Assembly (NCBI GenBank): GCA_036245525.1
Contig: BTPG01000004.1
Location: 231,430,004 to 231,494,003, forward strand
Direction of reading: 5' to 3'
Origin: Semisulcospira habei
Taxonomy: Eukaryota > Mollusca > Gastropoda > Semisulcospiridae
DNA length: 64,000 nt
This document shows positions 1 to 64,000 of this stretch, piece after piece. The translations under genes were made by a program, and so were the position numbers. Under the pieces are notes generated by a model that saw only the letters and a program-made list of their open reading frames with translations, was not told the origin of the DNA and searched no databases. Every line of letters starts with the position of its first letter. The stretch's first letter is position 1.

Positions 1-346
1 AAAGGGGCTTGAATTTTCAGCTAGGATTTAAAATTGTCTGGAGAGAAGAACCCGATGAAAAAAGAAACATGCTTAGAAAAGACAGTAAGAACACAATTTA
101 TTCATATTTCAACTTCACCCTTTGTGTGTGGGTAGCGTTTTTTGTCGTGATGATTCCTGTAGAAATCATGGTGAAGACCCTTTTTCAAAATAGTCATACG
201 AATGAGTACACGATTTGTCACTTAATCTGTGATGGGGAAAATGCAACTCTAGTTGAGTTGCTAAATGATCTAAATTACCAGCGCTCTACAGCACAACATT
301 TTGAAAGAGCAGACCATGTTTCTGCTAACTTCTATCTATTCATCAG

Positions 347-508
347 GTTTTCACCCGAGAGGACATTGAGGATGACGCTGAGGACGGAGGTGAGGGAGCG
401 TCTACGCAAACTATGATCAAAGTCACCAACACGCATCACCGCATCTACACTCACTGGACGATGGCCAAGTTGGAGGAAAAGGTCATGCACATGAGAGAAT
501 TCTACCAG
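347..508 (+). CDS. Internal exon 1 of a host gene, possibly kinesin-3-like
   Basis: This 162-nt exon (54 codons, phase 0/0) is open throughout. A TTCATCAG acceptor precedes it and CAG|GTATGT follows it. It encodes an acidic stretch (EDIEDDAEDGGEG) and then a segment ending HWTMAKLEEKVMHMREFYQ, a predicted amphipathic helix. The next exon in phase is at 31,849. The W...K...R-like ...MRE.YQ pattern followed by an acidic DPxDxWE block reminds me of the region after the FHA domain of kinesin-3 motors (KIF1/13/14). That identity is from memory and weak. The exon call rests on splice sites, open frame and phase. No start codon or motor domain is in the window. Confidence 0.5.
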
Positions 509-559
509 GTATGTGGACAGACAAATCCGCCCTGTAAACGCAAAAGACAGTAAATCCAT

Positions 560-616
560 TTTTGTGAAAAGCAGGATTTTCACTGTATTACAGTGAAAAT
601 CTTGCTTTTCACAAAA
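560..616. repeat. Near-perfect 28-bp-arm hairpin in intron
   Basis: Arms at 560-587 and 589-616 are reverse complements (TTTTGTGAAAAGCAGG... against ...CTTGCTTTTCACAAAA) with almost no loop. It lies about 50 bp past the splice donor of the exon at 347-508. It could be a small palindromic MITE or a foldable intronic RNA. No coding potential is seen. Confidence 0.7.
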
Positions 617-1004
617 GTGGCCGTGCTGCGGTTTGCCTTGACAGAATGAAGAGGGCAACTCCTAGGGCTGAATGTGTTAACCCCTTCACTGCTGGGGAAA
701 AAGTATTGTCAGCTGAGTGCAAGAGTATCAGGGATGCAGCTAGACATTTCCGCAGATGGGTCAAATGTCCTGGGTTTGCCAACATAAGAGAAGATAAGAT
801 AAGATAAACTTTATTTGCCATATGCATAAACATTAGGAATTTTTTGCGGCATAACTGATGAGCGTCCATATTAAGATCAACACATAAAACATACATACAT
901 CACAATCAAGCAGACTCTAAAATACCAAACATATGTTTAGCAGTCATTCTACTAAGTATGCACACACATCTAAGTAAGTGAAATAAGATAAATCTATAGC
1001 ATAA

Positions 1005-2060
1005 TGGGTAGACCATCGAAACCGATGTCATCATTGTGCATGACTTCTATTTGTGGGTACGGGTGTGGCTGGCGAAAGAGCGTGCAGGCTTTCCTGGTGG
1101 CGGCACGCCAGCCAGATCTGTCTTGTGCTTCAAGTTCCTTTACAGGAAAGATGCAGTACTTGAGCCTGTCTTTTATGCAGTCTTTGAAGTGTTTCTTTGG
1201 CCGTCCTAGCTTCCTGTGGCCTTTTGAGAGTGCAACATACAGGAGTTAGCGTGGCATGCGAAAATCATCCATGCGTATGACCTGACCTGTCCAGCGAAGT
1301 TGTGTCTTTAAGATCAAGGCTTCAACACTCACTAAGCCAACATTGTCCAGGACTTCCAAGTTTGTGATCTTGTCTTGCCATTTGATGCCCATGAGTGAGC
1401 GCAGGGATCTCATGTGGAAACGTTCAAGCTGCTTGAGGTGCTTTTGGTACAGTGTCCATGACTCACAGCCGTAGAGGAGACTGGGGAGGACTACTGCCTT
1501 GTAGACTTTGATCTTGGTGGAGAGCTTGAGGTTGTTGTTATTCAACACACGAGTGCGCAGACGACCCAGGGCTTGGCTGGCTTTGTTGATGCGAGCTGCG
1601 ATTTCCTTGTCGATAGTACCATCAGAAGAGATGATGCTCCCCAGGTACCTGAACTGGTCGACAGTCTTCAGCTCGGTGCCTTCGATATACACTTTGGGTG
1701 GGGGGGGCATCTTGTGCCTGGGGCTGGTTTGGTTGGTGCAAGACCTCGGTCTTTTGACTGATGGTGAGGCCAAACAGTCGAGAGGCTTCCAAGAACCTGT
1801 TGACGATGGTCTGGAGGTCAGACTCCGTGTGCGCCATCAGCGCGCAGTCATCGGCAAACAGCGCCTCAAGGATCAGTCTCTCGATGGTCTTGGTCCTGGC
1901 ATTCAGTCGACGGAGGTCGAAGAGAGAGCCGTCTAGTCTGTACTTCAGGTACACTCCCTTCCCAAGGTCGCGTACTGCATGGGTCAGGACACACGTGAAA
2001 AACAGGTTAAACATCATGGGGGCAAGAACACAACATTGTTTCTCACTGTTGGAAATGTCG
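1005..2060 (-). pseudogene. LINE reverse transcriptase, C-terminal half
   Basis: It encodes the RT palm box (LFADDCALMAHTESD), the post-catalytic region and thumb, and a C-terminal basic tail (LGRPKKHFKDC). The frame is broken by a shift near 1,690-1,760 and a TAA at about 1,246, after which homologous coding continues to about 1,005. The polymerase cannot be functional. Confidence 0.8.
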
Positions 2061-2112
2061 AAGGGTGCGGATGTGTCGCTATTTCACTGGACAGCTCCTA
2101 CCATTCCATCGT

Positions 2113-2459
2113 CAGGGGTGGGATTTTTCAGCGTTTTCGCTGATTTCCGCGGACACTCACAGTTCCGCTGAAGCAGATTTTTTTTCCGCATCTAAAAACG
2201 ACAACAAAAAACACTACATTTTTTTCTTCTTAAATGGCAAAAAATTCCCAAATGGATTGGATTTGTATGTAGTTTGGTTCACTAACGCCCGATATTTCCG
2301 GTAGCTTTAGGTCGCAGTAGAAAATGGCGGTAAGAAAGGATATTGTTCAAAGACAGAGTGCGCTATCTGTTGATGAAAATTGTTTGAAAAATAATTGGAA
2401 GTGGGAGTGGACGGAAGGTGGAGCATCAATTTTTCTTTGTTACTAGAATCCCACCCCTG
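2113..2459. mobile_element. hAT-like MITE, 347 bp
   Basis: Terminal inverted repeats CAGGGGTGGGATT (2,113-2,125) and AATCCCACCCCTG (2,447-2,459) bound an A/T-rich non-coding core. CAGGGGTG is a common start for hAT-type termini (family knowledge). It sits exactly where LINE RT homology breaks, between the CPRKF residues and the GMVGAVQ residues. I could not see a clean 8-bp TSD, so the superfamily is an inference. Confidence 0.6.
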
Positions 2460-3285
2460 AACTTCCTGGGGCAGCCGAGCTTTGTGAGGATGACCCAAAG
2501 CGCTTCTCTGTTCACGGTGTCGAATGCTTGGGTCAGGTCTATGAAGACAGCGTAGAGGTCCATGTGCTGCTCGATGCATTTCTCCTGGACCTGTCTCACA
2601 GAGAAGACCATGTTGACTGTGCTGCGGCCGGGTCTGAAACCACACTGAGCCTCTGGGAGTGCTTCCTCAGATACAGAGCTGATCAGGCGGTTGAGGATGA
2701 CTCTCGCGAGGATCTTGCCAGCAATGGACAAGAGTGAGATACCTCGGTAATTGGCACAGTCTGCTTTGCTGCCCTTGTTCTTGAACAGGGAGACGACTGT
2801 AGCATCTCTAAATTCGTGTAGCATGTTTTCCTCTGCCCAGATGCATGTTAGAATGTTGCCGAAGGCGTCGAGGGTCTCAGGTCCAGCTGCTTTGAAGAGC
2901 TGTGCGGGGATGCCGTTCATGCCTGCAGCCTTGCCGGAGCTAGTCTGGTTGATCGCTTTCTTGACCTCGTCCAGGGTAGGCGGGAGGTGAAGGTCATCCA
3001 GTGTCGGCTTCTGGGGAATCATGTCAAGAGCCACGGGGTCGACAGTGGAAGGCAGTTTCAGCAGATTTGAGAAGTGTTCTCTCCAGTGCTCAGTGATGCT
3101 GCCTTTGTCCTTCAGCAAGGTGAAGCCGTCAGAAGAAAAGAGAGGGGTTGTGCTGGGTGTGGCGGGGCCGTAGACAGCTTTCATAGCTCTGAAAAACTCT
3201 TTGGAGTTGTTGGATTCAGCAAAATGTTCAAGTTCTTTTGCCTTGCTGTCCCACCAGGTGTCCTGCATTGTAACGCACGCAGACT
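2460..3285 (-). pseudogene. LINE reverse transcriptase, N-terminal half
   Basis: RT fingers and palm up to the motif FIDLTQAFDTVNREALWVILTK, ending at CPRKF where the MITE cuts in. Upstream (above 3,290) the sequence is a CA/GT-rich stretch unrelated to the LINE, so this is the 5' truncation point. Confidence 0.75.
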
Positions 3286-3290
3286 CGCCC

Positions 3291-4470
3291 CGAGTCGCAC
3301 GTACAGACTCTCGCACAACAGACGCATACACCGCCACTGACACAGACGGGCGCATTCATGCGGTAAAACTCAACACACAGGCTCCCTTTCTAACGTAACT
3401 TTTATACAAGATAAACAATAAAAGAAGAATGCTCACAAACTATCACAACTATATACACCACTTCTTTTCCATTACCAGCATCTTAACATCACATCCACAT
3501 ACACACAATATCACTGCCAGGCTAGGTATTAGTTTCTCACTCTCCAACCTGTTTGGTGTTCTCGCCTGCTTACGTTCAGTCCTTTCACGTCTAGGCGTGA
3601 AAGTCCCTTCCCGTACGCTCCCGAGTCGTCCTGTTTCTCGAACCGTGGACGTCCTCGTTACTCGTACTGTATCTTCGCTGTGACCCAAGTGTCTTGGCAC
3701 CAGCCGCTCACTCTCCGAGTGAAGAGATGGAGAGATGACCTCGCATTAGGTCCCTGGTGACGTCTCAGCGTCCGTCGCTCCAACTCCGACAAGCACTCTG
3801 AACAGTAACAAAGTTCTAAATCGTATCACTTGCTAAACACACACACCTATTGGATAATATGAGAAACATCACGTAACCTGGCTGATACAAATAACTCACA
3901 CGTTCATTCACACACACACGTGCTTCATAACCCGAACTACTTTGTAACACCCCATAACTCTGTCACTACCTTGGAACAGACTATAACCTAACACTCTCGC
4001 CATACACTATTCTATACACTGGAAAAGACTATACTTAACCACGTACTACCTTCACAGCGACTTGGCATACACACCTCGCATTCCTTTAGTTATCCATCTC
4101 GGTAAATAACTGTATACCAAAAACACCGGTTACCTCACTGAATTCCAAACCCACATAACTAAACCAAACCAAACAACGCTATACACCCGAATTACTCTTA
4201 CCAACGCATACCGTCTTTAACTAAGCAACTATCAATAATACATATATAGAAACATACCTGAATTCTAGGTTTCTGAGTCTTGGAATACGGGCTAAGGTAT
4301 CTCACACACGTCTGTACCCACTAACAGTAAAGCCTGCACTAATGTTTCTACAGCGCTGTTTGCCTGAGCTCACTAAAACTCCCCGTAATAACCGTTTATT
4401 AAAGATTCCATGTGGGCCACATGCCTCACGGACTATCGGCACAAAACAAACTGTTGACAACTACTGTACC
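3291..4470. other. No gene recognised; C/A-rich intronic DNA
   Basis: This stretch is rich in ACAC and AACTA words and has no ORF with recognisable content, no repeat seen elsewhere in the window and no exon with convincing splice borders. It ends where the DIRS-like left terminus begins. Confidence 0.5.
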
Positions 4471-4679
4471 GTTTGTTTCTTCAAAAACTTTACCGATGGT
4501 ATTACTGATAGGAAGATATACTTAGCCTGCCAATTTCAGTCTCCAAAATTGTTGTGTGTTGCTACACAAACCAGGGACGTACTTCTAGCCAGCAGATACC
4601 CCATCCCATGAGTGGTCTCCCTTCCTCCAGATAGCCTCCCTTCCCGATCTCGCGAGAGGGCGTTATTTCCAAGTTCATT
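4471..4679 (+). repeat. DIRS left inverted terminal repeat
   Basis: From about 4,491 to 4,679 it is almost identical, in reverse complement, to 23,101-23,291 (for example TACCGATGGTATTACTG, then GGCGTTATTTCCAAGTTC). The outermost 20 bases differ from the other end, as expected for split DIRS termini; their complement is found at 22,981-23,000. Confidence 0.8.
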
Positions 4680-4950
4680 CTTGACTGCCATTTTTGTCGG
4701 TTTAGTTTTACGGTCTCCGTATTTCTCCTCGTATTTCTCATTCGTTTTACCGGTCTCGAACTTCTCCGATGGCCAGGTAAGGCCTCGGACATTGTCTCGC
4801 CCGGCGATTACTGCCTTTTGAGGCAATTTCCGTGGAATTACGGCGTTTCTGGCCTTTTCTTTCGACTTCGTATTCGGTCGTTACATCGGTCATTCCAACG
4901 GTTGCCCGAGTGGCCTTCGGGGCCCGACCCGCGGGGTATCCCCTATTTGC

Positions 4951-5628
4951 ATGACTTGTTGCAGTGGTCAACTACGAACGTGCACCTCCTGCGGCGAATT
5001 CCAGTGGCCGTCAGATTCGCATTCGCGCTGTCTTCCGTGCTCGGGCTGCGCTTCTGACAGAACCTGCTCTACTTGCGCTGCCTGGGAGGAAGACCGCTGG
5101 TCGCAAATGTGGAGCTTTTACCAGCGCAAGCGCCCCACTCCTTTTTCTGCACCAGTCCCACCAGCCCCTCCCAATTCGGCCGCAGTCGATGAGTCTTCCC
5201 GTTCTCAGTCCCCGGACTACGTTCGCTCCCCCAACCTTCCCTCCCATGTCCCTGTTCGAGGGTCCTTACACGTCTCTTCTTCTGTCTCAATGGACAAGGT
5301 TACAGACGCTGTCCCTTCAGCGGAGGGAGGTCAGTTTGTTTCCTCTCATACACGCTCTCCGGACATCAGTTTACTATCGGTCCCTCGCACCCGATCTATG
5401 AAGACGGGTCACTGGCGGATCCATACCGCCCTACCTCGGGGGACGGGACACCGGTATCCGATTTCCTCTACCTCGATTCACGATCAGTCCGACGTGGCCT
5501 TGCTCCCTTCCGCCTTTTCACATATGCACCGCCATAGATTGTCACGTCATGACTCTGTGCACGGCTTGGCGAGGCCACAGGTGTTCACTAGCGTCCCGGT
5601 TGGTACCCGGTCACCGCGCTGCGCCCCG
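4951..5628 (+). pseudogene. DIRS Gag-like protein, 3'-truncated
   Basis: The reading frame starts with a Cys-rich module: CTSCGEFQWPSDSHSRC, then CSGC, then CSTCAAWEEDRW. This C-x2-C ... H-x3-C-x2-C pattern is typical of the N-terminus of DIRS ORF1/Gag. A Ser/Pro-rich linker follows. The gene ends at about 5,628 where a 5'-truncated LINE-A fragment is fused in the same direction. A leader with GGCCAG|GTAAGG upstream (4,772-4,783) looks like a splice donor. Confidence 0.55.
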
Positions 5629-5726
5629 GCCTGGAGACGCTTCGTCTCATCTTTAACTTCTCCGTCCCAGAAAGTATGGAAGGCTGTTCGGAGAATTAGG
5701 GGCAGGGGTGGCTCGGCTTCTGTTGG
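5629..5726 (+). mobile_element. LINE-A copy A2, left fragment
   Basis: It matches ORF2 of the LINE-A family (compare 9,042-9,145), starting at CCTGGAGACGC and ending at CTCGGCTTCTGTTGG. Those last 15 bases (5,712-5,726) are repeated at 12,761-12,775, where the same LINE resumes. A2 was therefore split by insertion of copy A1. Confidence 0.85.
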
Positions 5727-6371
5727 GCCTACCTGGCACCGGCCTCCACGTGGCGTGGGTGGGTAGTCCGCTCAGTCCCTGACTGAGTGGGCTAGCAGAC
5801 GGGTGCCATCTTTGTCCAGGATTAGGACTTGATGTCAGCAGATATGTTGTTCAGTCTTTTTCACTGGCCCAGTTTTTGAGGAGCTGTACTAACCCAGGTC
5901 GTACCATGTTGGATTGGTCCTTAAAAATACTCGTGACTTTTTGGTCCTTTGGATCCCAAGTGTTTGCCGTGCTTGGAGACCCGTGTCGGGGGAGAAGAGG
6001 ATCCTGGTGGCTGAAACACTCCACTTTGGCCTTGACTTCTGCCTAAACGGGAGGCTAGTCGTACCGGCCTAGTCAATCGGCTCTTGTCACGTCGAGCCCT
6101 ATCCCCCTGTTGACATGCGGGTTGTTATACGGAGCACCATGCTATAGCCTCTGATGCTGATTAGGTGCTTTACGCCAGTATTCCCCTGCATTCAACAGTG
6201 TGATAGAAGGCGGTGGCTCAAACGGTTCAATCGGGCTTACCCCCTTGAGTATATCTTTCGGGCAGTCTCCATTGTGCGTCGGCTGGAGACCCGCCGACAA
6301 TTGCACTTTCCCTTGTTGGGCTCGGTGGCGGGCGGGGACCCCCGGGGGATGAATATCTATCATACTATAAT

Positions 6372-7814
6372 ATGGAAAATATCAAAAAACCCAAACTTGC
6401 ACCAAAGCGGCACATAGCCGCCGACATTGTCATTGAGAACGATAGTGACTCTGATTGTGAGGAAGCGACACCTCAGGCGTCAGCCGCCTGGCCTCGCTTT
6501 CTCATTATCCACAGCAAAGTCAAAGAGAAGCCTGTTTCCAAGCTGCACCCTTTCCTGGTAGGGGAGACCCTCAGGAGCCGTGTTGGCAGGCCTGAGGCCC
6601 AGCGCCTCAGGTCTGCTGACTTGCTGGTAGAGTGCCGCACCCGGGCACACTCCAATGGGCTACTGAGGCTCTCCTCCATCGGAGATACTCCAGTGGAGGT
6701 CACTCCCCACAAAACAATGAATTCCTCTAGAGGAGTGATTAAAGATCAAGCATTGGCCGAACTATCTGAAGATGAACTTGTACGGAACCTTAAGTCACAG
6801 GGGGTGACCTACGTCAGGCGCTTCATTTCCAAACGAGGTGGTAGGGAGATCCGTCTCCCTACCATCATCCTGACGTTTGGCACCCCCACAGCTCCTACTA
6901 CCATCTGGGGAGGTTACTACTCCCTAAAAGTGAAAAAGTACGTCCCTCTCCCCCTCCGATGCTTTAAGTGCCAACAGTATGGCCATGGGCAGAAGACATG
7001 CCGCCAGGCAGAGGCTCTATGCGCCCGTTGCACTAAGCCCGGACACTCTGCTGAGCCCTGCACAGCCATCCCCCTGTGTGTGAATTGCCAGGGGGCGCAT
7101 ATGGCTTCGGACAAGAAGTGCCCTCGTTGGATCTCCGAGTGCAGGATTCAGCAGGTGCGTGTGGAGAAAGGGCTGTCCTTTGCGGACGCCAAAAAACTGG
7201 TTGATGGCCCTGGTGCAGCTGAGGCTGCGCTAAACTCAAATAACAACTTTGTGTATACTTTCAGTGCTGCGGTGGCAGGCAAGCACCCCACCAAAGACTT
7301 CTCTTGTCAAACCCCAACTTCTTGGTTGGGGGCGGAGCCTCGGATCCTCTCGCCCCTGGAGAGTAACCCTCCTCCGGTGGTGACGAGGAGCCAGGGAACG
7401 CAGAGGGCGGACGCTACCGGTCCGGTGGCACCACCTTCTGCTGCCCCTAAGCCTCAGCCCCCACCCAAACCTGCTAGTTTGTCAACGCCAAAGGTTTCTG
7501 GCTCTGGTCAGCCTTCTAAGGCCGCTAACTCTAGCGGCAAGACCGCTGCCCAGGACCAGAAGTCTAAAAAATCTATGGGACCGCCGTGCGCACGGGCCCA
7601 GAAGGGGAACACCGATGTCCCCCTTCAAAACAAATATGCTGCATTGGAGGAGCAGATGGAGGGAGTGGAAGTTGCCGATGCTGCGGCAGCTCCACCCCCT
7701 TCATCTCCTAAGAACCAGAGGAGGCCCGGGAGCCGGCCCCCCTCTGTTTCTCCAACTCCTTCCAAGGCAAAGGAAAAAGGGGGGAAAAACTCCGCACCCC
7801 CAGATCAGACATAA
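6372..7814 (+). CDS. LINE-A ORF1: Gag-like RNA-binding protein, intact
   Basis: The frame is 480 codons. Residues about 30-190 form a globular region that probably includes an RRM-like fold (VECRTRAHSNGLLRLSSIGD ...). Residues about 193-250 hold three Cys/His knuckles: CFKCQQYGHGQKTC, CARCTKPGHSAEPC and CVNCQGAHMASDKKC. A Pro/Ser/Lys-rich tail follows. ORF1 proteins of this type coat LINE RNA and form the ribonucleoprotein. The stop is separated from the ORF2 start by only two bases (TAA TC ATG). Confidence 0.9.
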   Translation: MENIKKPKLAPKRHIAADIVIENDSDSDCEEATPQASAAWPRFLIIHSKVKEKPVSKLHPFLVGETLRSRVGRPEAQRLRSADLLVECRTRAHSNGLLRLSSIGDTPVEVTPHKTMNSSRGVIKDQALAELSEDELVRNLKSQGVTYVRRFISKRGGREIRLPTIILTFGTPTAPTTIWGGYYSLKVKKYVPLPLRCFKCQQYGHGQKTCRQAEALCARCTKPGHSAEPCTAIPLCVNCQGAHMASDKKCPRWISECRIQQVRVEKGLSFADAKKLVDGPGAAEAALNSNNNFVYTFSAAVAGKHPTKDFSCQTPTSWLGAEPRILSPLESNPPPVVTRSQGTQRADATGPVAPPSAAPKPQPPPKPASLSTPKVSGSGQPSKAANSSGKTAAQDQKSKKSMGPPCARAQKGNTDVPLQNKYAALEEQMEGVEVADAAAAPPPSSPKNQRRPGSRPPSVSPTPSKAKEKGGKNSAPPDQT

Positions 7815-8307
7815 TCATGGACTCTCTGCTTCAGTGGAATTGTCGTGGTTTTCAAGCTAACTTTGAGGAATTACGTCTTTTAGTCAAGTGCTATAGCCCC
7901 TCAGTAATATCTCTTCAGGAGACTTACCTGAAGACTTCTGACCCTGTGTCCTTTAATGGTTTTAATGTTATACATAAAGGCTCTGATTCGGAGAGGCGCT
8001 CGGGTGGAGTGGCTCTTCTCATTAGTAGCCAAATATTATGTAGCCCCGTTAGCATCGACACCTGTCTTCAGGCTGTCGCAGCTCGGGTTACCTTGAAGAA
8101 GACCATAACCATATGCAGTATCTACCTGCCACCATCCCTGCGGGTCTGTAGTAATGATTTTTTTAATTTAGTTGATCAACTCCCCCCTCCCTTTATTCTC
8201 ATGGGGGATTTTAACGGTCACGCTCACCTTTGGGGTAGTGACCACTATGATGGCAGAGGTCAGATGTTAGAAGATGTTTTTTCTCAACTTAACCTGTGTG
8301 TCTTTAA

Positions 8308-8523
8308 CCCATATCATACTGAGGCTAAAAGCTTCCAATTTGTACACTGCCATATGCAAGCTACATTATAGTACTTACAAATAAGGATATAGACCAATGG
8401 CTTTAGTTCAAGGGTGGTGTCAGAATAGCTTGGCGCCTACAGGCGCCAAGCTATTCTGGCACTACCCTTGAACTAATTTAGTCAAACTTATTTCACACAC
8501 TGGTGTATTCCGAATGATAAGGG
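8308..8523. mobile_element. piggyBac-like MITE with internal perfect hairpin
   Basis: TTAA lies on both sides (8,304-8,307 and 8,524-8,527). The ends are imperfect inverted repeats: CCCATATCATACTGA on the left and, on the right strand, CCCTTATCATTCGGA. TTAA targets and CCC-starting termini are the piggyBac signature. The centre (8,405-8,475) is a long hairpin built on TAGCTTGGCGCC and its complement. A partial copy is at 30,098-30,303. Confidence 0.75.
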
Positions 8524-9901
8524 TTAACGATGGTTCACCTACATACTCTAACCCAGGTTCAGGATCTAGTTCTGTTCTAGACCTCACTGTGTGTGATCCT
8601 TCTCTCATGCTGGACTTTGACTGGAAGGTTCACGATGACCTGTGTGGTAGTGACCACTTCCCAGTAGTCCTGTCATCGGTCAGCTGTGGGGAGGATCCGC
8701 CGGTGGGGCGCTGGAATCTTAAGAAAGCTAACTGGCCTCTGTTCGCCTCCCTCTGTCAGTCTCGTATTACAGAGGAGGTGGTCATGTCATCTGAAGAACC
8801 TATTTCTTCTTTTACTACTATTTTGTTGGACGTAGCGGGTGTAACCATCCCTAAAACTTCCGCATCAGTCCCTGGAAAGCCGAGAGTACCATGGTTCAAC
8901 GAAGAGTGCCGCAAGGCCCAAATAGCGCGCAAATCTGCTCAGCGACGTGCTTTCCATAATCCGTCGCAAGTGAATATTTTAACCTTTAAAAGACAGAGGG
9001 CGAAAGCTCGTTACATTTTTAAACGTGAACGCCGTGCTTCCTGGAGACGCTTCGTCTCATCTTTAACTTCTCGAACTCCGTCCCAGAAAGTATGGAAGGC
9101 TGTTCGGAGAATTAGGGGCAGGGGTGGCTCGGCTTCTGTTGGCCATCTTAGAGATCGTGCCAGCTTGGTTACAGATAAAAAAGCTGTGGCCAATTTGCTT
9201 GCCTCCACCATTGCCCATAATTCTTCAACGGAGCACTATTCACCTTTCTTCCAGAGAGAGAAGGAGAAGCGAGAGTCTCGTATTTGTGATTTTAAGTCCA
9301 ATAACTCAGAAGACTATAATGTCCCATTTACATTATCAGAATTGCAGCAAGCCTTGCAGAAATGTAATGACTCTGCTGCTGGCCTAGATACCGTCCACTA
9401 TCAATTCCTAATGCATCTGCCTGAGAGGTCACTCCTTGTACTTCTCAAGGCCTTTAACCATATCTGGAGAACTGGTCATTTTCCGCCGTCTTGGCGCCAG
9501 GCTGTGGTTGTACCGATCCCCAAGCCGGGTAAGGATCCTTCCGACCCGGGCAAGTACCGGCCTATCGCTTTGACATCATGTTTATGTAAAACTATGGAGC
9601 GCCTGGTCAACGCCCGCCTGGTGTGGCATCTTGAGTCACAGGGTCTCCTCACAGACCTCCAGTGCGGTTTCCGACGCTTCCGTAGTACAACTGACCATTT
9701 AGTCCGCTTTGAATCATTTATTCGAGATGCTTTTGTCAACAAGCAGCATGTCTATGCAATTTTCTTCGATCTTGAGAAGGCATATGACACTACCTGGAAG
9801 TATGGCATAATGTCTGACTTGTTGGACATGGGTTTTAAAGGGCACCTGCCCGTTTTTATTCACAATTTTTTGACTAACCGGTCGTTCCATGTCCGTGTGG
9901 G

Positions 9902-10693
9902 ACCCCCACCCGGGTCTGCCCTGGGGGACTTGGGTGGGGTTAGGTACTTTTTAGTTCCCAGGGTCACCCTGGTCAGCCCCACAGGGTGGGTTTCCTTTCT
10001 ATTCTGGGGCATGTGTTTCTGTCTACCTTTGGTCCATTCACCTGTAGCCCCACCCGGGTCTGCCCTGGGGGACTTGGGTGGGGTTAGGTATTTTTTAGTT
10101 CCCAGGGTCACCCTGGTCAGCCCCACAGGGTGGGTTTTTCTCTCTATTCTGGGGCATGTGTTTCTGTCTACCCTTTGTCCATTCACCTGTATTTGCCTTT
10201 TTAAAACTCTCCCTACTGTCTGCACTGCCTGTAGCTCTTGATATTGGATGTGTGTTGCTAAATGGTCTTAGCTTTATTTAGGCCCCATGTGTTAGGTTTA
10301 TTTAACGTATTTGACCGGCTGGCGACATACATTCAATGTTCTGTTTTGGTTTTTTTTAACAAGCAGTGCAGGCACGTCCTGAGAAAGCCTTGTTGCTGTC
10401 GGGACGTTAAGCAATGTACAATCAATCAATCAATCAATCCATTCACCTGTATTTGTCTATTTAAAACTCTCCCAACTGTCTGCACTGCCTGTAGCTCTTG
10501 ATATTGGATGTGTGTTGCTAAATGGTCTTAGCTTTATTTAGGCCCCATGTTGTAGGTTTATTTAACGTATTTGACCGGCTGGCGACATACATTCAATTTT
10601 CTGTATAGTTTTTTTTTCACAAGCAGTGCAGGCACGTCCTGAGAAAGCCTTGTTGCTGTCGGGACGTTAAGCAATGTACAATCAATCAATCAA
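9902..10693 (+). mobile_element. SINE-like repeat split by a second copy of itself
   Basis: The outer copy sits in LINE-A with TSD TCCGTGTGGG (9,892-9,901 and 10,694-10,703). It starts CCCCCACCCGGGTCTGCC and ends with GGGACGTTAAGCAATGTACA and an (ATCA)n tail. The inner copy, 10,047-10,438 (392 bp), is flanked by CCATTCACCTGTA (10,034-10,046 and 10,439-10,451). TSDs plus a simple-repeat 3' tail indicate reverse transcription in trans. I see no convincing tRNA A/B boxes, so the RNA ancestor is unknown. Confidence 0.8.
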
Positions 10694-12760
10694 TCCGTGT
10701 GGGCTCCACCCTCTCCGACTCCTTTGAACAGGAGATGGGTGTCCCACAGGGCAGCATTCTATCTCCTGTTTTATTTAGTATTAAAATTAATAACATTGTA
10801 AAGGCCGTCAAGGATGATTCTGAATGCTCTTTGTTTGTTGATGACTTTGCTTTGTGCGCACGTGGTCGAGGACTTGCGTCCCTTGAGAGGCGCTTGCAGC
10901 TGTGCGTTGATCGCATCCAGGGGTGGGTGTCTCTCAATGGATTCAGGTTCTCGCCCTCCAAGACTGTCTGTGTGCATTTTACTAACCAGACGAAATTTTT
11001 TCCAGAACCTAGCCTGAGCATTGCTGGAGTGCCAATTAAGGTGGCCGAGGAGGCAAAGTTTCTGGGGGTCATTTTTGACAAAAGACTTACCTTCCGCAAC
11101 CATATTAATTACCTTAGAACCTCTTGTCAGAAGGCTCTCGACATTCTTCGTGTCGTCGGTCGTACTGACTGGGGTGCGGACCATACTGTCTTACTTCGTC
11201 TGTACCGGGCCCTTGTTCGGTCCAAACTGGATTACGGCTCTGTGGTGTATGGCTCAGCTTCCAAGTATGTGCTACAGCGTCTGAACACAATTCACCATCA
11301 GGGTCTGCGGATATGTCTTGGGGCCTTCAGGACGTCTCCAGTTCCTAGTCTGTATGCCGAGGCAGGGGAGCCTTCTCTCAAGCTCCGCCGCATCCGCCTC
11401 ATGCTCAGCTACGTTCTGAAACTGAAGGCCCATCCAGACAATCCTGCCTATGATTGTGTTTTTAAACCATCGTTTGCAGAGATTTACGATGCCCATCCGG
11501 GAGCTGTCCGTCCACTCTCTTTCCGTGTCCGACCTCATCTGCAGGCGGCCGGATTGGATCTGGACAGAGTTTCGGAATCCCTGCAACACATCACTCCACC
11601 TTGGCTCTTACCAGTTCCTGACATCTTGCTGGATTTGACTGCCCACAAGAAAGACTCTACTCCACCAGCCATATACCAACAGAGCCTCAATGAACTGCTT
11701 TCAATTTTTCCTGGCTATTGTCGCATCTATACCGATGGGTCAAAGTCTGAGGATGGGAGAGTGGCTGCGGCCGCAGTGTCCTCTCGCCATCCTAAACGCC
11801 CATTTAAGCACCGCCTCCCAGATCATTCATCTGTATTTAGTGTGGAACTGCAGGCGGTTCTGCTGGCACTCAGGCATGCTTATCGATCTAGAGAAAGGAA
11901 CTTCCTGATTCTGTCTGACTCTCTTTCTGCCCTGCAGGCCCTTCAGGGCACGGGATATGACCACCCACTGCTGGTGCAGATCAGAGAGCTCCACGCGGAC
12001 TTGATGAAGGAATATTATGATATCATTTTTATTTGGGTGCCAGGGCATGTGGGCATTGAAGGCAACAGGATCGCAGATTCTGCTGCCAACGATGCCCGCA
12101 ATGACCCTGTCCCTGACACACAGACTGTTTATAGTGATTTTAGACATGTAGCTAGTGCGTACATAGCCCGTGAGTGGCAGTCCGAGTGGGACAAAGAGGA
12201 AGCTAACAAGCTGCATGAAGCCCTTCCTAAGTTGTCCAACGGTCTACCTTATCGCTGCGGCAGCCGCCGTGAGGAGACTGTCCTGGCTCGGCTCCACATC
12301 GGCCACACGTATGTTACGCATTCTTATTTACTTAAACAGGAGGAGCGTCCATGGTGTTATGCCTGCGACGAGCAGTACTCTGTTCAACACTTTTTGTTGT
12401 CTTGTGCTGATCTAATTGACACAAGGTATAAACATTTCACGGCAGACTCCTTGAAGGTTTTGTTCCGGGATGTACCCCCGGACAAGATCTTCAGTTTTCT
12501 GAGAGAGTGCCATATTTTTAATAAGATTTGAGCGTTTATAGATTATGATGTTTCTATTATTTTGACCTTTTTGAGAGTCCTTCGACGTTTTCTTTAAAGA
12601 CCTGTGCGACATTTTAGCCTGACATATTTTTAAGTTATATTTACATCATGTCTTAAGACCTTTCTTTTAGTCTGGCTGACCAGATTTTTACCCTTCCCGC
12701 CGTGAGATGGCCTTAGTTGCCTGCTCGGCGTTAAACCCAAATAACTAACTAACTAACTAA

Positions 12761-14128
12761 CTCGGCTTCTGTTGGCCATCTTAGAGATGGTGCCAGCTTG
12801 GTTACAGATAAAAAAGCTGTGGCCAATTTGCTTGCCTCCACCATTGCCCATAATTCTTCAACGGAGCATTATTCACCCTTCTTCCAGAGAGAGAAGGAGA
12901 AGCGAGAGTCTCGTATTTGTGATTTTAAGTCCGATAACTCGGAAGACTATAATGTCCCATTTACATTATCAGAATTGCAGCAAGCCTTGCAGAAATGTAA
13001 TGACTCTGCTGCTGGCCTAGATACCGTCCACTATCAATTCCTAACGCATCTGCCTGAGAAGTCACTCCTTGTACTTCTCAAGGCCTTTAACCATATCTGG
13101 AGAACTGGTCATTTTCCGCCGTCTCGGCGCCAGGCTGTGGTTGTACCGATCCCCAAGCCGGGTAAGGATCCTTCCGACCCGGGCAACTACCGGCCTATCG
13201 CTTTGACATCATGTTTATGTAAAACTATAGAGCGCCTGGTCAACGCCCGCCTGGTGTGGCATCTTGAGTCACGGGGTCTCCTCACAGACCTCCAGTGCGG
13301 TTTCCGGCGCTTCCGTAGTACAACTGACCATTTAGTCCGCTTTGAATCATTTATTCGAGATGCTTTTGTCAACAAGCAGCATGTCTATGCAATTTTCTTT
13401 GATCTTGAGAAGGCGTATGACACCACCTGGAAGTATGGCATAATGTCTGACTTGTTGGACATGGGTTTTAAAGGGCACCTGCCCGTTTTTATTCACAATT
13501 TCTTGACTAACCGGTCGTTCCATGTCCGTGTGGGCTCCACCCTCTCCGACTCCTTTGAACAGGAGATGGGTGTCCCACAGGGCAGCATTCTATCTCCTGA
13601 GTGTCTTATTTAGTATTAAAATTAACAACATTGTAAAGGCCGTCAAGGATGATTCTGAATGCTCTTTTTTTGTTGATGACTTTGCTTTGTGCGCACGTGG
13701 TCGAGGACTTGCGTCCCTTGAGAGGCGCTTGCAGCTGTGCGTTGATCGCATCCAGCGGTGGGTGTCTCTCAATGGATTCAAGTTCTCGCCCTCCAAGACT
13801 GTCTGTGTGCATTTTACTAACCAGACGAAATTTTTTCCAGAACCTAGCCTGAGCATTGCTGGAGTGCCAATTAAGGTGGCCGAGGAGGCAAAGTTTCTGG
13901 GGGTCATTTTTGACAAAAGACTTACCTTCCGCAACCATATTAATTACCTTAGAACCTCTTGTCAGAAGGCTCTCGACATTCTTCGTGTCGTCGGTTGTAC
14001 TGACTGGGGTGCGGACCGTACTGTCTTACTTCGTCTGTACCGGGCCCTTGTTCGGTCCAAACTGGATTACGGCTCTGTGGTGTATGGCTCAGCTTCCAAG
14101 TCTGTGCTACAGCGTCTGAACACAATTC
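12761..14128 (+). pseudogene. LINE-A copy A2, RT region
   Basis: A2 resumes after A1 with the duplicated CTCGGCTTCTGTTGG. It encodes the end of the EN-RT linker and RT from SELQQALQKCNDSAAGLDT to VLQRLNTI. A frameshift lies near 13,600, where TCCTGAGTGTCTTATTT replaces the TCCTGTTTTATTT seen in other copies. It stops at AATTC (14,124-14,128), where a DNA transposon is inserted, and continues at 16,190. Confidence 0.85.
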
Positions 14129-16189
14129 CAGCCCTGAAAATAGCGAGTAATTTACTCGCCATGGCGAGTGAAAAAAAAATTTGGCGAGTACAAAAAAAAA
14201 ACCACTCACCAAATGCGAGTGCGCTCGTGCGTTTTCCAATCCATCGGCTAACCCCCAGCCGAACATCAGGTACGCCGGCGCGTGACCTGACCGCACCGCG
14301 AGTCGCCTCTAACATCACTTTGCGGCAGTAGCCAAACACGTCACTCGAACTGTGCGTACCATAACAGTGGTCGGTGACAGTCGTTCTATTTTTAGTAACG
14401 AATTGGTTCGTTTAGCGGCTCGCTCAGTCGCGGCTGCGTTCAGAATCGACCCGACGCCGGGGTCCGTGCGAGTGTAACAGGGCGGGCAAACTGTTAGTTT
14501 ATGTGTGGTGTCAGCATGTTATTACAAAGTGCGCGCTACATGTTGAACGCGTTACTTGCTGTGACGTCACCGTACATACTATTATGGGATACGGCATCGT
14601 GCGTTTCGCTTTCGATCTAGAACGAAGTTGTACATGGCGGAGAAAAAGCAAAGGAAGAGCTGGAATGCTTCGGATTCTTCAATCCGGCACCGTCTGATCT
14701 TGATAATTTCTAAGAAGAAAGTTGCACATCGACATCGCTGTCTCCATCCGTGTGTGGCTGGCACCGCCGCTACGACACAGTTTTCAGAGTCCATGGCTGT
14801 GCTGAGAGTATTTCCATGGCTAAAGCACGACGGCACTCGAATGGCATGCGCAATGAGCACTGAGGCAAACTCAAAAAGCAAGTCCCGAAATTTGAACAGA
14901 AATAAGTTTGTCAGGTTTTCTTAATCGTGGTCGATCCATCTTCTGGTACACAGTTAATTTTATTAGGCAAAAATTGGAGAAACACGTCTTTCTGAGTGGT
15001 TAAACGGGTTGAAACAAACTTTGAAGTACATCAGTTTACACACACACACACACACACACAGAGTTTAGACAAGTCACACTTTGGTTGTCACTGAATCTGC
15101 CGCGTTCAGCAGAAAATGCTATATTCTCTGTTACAATACATTATCAAACGATCATAAAATAAATAAATAGATATATGTTTTTCTGTGTGTGAGAGAGCGA
15201 GGGAGACAGGCTTTTGCGCGATAGCTCACCAGTTAAAGAATCAGTTTCATGGAAAGGACACACACACACTGTCACAACAAATTTAAAGAGGAGAGAGCGA
15301 AATGAGATAATTTATTTTAATGATTGATTGATTGTACATTGTTTATCGTCCCGAAGCAACAAGGCTTTCTCAGGACGTGCCTGCACTGCTTGTGAAAAAA
15401 AAAAAGAAACAGAATATTGAATGTATGTTGCCAGCCGGTCCAATACGTTAAATAAACCTACGCCATGGGGCCTAAATAAAGCTAAGACCATGTAGCAACA
15501 CACATCCAATATCAAGAGCTACAGGCAGTGCAGACAGTTGGGAGAGTTCTAAAAAGACAAATACAGGTCAAGGGTAGACAGAAACACATGTCCCAGAATA
15601 TAGGGAAAAACCCACCCTGTGGGGCTGACCAGGGTGACCCTGGGAACTAAAATGTAGTTAACCCCACCCAAGTCCCCCAGGGCAGACCCGGGTGGGGATA
15701 ATTTATTTTAAGGAACATACAGATGATGCAGTTTTTCTTAAATAAATCTGCGGACCCTCTATAATGCTAGGATGGGGGTCTGTGTACCCTCTAAAATTTA
15801 TACCTGGGGGTCTACAGACCCTTTAACCTGTTGTGCAGACGCCCAGCTCTACTTACAAAAAATAAATAAATAAAAAATCCCACCACTGTTCACATGGGGA
15901 CTTTGTCAGTTATTTCTCCACTTGATACTATTAAAAGTCTGAAGTCAGGACATAAACATTAACTTGGTTATGATTGTCTGTTCAAATATTTGTTTTCAAT
16001 ATCTCTGGGCAGAAAACACTCTCTAACATTGGGCGTCAAACACTTGTGGCACATTATATTGTTGAGTTGGGGGGCTATTTTCAGTAGTAAAATTTTCAGT
16101 TTTGGCTAGTAACATTTTCAGTTTGGCTAGTAACACTTGGAAGTCACTAGCCAAAGGCTGGTGGGCAAAATTTTAGACTTTCAGGGCTA
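14129..16189. mobile_element. Non-autonomous hAT-like DNA transposon, 2.06 kb
   Basis: The ends CAGCCCTGAAA (14,129-14,139) and TTTCAGGGCTA (16,179-16,189) are inverted repeats apart from the outermost base. AATTC flanks both sides (14,124-14,128 and 16,190-16,194), and LINE-A A2 reads across the gap. Subterminal GCGAGTAA/TTACTCGCC words near 14,141-14,220 and GCTAGTAAC...CACTAGCCAAA near 16,130-16,155 could be transposase sites. No transposase ORF is recognisable. A (CA)n tract is at about 15,040 and a SINE-like copy at 15,321-15,697. A 5-bp TSD is atypical for hAT, so superfamily is uncertain. Confidence 0.6.
15321..15697 (-). mobile_element. SINE-like repeat, minus strand, 377 bp
   Basis: The same family as 10,047-10,438 and 43,476-43,858, inverted. 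The TSD ATAATTTATTTTAA is at 15,307-15,320 and 15,698-15,711. The (ATCA)n tail is on the left and the CCCCACCCGGG start on the right. Confidence 0.85.
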
Positions 16190-16286
16190 AATTCACCATC
16201 AGGGTCTGCGGATATGTCTTGGGGCCTTCAGGACGTCTCCAGTTCCTAGTCTGTATGCCGAGGCAGGGGAGCCTTCTCTCAAGCTC
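16190..16286 (+). mobile_element. LINE-A copy A2, last fragment
   Basis: About 97 bp that continues A2 from AATTCACCATCAGGG to CTCTCAAGCTC, then ends at the start of LINE-A copy A3. The rest of A2 is absent after A3 (22,293), so DNA was lost there or the junction is a recombination. Confidence 0.8.
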
Positions 16287-16931
16287 GCCTAACCGGCACC
16301 GGCCTCCACGTGGCGTGGGTGGGTAGTCCCCTCAGTCCCTGACTGAGTGGGCTAGCAGACGGGTGCCATCTTTGTCCAGGATTAGGACTTGATGTCAGCA
16401 GATATGTTGTTCAGTCTTTTTCGCTGGTCCAGTTTTTAAGGAGCTGTGCTAACCCAGGTCTTACCATGTTGGATTGGTCCTTAAAAATACTCATGAGCTT
16501 TTGGTCCTTTGGATCCCAAGTGTTTGCCGTGCTTGGAGACCCGTGTCGGGGGAGAAGAGGATCCTGGTGGCTGAAACGCTCCACTTTGGCCTTGACTTCT
16601 GCCTAAACGGGAGGCTAGTCGTACCGGCCTAGTCAATCGGCTCTTGTCACGTCGAGCCCTATCCCCCTGTTGACATGCTGGTTGTTATACGGAGCACCAT
16701 GCTATAGCCTCTGATGCTGATTAGGTGCTCTACGCCAGTATTCCCCTGCATTCAACAGTGTGATAGAAGGCGGTGGCTCAAACGGTTCAATCGGGCTTAC
16801 CCCCTTGAGTATATCTTTCGGGCAGTCTCCATTGTGCGTCGGCTGGAGACCCGCCGACAATTGCACTTTCCCTTGTTAGGCTCGGTGGCGGGCGGGGACC
16901 CCCGGGGGATGAATATCTATCATACTATAAT

Positions 16932-18366
16932 ATGGAAAATATCAAAAAACCAAAACTGGCACCAAAGCGGCACATAGCCACTGACATTGACCTTGAAAAT
17001 GATAGCGACTCCGATTGTGGGGAAGCGACGCCTCAGGTTTCGGCCGTCTGGCCTCGCTTTCTCATTATCCACAGCAAAGTTAAAGAGAAGCCTGTTTCCA
17101 AGCTGCACCCTTTCCTGGTAGGGGAGACCCTCAGGAGCCGTGTTGGCAGGCCTGAGGCCCAGCGCCTCAGGTCTGGTGACTTGTTGGTAGAGTGCCGTAC
17201 CCGGGCACACTCCAATGGGCTACTGAGGCTCTCCTCCATCGGAGACACTCCAGTGGAGGTCACTCCCCACAAAACAATGAATTCCTCTAGAGGAGTGATT
17301 AAAGATCAAGCATTGGCCGAACTGTCTGAAGATGAACTTGTACAGAACCTTAAGTCACAGGGGGTGACCTACGTCAGGCGCTTCATTTCCAAACGAGGTG
17401 GTAGGGAGATCCGTTTCCCTACCATCATCCTGACGTTTGGCACCCCCACAGCTCCTACTACCATCTGGGGAGGTTACTACTCCCTAAAAGTGAAAAAGTA
17501 CGTCCCTCTCCCCCTCCGGTGCTTTAAGTGCCAAAAGTATGGCCATGGGCAGAAGACAGGCAGAGGCTCTATTCTCCCGTTGCACTAAGCCCGGACACTC
17601 TGCTGAGTCCTGCACAGCCATCCCCCTGTGTGTGAATTGCCAGGGGACGCATATGGCTTCGGACAAGAAGTGCCCTCGTTGGATCTCCGAGTGCAGGATT
17701 CAGCAGGTGCGTGTGGAGAAGGGGCTGTCCTTTGCGGACGCCAAAAAACTGGTTGACGGTCCTGCTGCAGCTGAGGCTGCTCCAAACTCAAATAACAACT
17801 TTGTGTATACTTTCAGTGCTGCGGTGGCAGGCAAGCGCCCCACCAAAGACTTCTCTTGTCAAACCCCAACTTCTTGGTTGGGGGCGGAGCCTCGGAGCCT
17901 CTCGCCCCTGGAGAGTAGCCCTCCTCTGGTGGTGACGAGGAGCCAGGGAACGCAGAGGGCGGACGCTACCGGTCCGGTGGCACCACCTTCTGCTGCCCCT
18001 AAGCCTCAGCCCCCACCCAAACCTGCTAGTTTGTCAACGCCAAAGGTTTCTGGCTCTGGTCAGCCTTCTAAGGCCGCTAACACTAGCGGCAGGACCGCTG
18101 CCCAGGACCAGAAGTCTAAGAAATCTATGGGACCGCCGTGCGCACGGGCCCAGAAGGGGAACACTGATGTCCCCCTTCAAAACAAATATGCTGCATTGGA
18201 GGAGCAGATGGAGGGAGTGGAAGTTGCCGATGCTGCGGCAGCTCCACCCACTTCATCTCCTAAGAACCAGAGGAGGCCCGGGAGCCGGCCCCCCTCTGTT
18301 TCTCCGACTCCTTCCAAGGCAAAGGAAAAAGGGGGGAAAAACTCTGCACCCCCAGATAAGACATAA
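16932..18366 (+). pseudogene. LINE-A ORF1 (copy A3), frameshifted
   Basis: It matches copy A1 ORF1, but eight bases are missing at about 17,557 (GAAGACAGGCAGAGG where A1 has a longer stretch). This removes the end of the first CCHC knuckle and shifts frame. The other two knuckles and the Pro-rich tail continue in the second frame (17,539-18,366). Confidence 0.88.
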
Positions 18367-18368
18367 TC

Positions 18369-21300
18369 ATGGACTCTCTGCTTCAGTGGAATTGTCGTGG
18401 TTTTCAAGCTAACTTTGAGGAATTACGTCTTTTAGTCAAGTGCTATAACCCCTCAGTAATATCTCTTCAGGAGACTTACCTGAAGACTTCTGACCCTGTG
18501 TCCTTTAATGGTTTTAATGTTATACATAAAGGCTCTGATTCGGAGAGGCGCTCGGGTGGAGTGGCTCTTCTCATTAGTAGCCAAATATTATGTAGCCCCG
18601 TTAGCATCGACACCTGTCTTCAGGCTGTCGCAGCTCGGGTTACCTTGAAGAAGACCATAACCATATGCAGTATTTACCTGCCACCATCCCTGCGGGTCTG
18701 TAGTAATGATTTTTTTAATTTAGTTGATCACCTGCCCCCTCCCTTTATTCTCATGGGGGATTTTAACGGTCACGCTCACCTTTGGGGTAGTGACCACTAT
18801 GATGGCAGAGGTCAGATGTTAGAAGATGTTTTTTCTCAACTTAACCTGTGTGTCTTTAACGATGGTTCACCTACATACTCTAACCCAGGTTCAGGATCTA
18901 GTTCTGTTCTAGACCTCACTGTGTGTGATCCTTCTCTCATGCTGGACTTTGACTGGAAGGTTCACGATGACCTGTGTGGTAGTGACCACTTCCCAGTAGT
19001 CCTGTCATCGGTCAGCTGTGGGGAGGATCCGCCGGTGGGGTGCTGGAATCTTAAGAAAGCTAACTGGCCTCTGTTCGCCTCCCTCTGTCAGTCTCGTATT
19101 ACAGAGGAGGTGGTCATGTCATCTGAAGAACCTATTTCTTCTTTTACTACTATTTTGTTGGACGTAGATGGGTGAAACCATCCCTAAAACTTCCGCAACA
19201 GTCCCTGGAAAGCCGAGAGTACCATGGTTCAACGAAGAGTGCCGCAAGGCCCAAATAGCGCGCAAATCTGCTCAGCGACGTGCTTTCCGTAATCTGTCGC
19301 AAGTGAATATTTTAACCTTTAAAAGACAGAGGGCGAAAGCTCGTTACATTTTTAAACGTGAACGCCGTGCTTCCTGGAGACGCTTCGTCTCATCTTTAAC
19401 TTCTCGGACTCCGTCCCAGAAAGTATGGAAGGCTGTTCGGAGAATTAGGGGCAGGGGTGGCTCGGCTTCTGTTGGCCATCTTAGAGATCGTGCCAGCTTG
19501 GTTACAGATAAAAAAAGCTGTGGCCAATTTGCTTGCCTCCACCATTGCCCATAATTCTTCAACGGAGCACTATTCACCTTTCTTCCAGAAAGAGAAGGAG
19601 AAGCGAGAGTCTCGTATTTGTGATTTTAAGTCCAATAACTCAGAAGACTATAATGTCCCATTTACATTATCAGAATTGCAGCAAGCCTTGCAGAAATGTA
19701 ATGACTCTGCTGCTGGCCTAGATACCGTCCACTATCAATTCCTAACGCATCTGCCTGAGAGGTCACTCCTTGTACTTCTCAAGGCCTTTAACCATATCTG
19801 GAGAACTGGTCATTTTCCGCCGTCTTGGCGCCAGGCTGTGGTTGTACCGATCCCCAAGCCGGGTAAGGATCCTTCCGACCCGGGCAACTACCGGCCTATC
19901 GCTTTGACATCATGTTTATGTAAAACTATGGAGCGCCTGGTCAACGCCCGCCTGGTGTGGCATCTTGAGTCACAGGGTCTCCTCACAGACCTCCAGTGCG
20001 GTTTCCGGCGCTTCCGTAGTACAACTGACCATTTAGTCCGCTTTGAATCATTTATTTGAGATGCTTTTGTCAACAAGCAGCATGTCTATGCAATTTTCTT
20101 CGATCTTGAGAAGGCATATGACACTACCTGGAAGTATGGCATAATGTCTGACTTGTTGGACATGGGTTTTAAAGGGCACCTGCCCGTTTTTATTCACAAT
20201 TTTTTGACTAACCGGTCGTTCCATGTCCGTGTGGGCTCCACCCTCTCCGACTCCTTTGAACAGGAGATGGGTGTCCCACAGGGCAGCATTCTATCTCCTG
20301 TTTTATTTAGTATTAAAATTAATAACATTGTAAAGGCCGTCAAGGATGATTCTGAATGCTCTTTGTTTGTTGACGACTTTGCTTTGTGCGCACGTGGTCG
20401 AGGACTTGCGTCCCTTGAGAGGCGCTTGCAGCTGTGCGTTGATCGCATCCAGCGGTGGGTGTCTCTCAATGGATTCAAGTTCTCGCCCTCCAAGACTGTC
20501 TGTGTGCATTTTACTAACCAGACGAAATTTTTTCCAGAACCTAGCCTGAGCATTGCTGGAGTGCCAATTAAGGTGGCCGAGGAGGCAAAGTTTCTGGGGG
20601 TCATTTTTGACAAAAGACTTACCTTCCGCAACCATATTAATTACCTTAGAACCTCTTGTCAGAAGGCTCTCGACATTCTTCGTGTCGTCGGTCGTACTGA
20701 CTGGGGTGCGGACCGTACTGTCTTACTTCGTCTGTACCGGGCCCTTGTTCGGTCCAAACTGGATTACGGCTCTGTGGTGTATGGCTCAGCTTCCAAGTGT
20801 GTGCTACAGCGTCTGAACACAATTCACCATCAGGGTCTGCGGATATGTCTTGGGGCCTTCAGGACGTCTCCAGTTCCTAGTCTGTATGCCGAGGCAGGGG
20901 AGCCTTCTCTCAAGCTCTGCCGCATCCGCCTCATGCTCAGCTATGTTCTGAAACTGAAGGCCCATCCAGACAATCCTGCCTATGATTGTGTTTTTAAACC
21001 ATCGTTTGCAGAGATTTACGATGCCCATCCGGGAGCTGTCCGTCCATTTTCTTTCCGTGTCCGACCTCATCTGCAGGCGGCCGGATTGGACCTGGACAGA
21101 GTTTTGGAATCCCTGCAACACATCACTCCACCTTGGCTCTTACCAGTTCCTGACATCTTGCTGGACTTGACTGCCCACAAGAAAGACTCTACTCCACCAG
21201 CCATATACCAACAGAGCCTCAATGAACTGCTTTCAATTTTTCCTGGCTATTGTCGCATCTATACCGATGGGTCAAAGTCTGAGGATGGGAGAGTGGCTGC

Positions 21301-22054
21301 GGCCGCAGTGTCCTCTCGCCATCCTAGACGCCCATTTAAGCACCGCCTCCCACACCACTCATCTGTATTTAGTGCGGAACTGCAGGCGGTTCTGCTGGCA
21401 CTTAGGCATGCTTATCGATCTAGAGAAAGGAACTTCCTGATTCTGTCTGACTCTCTTTCTGCCCTGCAGGCCCTTCAGGGCACGGGAAATGACCACTCAC
21501 TGCTGGTGCAGATCAGAGAGCTCCACGCGGACTTGATGAAGGAATATTATGATATCATTTTTATTTGGGTGCCAGGGCATGTGGGCATCGAAGGCAACAG
21601 GATCGCAGATTCTGCTGCCAACGATGCCCGCAATGACCCTGTCCCTGACACACAGACTGTTTATAGTGATTTTAGACATGTGGCTAGTGCGTACATAGCC
21701 CGTGAGTGGCAGTCCGAGTGGGACAAAGAGGAAGCTAACAAGCTGCATGAAGCCCTTCCTAAGTTGTCCGACGGTCTACCTTATCGCTGCGGCAGCCGCC
21801 ATGAGGAGACGGTCCTGGCTCGGCTCCACATCGGCCACACGTATGTTACGCACTCTTATTTACTTAAACAGGAGGAGCGTCCATGGTGTTATGCCTGCGA
21901 CGAGCAGTACTCTGTTCAACACTTTTTGTTGTCTTGTGCTGATCTAATCGACACAAGGTATAAACATTTCACGGCAGACTCCTTGAAGGTTTTGTTCCGG
22001 GATGTGCCCCCGGACAAATATCTTCAGTTTTCTGAGAGAGTGCCATATTTTTAA
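18369..22054 (+). pseudogene. LINE-A ORF2 (copy A3), multiple lesions
   Basis: The EN, RT and RNase H modules are all present. Lesions seen against the intact copy at 56,680: a frameshift near 19,166; one extra A in a run at about 19,510; CGA to TGA at 20,057-20,059 (FI*DAF); and a small shift near 22,017 that alters the last residues. The RT box FVDDFALC and RNase H residues remain. Confidence 0.88.
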
Positions 22055-22294
22055 TAAGATTTGAGCGTTTATAGATTATGATGTTTCTATTATTTTTACC
22101 TTTTTGAGAGTCTTTCGACGTTTTCTTTAAAGACCTGTGCGACATTTTAGCCTGACATTTTTAAGGTATATTTACATCATGTCTTAAGACATTTCTTTTA
22201 GTCTGGCTGACCAGATTTTTACCCTTCCCGCCGTGAGATGGCCTTAGTTGCCTGCTCGGCGTTAAACCCAAATAACTAACTAACTAACTAACAT

Positions 22295-22849
22295 CCGTCT
22301 TGCCTTCAACTTCGGGCCGACGGCTCTGTCCAACTCCTCACCAGTCCTTCCTTTTTGGCCAAGAACAGGCTCCCTTCTGCCCCACCTCAACCGATCACTA
22401 TTCATCCTTTGCGGAGCCCTAATATGCTCCCGGACGTACGCCAACAAGACCCGGTCAGGGCATTGAACATTTACCTCCGTCGGTCTAAACCAATACGACG
22501 AGGTCGTTTACGCCTCTTCCTGCCCTTAGCTCCGGGCAGGAATGATATTTCAGCTCAGACGATTTCAGCTTGGCTCCGCGGAATCATCAGATCCGCATAC
22601 AAGGACCTCTCGACAGAGGGAGCAACGCGGTTGAGGATTCGAGCACACGAGGTCCGGGCTGTCTCAACGAGCGTAGCATTCGATCGCAACTGCGCAGTGC
22701 GGGACATTGTGGCGGCGGTGGGCTGGCGGTCCGAATCTACTTTCGCCCGCTTTTACTTCCGCGACCTCTCCGGCCAACGGCAGAACCTGAGACTAGTGGG
22801 TGATGTCGCGGTCGCGCAGCACTCCCTCCCGGCGCTGGATGCGCCATAG
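22295..22849 (+). pseudogene. DIRS tyrosine recombinase, C-terminal catalytic half
   Basis: About 185 residues. It shows the H-x-x-R of the catalytic core (RAHEVRAVSTSVAF), then GW (AAVGWRSESTFARF) and the nucleophile candidate in FARFYFRDL. This order, with the first catalytic Arg upstream and missing here, is that of tyrosine recombinases used by DIRS-type elements to integrate circular cDNA. The 5' part is cut off by the LINE-A A3 end at 22,292. Confidence 0.75.
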
Positions 22850-22956
22850 GTAATTCTTAACTGAAATTGTCGGGAGTGTTCGCTTGACTGGGACCTAGCT
22901 AAGCAGTTACCCCATGGCTGCGCATTTGCCACGGCACCCTCCTCCTATTCGCCATT

Positions 22957-23055
22957 CTTCCTATCAGTAATACCATCGGTAAAGTTTTTGAAGAAACAAA
23001 TGTATTTTTTCTTAAAATAAATTTTTTCGAAAAATACTTACCGATGGTATTACTC
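22957..23055 (+). repeat. DIRS internal complementary region
   Basis: ATACCATCGGTAAAGTTTTTG..., the complement of the left outer end at 4,471-4,510, is joined directly to ...TTTTTTCGAAAAATACTTACC, the complement of the right outer end at 23,284-23,326. Such a head-to-tail copy of both ends templates end completion in the DIRS replication model. Confidence 0.75.
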
Positions 23056-23100
23056 AGATTTCCCTCCCACCTTCCCCGCTTGCCGTCTGTCTGTTAAGAT

Positions 23101-23326
23101 GGAACTTGGAAATAACGCCCTCTCGCGAGATCGGGAAGGGAGGCTATCTGGAGGAAGGGAGGCCACTCATGGGATGGGGTATCTGCTGGCTAGAAGTACG
23201 TCCCTGGTTTGTGTAGCAACACACAACAATTTTGGAGACTGAAATTGGCAGGCTAAGTATATCTTCCTGTCAGTAATACCATCGGTAAGTATTTTTCGAA
23301 AAAATTTATTTTAAGAAAAAATACAT
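23101..23326 (-). repeat. DIRS right inverted terminal repeat
   Basis: Inverse of 4,491-4,679 over about 190 bp, followed by a distinct outer A/T-rich end (AGTATTTTTCGAAAAAATTT...). The element edge is at about 23,326, where homology with the internal complementary region ends. Confidence 0.78.
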
Positions 23327-23504
23327 ATTTACCCCACTGTGTGAACACTATGCATGAGCATAGAGTTTCATCACATGCATGTTGCAGAGCTCTCTCTGGG
23401 CTTTTCTCTGGAGGTGTTTGAAGCGGTCTTTCTTGGACAAGGAGTTGATGTCGTTCTGCCACTCGATAAACTGCTCACCCTAGTAAGGGAGGGAACTAGA
23501 AAAG
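23327..23504. other. No gene recognised
   Basis: The reading frame open here runs straight into LINE endonuclease sequence and has no recognised content before it. It may be LINE 5' sequence or intronic DNA. Confidence 0.35.
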
Positions 23505-24372
23505 GTGTTCCAAACATTGCCTGCCCTACACCAAACCGGTCAGTTTACCGCAGCTGGCGGTTTAACCCTTTTATGCGGTCAAAAAGAAAAACAAAGAAAG
23601 AAACTTATCCTCGGTACGTGGAACGTACAAACCCTGTTGGACAGAACAGAGATCAGATGCAGAGACCGCACAGAAGAACAGCACTCATAGCCAGGGAGCT
23701 GGCGAGATATAAGATCGACATTGCGGCTCTTCGTGAAACCAGATTTGCTGACGAAGGCTCAATCTGTGAACCTGAGGGTGGGAACACCTTTTTCTGGAAG
23801 GGCAAAGCTAAGAATGAGGACAGGATACACGGAGTTGGCTTCGCCATCCGCACCACGCTCCTCCGACAGCTGCCTTCTCTTCCCACTGGCATCAGCGAAC
23901 GAGTGTTTCCCCATCTCCCACACCCGACATGTCACTATCATCGGCGCCTATGCTCCGACACTCACCAGCGCCGATGACGACAAGGAGGCGTTCTATGAGA
24001 GCCTCGACTCCCTCCTGAAGTCCACTCCTGCAAGTGACAAACTCATCGTGCTTGGTGACTTCAGTGCTCGAGTTGGGCGCGAATGCGACTGCTGGGAAGG
24101 AGTGATGGGCCCACACGGGCTGGTCAAGATGAACAGCAGTGGCCTGCTGCTACTGACAATGTGCGCTGAGAATGGACTCGCCATCACCAACACCCTTTTC
24201 AGTCTGGCTATTAAGTACAAGACAACATGGATGCATCCCAGGTCCAAGCAGTGGCATCTCATAGACTGGTGCTGGACCGACCATCGGCTGGTGCGGTCTG
24301 TCCTCAACCTGCACATTGCACCAGCACACAGGAAGAGGCCGAAGCTCACCCGACCTTCATTCAACCTGGCCA
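23505..24372 (+). pseudogene. LINE endonuclease domain fragment (EN-RT group)
   Basis: APE-type endonuclease motifs in two overlapping frames: LILGTWNVQTLLD, then IDIAALRETRF, then VLGDFSARVGRECDCWEG, then TDHRLVRSVLNLHI. A frameshift lies between about 23,880 and 23,930. Such domains are often mislabelled as craniofacial development protein 2 in databases. The RT that should follow is absent; the adjoining linker is found inverted at 24,481-24,690. Confidence 0.75.
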
Positions 24373-24480
24373 AGCTGAGGATATACAGTTTTACAAATAG
24401 ATATGAAGTTAGCTAATCTGTTTTTGCTGCGGCTCACTTGGCGGTCTGTGTTGTCATAATATGGTTATTATGCAATAGAT

Positions 24481-24690
24481 TTATCTTATAAAGGCACTGC
24501 GCTTTTGCTCCAGTAGCTTGTTGATCTCTTCATTGTTCTCATCGAACCAATCCTGGTGTACCCTCTGCTTGGGTCCAAGCACGTCTTTGGCAGACTCCGT
24601 CACCATCCCCTTGAACTGGCTCCACATTTCAGTTGGGTTGCCAGTCAACGGTCCATGGGCAGATAGCAGGTCATCAAGGTGGGACTGGAA
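24481..24690 (-). pseudogene. LINE EN-RT linker fragment, inverted
   Basis: Encodes ...PTEMWSQFKGMVTESAK... and WFDENNEEINKLLEQKRSAF, the spacer that follows the endonuclease in EN-RT LINEs. It lies in the opposite direction to the endonuclease at 23,505-24,372, suggesting a 5'-inverted insertion. The right edge joins LINE-A sequence at about 24,691. Confidence 0.6.
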
Positions 24691-25036
24691 GTTTTCTTTG
24701 ATCTTGAAAAGGCATATGACACTACCTGGAAGTATGGTATAATGTCTGATTTGTCGGACATGGATTTTAAAGGGCACCTGCCTGTTTTTATTCACTTATT
24801 ATTGTGTAACAGGTCATTCCATGCCTTATTGTGTAACAGGTCGTTCCATGCCCGTGTGGGCTCCACCCTCTCCAACTCCTTTGAACAGAAGATGGGTGTC
24901 TCACAGGGCAGCATTCTATCTCCTGTTTTATTTAGCATTAAAATAAATAACATTGTAAAGGCCGTCAAGGATGATTCTGAATGCTCTTTGTTTGTGGACG
25001 ACTTTGCTTTGTGTGCACGAGGTCGAGGACTTGCTT
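24691..25036 (+). pseudogene. LINE-A copy A4, RT fragment
   Basis: Begins in FFDLEKAYDTTWKYG and includes FVDDFALCARGRG. A short local duplication (TTATTGTGTAACAGGTC twice, 24,801-24,845) disrupts the frame. It is interrupted at AGGACTTGC by a SINE-like element (TSD at 25,026-25,038 and 26,003-26,015 with one mismatch) and continues at 26,004. Confidence 0.8.
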
Positions 25037-26002
25037 CCCCACCCGGGTCTGCCCTGGGGGACTTGGGTGGGGTAACTACTTTTTAGTTCCCAGAGTCACC
25101 CTGGTCAGCCCCACAGGGTGGGTTTTCTTCTGTATTCTGGGGCATGTGTTTCTGTCTACCCTTGGTCCATTCACCTGTATTTTCCTTTTTTAAACTCTCC
25201 CTACTAATAATAATAATAATAATTACGGTATTTATAATGCGCTTATCTTATAATAATTATAACTCTAAGCGCGCACTCACAACTCGCGCACGCTTTAGAC
25301 AATGACTTGCGTACCACAAACAGTGGAATACATTACGACGGTCAGCTTGGGGTGGGGAGTGTGGTGATATAGTGCTAAAACTGTTGAAAGAGGTGAGTTT
25401 TGAGGGCGGACTGGAAGGAGGAGAGAGAGTGTTTCTGACGGAGAGAGAGTGGGAGAGTGTTCCAGGTAGATGGACCGTAGACGGAGAAGGAGCGGGGGCC
25501 GAAAGTGTTAAGTTTGGTGCGAGGGATGTGGAGGCGGAGAGGGTCAGAGGCAGAGCGGAGGGAGCGGGAAGGTGTGTAGGGGTGAAGTAAGTTGGAGAGA
25601 TAGGCAGGAGCGCAGTTGTTCAGGGATTTGTAGCAGAGAGACAGAATTTTGTATTGGATGCGTTGGGGGATGGGGAGCCAGTGAAGGAGTTTGAGCAGGG
25701 GTGTGACGTGGTCGGATTTTTTCTTTCTGAGGACGAGGCGGGCAGCATTGTTCTGAACGCGTTGGAGAGTGAAAATGGTGGAGTGAGGGAGGCTGCCTGT
25801 AGCTCTTGATATTGGATGTGTGTTGCTAAATGGTCTTAGCTTTATTTAGGCCCCATGTCGTAGGTTTATTTAACGTGTTGGACCGGCTGGCGACATACAT
25901 TCAATATTCTGTTTATTTTTTTTGTTTTCACAAGCAGTGCAGGCACGTCCTGAGAAAGCCTTGTTGCTGTCGGGACGTTAAGCAATGTACAATCAACAAT
26001 CA
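25037..26002 (+). mobile_element. SINE-like repeat interrupted by an L2/CR1-type LINE
   Basis: 5' half at 25,037-25,203 (CCCCACCCGGGTCTGCC...) and 3' half at 25,793-26,002 (CTGCCTGTAGCTCTTG ... GGGACGTTAAGCAATGTACA). The LINE fragment between them replaced about ten bases of the SINE-like sequence. Confidence 0.8.
25204..25792 (-). mobile_element. L2/CR1-type LINE 3' fragment
   Basis: On the minus strand, 25,792 down to the TAG at 25,375 is a continuous frame of 138 codons without a start. It reads LQRVQNNAARLVLRKKK, LLHWLPIPQRIQYKIL and GPRSFSVYGPSTWNTLPLSL, the conserved C-terminus of RT in CR1/L2/Rex-like LINEs. A 3' UTR follows, ending in (ATT)n at 25,204-25,220. Confidence 0.85.
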
Positions 26003-26003
26003 A

Positions 26004-27589
26004 GGACTTGCGTCCCTTAAGAGGCGCTTGCAGCTGTGCGTTGATCGCATCCAGGGGTGGGTGTCTCTCAATGGATTAAGGTTCTCGCCCTCCAAGACAG
26101 TCTGTGTGCCTTTTACTAACCAGACGAAATTTTTTCCAGAACCTAGCCTGAGCATTGCTGGAGTGCCAATTAAGGTGGCTGAAGAGGCAAAGTTTTTGGG
26201 GGTCATCTTTGACAAAAGATTGACCTTCTGCAACCATGTTAACTACCTTAGAACCTCTTGTCAGAAGGCCCTTGACATTCTTCTTGTCGTTGATCGTACT
26301 GACTGGGGTGCAGAGCGCATTGTCTTACTTCGACTGTACCGGGCCCTTGTTCGGTCCAAACTGGATTACGGCTCTGTGGTATATGGCTCGGCTTCCAAGT
26401 CTGTTCTACAGCGTCTAAACACAATTCACCATCAAGGTCTGCGCATATGTCTGGGAGCCATCAGGACATCTCCAGTTCCTAGTCTGTATGCCGAGGCAGG
26501 GGAGCCTTCTCTCAGGCTTCGTTGCATCCGCCTCATGCTCAGCTACGTTCTGAAGCTGAAGACCCTTCCAGACAATCCTGCCTATGATTGTGTTTTTAAC
26601 CCGTCGTTTGCAGAGATTTACGATGCCCATCCGGGAGCTGTCCGTCCACTTTCCTTCCGTGTCCGACCTCATCTGCAGGCGACCGGAGTGGACCTGGACA
26701 AAGTTTCGGAATCTCTGCAACACGTCACTCCACCCTGGCTACTACCAGTTCCTGACATCTTGCTGGACTTGACCACCCACAAGAAGGATTGTACTCCACC
26801 AGCCATATACCAACAGAGCCTCAATGAATTCCTTTCAATTTTTCCTGGCTATTGTCGTCTTTATACGGATGGGTCCAAGTCTGAGGATGGCTGCAATGTC
26901 CTCTCGCCATCCTAGACGCCCATTTAAGCTCCGCACTCAAGCAAGCCTATCAGTCTCGGGAAAGGAACTTCCTGATTTTGTCTGACTCTCTTTCTGCCTT
27001 GCAGGCCCTTCAGGGCGCGGGAACAGATCACCCACTGCTTGTGCAGATTAGAAAGCTCTCCTCAGACTTGATGAAGGAATATTATGACATCATTTTTATT
27101 TGGGTCCCGGGCCATGTGGGCATCGAAGGCAACAGAATCGCAGATTCTGCTGCCAACAGTGCCTGCATTGACCCTGTCCCTGACACACAGACTGTTTATA
27201 GTAATTTTAAAACTGTGATTAGTGCGTACATAGCCTGTGAGTGGCAGTCCGAGTGGGACAAAGAGTAAGCTAACAAGCTGCATGATGCCCTTCCTAAGTT
27301 GTCCGATGGTCTACCTTATCGTTGCGGAAGCTGCCGTGAGGAGATTGTCCTTGCTCGGCTCCACATCGGGCACACATATGTTACGCACTCTTATTTACTA
27401 AAACAGGAGGAGCGTCCATGGTGTTATGCCTGCGACGAACAGTACTCTGTTGAACACCTTTTGCTGTCTTGTGCTGATCTAATCGACACAAGGTATAAAC
27501 CTTTCACAGCAAACTCCATGAAGGTTTTGTTCCGGGATGTGCCCCCGGACAAGATCTTCAGTTTTCTGAGAGAGTGCCATATTTTTAAT
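26004..27589 (+). pseudogene. LINE-A copy A4, RT thumb and RNase H
   Basis: Continues A4 from GLASLKRRLQLCVD through RNase H. A deletion near 26,890-26,940 removes the segment that contains the catalytic Glu of RNase H, and a TAA lies at 27,267. The copy is cut at CATATTTTTAAT (27,578-27,589) by a LINE-B insertion; the same 12 bases recur at 30,304-30,315. Confidence 0.85.
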
Positions 27590-30051
27590 CTTCTTGGCTT
27601 GACTTCGCGAACGAAGATTCTATAGGGCTTTCCCACGTCGTCTGCAGGCATTTTCGTGGCTGCGGAGGCCAATCCGGGACAGGCAGGTTCGACCGCAGTG
27701 GCTGCAGTGGAAGGTCTGGTCAGGGTTATGAGTTACGGCAACTCTGTTTTTTCTCCTGAGCCGTTTGTCCTTAAGGTTAGCTCTGCGAGAGTCCTCAAAG
27801 GAGACGGCTGCCTTGTAGATGGTGGAGCACCAGGTGTCACGGTCCGCAGCAAGCGAAGACCACTGGCGGTGGTCGATTTGGCAGGCACTAAGTGACTTCT
27901 TGAGACCGTCTTTGTATCTCTTCTTTGGTGCCCCTCTGTCTCGGTGTCCAGTGGCAAGCTCGCCGAACAGAGTGATCTTGGGTAGGCGATGATCCTCCAT
28001 CCTGGAGACGTGCCCCGCCCAGCGAAGCTGTGTCCGCAGCAACAAAGCCTCGATGCTCATAGTTTCTGCCTGTTCAAGGACCTCGACGTTGGTGACATAG
28101 TCACTCCAGTGAATGCCCAGGATGGTACGCAGGCAGCGCTGGTGAAAGCGTTCGAGGAGTTGTAGTTGGTTGCGGTAGAGGGCCCAGGACTCGGAACCGT
28201 ACAGCAGGGTGGTGAGGACGACAGCTCTGTACACGCTGATCTTGGTGCCTTTTTTCAGCTGTTGATTGTGCCACACCCGCTTGAATAGTCGCCCGAAAGC
28301 ACTGTTCGCTTTTGCCAACCTGTTCAGCTCCTTGTCCAGCTTGGCGTCTGACGTGATGGTGCAGCCAAGGTAGGTAAACTGGTGTACTGACTTTAGTTCA
28401 GACTCGCCGATGGTGATGTGGGGAGGGCGATGCTCTACCTTGGGTGCCGGCTGATGAAGGACCTCTGTCTTTTTCAGACTGACCTCGAGTCCAAAGAGCT
28501 GGGCAGCATCTGCAAAGCAGGACGTGATGCGCTGCAAGGCTCTCTCTGTGTGTGCAACGAGGGCAGCGTCATCAGCAAAGAGCAGCTCACGAATCAGTTG
28601 GTCTAGGGTTTTGGTGTGGGCCTGCAGTCGTCTGAGGTTGAACAGGTTGCCATCGAGACGATACCTGATGTACACTGCATCGTCATCGTCGAGGTCCACT
28701 GTGGCCTGCTTTAACATCATGCTAAAGAAGATGGTGAAGACGGTTGGTGCCAGCACGCAGCCCTGTTTCACGCCGTTGATAATGGGGAATGGTTCTGAGA
28801 GGTTACTGTTGAGTCTAACCTGGCCTTGCTGGTCCTCGTGGAGCAGGACGATCATGCTTAGGAACTTTGGGGGACAGCCAAGTCGCTCCAGGATCTGCCA
28901 CATGCCTTGCCTGCTCACAGTGTCGAACGCTTTTGTTAGGTCGACAAACGTTACATACAGCCCTTTGTTCTGCTCGCGGCACTTCTCCTGAAGCTGTCTC
29001 AGCACAAAGACCATGTCGGTGGTACTCCTGTTGGCTCTGAAGCCACACTGGCCCTCTGGGAGGTGGTCTTCAGCGATGGCAGGTACCAGCCGATTCAGGA
29101 GCAGCCTTGCGAGAATTTTCCCTGCAATGGACAGCAGGGTAATTCCACGATAATTAGAGCAGGCAGATTTCTCTCCTTTGTTCTTGTACAGGGTGATGAT
29201 GACTGCATCACGGAGATCCTTTGGTAGTGTTCCTTTCTCCCAGCAGCAGAGAAAGAGGTCATGGAGCTTGTTGTGCAGTGCTGGGCCTCCATGTTTCCAG
29301 ATCTCTAGCGGGATTCCGTCAATGCCTGCTGCTTTGCCACTCTTGAGCTGGTGGATGGCTGTGAGGGTCTCTTCGGCGGTGGGCGGTTCGTCCAATTCAA
29401 CCTTTAGTGGGAGCTGTGGGATTTGGAGGATGACTGTTTCTTGAACAGTGCGCTCAGCGCCGAAGAGGTCCTGAAAGTATTCTGACCAGCGGTTCAAGAT
29501 GGAGGTATTATCTGTGAGGAGTGCCTGTCCATCGGCGCTTCGCAGGGGACTTTGTACCAGGTGCCTAGGGCCATACACTGCTTTCAGTGCTTCATAGAAG
29601 CCCCTGTAGTCACCGTTGTCAGCGCAAAGCTGGGTCCTCTGTGCCAGTCTCGACCACCACTCGTTCTGGAGTTCTCTAAGCTTGAGCTGGAGACTGCTGC
29701 AGATGAGGCGAAAGGCAGATTTCTTCACAGGGCAGGAAGGCTGGGCTAGGTGGGCCTGGTGGGCGGCTCTTTTTTTTGCTAGAAGTTCCTGGATCTCCAC
29801 GTCGTTTTCGTCAAACCAGTCTTTGTTCCTCTTTCTAACAAAGCCCAAGACTTCCATAGAAGATTTTACAATAGCAGTTTTCAGTTGCTCCCAGAGTGTT
29901 TCAGGGGAGGAGTCTGCTGGATCAACTGCGTCTTTGAGCATGCGCTCTAAATCTGTCTGGAGGGCAGCTTTCTTGTCATCACGCTGAAGGCTGGCGACAT
30001 CAAGCTTTTTCTTGAGGGGGCCCCTTTTCTTGGGTTTCAGCTTGAGGTGGA
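27590..30051 (-). mobile_element. LINE-B copy B1, 5'-truncated
   Basis: Minus-strand EN-RT LINE, nearly identical to 50,104-52,560. The 3' end, on the left, is a very short UTR containing the hairpin CTTCGTTCGCGAAG. Homology to the full copy ends at about 30,051, within the endonuclease-RT linker. The TSD CATATTTTTAAT encloses B1 plus 252 extra bases (30,052-30,303). Confidence 0.88.
27620..30048 (-). pseudogene. LINE-B reverse transcriptase with C2H2 finger (truncated 5')
   Basis: Long open frame: a KNKDWFDENDVEIQELLAKK linker, RT motifs (GKAAGIDGIPLEIWKHGG, NYRGITLLSIAGKILARLLL, FVDLTKAFDTVSRQGMWQIL, ELLFADDAALVAHT), thumb (YGSESWALYRNQ) and a terminal zinc finger CSHCGRTCLSRIGLRSHENAC. 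Compared with the copy at 50,129 it has a small in-frame deletion near KELNRLAKANSAF. The endonuclease is missing, so it cannot mobilise itself. Confidence 0.88.
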
Positions 30052-30097
30052 GTCAGTTCATCATTTTTACATTTATTTTGGTGGTATGCTGTGTTAA

Positions 30098-30303
30098 CCC
30101 ATATCATACTGAGGCTAAAAGCTTCAAATTTGTACACTGCCATATGCAAGTTACATTATAGTACTTACAGATTTAAGGATATATAGACCAATGCCTGTAG
30201 TTCAAGGGTGGTGCCAGAATAGCATGGCGCCTAGAGGCGCCAAGCTATTCTGGCACTACCCGTGAACTATTTTCGTCAAACTTATTTCACACACTGGTGT
30301 ATT
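30098..30303. mobile_element. piggyBac-like MITE, right end missing
   Basis: Same family as 8,308-8,523: TTAA then CCCATATCATACTGAGG, central hairpin TAGCATGGCGCC...GGCGCCAAGCTATTC (about 30,196-30,268). It ends at GGTGTATT where the TSD of the LINE-B insertion begins, so it lost its last 15 bases. Confidence 0.7.
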
Positions 30304-30556
30304 CATATTTTTAATAAGATTTGAGCATTTATTGACTATGATGTTTCTATTATTTTGACCTTTTTGAGTCTCTGTCGACGTTTTCTTTAAAGACCTCTGC
30401 GACATTTTAGCCTGACATTTTTTAGGGTATATTTACATCATGTCTTAAGACCTTTCTTTTAGTCTGGCTGACCAGACTTTTACCCATCCCGCCGTGAGAT
30501 GGCTTTAGTTGCCTGCTCAGCGTTAAACCCAAATAAATAACTAACTAACTAACATT
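30304..30556 (+). mobile_element. LINE-A copy A4, 3' UTR and tail
   Basis: Resumes with the duplicated CATATTTTTAAT, then AAGATTTGAGC, the 3' UTR, and CGTTAAACCCAAATAAATAACTAACT. This is the end of the copy that starts at 24,691. Confidence 0.85.
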
Positions 30557-30840
30557 TAATACTGCTGTAACCCAAACAGCCAGTGAGATCCTTGGCAAAC
30601 ACCGACAAGCAAAGAAACCTTGGGTTACAGCTGACATCTTTGTTCTATGTGACAAGCGTCGAGGATTAAAGAAAAAGTAATAAGAGGTAGAAGGACCTAA
30701 ACAATACTGGGAAATTAACCAGGATATCAAGAAAAGCATGAAAAAGTCAAAGAGTAAGTGGATTGAAGATCAGTGTAAACACGTAGAAGAACATCTGAAC
30801 AAAAATAATAGCAAAAAAAGCATACCAGAAATTTGCTACT
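30557..30840 (+). pseudogene. LINE EN-RT linker fragment (RTE-like)
   Basis: Reads TASEILGKHRQAKKPWVTADI, then LCDKRRGLKKK, a stop, and then NQDIKKSMKKSKSKWIEDQC with further frame breaks. This Lys-rich segment precedes RT in RTE-type LINEs. No RT follows. Confidence 0.55.
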
Positions 30841-31848
30841 GATGAGCAAAAGAAATGCAACATCAATCGATTCATCGGAAACACTTCAGTTGCATTTGAT
30901 GATGTTGCATTTCTTTTACTCTTCAGTATACTACAGCAGCTACAGCAGTGTTTGGTGAGTGGTCACTGCGTGCAATGCAGACTTTGACTGCTGATGTGAT
31001 ACATAAAATGCAAAGTCAAAAACAGAAAAGTGATCGGACCTAGGCAGCTTTGAGGCAATTATAATAAGACATTTGACCTACTGGCACCTGCATTAACGGA
31101 ACATTTTAGCCCAGCAATCGTACTATGACCAATGTCCGACGCCTAGTTGCATCCCTGGAGTATAGAACTTCATCAGCCCCAGCAGGTGAGGGGGGGGGGG
31201 GGGGGGGGAGGAGATTTACTATGATTCACAGAAACACAACTGTGCTGCTGCTACAGTGGAACCTGTTTGGACCAATCACATTATTTGGGCAAGATAAAAG
31301 TTGGGCTTAAAAGATAGGTGCTGTCTCAAGAGAAGTTGTTATCCCCTCCCCTGCCTCTGTTCATACATTTTTTGTTTCTGAAATCTTGGTTCACAGACCG
31401 ACCAAAAACCAACACTGTCAAACACGGATACAAGAGTCGGCAAGAGTCATAGATCCTCATGAGCCCCTGCAGTCGCGGGGGCTCGTGAAGATCTGTGCTT
31501 CTTGCAGTTGAATCGTGTTAACATTTTTCCTGGCAGTGAAAGGGTTCAGGGCAAAAAGTGTCACCTGTCATTAAAGACCATCATTAGGTAGTTACAGCTA
31601 CAGCCACAGTCACAGCTACAGTTACAGCTACAGTCACAGCTACAGGAGCAGCTACAGCCGCCTAAATGATGGTCTTTAATGACAGGTGACCTCTTGTAAG
31701 TGTGGTCGCTCAAAACAAGTTCTGCTGTGTACCTTGTAATTCATTCAGGGATGTAACAAGCTCTGTCTGTGTCGGCTGTATTTACAAAACTAGCAATTTC
31801 TTATAAATTGTTATTCTGAAAATTCACGTGATGTATGTGTGGTGACAG
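30841..31848. other. Intron sequence with simple repeats, no gene
   Basis: It holds an imperfect hairpin around GAAATGCAACATCA (about 30,850-30,915), a poly-G run (31,191-31,208), a small inverted repeat CATGAGCCCC...GGGGCTCGTG (about 31,458-31,488) and the hairpin at 31,560-31,690. It ends at the acceptor GGTGACAG of the next exon. Confidence 0.5.
31560..31690. repeat. 30-bp-arm hairpin with an (ACAGCT)n-like loop
   Basis: Arms 31,560-31,588 and 31,661-31,690 (CACCTGTCATTAAAGACC / GGTCTTTAATGACAGGTG) are perfect complements over most of their length. The loop is a degenerate ACAGCTACAG array. It could be a MITE whose centre has become a microsatellite. Confidence 0.7.
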
Positions 31849-31946
31849 AACGATGGCGACAGCTCGGCAGACGATGACGAAGTGTTTAATGACCCGGACG
31901 ACATGTGGGAGAAAGAGAACCCCTCTCCTGGATCCTCCCCCCTCAT
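31849..31946 (+). CDS. Internal exon 2 of the host gene
   Basis: 98 nt, entered in phase 0, ending CTCAT|GTAAGT in phase 2. It follows the acceptor GGTGACAG. The translation starts NDGDSSADDDEVFNDPDD and continues MWEKENPSPGSSPL. The entry phase equals the exit phase of the exon at 347-508, and the acidic DPDD-W block fits the kinesin-3 resemblance noted there. Homology is unverified. Confidence 0.5.
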
Positions 31947-31989
31947 GTAAGTTATCCTGTTATTTGTATCAGCATTACACCCCCCCCCC

Positions 31990-32912
31990 CCCCCAAACAG
32001 AACTGCAGGCAATTCTGCTGGCACTCAGGCATGCCTATCAGTCTAGAGAAAGGAACTTCCTGATTCTGTCTGACTCTCTTTCTGCCCTGCAGGCCCTTCA
32101 GGGCGCGGGAACAGACCATCCACTGCTGGTGCAGATTTGAGAGCTTTACGCGGACTTGATGAAGGAATATTATGACATCATTTTTATTTGGGTCCCAGGG
32201 CATGTAGGCATTGAAGGCAACAGGATCGCAGATTCTGCTGCCAACGATGCCCACAATGACTCTGTCCCTGACACACAGACTGTTCATAGCGATTTTAAAC
32301 CTGTGATTAGTGCGTACATAGGCCGCGGGTGGCAGTCCGAGTGGGACAAAGGGGAAGCGAACAAGCTGCATGAAGCTCTTCCTACGGTGTCCGACAGTCT
32401 ACCTTATCGCTGCGGCAGCCACCGTGAGGAGACTGTCCTTACTCGGCTCCGCATAGGGCACACGTATGTTAGGCACTCTTACTTAATAAATCAGGATGAG
32501 CGTCCATGGTGTTTTGCCTGTCACGGGCCGTTTTCTGTTTGACACTTTTTGCTGTATTGTGCTGATCTAATTGACACGAGATATAAACACTTCACAGCAG
32601 ACTCCTTGAAGGTTTTGTTCCGGGATGTTCCCCCGGACAAAATCTTCAATTTCTTGAGAGAATACAATATTTTTAACAAGATCTGAGCATTCATAGACTG
32701 TGAATTTTTTTTTATTTGCCCTTTTTGAGAGTCTGTATACGTTTCTTTTAAAGACATGTGCGACATTTTAGCCTGACATTTTTAAGCTATATTTACATCT
32801 TGTCTTAAGACCTTGCTTTTAGTCTGGCTGACCAGATTTTTACCCATCCCGCCGTGAGATGGCCTTAGTCGCCTGCTCGGCGTTAAACCCAAATAACTAA
32901 CTAACTAACCAT
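31990..32912 (+). mobile_element. LINE-A copy A5, 5'-truncated (RNase H to tail)
   Basis: Starts after a poly-C run in the RNase H domain (ELQAILLALRHA) and ends in CCCAAATAACTAACTAAC. Frame breaks include TGA at 32,138 and 32,540. It lies in the intron between the exons at 31,849 and 32,955, in the sense orientation. Confidence 0.85.
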
Positions 32913-32954
32913 GTTGTAGGCAGTGTTGTTTTCATTGGCTGTGTTTCGTTCCAG

Positions 32955-33046
32955 AGCCAATGGCTTGGTCACCAAGAGTCCCGTCTCCTCAGTCGGCATT
33001 CGTTCATCCCAGTTCACCCCACTGTCGGCAATGCCGGGCAAGCGAG
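32955..33046 (+). CDS. Internal exon 3 of the host gene
   Basis: 92 nt between TTTCGTTCCAG and GAG|GTTAGT. Its first base completes the split codon of the previous exon. It then reads ANGLVTKSPVSSVGIRSSQF and a further basic Ser/Pro-rich stretch, with no stop, leaving in phase 1. Low-complexity Ser/Pro sequence gives no domain. The next exon is not found in the window. Confidence 0.45.
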
Positions 33047-33137
33047 GTTAGTTTGGCGGTCTGGTGTGTATGATAACTCTCTGTGTTCACATTAACCCAT
33101 TTTGCCCTGACACTACAGCAGGAGATTTATTGACCAT

Positions 33138-33214
33138 GATAATTTAAGGGTAGTGCCAGATTAGCTTGTCGCCATCAGGCGCCAAGCTAATCTGGCACTA
33201 CCCTTGAATTATCA
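33138..33214. repeat. Perfect-arm hairpin of the GGCGCC family
   Basis: AAGGGTAGTGCCAGATTAGC and its complement flank TTGTCGCCATCAGGCGCCAA. It is related to the centres of the MITEs at 8,405-8,475 and about 30,196-30,268 but lacks their outer parts; TTAA at 33,143 and TTGAA on the far side may be its target. Confidence 0.65.
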
Positions 33215-33217
33215 TAC

Positions 33218-34315
33218 CTCACCCGGGTCTGCCCTGGGGGACTTGGGTGGGGTTAACTACTTTTTAGTTCCCAGGGTCACCCTGGTCAGCCCCACGGGGT
33301 GGGTTTTCCTCTCTATTCTGGGGCATGTGTTTCTGTCTACCCTTTGTCCATTCACCTGTATTTGCCTTTTTAAAACTCTCCCTACTGTCTGCACTGCCTG
33401 TAGCTCTTGATATTGGATGTTGTGGGCATCGAAGGCAACAGAATCGCAGATTCTGCTGCCAACAGTGCCTGCAGTGACCCTGTCCCTGACACACAGACTG
33501 TTTTTAGTGATTTTAAACCTGTGATTAGTGCGTACATAGGCCGCGAGTGGCAGTCCGAGTGGGACAGAGAGGAAGGGAACAAGCTTCATGAAGCTCTTCC
33601 TACGTTGTCCGACAGTCTACCTTTCCGCTGCGGCAGCGGCCGTGAGGAGACTGTCCTTGCTCGGCTCCACATCAGGCACACGTATGTTACGCACTCTTAC
33701 TTAAACAGAATGAGCGTCTATGGTGTTTTGCCTGTGATGAGCAGTTTTCTGTTCGACACTTGTTGCTGTATTGTGCTGACCTAATTGACACCAGATATAA
33801 ACACTTCACAGCAGACTCCTTGAAGGTTTTGTTCCGGGATGTTCCCCCGGACAAAATCTTCAATTTCTTGCGAGCATGCAATATTTTTAACAAGATCTGA
33901 GCATTCATAGACTATGTGAATCTTTTTTATTTGCCCTTTTTGAGAGTCTGTAGATGTTTCTTTTAAAGACGTGCGACATTTTAGCCTGAGATTTTTAATC
34001 TATATTTACATCTTGTCTTAAGACCTTGCTTTTAGTCTGGCTGACCAGATTTTTACCCATCCCGCCGTGAGATGGCCTTAGTCGCCTGCTCGGCGTTAAA
34101 CCCAAATAACTAACTCATTGATATTGGATGTGTGTTGCTAAATGGTCTTAGCTTTATTTAGGCCCCATGTGTTAGGTTTATTTAATGTATTGGACCGGCT
34201 GGCGACATAGATTCAATGTTCTGTTTATTTTTTTTTTCACAAGCAGTGCAGGCACGTCCTGAGAAAGTCTTGTTGCTGTCGGGACGTTAATCAATGTACA
34301 ATCAATCAATCAATC
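33218..34315 (+). mobile_element. SINE-like repeat split by a LINE-A fragment
   Basis: SINE-like 5' part 33,218-33,420 and 3' part 34,118-34,315, with tail (ATCA)n. The LINE-A piece between is flanked by the 14-bp TSD TTGATATTGGATGT (33,407-33,420 and 34,118-34,131). Confidence 0.85.
33421..34117 (+). mobile_element. LINE-A copy A6, 5'-truncated, 697 bp
   Basis: Begins in RNase H at VGIEGNRIADSAANSA, carries the C-terminal region and 3' UTR, and ends CCCAAATAACTAACTCA. A deletion at the LLKR position (SYLNRMSVY) shifts the frame, so it is a dead 3' end. Confidence 0.85.
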
Positions 34316-34544
34316 ATTGAATTAACCATCATGGTAGATCCATCTCGTGACACCTCAAATTTGAGAAATGGGGGTAAATGGGTTAACCGGTAATTTAAGG
34401 CAAGTACCAGAAAATAACCGTTTGTATGTCCAGCGCTGAGTAAGTCCCCTTGGTATGTGTACTATCAGTACCTGAAAGGACAGTGGAAAAGTGATGAATT
34501 TCTGTGTGGTATATTTCATTTATTTACACAGCAAACATTCAATA
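34316..34544. other. No feature recognised
   Basis: A/T-rich unique-looking DNA with no ORF or repeat in common with the rest of the window, lying between the SINE-like tail and the foldback. Confidence 0.4.
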
Positions 34545-35204
34545 AAAAAACTAGACCGAAAGGGTTGACTGCCAGTGTTTGTAATTTAGAAGAAGCTACC
34601 AAGTGAGTAGGAAAAAGCACTGTCAAGGGAGAGAATTGTGCATGATAGACCAATGATCATAGATCTACTTTGGTCCAAGCACAAAAAAAAAAAAGATAGG
34701 AAAGAGGGGGTGCGCTAAGTAAGTGACTGGAAGCAATGCATATGGAAGGCCCCCTGAAGGGGGACGTATCACATATCCCACTGTTCCAGCTCCTTGGTGC
34801 ATGGAAATTTAAATCTAGGTCCCCCAAGTGGGGGTCTAGATATTGAGCCGGTGTGGACAGCTGTTTCGGTCTTGGCGACCTCTTCAGCACACCATCGGCA
34901 ATACTGGAGGAAGAGAAGGAACTTCTGCCTACCTGCAAAGAAGACCACATTTTACTGTGACGTAAATTTATGACACAATGATTTTTGAGAGATTGCGTAG
35001 GCTTCCATATGCATTGCTTCCAGTCACTTACTTAGCGCACCCCTTCTTTCCTATCTTTTCTTGTGTGTGCTTGGACCAAAGTAGGTCTATGATCATTGGT
35101 CTATCATGCACAATTCTCTCCCTTGACAGTGCTTTTTCCTACTTACTTGGTAGCTTCTTCTAAATTACAAGCACTGGCAGTCAACCCTTTCGGTCTAGTT
35201 TTTT
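34545..35204. repeat. Large foldback repeat, 204-bp arms
   Basis: 34,545-34,748 and 35,002-35,204 are reverse complements with only a few differences (from AAACTAGACCGAAAGG to GCATATGGAAG). The spacer 34,749-35,001 contains GGTCGCCAAGACCGAAACAG-type sequence in reverse. No coding content. Confidence 0.75.
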
Positions 35205-35280
35205 ACTACAATTTCGACTGCAAACCCCTTCCCCCTTTTTAGTAGGTTCTCTCTTAGGGTGCATGGAGATTTAGCTCTAG

Positions 35281-35667
35281 GTGGAGGCATGGAATGTATG
35301 CCCCTGCAGAAACCACAGTAAAATGTGGTCTTCTTTGCAGGTAGGCAGAAGTTCCTTCTCTTCCTCCAGTATTGCTGATGGTGTGCTGAAGAGGTCGCCA
35401 AGACCGAAACAGCTGTCCACACCGGCTCAGTATCTGGACCCCCACTTGGGGGACCTAGATTTAAATTTCCATGCACCAAGGGGCTGGAACAGTGGGATAT
35501 GTGATACACCCCCCTTTGGGGGGGCTTCCATATGCATTGCTTCCAGTCACTTACTTTGTGCACCCCCTCTTTCCTATCTTTTTTGTGTGTGTGTGTGTGC
35601 TTGGACCAAAGTAGATCTATGATCATTGGTCTATCATGCACAATTCTCTCCCTTGACAGTGCTTTTT
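35281..35667. repeat. Second, inverted copy of the foldback spacer and one arm
   Basis: 35,320-35,530 is the reverse complement of the spacer (34,749-34,965), and 35,527-35,667 repeats the arm found at 35,002-35,140. The open frames here are by-products of the repeat. The stretch joins LINE-A copy A7 at about 35,681. Confidence 0.7.
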
Positions 35668-35680
35668 GCCCACTGGGCAC

Positions 35681-37873
35681 CGGCCTCCACGTGTCTTGGG
35701 TGGGCAGTCCCCTCAGTCCCTGACTGAGTGGGCTAGCAGAAGGGTGCCATCTTTGTCCAGGATTAGGACTTGATGTCAGCAGATATGTTGTTCAGTCTTT
35801 TTCACTGGTCCGGTTTTTAAGGAGCTGTGCTTACCCAGGTTCTACCATGTTGGATTGGTCCTTAAAAATACGCGTGAGCTTTTGGTCCTTTGGATCCCAA
35901 GTGTTTGCCATGCTTGGAGACCCGTGTCGGGGGAGAAGAGGATCCTGGTGGCTGAAACACTCCACTTTGGCCTTGACTTCTGCCTAAATGGGAGGCTAGT
36001 CGTACCGGCCTAGTCAATCTGCTCTTGTCATGTTGAGCCCTATCCCACTGTTGACATGCGGGTTGCTATACGGAGCACCATGCTATAGCCTCTGCTGCTG
36101 ATTAGGTGCTTTACGCCAGTATTCCCCTGCATTCAACAGTGTGATAGAAGGCGGTGGCTCAAACGGTTCAATCGGGCTTACCCCCTTGAGTATATCTTTC
36201 GGGCAGTCTCCATTGTGCGTCGGCTGGAGACCCGCCGACAGTTGCACTTTCCCTTGTTGGCTTGGTGGCGGGTGGGGACCCCCGGGGGATGAATATCTCT
36301 ACTATAATAATATGGAAAAATTAAAAAACCAAAACTGGCACCAAAGCGGCATATAGCCACTGACATTGACCTTGAAAATGATAGGGACTCCGATTGTGAG
36401 GAAGCGACGCCTCGGGCATCGGCCGTCTGGCCTCACTTTCTCATTATCCACACTCCAGCAAAGTTAAAGAGAAGCCAGTTTCCAAGCTGCACCCTTTCCT
36501 GGTAGGGGAGACCCTCAGGAGCCGTGTTGGCAGGCCTGAGGCCCAGCGCCTCAGGTCTGGTGACTTGCTGGTAGAGTGCCGTACCCGGGCACACTCCAAT
36601 GGGCTACTGAGGCTCTCCTCCATCAGAGACACGCCAGTGGAGGTCACTCCCCACAAAACGATGAATTCTTCTAGAGGAGTGATTAAAGATCAAGCATTGG
36701 CAGAACTGTCTGAAGATGAACCTTTACGGAACCTTAAGTCACAGGGGGTGACCTACGTCAGGCGCTTCATTTCCAAATGAGGTGGTAGGGAGATCCGTCT
36801 CCCTACCATCATCCTGACGTTTGGCACCCCCACCGCTGCTACTACCATCTGGGGAGGTTACTACTCCCTAAAAGTGAAAAAGTACGTCCCTCTCCCCCTC
36901 CGGTGCTTTAAGTGCCAAAAGTATGGCCATGGGCAGAAGACATGCTGCCAGGCAGAGGCTCTATGCGCCCGCTGCACTAAGCCCGGACACTGCTGAGTCC
37001 TGCACAGCCATCCCCCTGTGTGTGAATTGCCAGGGGGTGCATATGGCTTCAGACAAGAAGTGCCCTCATTGGATATCCGAGTGCAGGATTCAGCAGGTGC
37101 GTGTGAAGTGGCTGTCCTTTGCGGACGCCAAAAAACTGGTTGATGGCCCTGGTGCAGTTGAGGCTGCGCCAAACTCAAATAACAACTTTGTGTATACTTT
37201 CAGTGCTGCGGTGGCAGGCAAGCACCCCACCAAAGACTTCTCTTGTCAAACCCCAACTTCTTGGTTGGGGGGCGGAGCCTCGGATCCTCTCGCCCCTGGA
37301 GAGTAACCCTCCTCCATTGGTGATGAGGAGCCAGGGAACGCAGAAGGCGGACGCTGCCGGTCTGGTGGCACCGCCTTCTGCTGCCCCTAAGCCTCAGCCC
37401 CCACCCAAACCTGTCAATCTTACTACAAAGGCTTCTGGCTCTGGTCAGCCTTCTAAGGCCGCCAACTCTGGCGGCAGGAACGCTGCCCCGGCCCAGAAGT
37501 CTAAGAAAGTTACGGGACTGCTGTGCGTACGGGCCCAGAAGGGGGACACTGATGTCCCCCTTCAAAACAAATATGCTGCATTGGAGGAGCAGATGGAGGG
37601 AGTGGAGGTTGTCGTAGCTGGTGCTGCGGCAGCTTCTCCCCCCTCATCTCCGAGGAACCAGAGGAGGCCCGGGAGTCGATCCCCCTCTGTTTCTTTGACT
37701 TATTCCAAAGCACAGGAAAAGGGGGGAAGGAACTCTTCTCCTACACATAAAACCTAACCATGTACTCTCTGCTTCAGTGGAATTGTCGTGGTTTTCACAC
37801 CAACTTTGAAGAATTACGCCTTCTAGTCAAATCCTATAACCCCTCGGTAATATCTCTTCAGGAGACTTACCTG
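35681..37873 (+). mobile_element. LINE-A copy A7, left half (target of the Polinton)
   Basis: Has the family 5' end (GGGCACCGGCCTCCACG), 5' UTR, degraded ORF1 and the first 40 or so codons of ORF2 (QWNCRGFHTNFEELRLLVKS). It stops at ...GAGACTTACCTG. The same copy resumes at 63,210 with TACCTGAAGGCTTCTGACC. Confidence 0.92.
36312..37757 (+). pseudogene. LINE-A ORF1 (copy A7), degraded
   Basis: Recognisable Gag-like protein with CFKCQKYGHGQKTC and CVNCQGVHMASDKKC. Lesions include an insertion near 36,455, TGA in place of CGA at 36,778-36,780, a lost base pair in the second knuckle near 36,992, and a G insertion near 37,265. A7 was already old when the Polinton entered, or has decayed since. 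Confidence 0.85.
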
Positions 37874-39098
37874 AGAGAGAGTAATACTGAGTGGTCTAAA
37901 GCATCATTAACACAATGACTGAGTTAACCCCTTGATTATATTTTTTTTGACCCTCCATTGTTCATGTCTCCCACACAGAGTAAATACCATTGGAAGTTAC
38001 CCCTAAATCATTATTATTTAAACAGCCACATTTTTAAGGGGTTAACTCATTGTGTTCCCCTCCATCCCCCTTCCCCATAGACAAAAAAAAAAAAAAAAAA
38101 AAAAATCAATCAAACACCCTGGTCAAACCAGTGCTGATAACCCTGGAGCTATCACATACACAAACACCTCATGTCTACACTTGTCTGAAATCCACCTCTA
38201 TTCAGATATACCATGAAGTGCTGCAATTATTCATGTCAGGACTAGTAATCTTTTAAAATACACTCTACCAGCTAGGATATGTATCACACTACAATACGTA
38301 TTCACATATTTATTTTTATTTCCATTAAAATGCAAAATAGCCAACTCCAATACACACACACAGACATCCCCACCCCTTTTTCACAAAAGAGAGGCCTGTG
38401 CTTATATCAACATTACATGCACTGACGAACCTGACTCACTCTATGTATAAACACCATGAAGTCTTTACAGACACAGAGTTAAAATGAGTTTGCAACCTGT
38501 TGGAAAACAGAGAAAAGCTTTAAGTTAAGATCTTTCTTGTATTTTATGCTGAGGGGAGTGTTTAATGTTGACTGTTATTATTCAATGTACTTGAGAAACT
38601 GCTGACTGTGTTTACACTGCACTTGAGAGAAACTGCACATGACTGTTTACACAGCACTCGAGGTGCTGTGCATGACTGTTATTTAATACCACTTGAGAAA
38701 CTGCTGACTAGAGTTTGTACTTCAAAAACTGCTTTGTCATAACCACATTGCAAAACCTTTAACTTCATGTTGGCACAGTAATTTATTGTCACTCCATGAA
38801 TACACAAAGTGATAGTCAAAAGTGGTAAGAGTGGTGTTTTATATCTCTGCTTGTTAGACTGCCTGGTTTTGTCTACTGATTTTATTCTGCACTCAAATCA
38901 GACATGAACAAACCAGTTTGAACAGAAACAGGACTGATGACGTGGGCACTGACAAAGGGTGTTTGCTTGTCATGAGTGGTGCTTTTAGGCTGACTAGTTT
39001 GCTCCATGCAGTAGTCTTTACAGGTTGTGAAAACAAGGTGTGTAGTCATTTTGAAAGCAAGGTTGTGTAGTTATTTTGAAAGCAAGATGTGTTTTGCT
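37874..39098 (+). repeat. Polinton left terminal inverted repeat
   Basis: About 1,225 bp, highly similar in reverse complement to 61,474-63,209. It includes a poly-A run (38,083-38,104), CACACA tracts and the direct repeat CACTTGAGAAACTGC... at 38,588-38,720. It has no ORF that persists in the other copy. The inner limit is GTGTTTTGCT. Confidence 0.92.
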
Positions 39099-39460
39099 AG
39101 AAATGGATTTATGTGTTAAGAAACAACATCTAAACCTAAAGATAAGTTTTGTTTTAATTTTAAGTACAACTAACTTTAGGTTACCTTAAAATGAGTTACA
39201 ATAGAAACTTATTAACTACTTACCATTAAGAACTTATTAATTACTTACCCTAACTACTTACAAGTACTTAATAACAACTTGACTCTAGTCACGTATACTA
39301 AATCTTTTTTACCAAGACACAAGGGCAACTAAAAACTTTTTTTCTCAATAATATTCTGGTGGTGCTGATGGGATTAAATAATTATGCCTAAACTGTGTAA
39401 GTGGCATGACATCTCTCTGTGAAATATATGACATTAATAAACGATTACCAAATCTGATTT
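39099..39460. other. A/T-rich spacer inside the Polinton, no gene
   Basis: Contains AACTTATTAACTACTTACC-type short direct repeats (39,208-39,275), no recognisable ORF, and precedes the 3' end of the first minus-strand gene. Confidence 0.5.
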
Positions 39461-40156
39461 TTATTTGTTTAAAAGAATGTGTAGTTTTTCTGTGGTTTCC
39501 TGTACCCCTATCCTTTTTCCCTCTGCTAAAAAACTGGCCTTCAGTTCTTCAATATTCACAGGTGATTGACTACGCATTTTATTCTGTATTTCAGATTTCT
39601 GTTTTTTGTAGTTATTTAAATCATCCTGGACGCGCTTAAATTCTTCGTCATCAATACAATTATCATTTAATGCCTTACTGATAATAAGTTTCATACTGCT
39701 TAGCTTTGCACCAGCCAGCGTACTCAATGCTTCATGTTTCTGTAATTTTGTGTGAAACCTCTTGTTCAAGGCTTCCAAACCAAAGCAAGCCAGGCATGTA
39801 GCAACGCTAACAGCCTCAATTGCTATTCCAGCGAAACTTCCAATTCCTGTGGCGAAAAGAGTTATACCTCCTACAGATAATCCAGCTGAAACTGCACCAA
39901 TAGCCATAGAAGTGTTTTGAACAGAATTAAATACTGACTTATACCTCCTTTTTCATCTGGAGTACTTAGCCTCTTCACTTTCCAAATATTTTAAAGCTTC
40001 TGTTATATTATTTAATCTGAAGGCGTCTGCCGGTAATGTTTTATCTGAAGCAACTGGCACAGCTGTCACCTGTGGATCAGGTGCAAGCGTTGTTTTAGTC
40101 ATCACATTTGATTCAGTTGGCTCATGCGTCGGTAGTTGTGGATAGAAGTTTACCAT
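39461..40156 (-). pseudogene. Polinton conserved membrane/helical protein with one in-frame TGA
   Basis: Two open segments, 40,156-39,953 (67 codons) and 39,907-39,461 (148 codons), are in the same frame. One TGA separates them, and another 15 open codons follow it before the Met at 39,907. The second segment has a Gly/Ala-rich hydrophobic stretch (AIGAVSAGLSVGGITLFATG ... ATCLACFGLEAL), then a helical region (DNCIDDEEFKRVQDDLNNYKKQ). I recall similar proteins beside capsid genes in invertebrate Polintons; function is unknown. A preceding ATAAAAAAATG resembles other starts in the element. Confidence 0.7.
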
Positions 40157-40182
40157 TTTTTTTATTGAGAAATATTTTTTAT

Positions 40183-41076
40183 TTAATCAGCAATTACATT
40201 TTGCAACTCTTCAAAAGTATACAATTTGCTGGCATAATAAAATGAAACAAGATCAATGTGTTCAAGGTTTATGTAACTTAGACGAACAAAAGTTGCTTTG
40301 TCAACCACCACCTTGACAGCAGGAATACTGCTCGAAACATTAATAACATCATTATTTTTTGTAATAGCAATAAAGACCTTTGATGACTCTGCCACTGTGT
40401 CATTCCATGTAAGTTTAATTCCCTGTGCTATATCTGCCTCTTTTACAGAAGCTACAGATCTCAAGATAATTTCAAATACTATTGTCACGTCTCTTGCGAT
40501 GGTAAAGTTTGCTGGTGTAAACACGACCCTTGCATCAGACCTACCCTTCCTGTGCGTAAGAAGATACCGCCGTCTCTCATAATTTTCAACTTTTAGTTTT
40601 TCTCTGCTATTGTCGTCTGAAGAAAAACTTGGAACAAGACTTACAATAAGCGGCCCAGAATTAACAACCTTCCTAAACACTAAGGCACCTTCGTCATCAG
40701 TGTATACATAAGGACTAATAAATTCAATCTTTATGTCCCAGTCAATTGTGGGTGGTGGTGCAGGTACAGGCGGCACAAGCGAAACAACCCATTTAGTACC
40801 CACATGTATTAAGTTGTAGGGCACATTATTTACAAGATTAGGCGCAACAGGCACAGTAACATCACGAAGCTGACCAAGTTTAGGAATCTGTCTTTCACCG
40901 TCTTTTATGTCAACAATTACTCTCCGCTTGTACATGCCAGTTGAATCAAGTTCAAAACCATATATTTCTCCAATTTCTCCTTCCTTCTCAAAATCCTGTA
41001 CGTCTGCCAAATCTTTCAACTCTGTTACCGGACATGCAACTGGTATGATTCTAGGCTTTGGACCAAGACCACTCAT
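40183..41076 (-). CDS. Polinton protein of unknown function, 297 aa
   Basis: The ATG at 41,074-41,076 follows TTTATAAAA, like other genes here. The protein begins MSGLGPKPRIIPVACPV, has a Pro-rich hinge (SLVPPVPAPPPTIDWD) at about 105-120, and is otherwise rich in beta-type alternating hydrophobic residues. It has no transmembrane segment and no catalytic motif I recognise. Its 5' end is 20 bp from the stop of the penton-like gene, in the same direction, which suggests co-expression and a structural role (for example a spike or minor capsid protein). That role is inference. Confidence 0.75.
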   Translation of the reverse strand: MSGLGPKPRIIPVACPVTELKDLADVQDFEKEGEIGEIYGFELDSTGMYKRRVIVDIKDGERQIPKLGQLRDVTVPVAPNLVNNVPYNLIHVGTKWVVSLVPPVPAPPPTIDWDIKIEFISPYVYTDDEGALVFRKVVNSGPLIVSLVPSFSSDDNSREKLKVENYERRRYLLTHRKGRSDARVVFTPANFTIARDVTIVFEIILRSVASVKEADIAQGIKLTWNDTVAESSKVFIAITKNNDVINVSSSIPAVKVVVDKATFVRLSYINLEHIDLVSFYYASKLYTFEELQNVIAD

Positions 41077-41096
41077 TTTTATAAACAAAAATAAAA

Positions 41097-41807
41097 TTAT
41101 TTAACTTCTAACACTACACTAAAATCATGCATAACAACTGGTTTGTCATCTTGATTAGTTACAGATATACTTAGTGACTCAAAGAAACTAGACCCTAATT
41201 TCTTAAACTGTAAATTAGGAAATCTAACAACTACACTTTCACAATACGGAGCAGTTCCAGTTGGCAAGCATCTCAACAAAGTTGAAGGCTTTCCATTGTG
41301 TACATTCTCAGATGTGTTCAGTTCTTTCAAATAAACATTTAGTACAGTATGTACTGACAAATTGACAGGTCGTTTTCCAGTTATTTTAAGTTTTTTTGTC
41401 TTCATTGTTATAATACCAAACATAGCTTCATCAATATTATCTGATCTCCACCAATCTTCGTCAATATAAAATCCAAGTAAATATGCAAATCTGTCTGAAA
41501 TCCTTAACCAATTTTGTGTCAGAAATTCTAATGTAACAAGTAGGTTAGCTGGATTTAAAGTTGCTTTAATTTTAAAATTACTTTGAAACCATTCAGCTAT
41601 AGTACAAAAGTCATAATACCCAGGTGGTATAGCTTCAGTCTTACCATCAAAAATTACTTTATTATATATATCATCTTCTACATTAAACCATTTTACAGTG
41701 TAGAACAATTCATGGATAGCTACAGCCTTACTACAATCACGATTATCAATCCCATTAGTTAACCACACTGGTTTGCTTGTGTCAAGATTTGTTAAGGTAA
41801 TAAACAT
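41097..41807 (-). CDS. Probable penton / minor capsid protein, 236 aa
   Basis: Starts at ATG 41,807 after GATAATAAAA. The segment IPPGYYDFCTIAEWFQSNFK, followed by a strand (LLVTLEFL) and LRISDRFAYLLGF, matches the layout I know from single-jelly-roll penton-like proteins of Polintons, adintoviruses and related viruses: a GYY-turn, a helix, then a strand and a LGF box. In such virions these proteins fill the fivefold vertices next to the double-jelly-roll capsid protein. It is intact and all beta by eye. Assignment is by pattern, without alignment. Confidence 0.6.
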   Translation of the reverse strand: MFITLTNLDTSKPVWLTNGIDNRDCSKAVAIHELFYTVKWFNVEDDIYNKVIFDGKTEAIPPGYYDFCTIAEWFQSNFKIKATLNPANLLVTLEFLTQNWLRISDRFAYLLGFYIDEDWWRSDNIDEAMFGIITMKTKKLKITGKRPVNLSVHTVLNVYLKELNTSENVHNGKPSTLLRCLPTGTAPYCESVVVRFPNLQFKKLGSSFFESLSISVTNQDDKPVVMHDFSVVLEVK

Positions 41808-41833
41808 TTTTATTATCTCATATAAAAAGAAGG

Positions 41834-42865
41834 ATGGAATTTAAATCACCAACCATTACCACTACAAACGCATTTCAATTTAATATAGATGCCAAATACA
41901 ATGTTGCACCTACTTATGAACAGAAAATAATTCAACTAAACCAGCTTGACATAGCTGTGTCTGAACAAGATCTATTCCAAGTGAAAGTACCAAACCCATT
42001 TGACCATTACCTAAACCCTCCAATAACAGATGACTCTACTGCAAGAAAGTGGTCTTCAAGTCCACTACAGATGTTTCAAAACCAACTCAACTTTGCCATA
42101 CTGTGTTCAACTACAGGCTGTGGTGTTTCATTCACAGACCATTTGAATCACTCAAACAAACTGATTAGGTCTGTGTATCGTTTTCATGTTTACTACCAGC
42201 TTAGACGTATACTGTCAGAACTGCATACACCATTACCAACTGAATCCAGTTTCAACAGGTTTAACAACCCCATGGATATGAAAGCATTTGAACGCATCTG
42301 TAATGAGTTTAACATCAGCCCTAAGTATGACTTTACACAAAAACTTGATGATCACAATGGTATGGGCACACTGTATTATGCTTTGAGTCACAGACAATAC
42401 CCTCAAGATTACTACCCCGGTTACACTTCATTCTCATCAAAATCTGAAGTCTGGTTAGGCTCCATTGAACAGAAGCAGACTAACGCCTGGACCACATTTA
42501 TTTTAGACAAGAGTGACGGATTTACTCAAGCAGGAGTCGAGCGCATAAATGAGTCAATCAGAACATATGTCTGGTGTATACTAGGTGCACAATCACTAAC
42601 AAAATCAAACATTTTGAATGGAAGTGGAAAATTTGAAGCACAAAAACAATTTCTCGCTAATCTTGAAGATTCAGTCAATTCATCAGTTGATCTCCCATCT
42701 AGCATACAGCGCTACCAAGACGTACTCAGATATGCCAGATCAAAAGTTGACTTTGTAGTTGGCATCGGGTTATACATGTTACCATCTGACCTTCAACTCC
42801 AAATGGGGACAATAACAAATTATAATAAAATGAAATCATTGTTGCAGGTGTTGGTCAAAAACTAG
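41834..42865 (+). CDS. Polinton protein of unknown function, 343 aa, 3' end frameshifted
   Basis: Diverges from the penton-like gene, sharing a 26-bp intergenic region (TCTCATATAAAAAGAAGG). Soluble, no transmembrane segment, with Phe/Tyr/Gln-rich middle (YYALSHRQYPQDYYPGYTSF). I recall long conserved proteins of this kind in cnidarian and molluscan Polintons, but no function is known to me. The final 11 codons after TNYNK lie in a different frame from the Thr/Pro-rich tail that follows at 42,834-43,119, so a one-base slip near the A-run at 42,826-42,831 is likely. Confidence 0.7.
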   Translation: MEFKSPTITTTNAFQFNIDAKYNVAPTYEQKIIQLNQLDIAVSEQDLFQVKVPNPFDHYLNPPITDDSTARKWSSSPLQMFQNQLNFAILCSTTGCGVSFTDHLNHSNKLIRSVYRFHVYYQLRRILSELHTPLPTESSFNRFNNPMDMKAFERICNEFNISPKYDFTQKLDDHNGMGTLYYALSHRQYPQDYYPGYTSFSSKSEVWLGSIEQKQTNAWTTFILDKSDGFTQAGVERINESIRTYVWCILGAQSLTKSNILNGSGKFEAQKQFLANLEDSVNSSVDLPSSIQRYQDVLRYARSKVDFVVGIGLYMLPSDLQLQMGTITNYNKMKSLLQVLVKN

Positions 42866-43119
42866 GTCTCAATCAATCTGTAAACTTGGGGGCCACAACC
42901 ACACATGTACAGACATTAAAACCATTACAGACGGTAACACCCCCGGCCACGGCACCAGTAACATCATCACCTGTACAGACAGTAACAGCTCCAGCTTTGA
43001 CACCGGTACCCATAGCGATAACACCAACACCAACCCTTGACACACATGAGTCAGAGAGAACAGCATTGGTAATAGGACTCACTGGATTAGGAGTATTACT
43101 TCTTTATCTGTTTCATTAA
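42834..43119 (+). pseudogene. Thr/Pro-rich tail with C-terminal membrane anchor
   Basis: Reads through VNLGATTTHVQTLKPLQTV, a long Thr/Pro/Ala/Val stretch, then TALVIGLTGLGVLLLYLF, a single hydrophobic helix at the very end. It overlaps the preceding 343-codon frame and probably was its C-terminus before a frameshift. If so the protein was a tail-anchored, mucin-like membrane protein. It could also be a separate small gene, starting at ATG 42,888 or an upstream codon. It overlaps the 3' end of the convergent gene by about 24 bp. Confidence 0.55.
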
Positions 43120-44727
43120 ATAACCCACCATCAACCCTCCTACTGACACCAAAAAGACCCATACATGCTCCGCCATAAACCCTACTGCCTTCGCTGCAGT
43201 ACTAATCAACCAACTGACAACCGTGCCTATAATGCCAGGCAACGCATCTACTGCTTTCAGAGCCAATTTTTTAAGCAGGTCTGAAATGTGAGACAGTTGT
43301 TTCTTTACCCATGACTGTAAGTCTTTTGGGTCTGTGGGTGCCGGTGGTGTTGGGCCCGGAGTTGGACTACTACTACCGCCACCAGCACCGGAGACAGCCA
43401 ACACAACAGTACTGATAATAAATCCAAGAGCTGTAATTAAACTAGCAATTGTAATACCCTGTTCTCTGAAAAGTGCCCCACCCGGGTCTGCCCTGGGGGA
43501 CTTGGGTGGGGTTAGGTATTTTTTAGTTCCCAGGGTCACCCTGGTCAGCCCCACAGGGTGGGTTTTTCTCTCTATTCTGGGGCATGTGTTTCTGTCTACC
43601 CTTTGTCCATTCACCTGTATTTGCCTTTTTAAAACTCTCCCTACTGTCTGCACTGCCTGTAGCTCTTGATATTGGATGTGTGTTGCTAAATGGTCTTAGC
43701 TTTATTTAGGCCCCATGTGTTAGGTTTATTTAATGTATTTGACCGGCTGGCGACATACATTCAATGTTCTGTTTAGTTTTTTTTTTCACAAGCAGTGCAG
43801 GCACGTCCTGAGAAAGCCTTGTTGCTGTCGGGACGTTAAGCAATGTACAATCAATCAATGTTCTCTGAAAAGTGTTTTAAGTCTCTCAGCCAGAGTAGTG
43901 TCTTCATGAAGTATTTTCTGAATAGTTTCTCTTATTCTGTTAACTTGTGTTTTCAGTTTCTGTCTTCCGATACTAATTGCTTCTAACCTTCCAGATCTTT
44001 CTTCTATCTGCAGATCATTTAATCTGTGTTGAATTCTTTCTTTCATTTCTGTGTCAAGATTCCCATTGTCTGCTGTAGCCAGTTTCTCTTTTTCACGTTC
44101 AATGTGTTTATCAAGCTCACCCAGTTTGGCAATATTATTAACCATCTCACCTCTTATTGTCCGCAGTGATTTATCCAATCCCACAATCTCCCTCATTGTC
44201 AAAGGTGGGTCATCTATTGTTTTCATAGCATCATTTAATTGTCCTTCAGTAAATGAGGTTTCTTGTATCACTGTGTTTGCTATTTCTGGCAGTTTTGTTA
44301 CTGGTGCCATTTCAATCTCTTGCCCTGTTGGCAACTTTGTTTGCGTGTCGTGAAGAACACTAACAAGACGCGGTGTAACAGGAGACCCTCCAATTCCAAG
44401 GTACCTTGCCAACCCAGAGTTACCACCGACTTCACCTTTAATTGTACTTAAAGCTCTAAACTTAGAAGAATTGTTTTTATGTGTTAGATATATTTTTCCT
44501 CTGTCTGTATTTACAAATAAATGTCCTTTATCATATTCAAACTGGTTAGGATCCAAAACATCTGGGTGTGCACCAACACTGTCATAAAATGAGTTTACTT
44601 TGTCTTTTAGCAGTTCGTGATACATAGGAGAAATATTTCCCATTCCAGTCATATCTGTGATACTGGTATCTGAGGCATCCATGACATCCATTTCAAAATC
44701 TTCATGATTAAATCCTCCCGCTGCCAT
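43096..44727 (-). pseudogene. Polinton coiled-coil membrane protein split by a SINE-like insertion
   Basis: The 5' part (44,727-43,875) encodes about 285 residues: an acidic N-terminus (MAAGGFNHEDFEMDVMDASD), a globular middle, and a long heptad-rich region (EHEKEKLATADNGN-like, RIQHRLNDLQIEERSGRLEA). The 3' part (43,475-43,096) encodes a hydrophobic helix (IASLITALGFIISTVVLAV), a Gly/Pro linker, an amphipathic helix and a second hydrophobic stretch (VWVFLVSVGGLMVGYLM). The two parts meet exactly at the duplicated TGTTCTCTGAAAAGTG. It is divergent from the MCP gene. Role unknown; a minor virion membrane or scaffold-like protein is possible. Confidence 0.75.
43476..43858 (+). mobile_element. 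SINE-like repeat, complete, 383 bp
   Basis: Cleanest copy of the family. TSD TGTTCTCTGAAAAGTG (16 bp) at 43,460-43,475 and 43,859-43,874. Starts CCCCACCCGGGTCTGCC and ends CGGGACGTTAAGCAATGTAC plus (ATCA)n. It interrupts a Polinton gene in antisense. Confidence 0.9.
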
Positions 44728-44767
44728 TGTTTTATTAATTTATTATTTTTTATTGTGCATAATAAAA
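44728..44767. promoter_or_regulatory. Bidirectional start region of the MCP and coiled-coil genes
   Basis: Only 40 A/T-rich bases separate two divergent ATGs. The motif ATTGTGCATAATAAAAATG leads into the MCP; ATTGTGCATTAAAATG precedes the ATPase. The block is a candidate virus-type promoter or leader, inferred from recurrence. Confidence 0.5.
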
Positions 44768-46051
44768 ATGACACAGTCTTACGGATCAAAGTTAGACCCA
44801 TACAGAAAACTACGTGAGCCCCTGGGTGTTAAAGGCGTTCGACAATCAATAGTCATCACAAACAATCCAAGTACCATAGACCAGAACCAAACACTTACAG
44901 TCAAGTTTCCAAACCTAGGACCCAGTGACGTTATTGTTCCTGGCACTGCACGCCTAGCATTTAATATTGAACTATTATCAGATGCAGACATAAACAGAAC
45001 ACTAGTTAACAATCTTGGCAGAGCAATTGTTAGAACTATTAAAGTAAAACTTGAAGGACAGGAAGTGTTTAGTCTTGATGACTCAGATGTATTCTACTGT
45101 TACAAAGACCTTTGGCTAACAAGAGAAGAACGAGAAGACCGTATTTACCAAGGCATACAGCCAGATAATGTTGGTAAACTTCGAATCAATGCTGGAGATA
45201 AATCAACGTCAGCAGCCAATGATGTTATTATAGCTGAAACATATGGAACTAGATTTTACATTCCACTCGAGTTTGAAATCCTAACAGCACATTTACCTTA
45301 TTACCAAGGGGCACTGAATGACCGTCTGAGTTTTGAACTAACCTTCAATGACTACTCCAAAGTTATTAAATCATCTGATCTTAGTGCAACATACAAGATC
45401 TCTAACATTTCCTTAGAATATGAAATTGTCACACACACTGAACTAGCCAGACTCATACAAAATCAGTATCAGTCAAGACTACCAATTTATTATGACAGGG
45501 TGATTAGACATAGTTTAATACCCAAAGACAAAAGTGACCCAATGTGGAACATAAACTTAAACACGCCTGCTAGGTCACTGAAAGGTATTCTTATGTTGTT
45601 TGTTGAACCGGCGGATCCATACAAACGGGATTCAGAAAAATTCTACAATCCTAAGATTACACATTTGTCCTGCACAATCGAAGGCCGCCCTAATCAAGTG
45701 TACGCGTCTGGAATGCTGCCTTATCAACACTACGATGAGATCACAAAGTATTTTGCAGGAGGAAGGATTAGAGATAAACCAGCAAACATTGCGTGTAAAG
45801 ATCTACATCTGTATGATGTTAGGATCGGTCAATACCTGACAAACAAGTATGCACTGTGGCTAGACCTTCGCAGTACAGACGACGACTACCTGCATGGGTC
45901 AGGACGAACTGTCGAGAATGGTAGTGATGGAATAACAATTCAGATACAAAAGAAGGTTGAAAAAGCCGAAGCCATTAACATATATTTGTACCTGATATAT
46001 GACGCACAACTCAATATTGCAGAAAGCAGACTGAGTGGACACATATATTAA
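44768..46051 (+). CDS. Polinton major capsid protein (double jelly-roll type), intact
   Basis: 427 codons from the ATG at 44,768; an upstream TTG at 44,753 is open too but the ATG carries the shared leader. Early motifs: GSKLDPYRKLREPLGVKGVR, then a Q-x-L-T-V strand (QNQTLTVKFPNLGPSDVIVPG). The pattern LGRAIVRTIKVKLEGQEVF and DVFYCYKDLWLTREERE is the part of the first jelly roll that I associate with the invertebrate Polinton capsid protein often annotated as F54H12.2-like. The second half has DPMWNINLNTPARSLKGILM and LTNKYALWLDLRSTDDDYLHGSG. Polinton MCPs are predicted to form icosahedral capsids. No stop or shift is seen. Confidence 0.8.
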   Translation: MTQSYGSKLDPYRKLREPLGVKGVRQSIVITNNPSTIDQNQTLTVKFPNLGPSDVIVPGTARLAFNIELLSDADINRTLVNNLGRAIVRTIKVKLEGQEVFSLDDSDVFYCYKDLWLTREEREDRIYQGIQPDNVGKLRINAGDKSTSAANDVIIAETYGTRFYIPLEFEILTAHLPYYQGALNDRLSFELTFNDYSKVIKSSDLSATYKISNISLEYEIVTHTELARLIQNQYQSRLPIYYDRVIRHSLIPKDKSDPMWNINLNTPARSLKGILMLFVEPADPYKRDSEKFYNPKITHLSCTIEGRPNQVYASGMLPYQHYDEITKYFAGGRIRDKPANIACKDLHLYDVRIGQYLTNKYALWLDLRSTDDDYLHGSGRTVENGSDGITIQIQKKVEKAEAINIYLYLIYDAQLNIAESRLSGHIY

Positions 46052-46070
46052 AATTATATTGTGCATTAAA

Positions 46071-46682
46071 ATGAACCGGGGCTTAATGACACTCGATCCA
46101 CACTGTGGCTTATTTGTTGGTGCCACAGGGTGTGGGAAAACTCAATTCGTACTTGACTTATTACAAACAAGATACATCCACCATTTTGAAAACATTGTAA
46201 TATTTTGTCCAACAATCAAACACAACAAAGCTTATCACAACCGTTTATTCATTTGGACTGACAGCAACATATACTTAGTTGACCCTGAAAAAAAACTGAA
46301 TGACTACCTACAATATTTTTACAAGCAATTTGAAGGACAGCCAACATTGTTCATAGTTGATGACTGTTCTGCAGAGAAAGACATTGTCAAGAAGAGAAAC
46401 ACATTAGCAGAACTGGCTTTCAGTGGCAGACACGCAAACATAAGTGTATGGATTCTCACTCAGAAATATAATGCTGTTCTGAAAGATTTTTGAGAACAGT
46501 TAAAGTTTATCTGTTTGTTTTACTGTAAGGACCGTGACAGCTTTGAAGACTGTCTCAGAGAAAATGACGTCATCCCAAATAAGCATGAACGTGATGATGT
46601 AAAAAATAAACTGAAATCAACTAAGCATCTAAAGCTCATTTTAAAGACAGATCAGCCAACAGGGTATGGGTTAGTAAATTGA
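46071..46682 (+). pseudogene. Polinton packaging ATPase (A32/FtsK-HerA type) with one in-frame TGA
   Basis: Starts 20 bp after the MCP stop. Walker A is GATGCGKT at residues 17-24; Walker B is LFIVDD at about 93-98; a sensor-like ILTQKYN lies at about 130-136. This is the genome-packaging ATPase found next to the MCP in Polintons, adintoviruses and related DNA viruses. TGA at 46,491-46,493 (codon 141) breaks it after NAVLKDF; the same frame stays open with plausible coding sequence (FICLFYCKDRDSFEDCL...) to 46,682. The reading frame is otherwise compact (about 200 residues), normal for the family. Confidence 0.85.
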
Positions 46683-46718
46683 TGTAAATTAATTTATACA
46701 TTTGTTTGTCCAATAAAA

Positions 46719-47096
46719 ATGACAGACGGACAAACCCAAGTGTTTGATGTTACAGAATGCTTCAAAGATGTTATGCACTTTACTGACTTAAAAACACGTG
46801 TGTTTGAACCCAGCTTTAAACTCTCAACACCGACAATAAGAATATACACGACATATAATGTTACTTTGGAATATTCAGATGGATTACCAGGTTATAATTA
46901 TGAGACTGTTGATCTTAAGACAAATGCTTTTAAAGTTTATAATGCTAACAGTGGCCACTTGCGTTGGTTTGAGGTACTGTGTGAAGACATATTTGTTCAA
47001 TTAAGAAAACTACATTGTTGCATTGAAAGTGTTACATTTAATAAAGTGATATTACACCTGCAAGACAAGACTTCAAGACAAACACCAGGAAAGTAG
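46719..47096 (+). CDS. Small Polinton protein, 125 aa, unknown
   Basis: ATG after GTCCAATAAAA, starting MTDGQTQVFDVTECFKDVMH. Alternating hydrophobic residues (IRIYTTYNVTLEYSDG) suggest a small beta fold; two adjacent Cys lie near the C-terminus (LHCCIES). It has no recognised motif. It begins 36 bp after the ATPase frame, same direction, so it is probably part of the same expression block. Confidence 0.6.
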   Translation: MTDGQTQVFDVTECFKDVMHFTDLKTRVFEPSFKLSTPTIRIYTTYNVTLEYSDGLPGYNYETVDLKTNAFKVYNANSGHLRWFEVLCEDIFVQLRKLHCCIESVTFNKVILHLQDKTSRQTPGK

Positions 47097-47192
47097 TTGA
47101 CTTGTTTATCATAACTACAGATAATACAGTATTACATATGGTGTGACAATGGTAATATATTTTTCATTTATTATTTTGTCGGACAAATAAAA

Positions 47193-47468
47193 ATGACGGA
47201 CAATTCACAAAGCCCTGGTCCATCAAACCCTGGCTCATCTGGTTTAAGAAACGTGTTTCACACAACAGACTTGCCTATAACTAATACTAATAACGTTTAT
47301 GAATCAATAGAAAACTCTTTTTCTGTCATACAACAAAATCTTATCACAGGTAGTGTTAAGATTCAGATTATTGCGAAAATTGAATTCACTAGGGTGGACG
47401 GTGAAGTGATTGTATCGTATATGACTAAGTGCCAAAAGGTGCTCTCACAAAGAGGACAACTGGGTTGA
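47193..47468 (+). CDS. Small Polinton ORF, 91 aa; possible upstream part of the polymerase gene
   Basis: ATG after GGACAAATAAAA. Ser/Pro-rich start (MTDNSQSPGPSNPGSSG), then YESIENSFSVIQQNLITGSV and a beta-like KIQIIAKIEFTRVDGEVIV. This last block resembles, in my memory, the N-terminal region of Polinton-type PolB proteins. If so the gene is broken or spliced between 47,468 and about 49,500. Low confidence; it may equally be a separate small protein. Confidence 0.45.
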   Translation: MTDNSQSPGPSNPGSSGLRNVFHTTDLPITNTNNVYESIENSFSVIQQNLITGSVKIQIIAKIEFTRVDGEVIVSYMTKCQKVLSQRGQLG

Positions 47469-47605
47469 AAATCAAAGTGTGACATAAAGTATCAGAAAAT
47501 GTATTAAGTGATGTACACTGTATTGGCAATGTGTTTGTAAAAGAAAAAGATAATATCTCAAATGGTTTTTGAGAAAATGGCTGTTAAGATTTGTAAGTCT
47601 GGATA

Positions 47606-49131
47606 TGTCGGACATCAGGTATTGCGACATAGTGCCTTTAAATTAGTGGGATAAAAAAACACAAATCAGTTTCTAAACAGTTAAAATAATAAGTAGTGGT
47701 CACAATTGACCTATCCAAACAATTACTGCTTTTTGGCTTAGAATGTTCTAATCCCCGAACATGATTTGTGTTGCAATACCTGACATCCGACCATATTCAA
47801 TTTTTAAAACATTTTTAAAACATCCTACAACCAAGAAAAACACACTTTGTCATGTTATATACCACTCACAGGAATACATGCACACATTAGAGCACAATGG
47901 GAGTCTATCTTTGCTGCCCAAATATATTTATTGGCAGTCAGGGCCAGAATTTGTAACTTATGTCGAACATCAGGATTGCAGCAGATATCCCCAGAATAGT
48001 TATCAGAAGCCACAAACACAAAGCCTTTCCCCCAGTTTCAAGCTACAATATTTAACAAACAAAACAGATATAAAGAACAAACTGCATACATAAGATACAG
48101 CTTTCTGATGTAATATACATGATGAAACATGACGTGCTAAACAGTCTGCGCCCGAAAAAATAAAACAAATATTCAAATAAGTTTTATCTGTGTACAGGCT
48201 GATGCACTATTTTAACTCTGACCCTCAGATTTAGAAGGTCCTAATGGCTATGCAACTGGTTGTCCAACATGGCTCATTTTAACAGTGCCTTTGCCCCCAA
48301 AAGTTCTACAATCCATATGTGTTGAACGTCAGGATTGCAGCAACAAATGTTGGCACAAGCCTGACGTACGATACATTTTTTATCATTGCATTATTATGTT
48401 ATGAAATTCACCTGTTTCTTGATCTCATTATCTTACGTTTGCGTCACAACAACTGCACGTCTCCATAAACGACAAAAATACATCGGTGACCCGTGTTCAT
48501 TCAAATAACTCATTTACCAACTTGCATTGATTGGAGGTCAGATTTGCGACACGTGTTCGCGATCGAACGTCAGGTTGCTACAGCCATAAAATTTGTTATC
48601 ACAAGAAATCATCTTCATTCTCCAACCTACTGCCTAAAATCGGTGCTGGAGTCTCGGGCGATTCAAACTCTTGAAAATGGTCCCTTACAATAAACATTTG
48701 GCTCTTTATTTTGTCTATGATTACACTCGAACGTCAGAAGTGATCGAACGTCAGATTTATGAAAACAGTTGCGACAAAATGTCACGAGTTGTAGCTCTCC
48801 ATTGACAAACCGGACATTCAAAACAACCACGCTGGAATGTGGCCCATAATGCATCTATCATAACCGGACGATCGTAGACCAAAAAACCCAAAACAACTTT
48901 GTTAAACTTGTCAAATAGTTGAACGTCAGATCTTGCGACAAAAACTGGCCGCTCACAATTTTTTTGCCAGCTTAGAAAACTGTGACGGAAAAGTAAATTT
49001 AAAGCATATAAATTATTCAACGAAAGCGAAACAACGCAATGACGCCATTTCCGGTTTGGGTCAGCGTGCCTTTCGCTAGCACAAGTTTGCGGAAATTAAG
49101 ATGCTGCTGTTGCGACAAATCTGACGTCCGA
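47606..49131. repeat. Array of about 11 dispersed copies of a 21-bp motif
   Basis: Consensus by eye: TCGAACGTCAGGATTGCGACA. Copies on + near 47,608, 47,963, 48,322, 48,531, 48,562, 48,726, 48,743 and 48,918; inverted copies near 47,769, 48,354 (partial) and 49,110. Spacing is irregular, from about 15 to 360 bp. The most constant parts are GAACGTCAG and TTGCGACA. The intervening DNA has no convincing ORF. The array sits between two Polinton genes, just upstream of the polymerase fragment. Role unknown. Confidence 0.7.
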
Positions 49132-49133
49132 CA

Positions 49134-50098
49134 GTGGCTACTTTCAAGAGCAATAAACAAAAGCATGGCTTGCCTTCAAATCTGGGAAATACACGGATTA
49201 TAAGGTCAATCTTCCCTGAACATATGGGCATGGTTGGCACCAGGTTTGTTATTGTTGCTTTTACACGCGAGATCAAAACAGACCGACGGCATGTCATTGT
49301 CCGCTTTCCCGGGCCGATTTTTATTGGTGAATTCTGGCGTTTTACAGTATACTCACCAAACGGCTTTACCTTAGGTGCAGAAATTATTGCCAGTATATCT
49401 TCAATCATTCACACACACATTGCACTTGTTAAAGTCAACACGTGTCTTTTTAAACAGATTTTAGTTTCACGCAAAAGAGATCACTCACTTTTTGCTCACC
49501 TTTTGGCACTTAGTCATATATCAACAAGACAACACACAGTTAACACAAGAAGAGAATTGGAGAACGTGTTTAGAGACAGACTATTACCTGACTTCCTCCA
49601 GGCAATCGACAGTGCAAAGATGAAGGGGTCTGGTTGGCACGAAGGACATGTACATGAACTACAATTAAAGCAGTCTAGGTATCATCCTATATTAGGTAAA
49701 GCATGGATACCACTGCCAACAGAAGTAGCAAACAAAAAAGCTATTGTTAACATACAGAACAAAGACAATTTCTGTTTCATGTGGTGTGTACTTGCTAAAC
49801 TACACTTTGTGAGGTCAAGACCTGATCGCGTATCTAACTACATCAAATTTGTAAATGAACTCAACTTTAGTGGCATTGAGTTCCCTGTTAAAATAGAAGA
49901 CATAGACTTGTTTGAAAAACTAAATCCTGGTATATCTGTAAATGTGTATGTGTGGGAAAATGAATCTGAGAACAAGTTACAGCCAATTAGAGTATCTCCA
50001 ATTGCCCCAACCTACGGTCAGTCAGAAGATAAACATGTTGACATGTTGCTAATCGGAGATGACAATAACTTCCACTACACAATTATCAGGAATATGTC
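49134..50098 (+). pseudogene. Polinton-type DNA polymerase B, N-terminal region only
   Basis: No ATG at the frame start (GTG at 49,134); the first 120 or so codons may be non-coding. From about codon 140 (RRELENVFRDRLLPDFLQAI) onward the pattern is the conserved N-terminal module of Polinton/adintovirus protein-primed PolB: GSGWHEGHVHELQLKQSRYH, NKKAIVNIQNKDNFCFMW, INVYVWE-type strand, then HVDMLLIGDDNNFHYTII. The FCFMWCVLA Cys and the FHY His recall a cysteine-protease-like arrangement; that is speculation. Exonuclease and polymerase motifs are missing: the gene is cut at about 50,100 by LINE-B. Confidence 0.7.
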
Positions 50099-50103
50099 TC
50101 TCT

Positions 50104-53100
50104 TGGCTTGACTTCGCGAACGAAGATTTTATAGGAGTTGCCCACGACGTCTGCAGGCTTGTTCGTGGCTGCGGAGGCCAATCCGAGACAGGCAGGTTCG
50201 ACCGCAGTGGCTGCAGGGGAAGGTATGGCCGGGGTTCTGAGCTGCGGCATCTCTGTTTTTTCTCCTGAGCCGCTTGTCCTTAAGGCTAGCTCTGTGAGAG
50301 TCCTCAAAGGAGACAGCTGCCTTGTAAATGGTGGAGCGCCAGGTGTCACGGTCCGCAGCAAGCGAAGACCACTGGTGGTGGTCGATTTGGCAGGCACTAA
50401 GTGACTTCTTGAGACAGTCTTTGTATCTCTTCTTTGGTGCCCCTCTGTCACGGTGTCCAGTAGCAAGCTCGCCGAACAGGGTGATCTTTGGTAGGCGATG
50501 ATCCTCCATCCTGGAGACATGCCCCGCCCAGCGGAGCTGTGTCCGCAGCAGCAAAGCCTCGATGCTCACAGTTTCAGCCTGTTCAAGGACCTCGACGTTG
50601 GTGACATAGTCACTCCAGTGAATGCCCAGTTTGGTACGCAGGCAGCGCTGGTGGAAGCGTTCGAGGAGTCGTAGTTGGCTGCGGTAGAGGGCCCAGGACT
50701 CGGAACCATACAGCAGGGTGGTGAGGACCACAGCTCTGTACACGCTGATCTTGGTGCCTGTTTTCAGCTGTTGATTGTGCCACACCCGCTTGAAAAGTCG
50801 CCCGAAAGCGCTGTTCGCTTTTGCCAGCCTGCTGTCAAGCTCCTTGTCCAGCTTGGCGTCCGACGTGATAATGCAGCCAAGGTAAGTAAACTGGTGCACT
50901 GACTTTAGATCAGACTCGCCAATGGTGATGTGAGGAGGGCGATACACTGTCTTGGGTGCCGGCTGATGGAGGACCTCTGTCTTTTTCAGACTGACCTCGA
51001 GTCCAAAGAGCTGGGCAGCATCTGCGAAGCAAGACGTGATGCGCTGCAGGGCTCTCTCTGTGTGTGCAACGAGGGCAGCATCATCAGCAAAAAGCAGCTC
51101 ACGAATCAGTTGGTCTAGGGTTTTCGTGTGGGCCTGCAGTCGTCTGAGGTTGAACAGGCTGCCATCGAGACGATACCTGATGTACACTGCATCGTCATCA
51201 TCAAGGTCCACTGTGGCCTGCTTCAACATCATGCTAAAAAAGATGGTGAAGAGGGTCGGTGCCAGCACGCAGCCCTGCTTTACGCCGTTGAGAATAGGGA
51301 ATGGTTCTGAGAGGTCATTGTTGAGTCTGACCTGGCCTTGCTGATCCTCGTGTAGCTGGACAATCATGTTGAGGAACTTTGGGGGACAGCCAAGTCGCTC
51401 CAGGATCTGCCACATGCCTTGCCTGCTCACAGTGTCGAACGCTTTTGTTAGGTCGACAAATGTTACGTACAGCCCTTTGTTCTGCTCGCGGCACTTCTCC
51501 TGTAGCTGTCTCAGCACAAAGACCATATCGGTGGTGCTCCTGTTTGCTCTGAAGCCACACTGGCCCTCTGGGAGTTGGTCTTCAGCGATGGCAGGTACCA
51601 GCCGATTCAGGAGCAGCCTTGCAAGGATTTTCCCAGCAATGGACAGCAGGGTAATTCCCCGATAGTTGGAACAGTCAGACTTCTCGCCTTTGTTCTTGTA
51701 CAGGGTGATAACGACTGCATCACGGAGATCTTTTGGTAGTGTTCCTTCCTCCCAGCAGCAGAGAAAGAGGTCATGGAGCTTGTTGTGCAGTGCTGTGCCT
51801 CCATGTTTCCAGATCTCTGGCGGTATTCCATCAATGCCTGCTGCTTTGCCACTCTTGAGCTGGTGGATGGCTGTGAGGGTCTCTTCAGCGGTGGGCGGTT
51901 CGTCCAATTCAACCTTTACTGGGAGGTGTGGGATTTGTAGGACGACTGCTTCTTGAACAGTGCGCTCAGCGCTGAAGAGGCTCTGAAAGTATTCCGACCA
52001 GCGGTTCAAGATGGAGGTATTATCTGTGAGGAGTGCCTGGCCATTCGCGCTTCGCAGGGGACTTTGTACCAGGTGCCTGGGGCCATACACTGCTTTCAGT
52101 GCTTCGTAGAAGCCCCTGTAGTCACCATTGTCAGCACAAAGCTGGGTCCTCTGTGCAAGTCTGGTCCACCACTCATTCTGGAGATCTCTGAGCTTGCGCT
52201 GGAGACTGCTGCAGACGAGGCGGAAGGCAGACTTCTTCACAGGGCAGGAAGGCTGGGCTAGGTGGGCCTGATGGGCGGCTCTTTTTTTTGCTAGGTGTTC
52301 CTGGATCTCTACATCATTTTCGTCAAACCAGTCTTTGTTCTTCTTTCTGGCGAAACCCAAGACTTCTGCAGAGGATTTTGTAATAGCAGTTTTCAGTTGT
52401 TCCCAAAGTGTTTCAGGGGAGGAGTCTACTGGGTCCGCTGTGTCTTTGAGCCTGCGCTGTAAATCTGTCTGAAAGGCAGCTTTCACATCGTCACGCTGAA
52501 GGCTGGCAACATCAAGCTTTTTCTTGGGGGGCCCCCATTTCTTGGGTTTTGGCCTGAAGTGGAGCCTGAGTTTGCAGCGGACAAGGCGGTGGTCAGTGTG
52601 GCACTCTGCGCTGGGCATCACTCTGGTGAGGAGGACGTCACTGCGGTCCCTCTGACGCACTAGGACATAGTCGATAAGGTGCCAGTGTTTGGAGCGAGGA
52701 TGCATCCAGGTGGTCTTTTGACTGTCCTTTTGCTGAAAAGTAGTGTTAGTGATGACCAGTTGCTGCTCCGCACAGAACTCCAACAGTAGGCGGCCATTGT
52801 CATTGCAGTTCCCCACGCCATGCTTGCCGAGGACTCCTTTCCAGGCTTCAGAGTCCTGGCCCACTCTGGCGTTGAAGTCGCCAAGGATGATGACTTTGTC
52901 GTCTGCAGGGGTACTCTGTAGGAGGCTGCGCAGGTCAGTGTAAAATTTGTCCTTTTCAGCAGGCTCTGCCAGGAGGGTTGGGGAGTACACACTGAGAAGG
53001 GTGACGTGTTGCTGGTGTCTCAGTGGGAGGCGCATGGACATGATGCGGTCTGAGTGGCCCGTTGGTAGGTTTTCCAGCTTAGTCGCAATGGATGTCTTGA

Positions 53101-54010
53101 CCATGAAACCCACGCCTGAGAGCCGTCTTTCTGATGCAGGCCTGCCTGACCAGTAGAGGGTGTACCCAGCACCAAGTTCTTGGAGGCTGCCTTCGTCCGG
53201 AAGGCGTACTTCGCTGAGCGCGGCGATGTCGATGTTTAACCTCCGCAATTCATGGGCAATGAGGGCGGAGCGGCGTTCAGGGCGTCCGCTGTCTGCTTTG
53301 TCGAGCATGGTTCGGACGTTCCAGCATGCTACGTTGAGTCCGGTCGTGGTCGTCATGAGAGTGGATCCGTTATTCTTTCTTGTTTTTTGACCGCAGGAGA
53401 AGATGCCCGTTGACCGCGGCTAGCCAACTGGGGTTGCGAGGGGACGAGCTTTGGTTAGGCCACCTTTTCTAGGCCCCTCTCCATGTGGAGCAAGCAGTGC
53501 TGTCCCTAGAGAAGGCTGCTTGGTCGTTCAGGGTGTGCCGAGTGATGTTGTCATCCCCAGGTCAACATCAGGCGACCAATATCCTGAACCGCCTGCATGC
53601 AGGTTTGAGACTGCGGCTTCCAGTGACATCTTTCACCTGCCGTTTCGCCCCTCGCCCGTCGCTACAGGACTTGGAATGGTCAGTGTCATGGTCCGTGGAC
53701 GTTTCCTAAAGCCTGCGCGGTGGAGCTTTTTGGTGGAGTGCAGTGTGCGCAGTACTGGCCCCACCCTTTAAACCCTTGGTTCATCTGCCATGGCCTAGCA
53801 AGCTGGGACGATGGCATCGAGGTCCTCGGGTCGTAGGTTTTATATCAGACTGTCCTTGTCCTAGTCTCTGGCTCAAAAGCCTTCCCCGGAGACACGGGGG
53901 CTTTGATGTCAGGGGTTTCCTCCCTTAGCCTTTCCGCAGCCAAGCGGCCAGGCCTGCAAGGCAGCAGGCGACTCGTGGAGGGCGGGGTCGTCTATGTCCC
54001 GTGCAGATGT
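50104..54010 (-). mobile_element. LINE-B copy B2, full-length or nearly so
   Basis: Minus strand. The 3' end, on the left, is a 25-base UTR with the hairpin CTTCGTTCGCGAAG and the end AAGTCAAGCCAAG. ORF 53,356-50,129 is intact. The 5' UTR runs to somewhere between 53,990 and 54,050; the edge is not clear and no TSD is visible. The flanks are two different truncated Polinton genes, so a deletion accompanied or preceded this insertion. Confidence 0.85.
50129..53356 (-). CDS. LINE-B ORF: endonuclease-RT-C2H2 protein, intact, 1,075 aa
   Basis: Residues about 1-230: APE-like endonuclease (NVACWNVRTMLD, IDIAALSEVRLPDEG, ILGDFNARVGQDSEAW, HTDHRLVRCKLRLH). Middle: RT (KSGKAAGIDGIPPEIWKHGG, NYRGITLLSIAGKILARLLL, GFRANRSTTDMVFVLRQLQ, FVDLTKAFDTVSRQ, catalytic LFADDAALVAHT at about 750-762), then thumb (YGSESWALYRSQLRLLERFH). 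End: C2H2 finger CSHCGRTCLSRIGLRSHEQAC. No RNase H. Family placement is RTE/CR1-like, not certain. No frameshift or stop, so this copy could encode active protein. Confidence 0.92.
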   Translation of the reverse strand: MTTTTGLNVACWNVRTMLDKADSGRPERRSALIAHELRRLNIDIAALSEVRLPDEGSLQELGAGYTLYWSGRPASERRLSGVGFMVKTSIATKLENLPTGHSDRIMSMRLPLRHQQHVTLLSVYSPTLLAEPAEKDKFYTDLRSLLQSTPADDKVIILGDFNARVGQDSEAWKGVLGKHGVGNCNDNGRLLLEFCAEQQLVITNTTFQQKDSQKTTWMHPRSKHWHLIDYVLVRQRDRSDVLLTRVMPSAECHTDHRLVRCKLRLHFRPKPKKWGPPKKKLDVASLQRDDVKAAFQTDLQRRLKDTADPVDSSPETLWEQLKTAITKSSAEVLGFARKKNKDWFDENDVEIQEHLAKKRAAHQAHLAQPSCPVKKSAFRLVCSSLQRKLRDLQNEWWTRLAQRTQLCADNGDYRGFYEALKAVYGPRHLVQSPLRSANGQALLTDNTSILNRWSEYFQSLFSAERTVQEAVVLQIPHLPVKVELDEPPTAEETLTAIHQLKSGKAAGIDGIPPEIWKHGGTALHNKLHDLFLCCWEEGTLPKDLRDAVVITLYKNKGEKSDCSNYRGITLLSIAGKILARLLLNRLVPAIAEDQLPEGQCGFRANRSTTDMVFVLRQLQEKCREQNKGLYVTFVDLTKAFDTVSRQGMWQILERLGCPPKFLNMIVQLHEDQQGQVRLNNDLSEPFPILNGVKQGCVLAPTLFTIFFSMMLKQATVDLDDDDAVYIRYRLDGSLFNLRRLQAHTKTLDQLIRELLFADDAALVAHTERALQRITSCFADAAQLFGLEVSLKKTEVLHQPAPKTVYRPPHITIGESDLKSVHQFTYLGCIITSDAKLDKELDSRLAKANSAFGRLFKRVWHNQQLKTGTKISVYRAVVLTTLLYGSESWALYRSQLRLLERFHQRCLRTKLGIHWSDYVTNVEVLEQAETVSIEALLLRTQLRWAGHVSRMEDHRLPKITLFGELATGHRDRGAPKKRYKDCLKKSLSACQIDHHQWSSLAADRDTWRSTIYKAAVSFEDSHRASLKDKRLRRKNRDAAAQNPGHTFPCSHCGRTCLSRIGLRSHEQACRRRGQLL

Positions 54011-54049
54011 CAACATCTGCCCACTGCCCATACATCCATACAACATTAT

Positions 54050-54173
54050 ATGAGAAAAAAAAAAACACAATTATTGTGAAAATAGTAATTGAGAAAGACA
54101 ATTTTGGGGTGAACATTTCTGGACCTCTTGAGACCCTTGACCTTTCCATGGGATCAGCCAAATTAGTATTCAT
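54050..54173 (-). pseudogene. Small Polinton membrane protein, 3'-truncated
   Basis: ATG at 54,171-54,173 overlaps the stop of the upstream gene as ATGA. About 40 native codons: MNTNLADPMERSRVSRGPEM, then a hydrophobic run (FSITIFTIIVFFFF). Beyond about 54,050 the frame enters LINE-B sequence. Likely a single-pass membrane protein, function unknown. Confidence 0.55.
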
Positions 54174-54337
54174 AGAAAGGTCTTACCATTAGGTATCTCT
54201 GTACCAAATTTAGGTTTCAAACTTTCTGCTGATTTCATTTTGAGTAGACTTTTTCCCAGCATAGAAAAAGCTACTGCTAATCCACTGATTACGGCAGAGT
54301 GATACACAAGGTTCATTATGTTTTTTGAGTCATTCAT
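54170..54337 (-). CDS. Small Polinton membrane protein, 55 aa
   Basis: MNDSKNIMNLVYHSAVISGL followed by AVAFSMLGKSLLKMKSAESL; one hydrophobic helix at about 10-28 and a basic C-terminus. ATGA overlap with the next gene suggests coupled translation or compact viral packing. Too short to assign. Confidence 0.55.
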   Translation of the reverse strand: MNDSKNIMNLVYHSAVISGLAVAFSMLGKSLLKMKSAESLKPKFGTEIPNGKTFL

Positions 54338-54371
54338 TTCTTAGGCAATAAAAATAAAATAAATAAATTTA

Positions 54372-54582
54372 TTAGTGCATGATAAATGGGTCAACAACTT
54401 TGGGTATTGTTGGTAATGTGGAGACTTCTGCTTTTGATGATGGAGTGTTTAATTTTTTGGACACTGTTCGAGTCTGTGGCTTGTATTTTTTGTATAATTG
54501 GTAAGCTATGTAACCAGATCCGACAACAAATGCGGCAACTACATATTTTGCTGTTTCAGAATTAGACTGGGTTGAAGGTCTT
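54372..54582 (-). pseudogene. C-terminal half of a Polinton protein split by LINE-A
   Basis: Open frame with a hydrophobic helix (AKYVVAAFVVGSGYIAYQLY), then a Lys/Thr/Ser/Pro-rich tail ending VVDPFIMH. The N-terminal half is at 60,608-60,867 on the far side of LINE-A copy A8; the TSD TCACTTTTATGTG marks the break. Confidence 0.65.
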
Positions 54583-55241
54583 TCACTTTTATGTGTGGCC
54601 TACCCGGCACCGGCCTCCACGTGGTGTAGGTGGGTAGTCCGCTCAGTCCCTGACTGAGTGGGCTAGCAGACGGGTGCCATCTTTGTCCAGGATTAGGACT
54701 TGATGTCAACAGATATGTTGTTCAGCCTTTTCACTGGTCCGGTTTTTAAGGAGCTGTGCTAACCCAGGTCGTACCATGTTGGATTGGTCCTTAAAAATAC
54801 TCGTGACTTTTTGGTCCTTTGGATCCCAAGTGTTTGCCGTGCTTGGAGACCCGTGTCGGGGGAGAAGAGGATCCTGGTGGCTGAAACACTCCACTTTGGC
54901 CTTGACTTCTGCCTAAACGGGAGGCTAGTCGTACCGGCCTAGTCAATCGGCTCTTGTCACGTTGAGCCCTATCCCACTGTTGACATGCGGGTTGCTATAC
55001 GGGGCACCATGCTATCGCCTTTGCTGCTGATTAGGTGCTTTACGCCAGTATTCCCCTGCATTCAACGGTGTGATAGAAGGCGGTGGCTCAAACGGTTCAA
55101 TCGGGCTTACCCCCTTGAGTATATCTTTCGGGCAGTCTCCATTGTGCGTCGGCTGGAGACCCGCCGACAGTTGCACTTTCCCTTGTTGGGCTCGGTGGCG
55201 GGCGGGGACCCTCGGGGGATGAATATCTCTACTAATATAAT

Positions 55242-56677
55242 ATGGATAAAACAAAAAAACCAAAACTAGCACAGAAACGGCATATAGACACCGAATTTGA
55301 ACATGACAGTGATTCAGACTGTGAGGAAGCGACGCCTCAGGCGTCGGCCGTATGGCCTCGCTTCCTCATTGTCCATAGCAAGATGAAGGAGAAACCAGTT
55401 ACCAAGCTGCATCCTTTTCTGGTGGGGGAGACCCTCAGGAGCCGTGTTGGCAGGCCTGACGCCCAGCGCCTCAGGTCTGGTGACTTGCTGGTGGAGTGCC
55501 GTACTCGGGCACACTCCAGCGGGCTACTGGGGCTCTCTTCCATCGGAGACACTCCTGTGGAAGTCACACCCCACAAAACTATGAATTCGTCAAGAGGCAT
55601 AATCAAAGATCAAGCTTTGGCAGAACTGTCAGAAGATGAACTTGTAAGGAACCTTAAGTCTCAGGGGGTGACTTGCGTCAGGCGCTTCGCTTCCAAGCGA
55701 GGTGGTGGGGAGATCCGTCTCCCTACCATCATCTTGACGTTTGGCACCCCCACCCCTCCTACTACCATCTGGGGAGGTTACTACTCCCTGAGAGTGAAAA
55801 AGTACGTCCCTCTTCCCCTCCGGTGCTTTAAGTGCCAAAAGTATGGCCATGGGCAGAAGACATGCCGTCAGGCAGAGGCTTCATGCGCCCGTTGCACTAG
55901 GCCCGGACACTCTGCCGAGTCCTGCACAGCCACCCCCCTGTGTGTGAATTGCCAGGGGGCGCATATGGCTTCGGATAAGAAATGCCCTCGTTGGATATCC
56001 GAGTGCAAGATTCAGCAGGTGCGTGTGGAGAAGGGGTTGTCCTTTCTGGATGCCAAAAAACTGGTTGAAGGCCCTTGTACAGCTGCGGCTGCCCCAACCT
56101 CTAACACCTCTGTGTATACTTTTAGTGCAGCGGTGGCAGGCAAGCGCCCCACCAAAGACTTTTCATGTCAGACCCCAACTTCTTGGTTGGGGGCGGAGCC
56201 TCGGCTCATCTCGCCCCTGGAGAGTAACCCTCCTCCGGTGGTGACAAGGAGCCAGGGAATGCAGAAGGCGGACACTGCCGGTCCGGTTGTGCCACCTTCT
56301 GTTGCCCCTAAGCCTCAGCCCCCACCCAAACCTGTTAGTCAACTCCAAAGGCTTCTGGCTCTGGTCAGCCTTCTAAGGCCGCTAACTCTAGCGGCAGGAA
56401 CGCTGCCCAGGACCAGAAGTCTAAGAAATCTATGGGACCGCTGTGCGCACGGGCCCAGAAGGGGAACACAGATGTCCCCCTTCAAAACAAATATGCTGCA
56501 CTGGAGGAGCAGATGGAGGGAGTGGAAGTTGTTGTTGCTGATGCTGCGGCAGCTCCACCCCCTTCCTCTCCGAAGAACCAGAGGAGGCCCGGGAGCCGGC
56601 CCCCCTCTGTTTCTTCAACTCCTTCCAAGGTAAAGGAAAAAGGGGGGGAAAACTCCTTACCCCCAGATAAGACTTAA
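55242..56677 (+). pseudogene. LINE-A ORF1 (copy A8), one frameshift
   Basis: Gag-like protein with knuckles CFKCQKYGHGQKTC, CARCTRPGHSAESC and CVNCQGAHMASDKKC. Two bases are missing near 56,338 (GTTAGTCAACTCC where A1 has GCTAGTTTGTCAACGCC), shifting the Pro-rich tail. The original frame resumes as MGPLCARAQKGNTDVPLQNK to the stop at 56,677. RNA-binding modules precede the lesion, so partial function cannot be excluded. Confidence 0.9.
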
Positions 56678-56679
56678 TC

Positions 56680-59600
56680 ATGGACTCTTTGCTTCAGTGG
56701 AATTGTCGTGGTTTTCAAGCTAACTTTGAGGAATTGCGTCTTTTAGTCAAGTTCTATAACCCCTCTGTAATATCTCTTCAGGAGACTTACCTGAAGACTT
56801 CTGACCCTGTGTCCTTTAATGGTTTTAATGTTATACATAAAGGCTCTGATTCGGAGAGGCGCTCGGGTGGAGCGGCTCTTCTCATTAGTAGCCAAATTTT
56901 ATGTAGCCCCGTTAGCATCGACACCTGTCTTCAGGCTGTCGCAGCTCGGGTTACCTTAAAGAAGACCATAACCATATGCAGTATTTACCTGCCACCATCA
57001 CTGCGGGTCTGTAGCAATGATATTTTTAACTTAGTAGATCAACTGCCCCCTCCCTTTATTCTCATGGGGGATTTTAACGGTCACGCTCACCTTTGGGGCA
57101 GTGACCACTATGATGGCAGAGGTCAGATGTTAGAAGATGTTTTTTCTCAACTTAACCTATGTGTCTTTAACGATGGCTCACCTACATACTCTAACTCAGG
57201 TTCAGGATCTAGTTCTGTTCTAGACCTCACTGTGTGTGATCCTTCTCTCATGCTGGACTTTGACTGGAAGGTTCACGATGACCTGTGTGGTAGTGACCAC
57301 TTCCCAGTAGTCCTGTCATCGGTCAGCTGTGAGGAGGATTCGCCGGTGGGGCGCTGGAATCTCAAGAAAGCTAACTGGCCTCTGTTTGCCTCCCTCTGTC
57401 AGTCTCGTCTTACAGAGGAGGTGGTCATGTCAGCTGAAGAACCTGTTTCTTGTTTTACTTTGATTTTGTTGGACGTAGCAGGTGAAACCATCCCTAGAAC
57501 TTCCACATCAGTCCCTCGGAGGCCGAGAGTACCATGGTTCAATGAAGAGTGCCGCAAGGCCCAAAAAATACGCAAATCTGCTCAGCAACGTGCTTTTCGT
57601 AATCCGTCGCAAGCAAATATTTTAACATTTAAAAGACAGCGGGAGAAAGCCCGTTACATTTTTAAACGCGAACGCCATGCTTCCTGGAGACGCTTTGTCT
57701 CATCTTTATCTTCTAGGACTCCATCCCAGAAAGTCTGGAGGGCTGTTCGAAGAATTAGGGGCAGAGGTGGCTCGGCTTCTGTCGGCCATCTTAGAGATGG
57801 TGCCAGTTTGGTCACAGATAAAAAGGCTGTGGCCAATTTGCTTGCCTCCACCATTGCCCATAATTCTTCAACAGAGCATTATTCACCTTTCTTCCAGAGA
57901 GAGAAGGAGAAGCGAGAATCTTGTGCTTGTGATTTTATATCAGATAACTCGGAAGACTATAATGCCCCCTTTACGTTTTCAGAATTGCAGCAAGCCATGC
58001 AGAAATGTACTGACTCTGCTGCTGGATTAGATACCATCCATTATCAGCTCCTAACTCATCTGCCTGAGGATTCACTCCTTGTACTTCTCAAGGCCTTTAA
58101 CCATATCTGGATAACCGGTCGTTTTCCGCCATCTTGGCGCCAGGCTGTGGTTGTGCCAATCCCCAAGCCGGGTAAGGATCCTTCCGACCCGGGCAACTAC
58201 CGGCCAATAGCTTTGACATCATGTTTATGTAAGACTATGGAACGCTTGGTCAACGCCCGACTGGTGTGGTATCTTGAGTCACGTGGTCTCATCACAGACC
58301 TCCAGTGCGGTTTCCGGCGCTTCCGTAGTACAACTGACCATCTAGTCCGCTTTGAGTCTTTTATCCGAGATGCTTTTGTCAACAAGCAGCATGTCTATGC
58401 AATTTTCTTTGATCTTGAAAAGGCATATGACACTACCTGGAAGTATGGTATAATGTCTGATTTGTCGGACATGGGTTTTAAAGGGCACCTGCCTGTTTTT
58501 ATTCACAATTTTTTGTCTAACAGGTCGTTCCATGTCCGTGTGGGCTCCACCCTCTCCGACTCCTTTGAACAGGAGATGGGTGTCCCGCAGGGCAGCATTC
58601 TATCTCCTGTTTTATTTAGCATTAAAATAAATAACATTGTCAAGGCCGTCAAGGATGATTCTGAATGCTCTTTGTTTGTGGACGACTTTGCTTTGTGTGC
58701 ACGAGGTCGAGGACTTGCGTCCCTTGAGAGGCGCTTGCAGCTGTGCGTTGATCGCATCCAGGGGTGGGTGTCTCTCAACGGATTCAGGTTCTCGCCCTCC
58801 AAGACAGTCTGTGTGCATTTTACTAACCAGACGAAATTTTTTCCAAAACCTACCCTGAGCATTGCTGGAGTGCCAATTCAGGTGGCCGAAGAGGCAAAGT
58901 TTCTGGGGGTCATCTTTGACAAAAGATTGACCTTCCGCAACCATGTTAACTACCTTAGAACCTCTTGTCCGAAGGCCCTCGACATTCTTCGTGTCGTTGG
59001 TCGTACTGACTGGGGTGCAGACCGTATCGTCTTACTTCGACTGTACCGGGCCCTTGTTCGGTCCAAACTGGATTACGGCTCTGTGGTATATGGCTCGGCT
59101 TCCAAGTCTGTTCTACAGCGTCTGAACACAATTCACCATCAAGGTCTGCGCATATGTCTGGGAGCCTTCAGGACATCTCCTGTTCCTAGTCTGTATGCAG
59201 AGGCAGGGGAGCCTTCTCTCAGGCTCCGCCGCATCCGCCTCATGCTCAGCTACGTTCTGAAGCTGAAGGCCCATCCAGAAAATCCTGCCTATGATTGTGT
59301 TTTTAACCCGTCATTTGCAGAGATTTACGATGCCCATCCGGGAGCTGTCCGTCCACTTTCCTTCCGTGTCCGACCTCATCTGCAGGCGGCCGGAGTGGAC
59401 CTGGACAAAGTTTCGGAATCTCTGCAACACGTCACTCCACCCTGGCTACTACCAGTTCCTGACATCTTGCTGGACTTGACTGCCCACAAGAAGGATTGTA
59501 CTCCACCAGCCATATACCAACAGAGCCTCAATGAACTCCTTTCAATTTTTCCTGGCTATTGTCGTCTTTATACGGATGGGTCCAAATCTGAGGATGGAAG

Positions 59601-60372
59601 AGTGGCTGCGGCTGCAGTGTCCTCTCGCCATCCTAGACGCCCATTTAAGCTCCGTCTCCCTGACCATTCCTCTGTATTTAGTGCAGAACTGCAGGCAATT
59701 CTGCTAGCACTCAAGCATGCCTATCAGTCTCGGGAAAGGAACTTCCTGATTCTGTCTGACTCTCTTTCTGCCCTGCAGGCCCTTCAGGGCGCGGGAACAG
59801 ACCATCCACTGCTGGTGCAGATTAGAGAGCTCTACGCGGACTTAATGAAGGAATATTATGACATCATTTTTATTTGGGTCCCAGGCCATGTGGGCATCGA
59901 AGGCAACAGAATCGCAGATTCTGCTGGCAACAGTGCCCGCATTGACCCTGTCCCTGACACACAGACTGTCTATAGTGATTTTAAACCTGTTATTAGTGCG
60001 TACATAGCCCGCGAGTGGCAGTCCGAGTGGGACAAAGAGGAAGGGAACAAGCTTCATGAAGCTCTTCCTAAGTTGTCTGACAGTCTACCTTTCCGCTGCG
60101 GCAGCCGCCGTGAGGAGACTGTCCTTGCTCGGCTCCACATCGGGCACACGTATGTTACGCACTCTTACTTACTTAAACGGGATGAGCGTCCATGGTGTTT
60201 TGCCTGTGATGAGCAGTTTTCTGTTCGACACTTTTTGCTGTATTGTGCTGACCTCATTGACACCAGATATAAACACTTCACAGCAGACTCCTTGAAGGTT
60301 TTGTTCTGGGATGTTCCTCCGGACAAAATCTTCAATTTTTTGAGAGAATGCAATATTTTTAACAAGATCTGA
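56680..60372 (+). CDS. LINE-A ORF2: endonuclease-RT-RNase H polyprotein, intact, 1,230 aa
   Basis: EN at about 1-225 (LLQWNCRGF, LQETYLK, MGDFNGHAHLWGS near 130, SDHFPV near 205). RT at about 480-760 (VVPIPKPGKDPSDPGNYRP, FFDLEKAYDTTW, catalytic FVDDFALC near 665, with FVDD rather than YxDD). RNase H at about 960-1090 with D-E-D-D/H residues in YTDGSKSEDG, SAELQAILLALKHA, ILSDSLSALQAL and GHVGIEGNRIADSAG. C-terminal knuckle C-x2-C-x7-H-x4-C at about 1,173-1,189. EN+RT+RNH places it with the I-group. Start chosen at ATG 56,680, two bases after the ORF1 stop. Confidence 0.95.
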   Translation: MDSLLQWNCRGFQANFEELRLLVKFYNPSVISLQETYLKTSDPVSFNGFNVIHKGSDSERRSGGAALLISSQILCSPVSIDTCLQAVAARVTLKKTITICSIYLPPSLRVCSNDIFNLVDQLPPPFILMGDFNGHAHLWGSDHYDGRGQMLEDVFSQLNLCVFNDGSPTYSNSGSGSSSVLDLTVCDPSLMLDFDWKVHDDLCGSDHFPVVLSSVSCEEDSPVGRWNLKKANWPLFASLCQSRLTEEVVMSAEEPVSCFTLILLDVAGETIPRTSTSVPRRPRVPWFNEECRKAQKIRKSAQQRAFRNPSQANILTFKRQREKARYIFKRERHASWRRFVSSLSSRTPSQKVWRAVRRIRGRGGSASVGHLRDGASLVTDKKAVANLLASTIAHNSSTEHYSPFFQREKEKRESCACDFISDNSEDYNAPFTFSELQQAMQKCTDSAAGLDTIHYQLLTHLPEDSLLVLLKAFNHIWITGRFPPSWRQAVVVPIPKPGKDPSDPGNYRPIALTSCLCKTMERLVNARLVWYLESRGLITDLQCGFRRFRSTTDHLVRFESFIRDAFVNKQHVYAIFFDLEKAYDTTWKYGIMSDLSDMGFKGHLPVFIHNFLSNRSFHVRVGSTLSDSFEQEMGVPQGSILSPVLFSIKINNIVKAVKDDSECSLFVDDFALCARGRGLASLERRLQLCVDRIQGWVSLNGFRFSPSKTVCVHFTNQTKFFPKPTLSIAGVPIQVAEEAKFLGVIFDKRLTFRNHVNYLRTSCPKALDILRVVGRTDWGADRIVLLRLYRALVRSKLDYGSVVYGSASKSVLQRLNTIHHQGLRICLGAFRTSPVPSLYAEAGEPSLRLRRIRLMLSYVLKLKAHPENPAYDCVFNPSFAEIYDAHPGAVRPLSFRVRPHLQAAGVDLDKVSESLQHVTPPWLLPVPDILLDLTAHKKDCTPPAIYQQSLNELLSIFPGYCRLYTDGSKSEDGRVAAAAVSSRHPRRPFKLRLPDHSSVFSAELQAILLALKHAYQSRERNFLILSDSLSALQALQGAGTDHPLLVQIRELYADLMKEYYDIIFIWVPGHVGIEGNRIADSAGNSARIDPVPDTQTVYSDFKPVISAYIAREWQSEWDKEEGNKLHEALPKLSDSLPFRCGSRREETVLARLHIGHTYVTHSYLLKRDERPWCFACDEQFSVRHFLLYCADLIDTRYKHFTADSLKVLFWDVPPDKIFNFLRECNIFNKI

Positions 60373-60607
60373 GCATTCATTGACTATGTGAATTTTTTAT
60401 TTGCCCTTTTTGAGAGTCTGTAGACGTTTCTTTTCAAGACATGTGCGACATTTTAGCCTGAGATTTTTAATCTATATTTACATCTTGTCTTAAGACCTTG
60501 CTTTTAGTCTGGCTGACCAGATTTTTACCCATCCCGCCGTGAGATGGCCTTAGTCACCTGCTCGGCGTTAAACCCAAATAACTAACTAACTCACTCACTT
60601 TTATGTG

Positions 60608-60867
60608 GGTGTGACAGGGGTGTTGAAAGTCCTGACGGTCCTATCGGTGTTGACGCCTGGTCACTTACATGAGCCTTTTCTGTTTGCGCTTGAAGCTGTA
60701 ATTTTTTTTTGCTTGTTCCATTCAGCTAAACGTTTACCAGACTCAACCCTGCCTGGATTTTTAATTTTTGTCACTGTGTGAATCTGAGTCTGGGCAGGGT
60801 CCGGGACAGGGTTCATCTGTGGGGTCGTTTGGGGGGTCGTCTGTTGGTCGTCCATTTTTATCAACAA
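60608..60867 (-). pseudogene. N-terminal half of the split Polinton protein, with a frameshift
   Basis: MDDQQTTPQTTPQMNPVPDP and then a basic segment (GKRLAEWNKQKK). At the run of nine T (60,701-60,709, A on this strand) the frame that leads to the stop at 60,661 differs from the frame that stays open to the LINE-A junction, so a run-length slip is likely. Its start overlaps the 3' end of the next upstream gene by 107 bp in another frame. Confidence 0.6.
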
Positions 60868-61312
60868 AAAAATTTAATTTCGCAAAATCGACATGGCTGC
60901 TCGTTATTAATAAAGTTACCAGAGGAGCGAGCAAATTACCAAACCTGTAGAATAAAAGGCAAGCTAATTTACCAATTGCACTCGTTACAATGGGGTTACT
61001 CTCAAGGTCATTTGTGAGATTTTCAATGTCTACAGGAAGAGCATAACTAACAGCTTTTGAATATAAGCAGACAATTGATTTGCTCAAATCACGGGTCATT
61101 AGTGAAGCCATGTGTTGTTCGTATTTAAAATGAAGTTTAAATAAATCATCAGCCGTGAGGGATTGTATATCTTCAGTTGAATATTGCTTTCCAAGATATG
61201 TTTTGGAATGACCAGAAATCACTACAGATAAAAGTCTTTCTCGTTTCGAATCTAAGTCTATGTTTTCTACAGCACTGATATCATTTAATAATAGCAGTTC
61301 ATCTGAATTCAT
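60761..61312 (-). CDS. Polinton protein of unknown function, 183 aa
   Basis: Starts MNSDELLLLNDISAVENIDL, followed by a helical region (SKRERLLSVVISGHSKTYLG, then YSTEDIQSLTADDLFKLHFKYE). A hydrophobic stretch (LACLLFYRFGNLLAPLVTLLI) lies at about 115-135, and an acidic Pro-rich tail ends the protein (DDPPNDPTDEPCPGPCPDSD). Intact. I recall similar proteins near the ends of invertebrate Polintons but know no function. It is the gene nearest the right TIR. Confidence 0.7.
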   Translation of the reverse strand: MNSDELLLLNDISAVENIDLDSKRERLLSVVISGHSKTYLGKQYSTEDIQSLTADDLFKLHFKYEQHMASLMTRDLSKSIVCLYSKAVSYALPVDIENLTNDLESNPIVTSAIGKLACLLFYRFGNLLAPLVTLLITSSHVDFAKLNFFVDKNGRPTDDPPNDPTDEPCPGPCPDSDSHSDKN

Positions 61313-61473
61313 TTTATAATAAAATATATTTTTAATAATAAGTGAAATAAAAATGCACTTACCTTTGAAATAAGGAGCTGTTTCGACTTAATTAGTCTCA
61401 TCAGAAAGGTCAAAAACGTTTGACAGCTCATGGCCACCTACTTTGTACCAAAGACTACATATCAAAGCCAAAC

Positions 61474-63209
61474 AGCAAAACACATCTTGCTTTCAACACA
61501 TCGTTTTCAAAATGACTGCTCAACTGTGTAGAGACGACTGTAGTAATCAGCCTAAAAGCACCACTCATGACAAGCAAACACCCTTTGTCAGTGCCCACGT
61601 CATCAGTCCTGTTTTTGTTCAAACTGGTTTGTTCATGTCTGATTTGAGTGCAGAATAAAATCAGTAGACAAAACCAGGCAGTCTAACAAGCAGAGATATA
61701 AATCACCACTCTTACCACTTTTGACTATCACTTTGTGTATGCATGGAGTGGAAATAAATTACTGTGCCAGCATCAAGTTAAAGGTTTTGCAATGTGGTTA
61801 TGACAAAGCAATTTTTGAAGTACAAACTCTAGTCAGCAGTTTCTCAAGTGGTATTAAATAACAGTCATGCGCAGCACCTAGTGCTGTGTAAACAGTCATG
61901 TGCAGTTTCTCTCAAGTGCAGTGTAAACACAGTCAGCAGTTTCTCAAGTACATTGAATAATAACAGCCAACATTAAACACTCCCCTCAGCATAAAATACA
62001 AGAAAGATCTCAACTTAAAGCTTTTCTCTGTTTTCCAACAGGTTGCAAACTCATTTTAACTCTGTGTCTGTAAAGACTTCATGGTGTTTATACATAGAGT
62101 GAGTCAGGTTCGTCAGTGCATGTAATGTTGATATAAGCACAGGCCTCTCTTTTGTGAAAAAGGGGTGGGGATGTCTGTGTGTGTGTATTGGAGTTGGCTA
62201 TTTTGCATTTTAATGGAAATAAAAATAAATATGTGAATACGTATTGTAGTGTGATACATATCCTAGCTGGTAGAGTGTATTTTAAAAGATTACTAGTCCT
62301 GACATGAATAATTGCAGCACTTCATGGTATATCTGAGGCTGGACAGGATATGGCGAAGTAACTCCATCAGCTTCACCATCAAGTACAGGCTTTACAAGTC
62401 CCTCGTAGTGTCTATTCTACTCTACGGCTGTGAGACTTGGACACTGCTTGCAGACTCAGAAAAGAAAATCCAGGCCTTTGAGAACAAGTGCCTGAGGAAG
62501 TTGCTCCGCATCTCGTACCGCGAGCACAAAACCAACGAATATGTACGGAGCATCGTCACCTCCCTGGTGGGCCCACATGAACCTCTTCTGGCAACCGTGA
62601 AACGGCGCAAGCTTGCTTGGTTTGGCCACGTGACCCGACACAACACCTTGTCCAAGACTATCCTCCAAGGCACTCTCGAAGGAAGTCGTCGGCGAGGTCG
62701 TCAGAGAAAGAGTTGGGTCGCAAACATAAAAGAATGGACCGAACTCGAGATGCCAGACTTGCTTGCCACCGCCCAAAATAGAACTCAGTGGAGAGCACTG
62801 TCTGTTGCTGCTGCCTTTCAGTCCCCCCAACGCCCAGTTCGGGCAAGGGACTGATGATGATGATGATGATGGTATATCTGAATAGAGGTGGATTTCAGAC
62901 AAGTGTAGACATGAGGTGTTTGTGTATGTGATAGCTCCAGGGTTATCAGCACTGGTTTGACCAGGGTGTTTGGTTGATTTTTTTTTTTTTTTTTTTTTTT
63001 GTCTATGGGGAAGGGGGATGGAGGGGAACACAATGAGTTAACCCCTTAAAAATGTGGCTGTTTAAATAATAATGATTTAGGGGTAACTTCCAATGGTATT
63101 TACTCTGTGTGGGAGACATGGACAATGGAGGGTCCAAAAAAATATAATCAAGGGGTTAACTCAGTCATTGTGTTAATGATGCTTTAGACCACTCAGTATT
63201 ACTCTCTCT
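61474..63209 (-). repeat. Polinton right terminal inverted repeat, with an RTE insertion
   Basis: Reverse complement of 37,874-39,098, interrupted by 62,337-62,868 plus its duplicated target. Without the insertion it is about 1,190 bp. Small differences from the left arm (for example one short AATA change and unequal TGATGA/A-run lengths) show limited divergence since insertion. Confidence 0.92.
62337..62868 (+). mobile_element. RTE-like LINE 3' fragment with (TGATGA)n tail
   Basis: TSD ATGGTATATCTGA at 62,324-62,336 and 62,869-62,881. Encodes the RT C-terminus YKSLVVSILLYGCETWTLLA, then KLAWFGHVTRH and GRQRKSWVANIKEWTELEM, open to a TGA at the start of the tail. A 5'-truncated insertion inside the right TIR; the left TIR shows the empty site. 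Confidence 0.9.
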
Positions 63210-63215
63210 TACCTG

Positions 63216-63565
63216 AAGGCTTCTGACCCTGTCTCCTTTAATGGTTTTAATGCTATCCATAAAGGTTCTGATTTGGAGAGACGCTCGGGTGGAGTGGCTC
63301 TTCTCATTAGCAACCAGTTTTTATGTAGCCCCGTTAGTGTTGACACCTGTCTTCAGGCTGTCGCAGCTCGGGTTACCTTAAAGAAGACTATAACCATATG
63401 CAGTATTTATCTGCCACCATCCCTGCGGGTCTGTAGTCATGATATTTTTAACTTGGTAGATCAGCTGCCCCCGCCCTTTATTTTCATGGGAGATTTTAAT
63501 GGTCACGCTCACCTGTGGGGTAGTGACCACTATGATGGCAGAGGTCAAATGCTAGAAGATGTTTT
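63216..63565 (+). mobile_element. LINE-A copy A7, right fragment
   Basis: Continues the endonuclease of the copy at 35,681-37,873: LKASDPVSFNGFNAIHKGSD-like coding, RVTLKKTITICSIYLPPSL, MGDFNGHAHLWGS, LEDVL. It stops at GAAGATGTTTTG, where a DIRS-like end begins. Confidence 0.88.
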
Positions 63566-64000
63566 GTTTCCTCAAAATCCATTACCGATGGCATTACTGT
63601 ATGGAATATACCCCTTTACTTACCCGATTTCAGCCTAAGCACCCTTGTGTATACCTACCCAACAAGGGGCGTAAGAAGAGAAAGAGAGTGTAACCAAGTG
63701 ACCGGGTAGTCTCCCCTCCTTGTATCCGGTCATGCGCCGTAGCTTACCCCAGTCGTACCCTTTGCTCAAACGTGGATGGTCACCGGTTTCAGCCTCTCTC
63801 GTTTGGATTCTTTTCTCTTCTCTGCTCTTCACCTAGGTGGCTTATCAGGATGACGAGGTAAGGCCTCGGGTTATGCCTACGAGTAAACGGGCCGTTTACT
63901 TCTCGTCGGTACCTCCCTTGGAATTTTTTCGTTTTTGTGGGCTTAGCCCTCGACCGGTCGTGAGCTCTGTTCACGGCCCACGTGTTTTTCAAAATGGCGT
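63566..64000 (+). mobile_element. Second DIRS-like element, left end, runs off the window
   Basis: CCTCAAAATCCATTACCGATGGCATTACTG parallels the left end at 4,480-4,510 (TTCAAAAACTTTACCGATGGTATTACTG) in position and word order. Further in, GACGAG|GTAAGGCCTCGG (63,856-63,872) matches GGCCAG|GTAAGGCCTCGG at 4,772-4,789. The sequence between differs, so it is a related but distinct element. Confidence 0.6.

What the first reader, a model, noticed from the sequence alone, without database searches (positions are those of the whole stretch)
37868..63215. A Polinton/Maverick element with exact ends, nested inside a retrotransposon
The sequence shows 5'-AGAGAGAGTAATACT termini in inverted orientation over about 1.2 kb and a perfect TACCTG duplication. 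Reading across the two LINE-A flanks restores the family endonuclease frame, so this is a clean insertion of 25,336 bp. Six-bp TSDs and AG ends are established Polinton hallmarks. With MCP, ATPase and PolB pieces inside, this is an endogenous copy of a capsid-encoding, virus-like transposon.
Basis: partly seen in the sequence, partly recalled or inferred. Interest (0 to 1): 0.9.

Follow-up and report, generated by a model that had tools for sequence, protein, structure and literature searches.

The report
Capsid-encoding Polinton nested inside a LINE
A damaged copy of a virus-like DNA element that carries a capsid gene jumped into a retrotransposon and was later jumped into by other mobile elements; its family has spread to several thousand copies in this genome, with the capsid gene kept in working shape by selection.

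Summary
An element at 37,874-63,209 has ~1.1-kb inverted ends, a TACCTG duplication, and sits in a LINE-A copy whose endonuclease frame is open across the joined flanks. It is a Polinton/Maverick copy: capsid gene intact (427 aa), ATPase with an in-frame stop, only the first part of PolB left. About 13.1 of 25.3 kb is later sequence. Against a sibling, 4.2 kb with most of PolB and the integrase is gone, so it cannot be autonomous. Of 22 copies examined, 14 have 5-bp duplications, 7 have 6-bp, 1 none. The larger result is copy number: capsid-gene 30-mers occur 4,137 (5') and 3,633 (3') times in 1.98 Gb, controls 0. In a sample of 20 copies, 13 keep an uninterrupted capsid frame; among 14 intact genes dN/dS is 0.09. 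Vertebrate Mavericks average 22 per genome, maximum 287 (PMC8097293). A known kind of element, amplified to the level of the most loaded protists in PMC10120064, with capsid-preserving selection.

The parts
35676..37873 (+). left part of the host LINE-A copy into which the element inserted (ends inside its endonuclease frame)
   Evidence: blastn to LINE-A copies at 16295-18486 and 5735-7934, 92%; empty-site alignment
37868..37873 (.). left target-site duplication TACCTG
37874..38996 (+). left terminal inverted repeat, starts AGAGAGAGTAATACT
39461..40186 (-). accessory ORF, in two frames here (39461-39952, 39953-40186); one 234-aa frame in sibling stretch L035
   Evidence: no Pfam match for 39464-39952
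40183..41100 (-). accessory ORF, 305 aa
   Evidence: no Pfam match
41097..41840 (-). accessory ORF, 247 aa; could be a minor virion protein (guess, not tested by fold)
   Evidence: 3 relatives; no PDB match
41804..43119 (+). accessory ORF; one 426-aa frame in sibling stretch L033, in two frames here (41804-42865, 42829-43119)
43096..44739 (-). accessory ORF; one 419-aa frame in sibling stretch L033, interrupted here by the repeat at 43475-43859
43475..43859 (.). 385-bp interspersed repeat, inserted with a ~16-bp target duplication
44768..46048 (+). major capsid protein gene, intact, 427 aa
46035..46682 (+). packaging ATPase gene (Pox_A32 9.4e-13) with one in-frame stop (46035-46493, 46494-46682)
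   Evidence: uninterrupted 215-aa frame in sibling stretch L034
46683..47096 (+). accessory ORF, 137 aa
47129..47422 (+). stretch that holds the 5' part of the PolB frame
   Evidence: 95.7% to L034 (45624-47422 with 1-1798); PolB frame of L034 starts at 1533
47423..49515 (.). 2,093-bp insert with 19-bp perfect inverted ends GACTAAGTGCCAAAAGGTG and ATAT duplication
49516..50098 (+). PolB N-terminal remnant; the gene breaks off here
   Evidence: 96% to L034 1795-2377; 121 other places among the 122 scored match this frame
50099..54224 (-). LINE-B (EN-RT frame 50129-53419) and some unassigned sequence, standing in place of 4,169 bp that hold most of PolB and the integrase in sibling L034; no target duplication seen
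54225..54595 (-). right-arm accessory ORFs, first part
   Evidence: 96.5% to L034 6547-6919
54596..60594 (+). nested LINE-A (EN, RT, RNase H) with 13-bp duplication TCACTTTTATGTG
60595..61387 (-). right-arm accessory ORFs, second part (60661-60873 and 60761-61387)
61544..63209 (-). right terminal inverted repeat, interrupted by 62337-62868
62337..62868 (+). 532-bp insert, probably a non-LTR fragment (DUF6451, 1.6e-5, below the cut-off), with 13-bp duplication TCAGATATACCAT
63210..63215 (.). right target-site duplication TACCTG
63216..63565 (+). right part of the host LINE-A copy
   Evidence: blastn to 18475-18832, 91%

Best explanation
This is an endogenous, degraded copy of a Polinton/Maverick. 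The parent lineage encodes its own PolB (replication), an rve-type integrase (integration by a staggered cut that leaves 5- or 6-bp duplications), a packaging ATPase and a major capsid protein. The copy integrated into the endonuclease frame of a LINE-A; afterwards it took at least four insertions and lost 4.2 kb with most of PolB and the integrase, where a LINE-B now stands, so it can move only if proteins come from other copies. Shown: ends, duplication, empty site, intact capsid frame, losses against a sibling, sibling gene content, thousands of capsid-gene sites, purifying selection on the capsid gene. Inferred: that the capsid is used in the family's spread, and that replication is protein-primed.
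For: Ends, duplication and empty site; 17 other copies with the same ends; capsid; ATPase; rve integrase and PolB in sibling L034; loss mapped against L034; PolB sequence downstream of the capsid gene at 4 of 4 other loci and integrase at 3 of 4 (at one of them in inverted orientation); copy number; dN/dS 0.089.
Against: PolB of this family is mostly below the Pfam cut-off (18.1 against 25.8 bits in L034; no DNA_pol_B_2 match for the 1,078-aa frame in L073). No adenain-like protease and no minor capsid protein were recognised. The window's own capsid protein scores 12.4 bits against a Capsid_N cut-off of 24, has no PDB sequence match, and its fold could not be modelled. 5-bp duplications outnumber the 6-bp hallmark. 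At 3 of 4 other capsid loci no pair of terminal repeats was found in the stretches fetched.
Confidence: 0.94

Rival explanations
1. (Refines rather than excludes the best explanation.) The family is a virus that repeatedly endogenised: most copies are separate infections of the germ line by circulating particles, not jumps within the genome.
For: Capsid gene under strong purifying selection (dN/dS 0.089), although a plain transposon has no evident need of it; mean synonymous divergence among the sampled capsid copies (0.24) far exceeds the divergence between the two ends of the single copies dated (0.1 to 2.7%; other loci), so lineages diversified before such insertions; relatives of capsid and integrase are listed with equally long contigs (9,977, 13,209 and 17,223 bases; that these are the same contigs is inferred from the equal length).
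Against: Several thousand copies are also expected from replication inside the genome; the window and C4:39.27 copies share an interrupted ATPase frame, which suggests multiplication inside the host with help from other copies; no particle or free genome was looked for.
Confidence: 0.4
2. The element is a composite: a capsid-bearing virus fragment and unrelated transposon ends brought together by chance or by misassembly.
For: Heavy nesting; another capsid locus carries different ends; at one of four other capsid loci PolB and integrase lie in inverted orientation.
Against: Same ends and same inner order in the parts read of sibling copies C4:39.27 and C4:10.96; perfect duplication and empty site.
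Confidence: 0.03
3. The capsid gene has been co-opted by the host, for instance against related viruses, and selection acts on the host side.
For: Intact capsid frame in a copy that is otherwise broken.
Against: Thousands of dispersed copies, many equally intact; nothing seen sets the window copy apart.
Confidence: 0.04

Closest known systems
Vertebrate Mavericks (PMC8097293; passages, and part 1 of 2 of the Results)
   Same: (AG)3//(CT)3 ends, TIR length within 46-1,447 bp, element size near 17 kb (C4:10.96 and C4:39.27 by their coordinates), PolB, ATPase, integrase, capsid
   Different: there the capsid gene lies in the module with integrase, PW, minor capsid and protease; here it lies on the PolB/ATPase strand. 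Duplications there 6 bp, here 5 or 6. Copy number there mean 22, median 8, maximum 287; here 3,633-4,137 capsid sites
Trichomonas vaginalis Mavericks (PMC10120064; passages)
   Same: thousands of capsid genes per genome (2,224 and 4,841)
   Different: a protist with a far denser load (27 capsid genes per Mb against about 2 per Mb here)
Adintoviruses / meldviruses (PMC11071296; passages; the 2021 adintovirus paper is not held)
   Same: PolB plus rve integrase plus capsid; that paper also mentions genomes that join such PolB/integrase with virion proteins like those of larger DNA viruses
   Different: adenain protease and penton not recognised here; the integrase's chromodomain was not tested
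Polinton-like viruses of cryptophytes and chrysophytes (PMC12220804; passages)
   Same: TIRs, rve integrase in part of them, duplications of about 4-6 bp, endogenous expansions
   Different: protist hosts; 1,175 complete elements over several genomes

Membership tests
Polinton/Maverick | long terminal inverted repeats starting with AG repeats | tested here: met
   about 1.1 kb, AGAGAGAG ends; 58 genome matches of the terminal 21-mer, control 0
Polinton/Maverick | 6-bp target-site duplication | tested here: met
   TACCTG at this copy; over 22 copies 7 have 6 bp, 14 have 5 bp (one of them only if two extra bases are allowed), 1 none; 306 non-self pairings of 18 copies give 2 at 5 bp and 0 at 6 bp
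Polinton/Maverick | rve integrase | tested here: met
   absent from this copy; present in sibling L034, PF00665 1.2e-10
[quoted passage not shown]
   remnant only in this copy; the L034 frame hits PF03175 below the cut-off (0.0013) and the L073 frame does not; one PF03175 place above the cut-off (3.2e-11, C1:40030465-40031796) lies about 3.9 kb downstream of a capsid copy on the same strand, the spacing seen in L034; the other 9 places were not checked. Protein priming itself is not testable here
Polinton/Maverick | packaging ATPase | tested here: met
   Pox_A32 9.4e-13, 2.6e-14 in L034
Polinton/Maverick | double-jelly-roll major capsid protein | tested here: inconclusive
Polinton/Maverick | adenovirus-type cysteine protease | tested here: inconclusive
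   no such Pfam match in the frames scanned; Pfam misses most genes of this family and some short frames were not scanned
Polinton/Maverick | minor capsid (penton) protein | tested here: inconclusive
   candidate ORF 41097-41840 has 3 relatives and no PDB match
Adintovirus | integrase with C-terminal chromodomain | not tested
   a 231-aa integrase frame of L034 was scanned and gave rve only; the longer 339-aa frame of L035 was not scanned

The most novel reading that the evidence does not exclude
This genome carries a capsid-encoding Polinton family that was, until very recently, multiplying by a route that needs the capsid (particles inside or between hosts), reaching thousands of copies; lineages with different terminal repeats share one capsid/PolB/integrase core, and copies with broken genes were carried along in trans.
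Probability: 0.4. Interest if true: 0.85.

Novelty: new member of a known kind. Interest (0 to 1): 0.6.

Why it matters
Whether Polintons are viruses or transposons is a long-standing question, because particles have not been observed (abstract of PMC8097293, seen). A genome with several thousand capsid-gene sites, many of the sampled genes intact, and capsid selection at dN/dS 0.09 is a place where particles could be looked for directly. In the papers seen, such loads were reported for protists (PMC10120064); the highest vertebrate count seen is 287 (PMC8097293).

Tried and rejected
Related loci in the viral and bacterial/archaeal collections: none confirmed. Capsid protein in phage records: none. 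PDB sequence matches of capsid, ORF247 and PolB: none convincing. PHROGs gave only generic matches for ATPase, integrase and PolB. NCBIfam gave only weak ATPase-type matches. Rfam: none at the gathering score in 37,000-64,000. Target preference for LINE-A: of 34 flanks (100-150 bases each) of 17 other copies, 3 match window sequence outside the element, none at the LINE-A endonuclease site, so the LINE insertion looks like a chance target. Host identity: a Wnt search (PF00110) did not complete; that the host is an animal is inference from genome size, the LINEs and relatives such as the Elysia protein. Genome counts of an integrase 30-mer and a TIR 29-mer did not complete. A first TSD control included self pairs and was replaced. 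A script meant to recompute insert duplications found none because its offsets were wrong (its 19-bp inverted ends stand); the duplications given are read.
Full report
OBSERVATION. The element spans 37,874-63,209 with the direct repeat TACCTG on both sides. Its ends are inverted copies: 341 bases at 99.1% and 795 bases at 98.2%; the right copy is split by a 532-bp insert. Counting substitutions, the two ends differ at 3 of 341 and 12 of 793 aligned positions. The two LINE-A flanks joined with one TACCTG align, with no gap at the junction, to the LINE-A copies at 16 kb, 5 kb and 54 kb (the last one nested in the element), and one frame is open across it.

WHAT IS INSIDE. Left to right: accessory ORFs, a 427-aa capsid gene on the + strand, an ATPase gene with an in-frame stop, a 137-aa ORF and the start of a PolB gene. 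The capsid protein has 3,928 relatives at E up to 0.001; 120 are listed, 113 of them with a longest contig under 20 kb; one, from Elysia marginata, bears the name major capsid protein. Of 36 aligned members 27 match Capsid_N at E up to 1, best 2e-4; the window's own protein scores 12.4 bits, below the cut-off of 24.

WHAT IS MISSING. Against the sibling at C4:10.96 Mb (L034), window 47129-47422 and 49516-50098 belong to the PolB region, split by a 2,093-bp insert with 19-bp inverted ends. At 50,098 the alignment leaves L034 at 2,377 and returns at window 54,225 = L034 6,547. The missing 4,169 bp hold most of PolB and, on the other strand, an rve integrase (1.2e-10). In their place stand 4,126 bp with a LINE-B. 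A LINE-A (5,999 bp), a 385-bp repeat and the 532-bp fragment came on top. Net Polinton sequence is 12,201 of 25,336 bp. By its gene content the copy cannot replicate or integrate by itself (inference).

THE FAMILY. The terminal 21-mer has 58 exact matches, control 0. From them 18 pairs in inward orientation (window included; in one, C4:10.96, only the left end is an exact match) were read; two more matches form a 244-bp mini-element on C9, and the remaining 21 were left single. Abutting duplications are 6 bp in 6, 5 bp in 11, and one copy (C4:39.27) shows 5 bp only if two extra AG bases are allowed. A few lie in simple repeats (poly-C, GT-rich), where a match is worth less. Two copies whose inverted repeats extend about 118 bp further out, again to an AGAGA start, have 5-bp duplications; a copy of another subfamily at C1:20.75 Mb has a 6-bp one; one 8.2-kb copy at C7:185.56 has none. 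In all 14 of 22 have 5 bp, 7 have 6 bp and 1 has none. Among 306 non-self pairings of the 18, 2 match at 5 bp and none at 6 bp. That elements of this wider group show about 4-6 bp is in print (PMC12220804, passages).

AGE. Divergence between the two ends of single copies runs from 1 of 1,058 positions (C4:39.27) to 29 of 1,089 (C4:10.96), with 16 further pairs between 0.2 and 2.3% over 411 to 1,100 aligned bases. The window, at about 1.3%, is middling. No host mutation rate is known, so no years are given; gene conversion between ends could lower these values.

COPY NUMBER. A 30-mer near the start of the capsid gene has 2,110 + 2,027 = 4,137 matches with up to 2 mismatches, control 0; an independent one near its end has 1,849 + 1,784 = 3,633, control 0. 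These count sites, not whole elements. The genome has 1.98 Gb in 507 contigs. Twenty of the 100 listed exact hits (all on C1, every fifth row) were read: 18 of 20 align over the gene (one of them from base 6), and 13 of 20 have an uninterrupted frame of 427 or 428 codons. The sample is chosen by an exact 30-mer, so the share of intact genes is likely too high for the whole set. In the scored protein search 97 of 98 places have no stop, but these are the best-scoring ones. For PolB, 21 of 122 scored places have open frames of 1,169 aa or more. Four other capsid loci were read on both sides (two top protein hits, two from the exact list): PolB sequence lies downstream at 4 of 4 and the integrase at 3 of 4 (in the fourth the stretch ends inside PolB); at one of them, C1:311.5, PolB and integrase are inverted relative to the capsid gene, so that locus is rearranged or holds two copies. 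A terminal-repeat pair was found at 1 of these 4.

SELECTION. Among 14 intact capsid genes (13 sampled plus the window) mean dN is 0.0213 and mean dS 0.2398, ratio 0.089, jackknife 0.084-0.094, single pairs 0.013-0.275. Only uninterrupted frames entered; the 7 broken ones of the 20 were left out. Selection of this strength means that copies with a working capsid were the ones that left descendants. A plain transposon has no evident need of a capsid, so the simplest reading is that spread goes through a capsid-dependent step. Whether that step is inside one organism or between organisms is open.

AGAINST. PolB is weak by Pfam: 18.1 bits against 25.8 in L034, no DNA_pol_B_2 match for the 1,078-aa frame of L073. 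The genome search for PF03175 gave 10 places; one, C1:40030465-40031796, lies about 3.9 kb downstream of a capsid copy on the same strand (my arithmetic), the distance expected from L034; the other nine were not checked. No protease was recognised and the penton is only a candidate. The motif YTDTDS, typical of family B polymerases (recalled), is present in the second PolB piece of L034.

SHARED BREAK. The window and C4:39.27 copies both have the ATPase frame ending at the same residue, yet C4:39.27 is very young by its ends. Either the stop is tolerated or such copies move with proteins from others; this favours help in trans but is not proven.

COMPARISON. Vertebrate Mavericks: mean 22, median 8, maximum 287 per genome, (AG)3 ends among others, 6-bp duplications, capsid and integrase in one module (PMC8097293, passages and part 1 of the Results). 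Here the capsid gene is on the PolB and ATPase strand. Protists reach 2,224 and 4,841 capsid genes in two T. vaginalis assemblies and 3,251 in Paulinella (PMC10120064, passages). My searches listed no report that I could recognise of thousands of capsid-encoding Polintons in an animal; I read listings and passages only, and the host here is not proven to be an animal.

VERDICT. The finding is correct and, taken alone, ordinary: a decayed Polinton in a LINE. The size and upkeep of its family are not ordinary.

The protease row was moved from 'not met' to 'inconclusive' (the Pfam test is too weak), the inverted arrangement at C1:311.5 and the missing terminal repeats at three loci were added, and the change of form in the integrase question is told.

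Noticed in passing
L070 (G000:C9:352345-352588): A 244-bp head-to-head mini-element made of the outer ~110 bp of this TIR at both ends, without a target duplication.
   Followed up: partly
window 9904-10046, 10047-10430, 10438-10690, 15323-15697 (-), 25037-25205, 25793-26000, 33217-33424, 34111-34310, 43475-43859: A ~385-bp repeat, whole or in part, present many times in the window, several times beside or between LINE-A pieces; it also sits at another place in sibling L033.
   Followed up: partly
window 27589-30052 and 50097-52564: Two LINE-B copies 93% alike, one outside and one inside the Polinton.
   Followed up: no
G000:C1, about 91-110 Mb: Exact capsid-gene hits are denser here: 45 of the first 100 listed rows lie in about 18 Mb; possibly a pericentromeric region.
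   Followed up: no
window 46035-46682 and L033 1259-1717: The ATPase frame ends at the same residue in two separate insertions, which suggests inherited damage and help in trans.
   Followed up: partly
L034 1533-3836: The PolB frame contains an endonuclease VII-like stretch (Pfam 0.00045, below the cut-off; PHROG 2.7e-6).
   Followed up: no
G000:C1:311523000-311544000 (L106, L107): Capsid/ATPase and PolB/integrase lie in opposite orientation here, unlike the siblings: a rearranged copy or two neighbouring copies.
   Followed up: no
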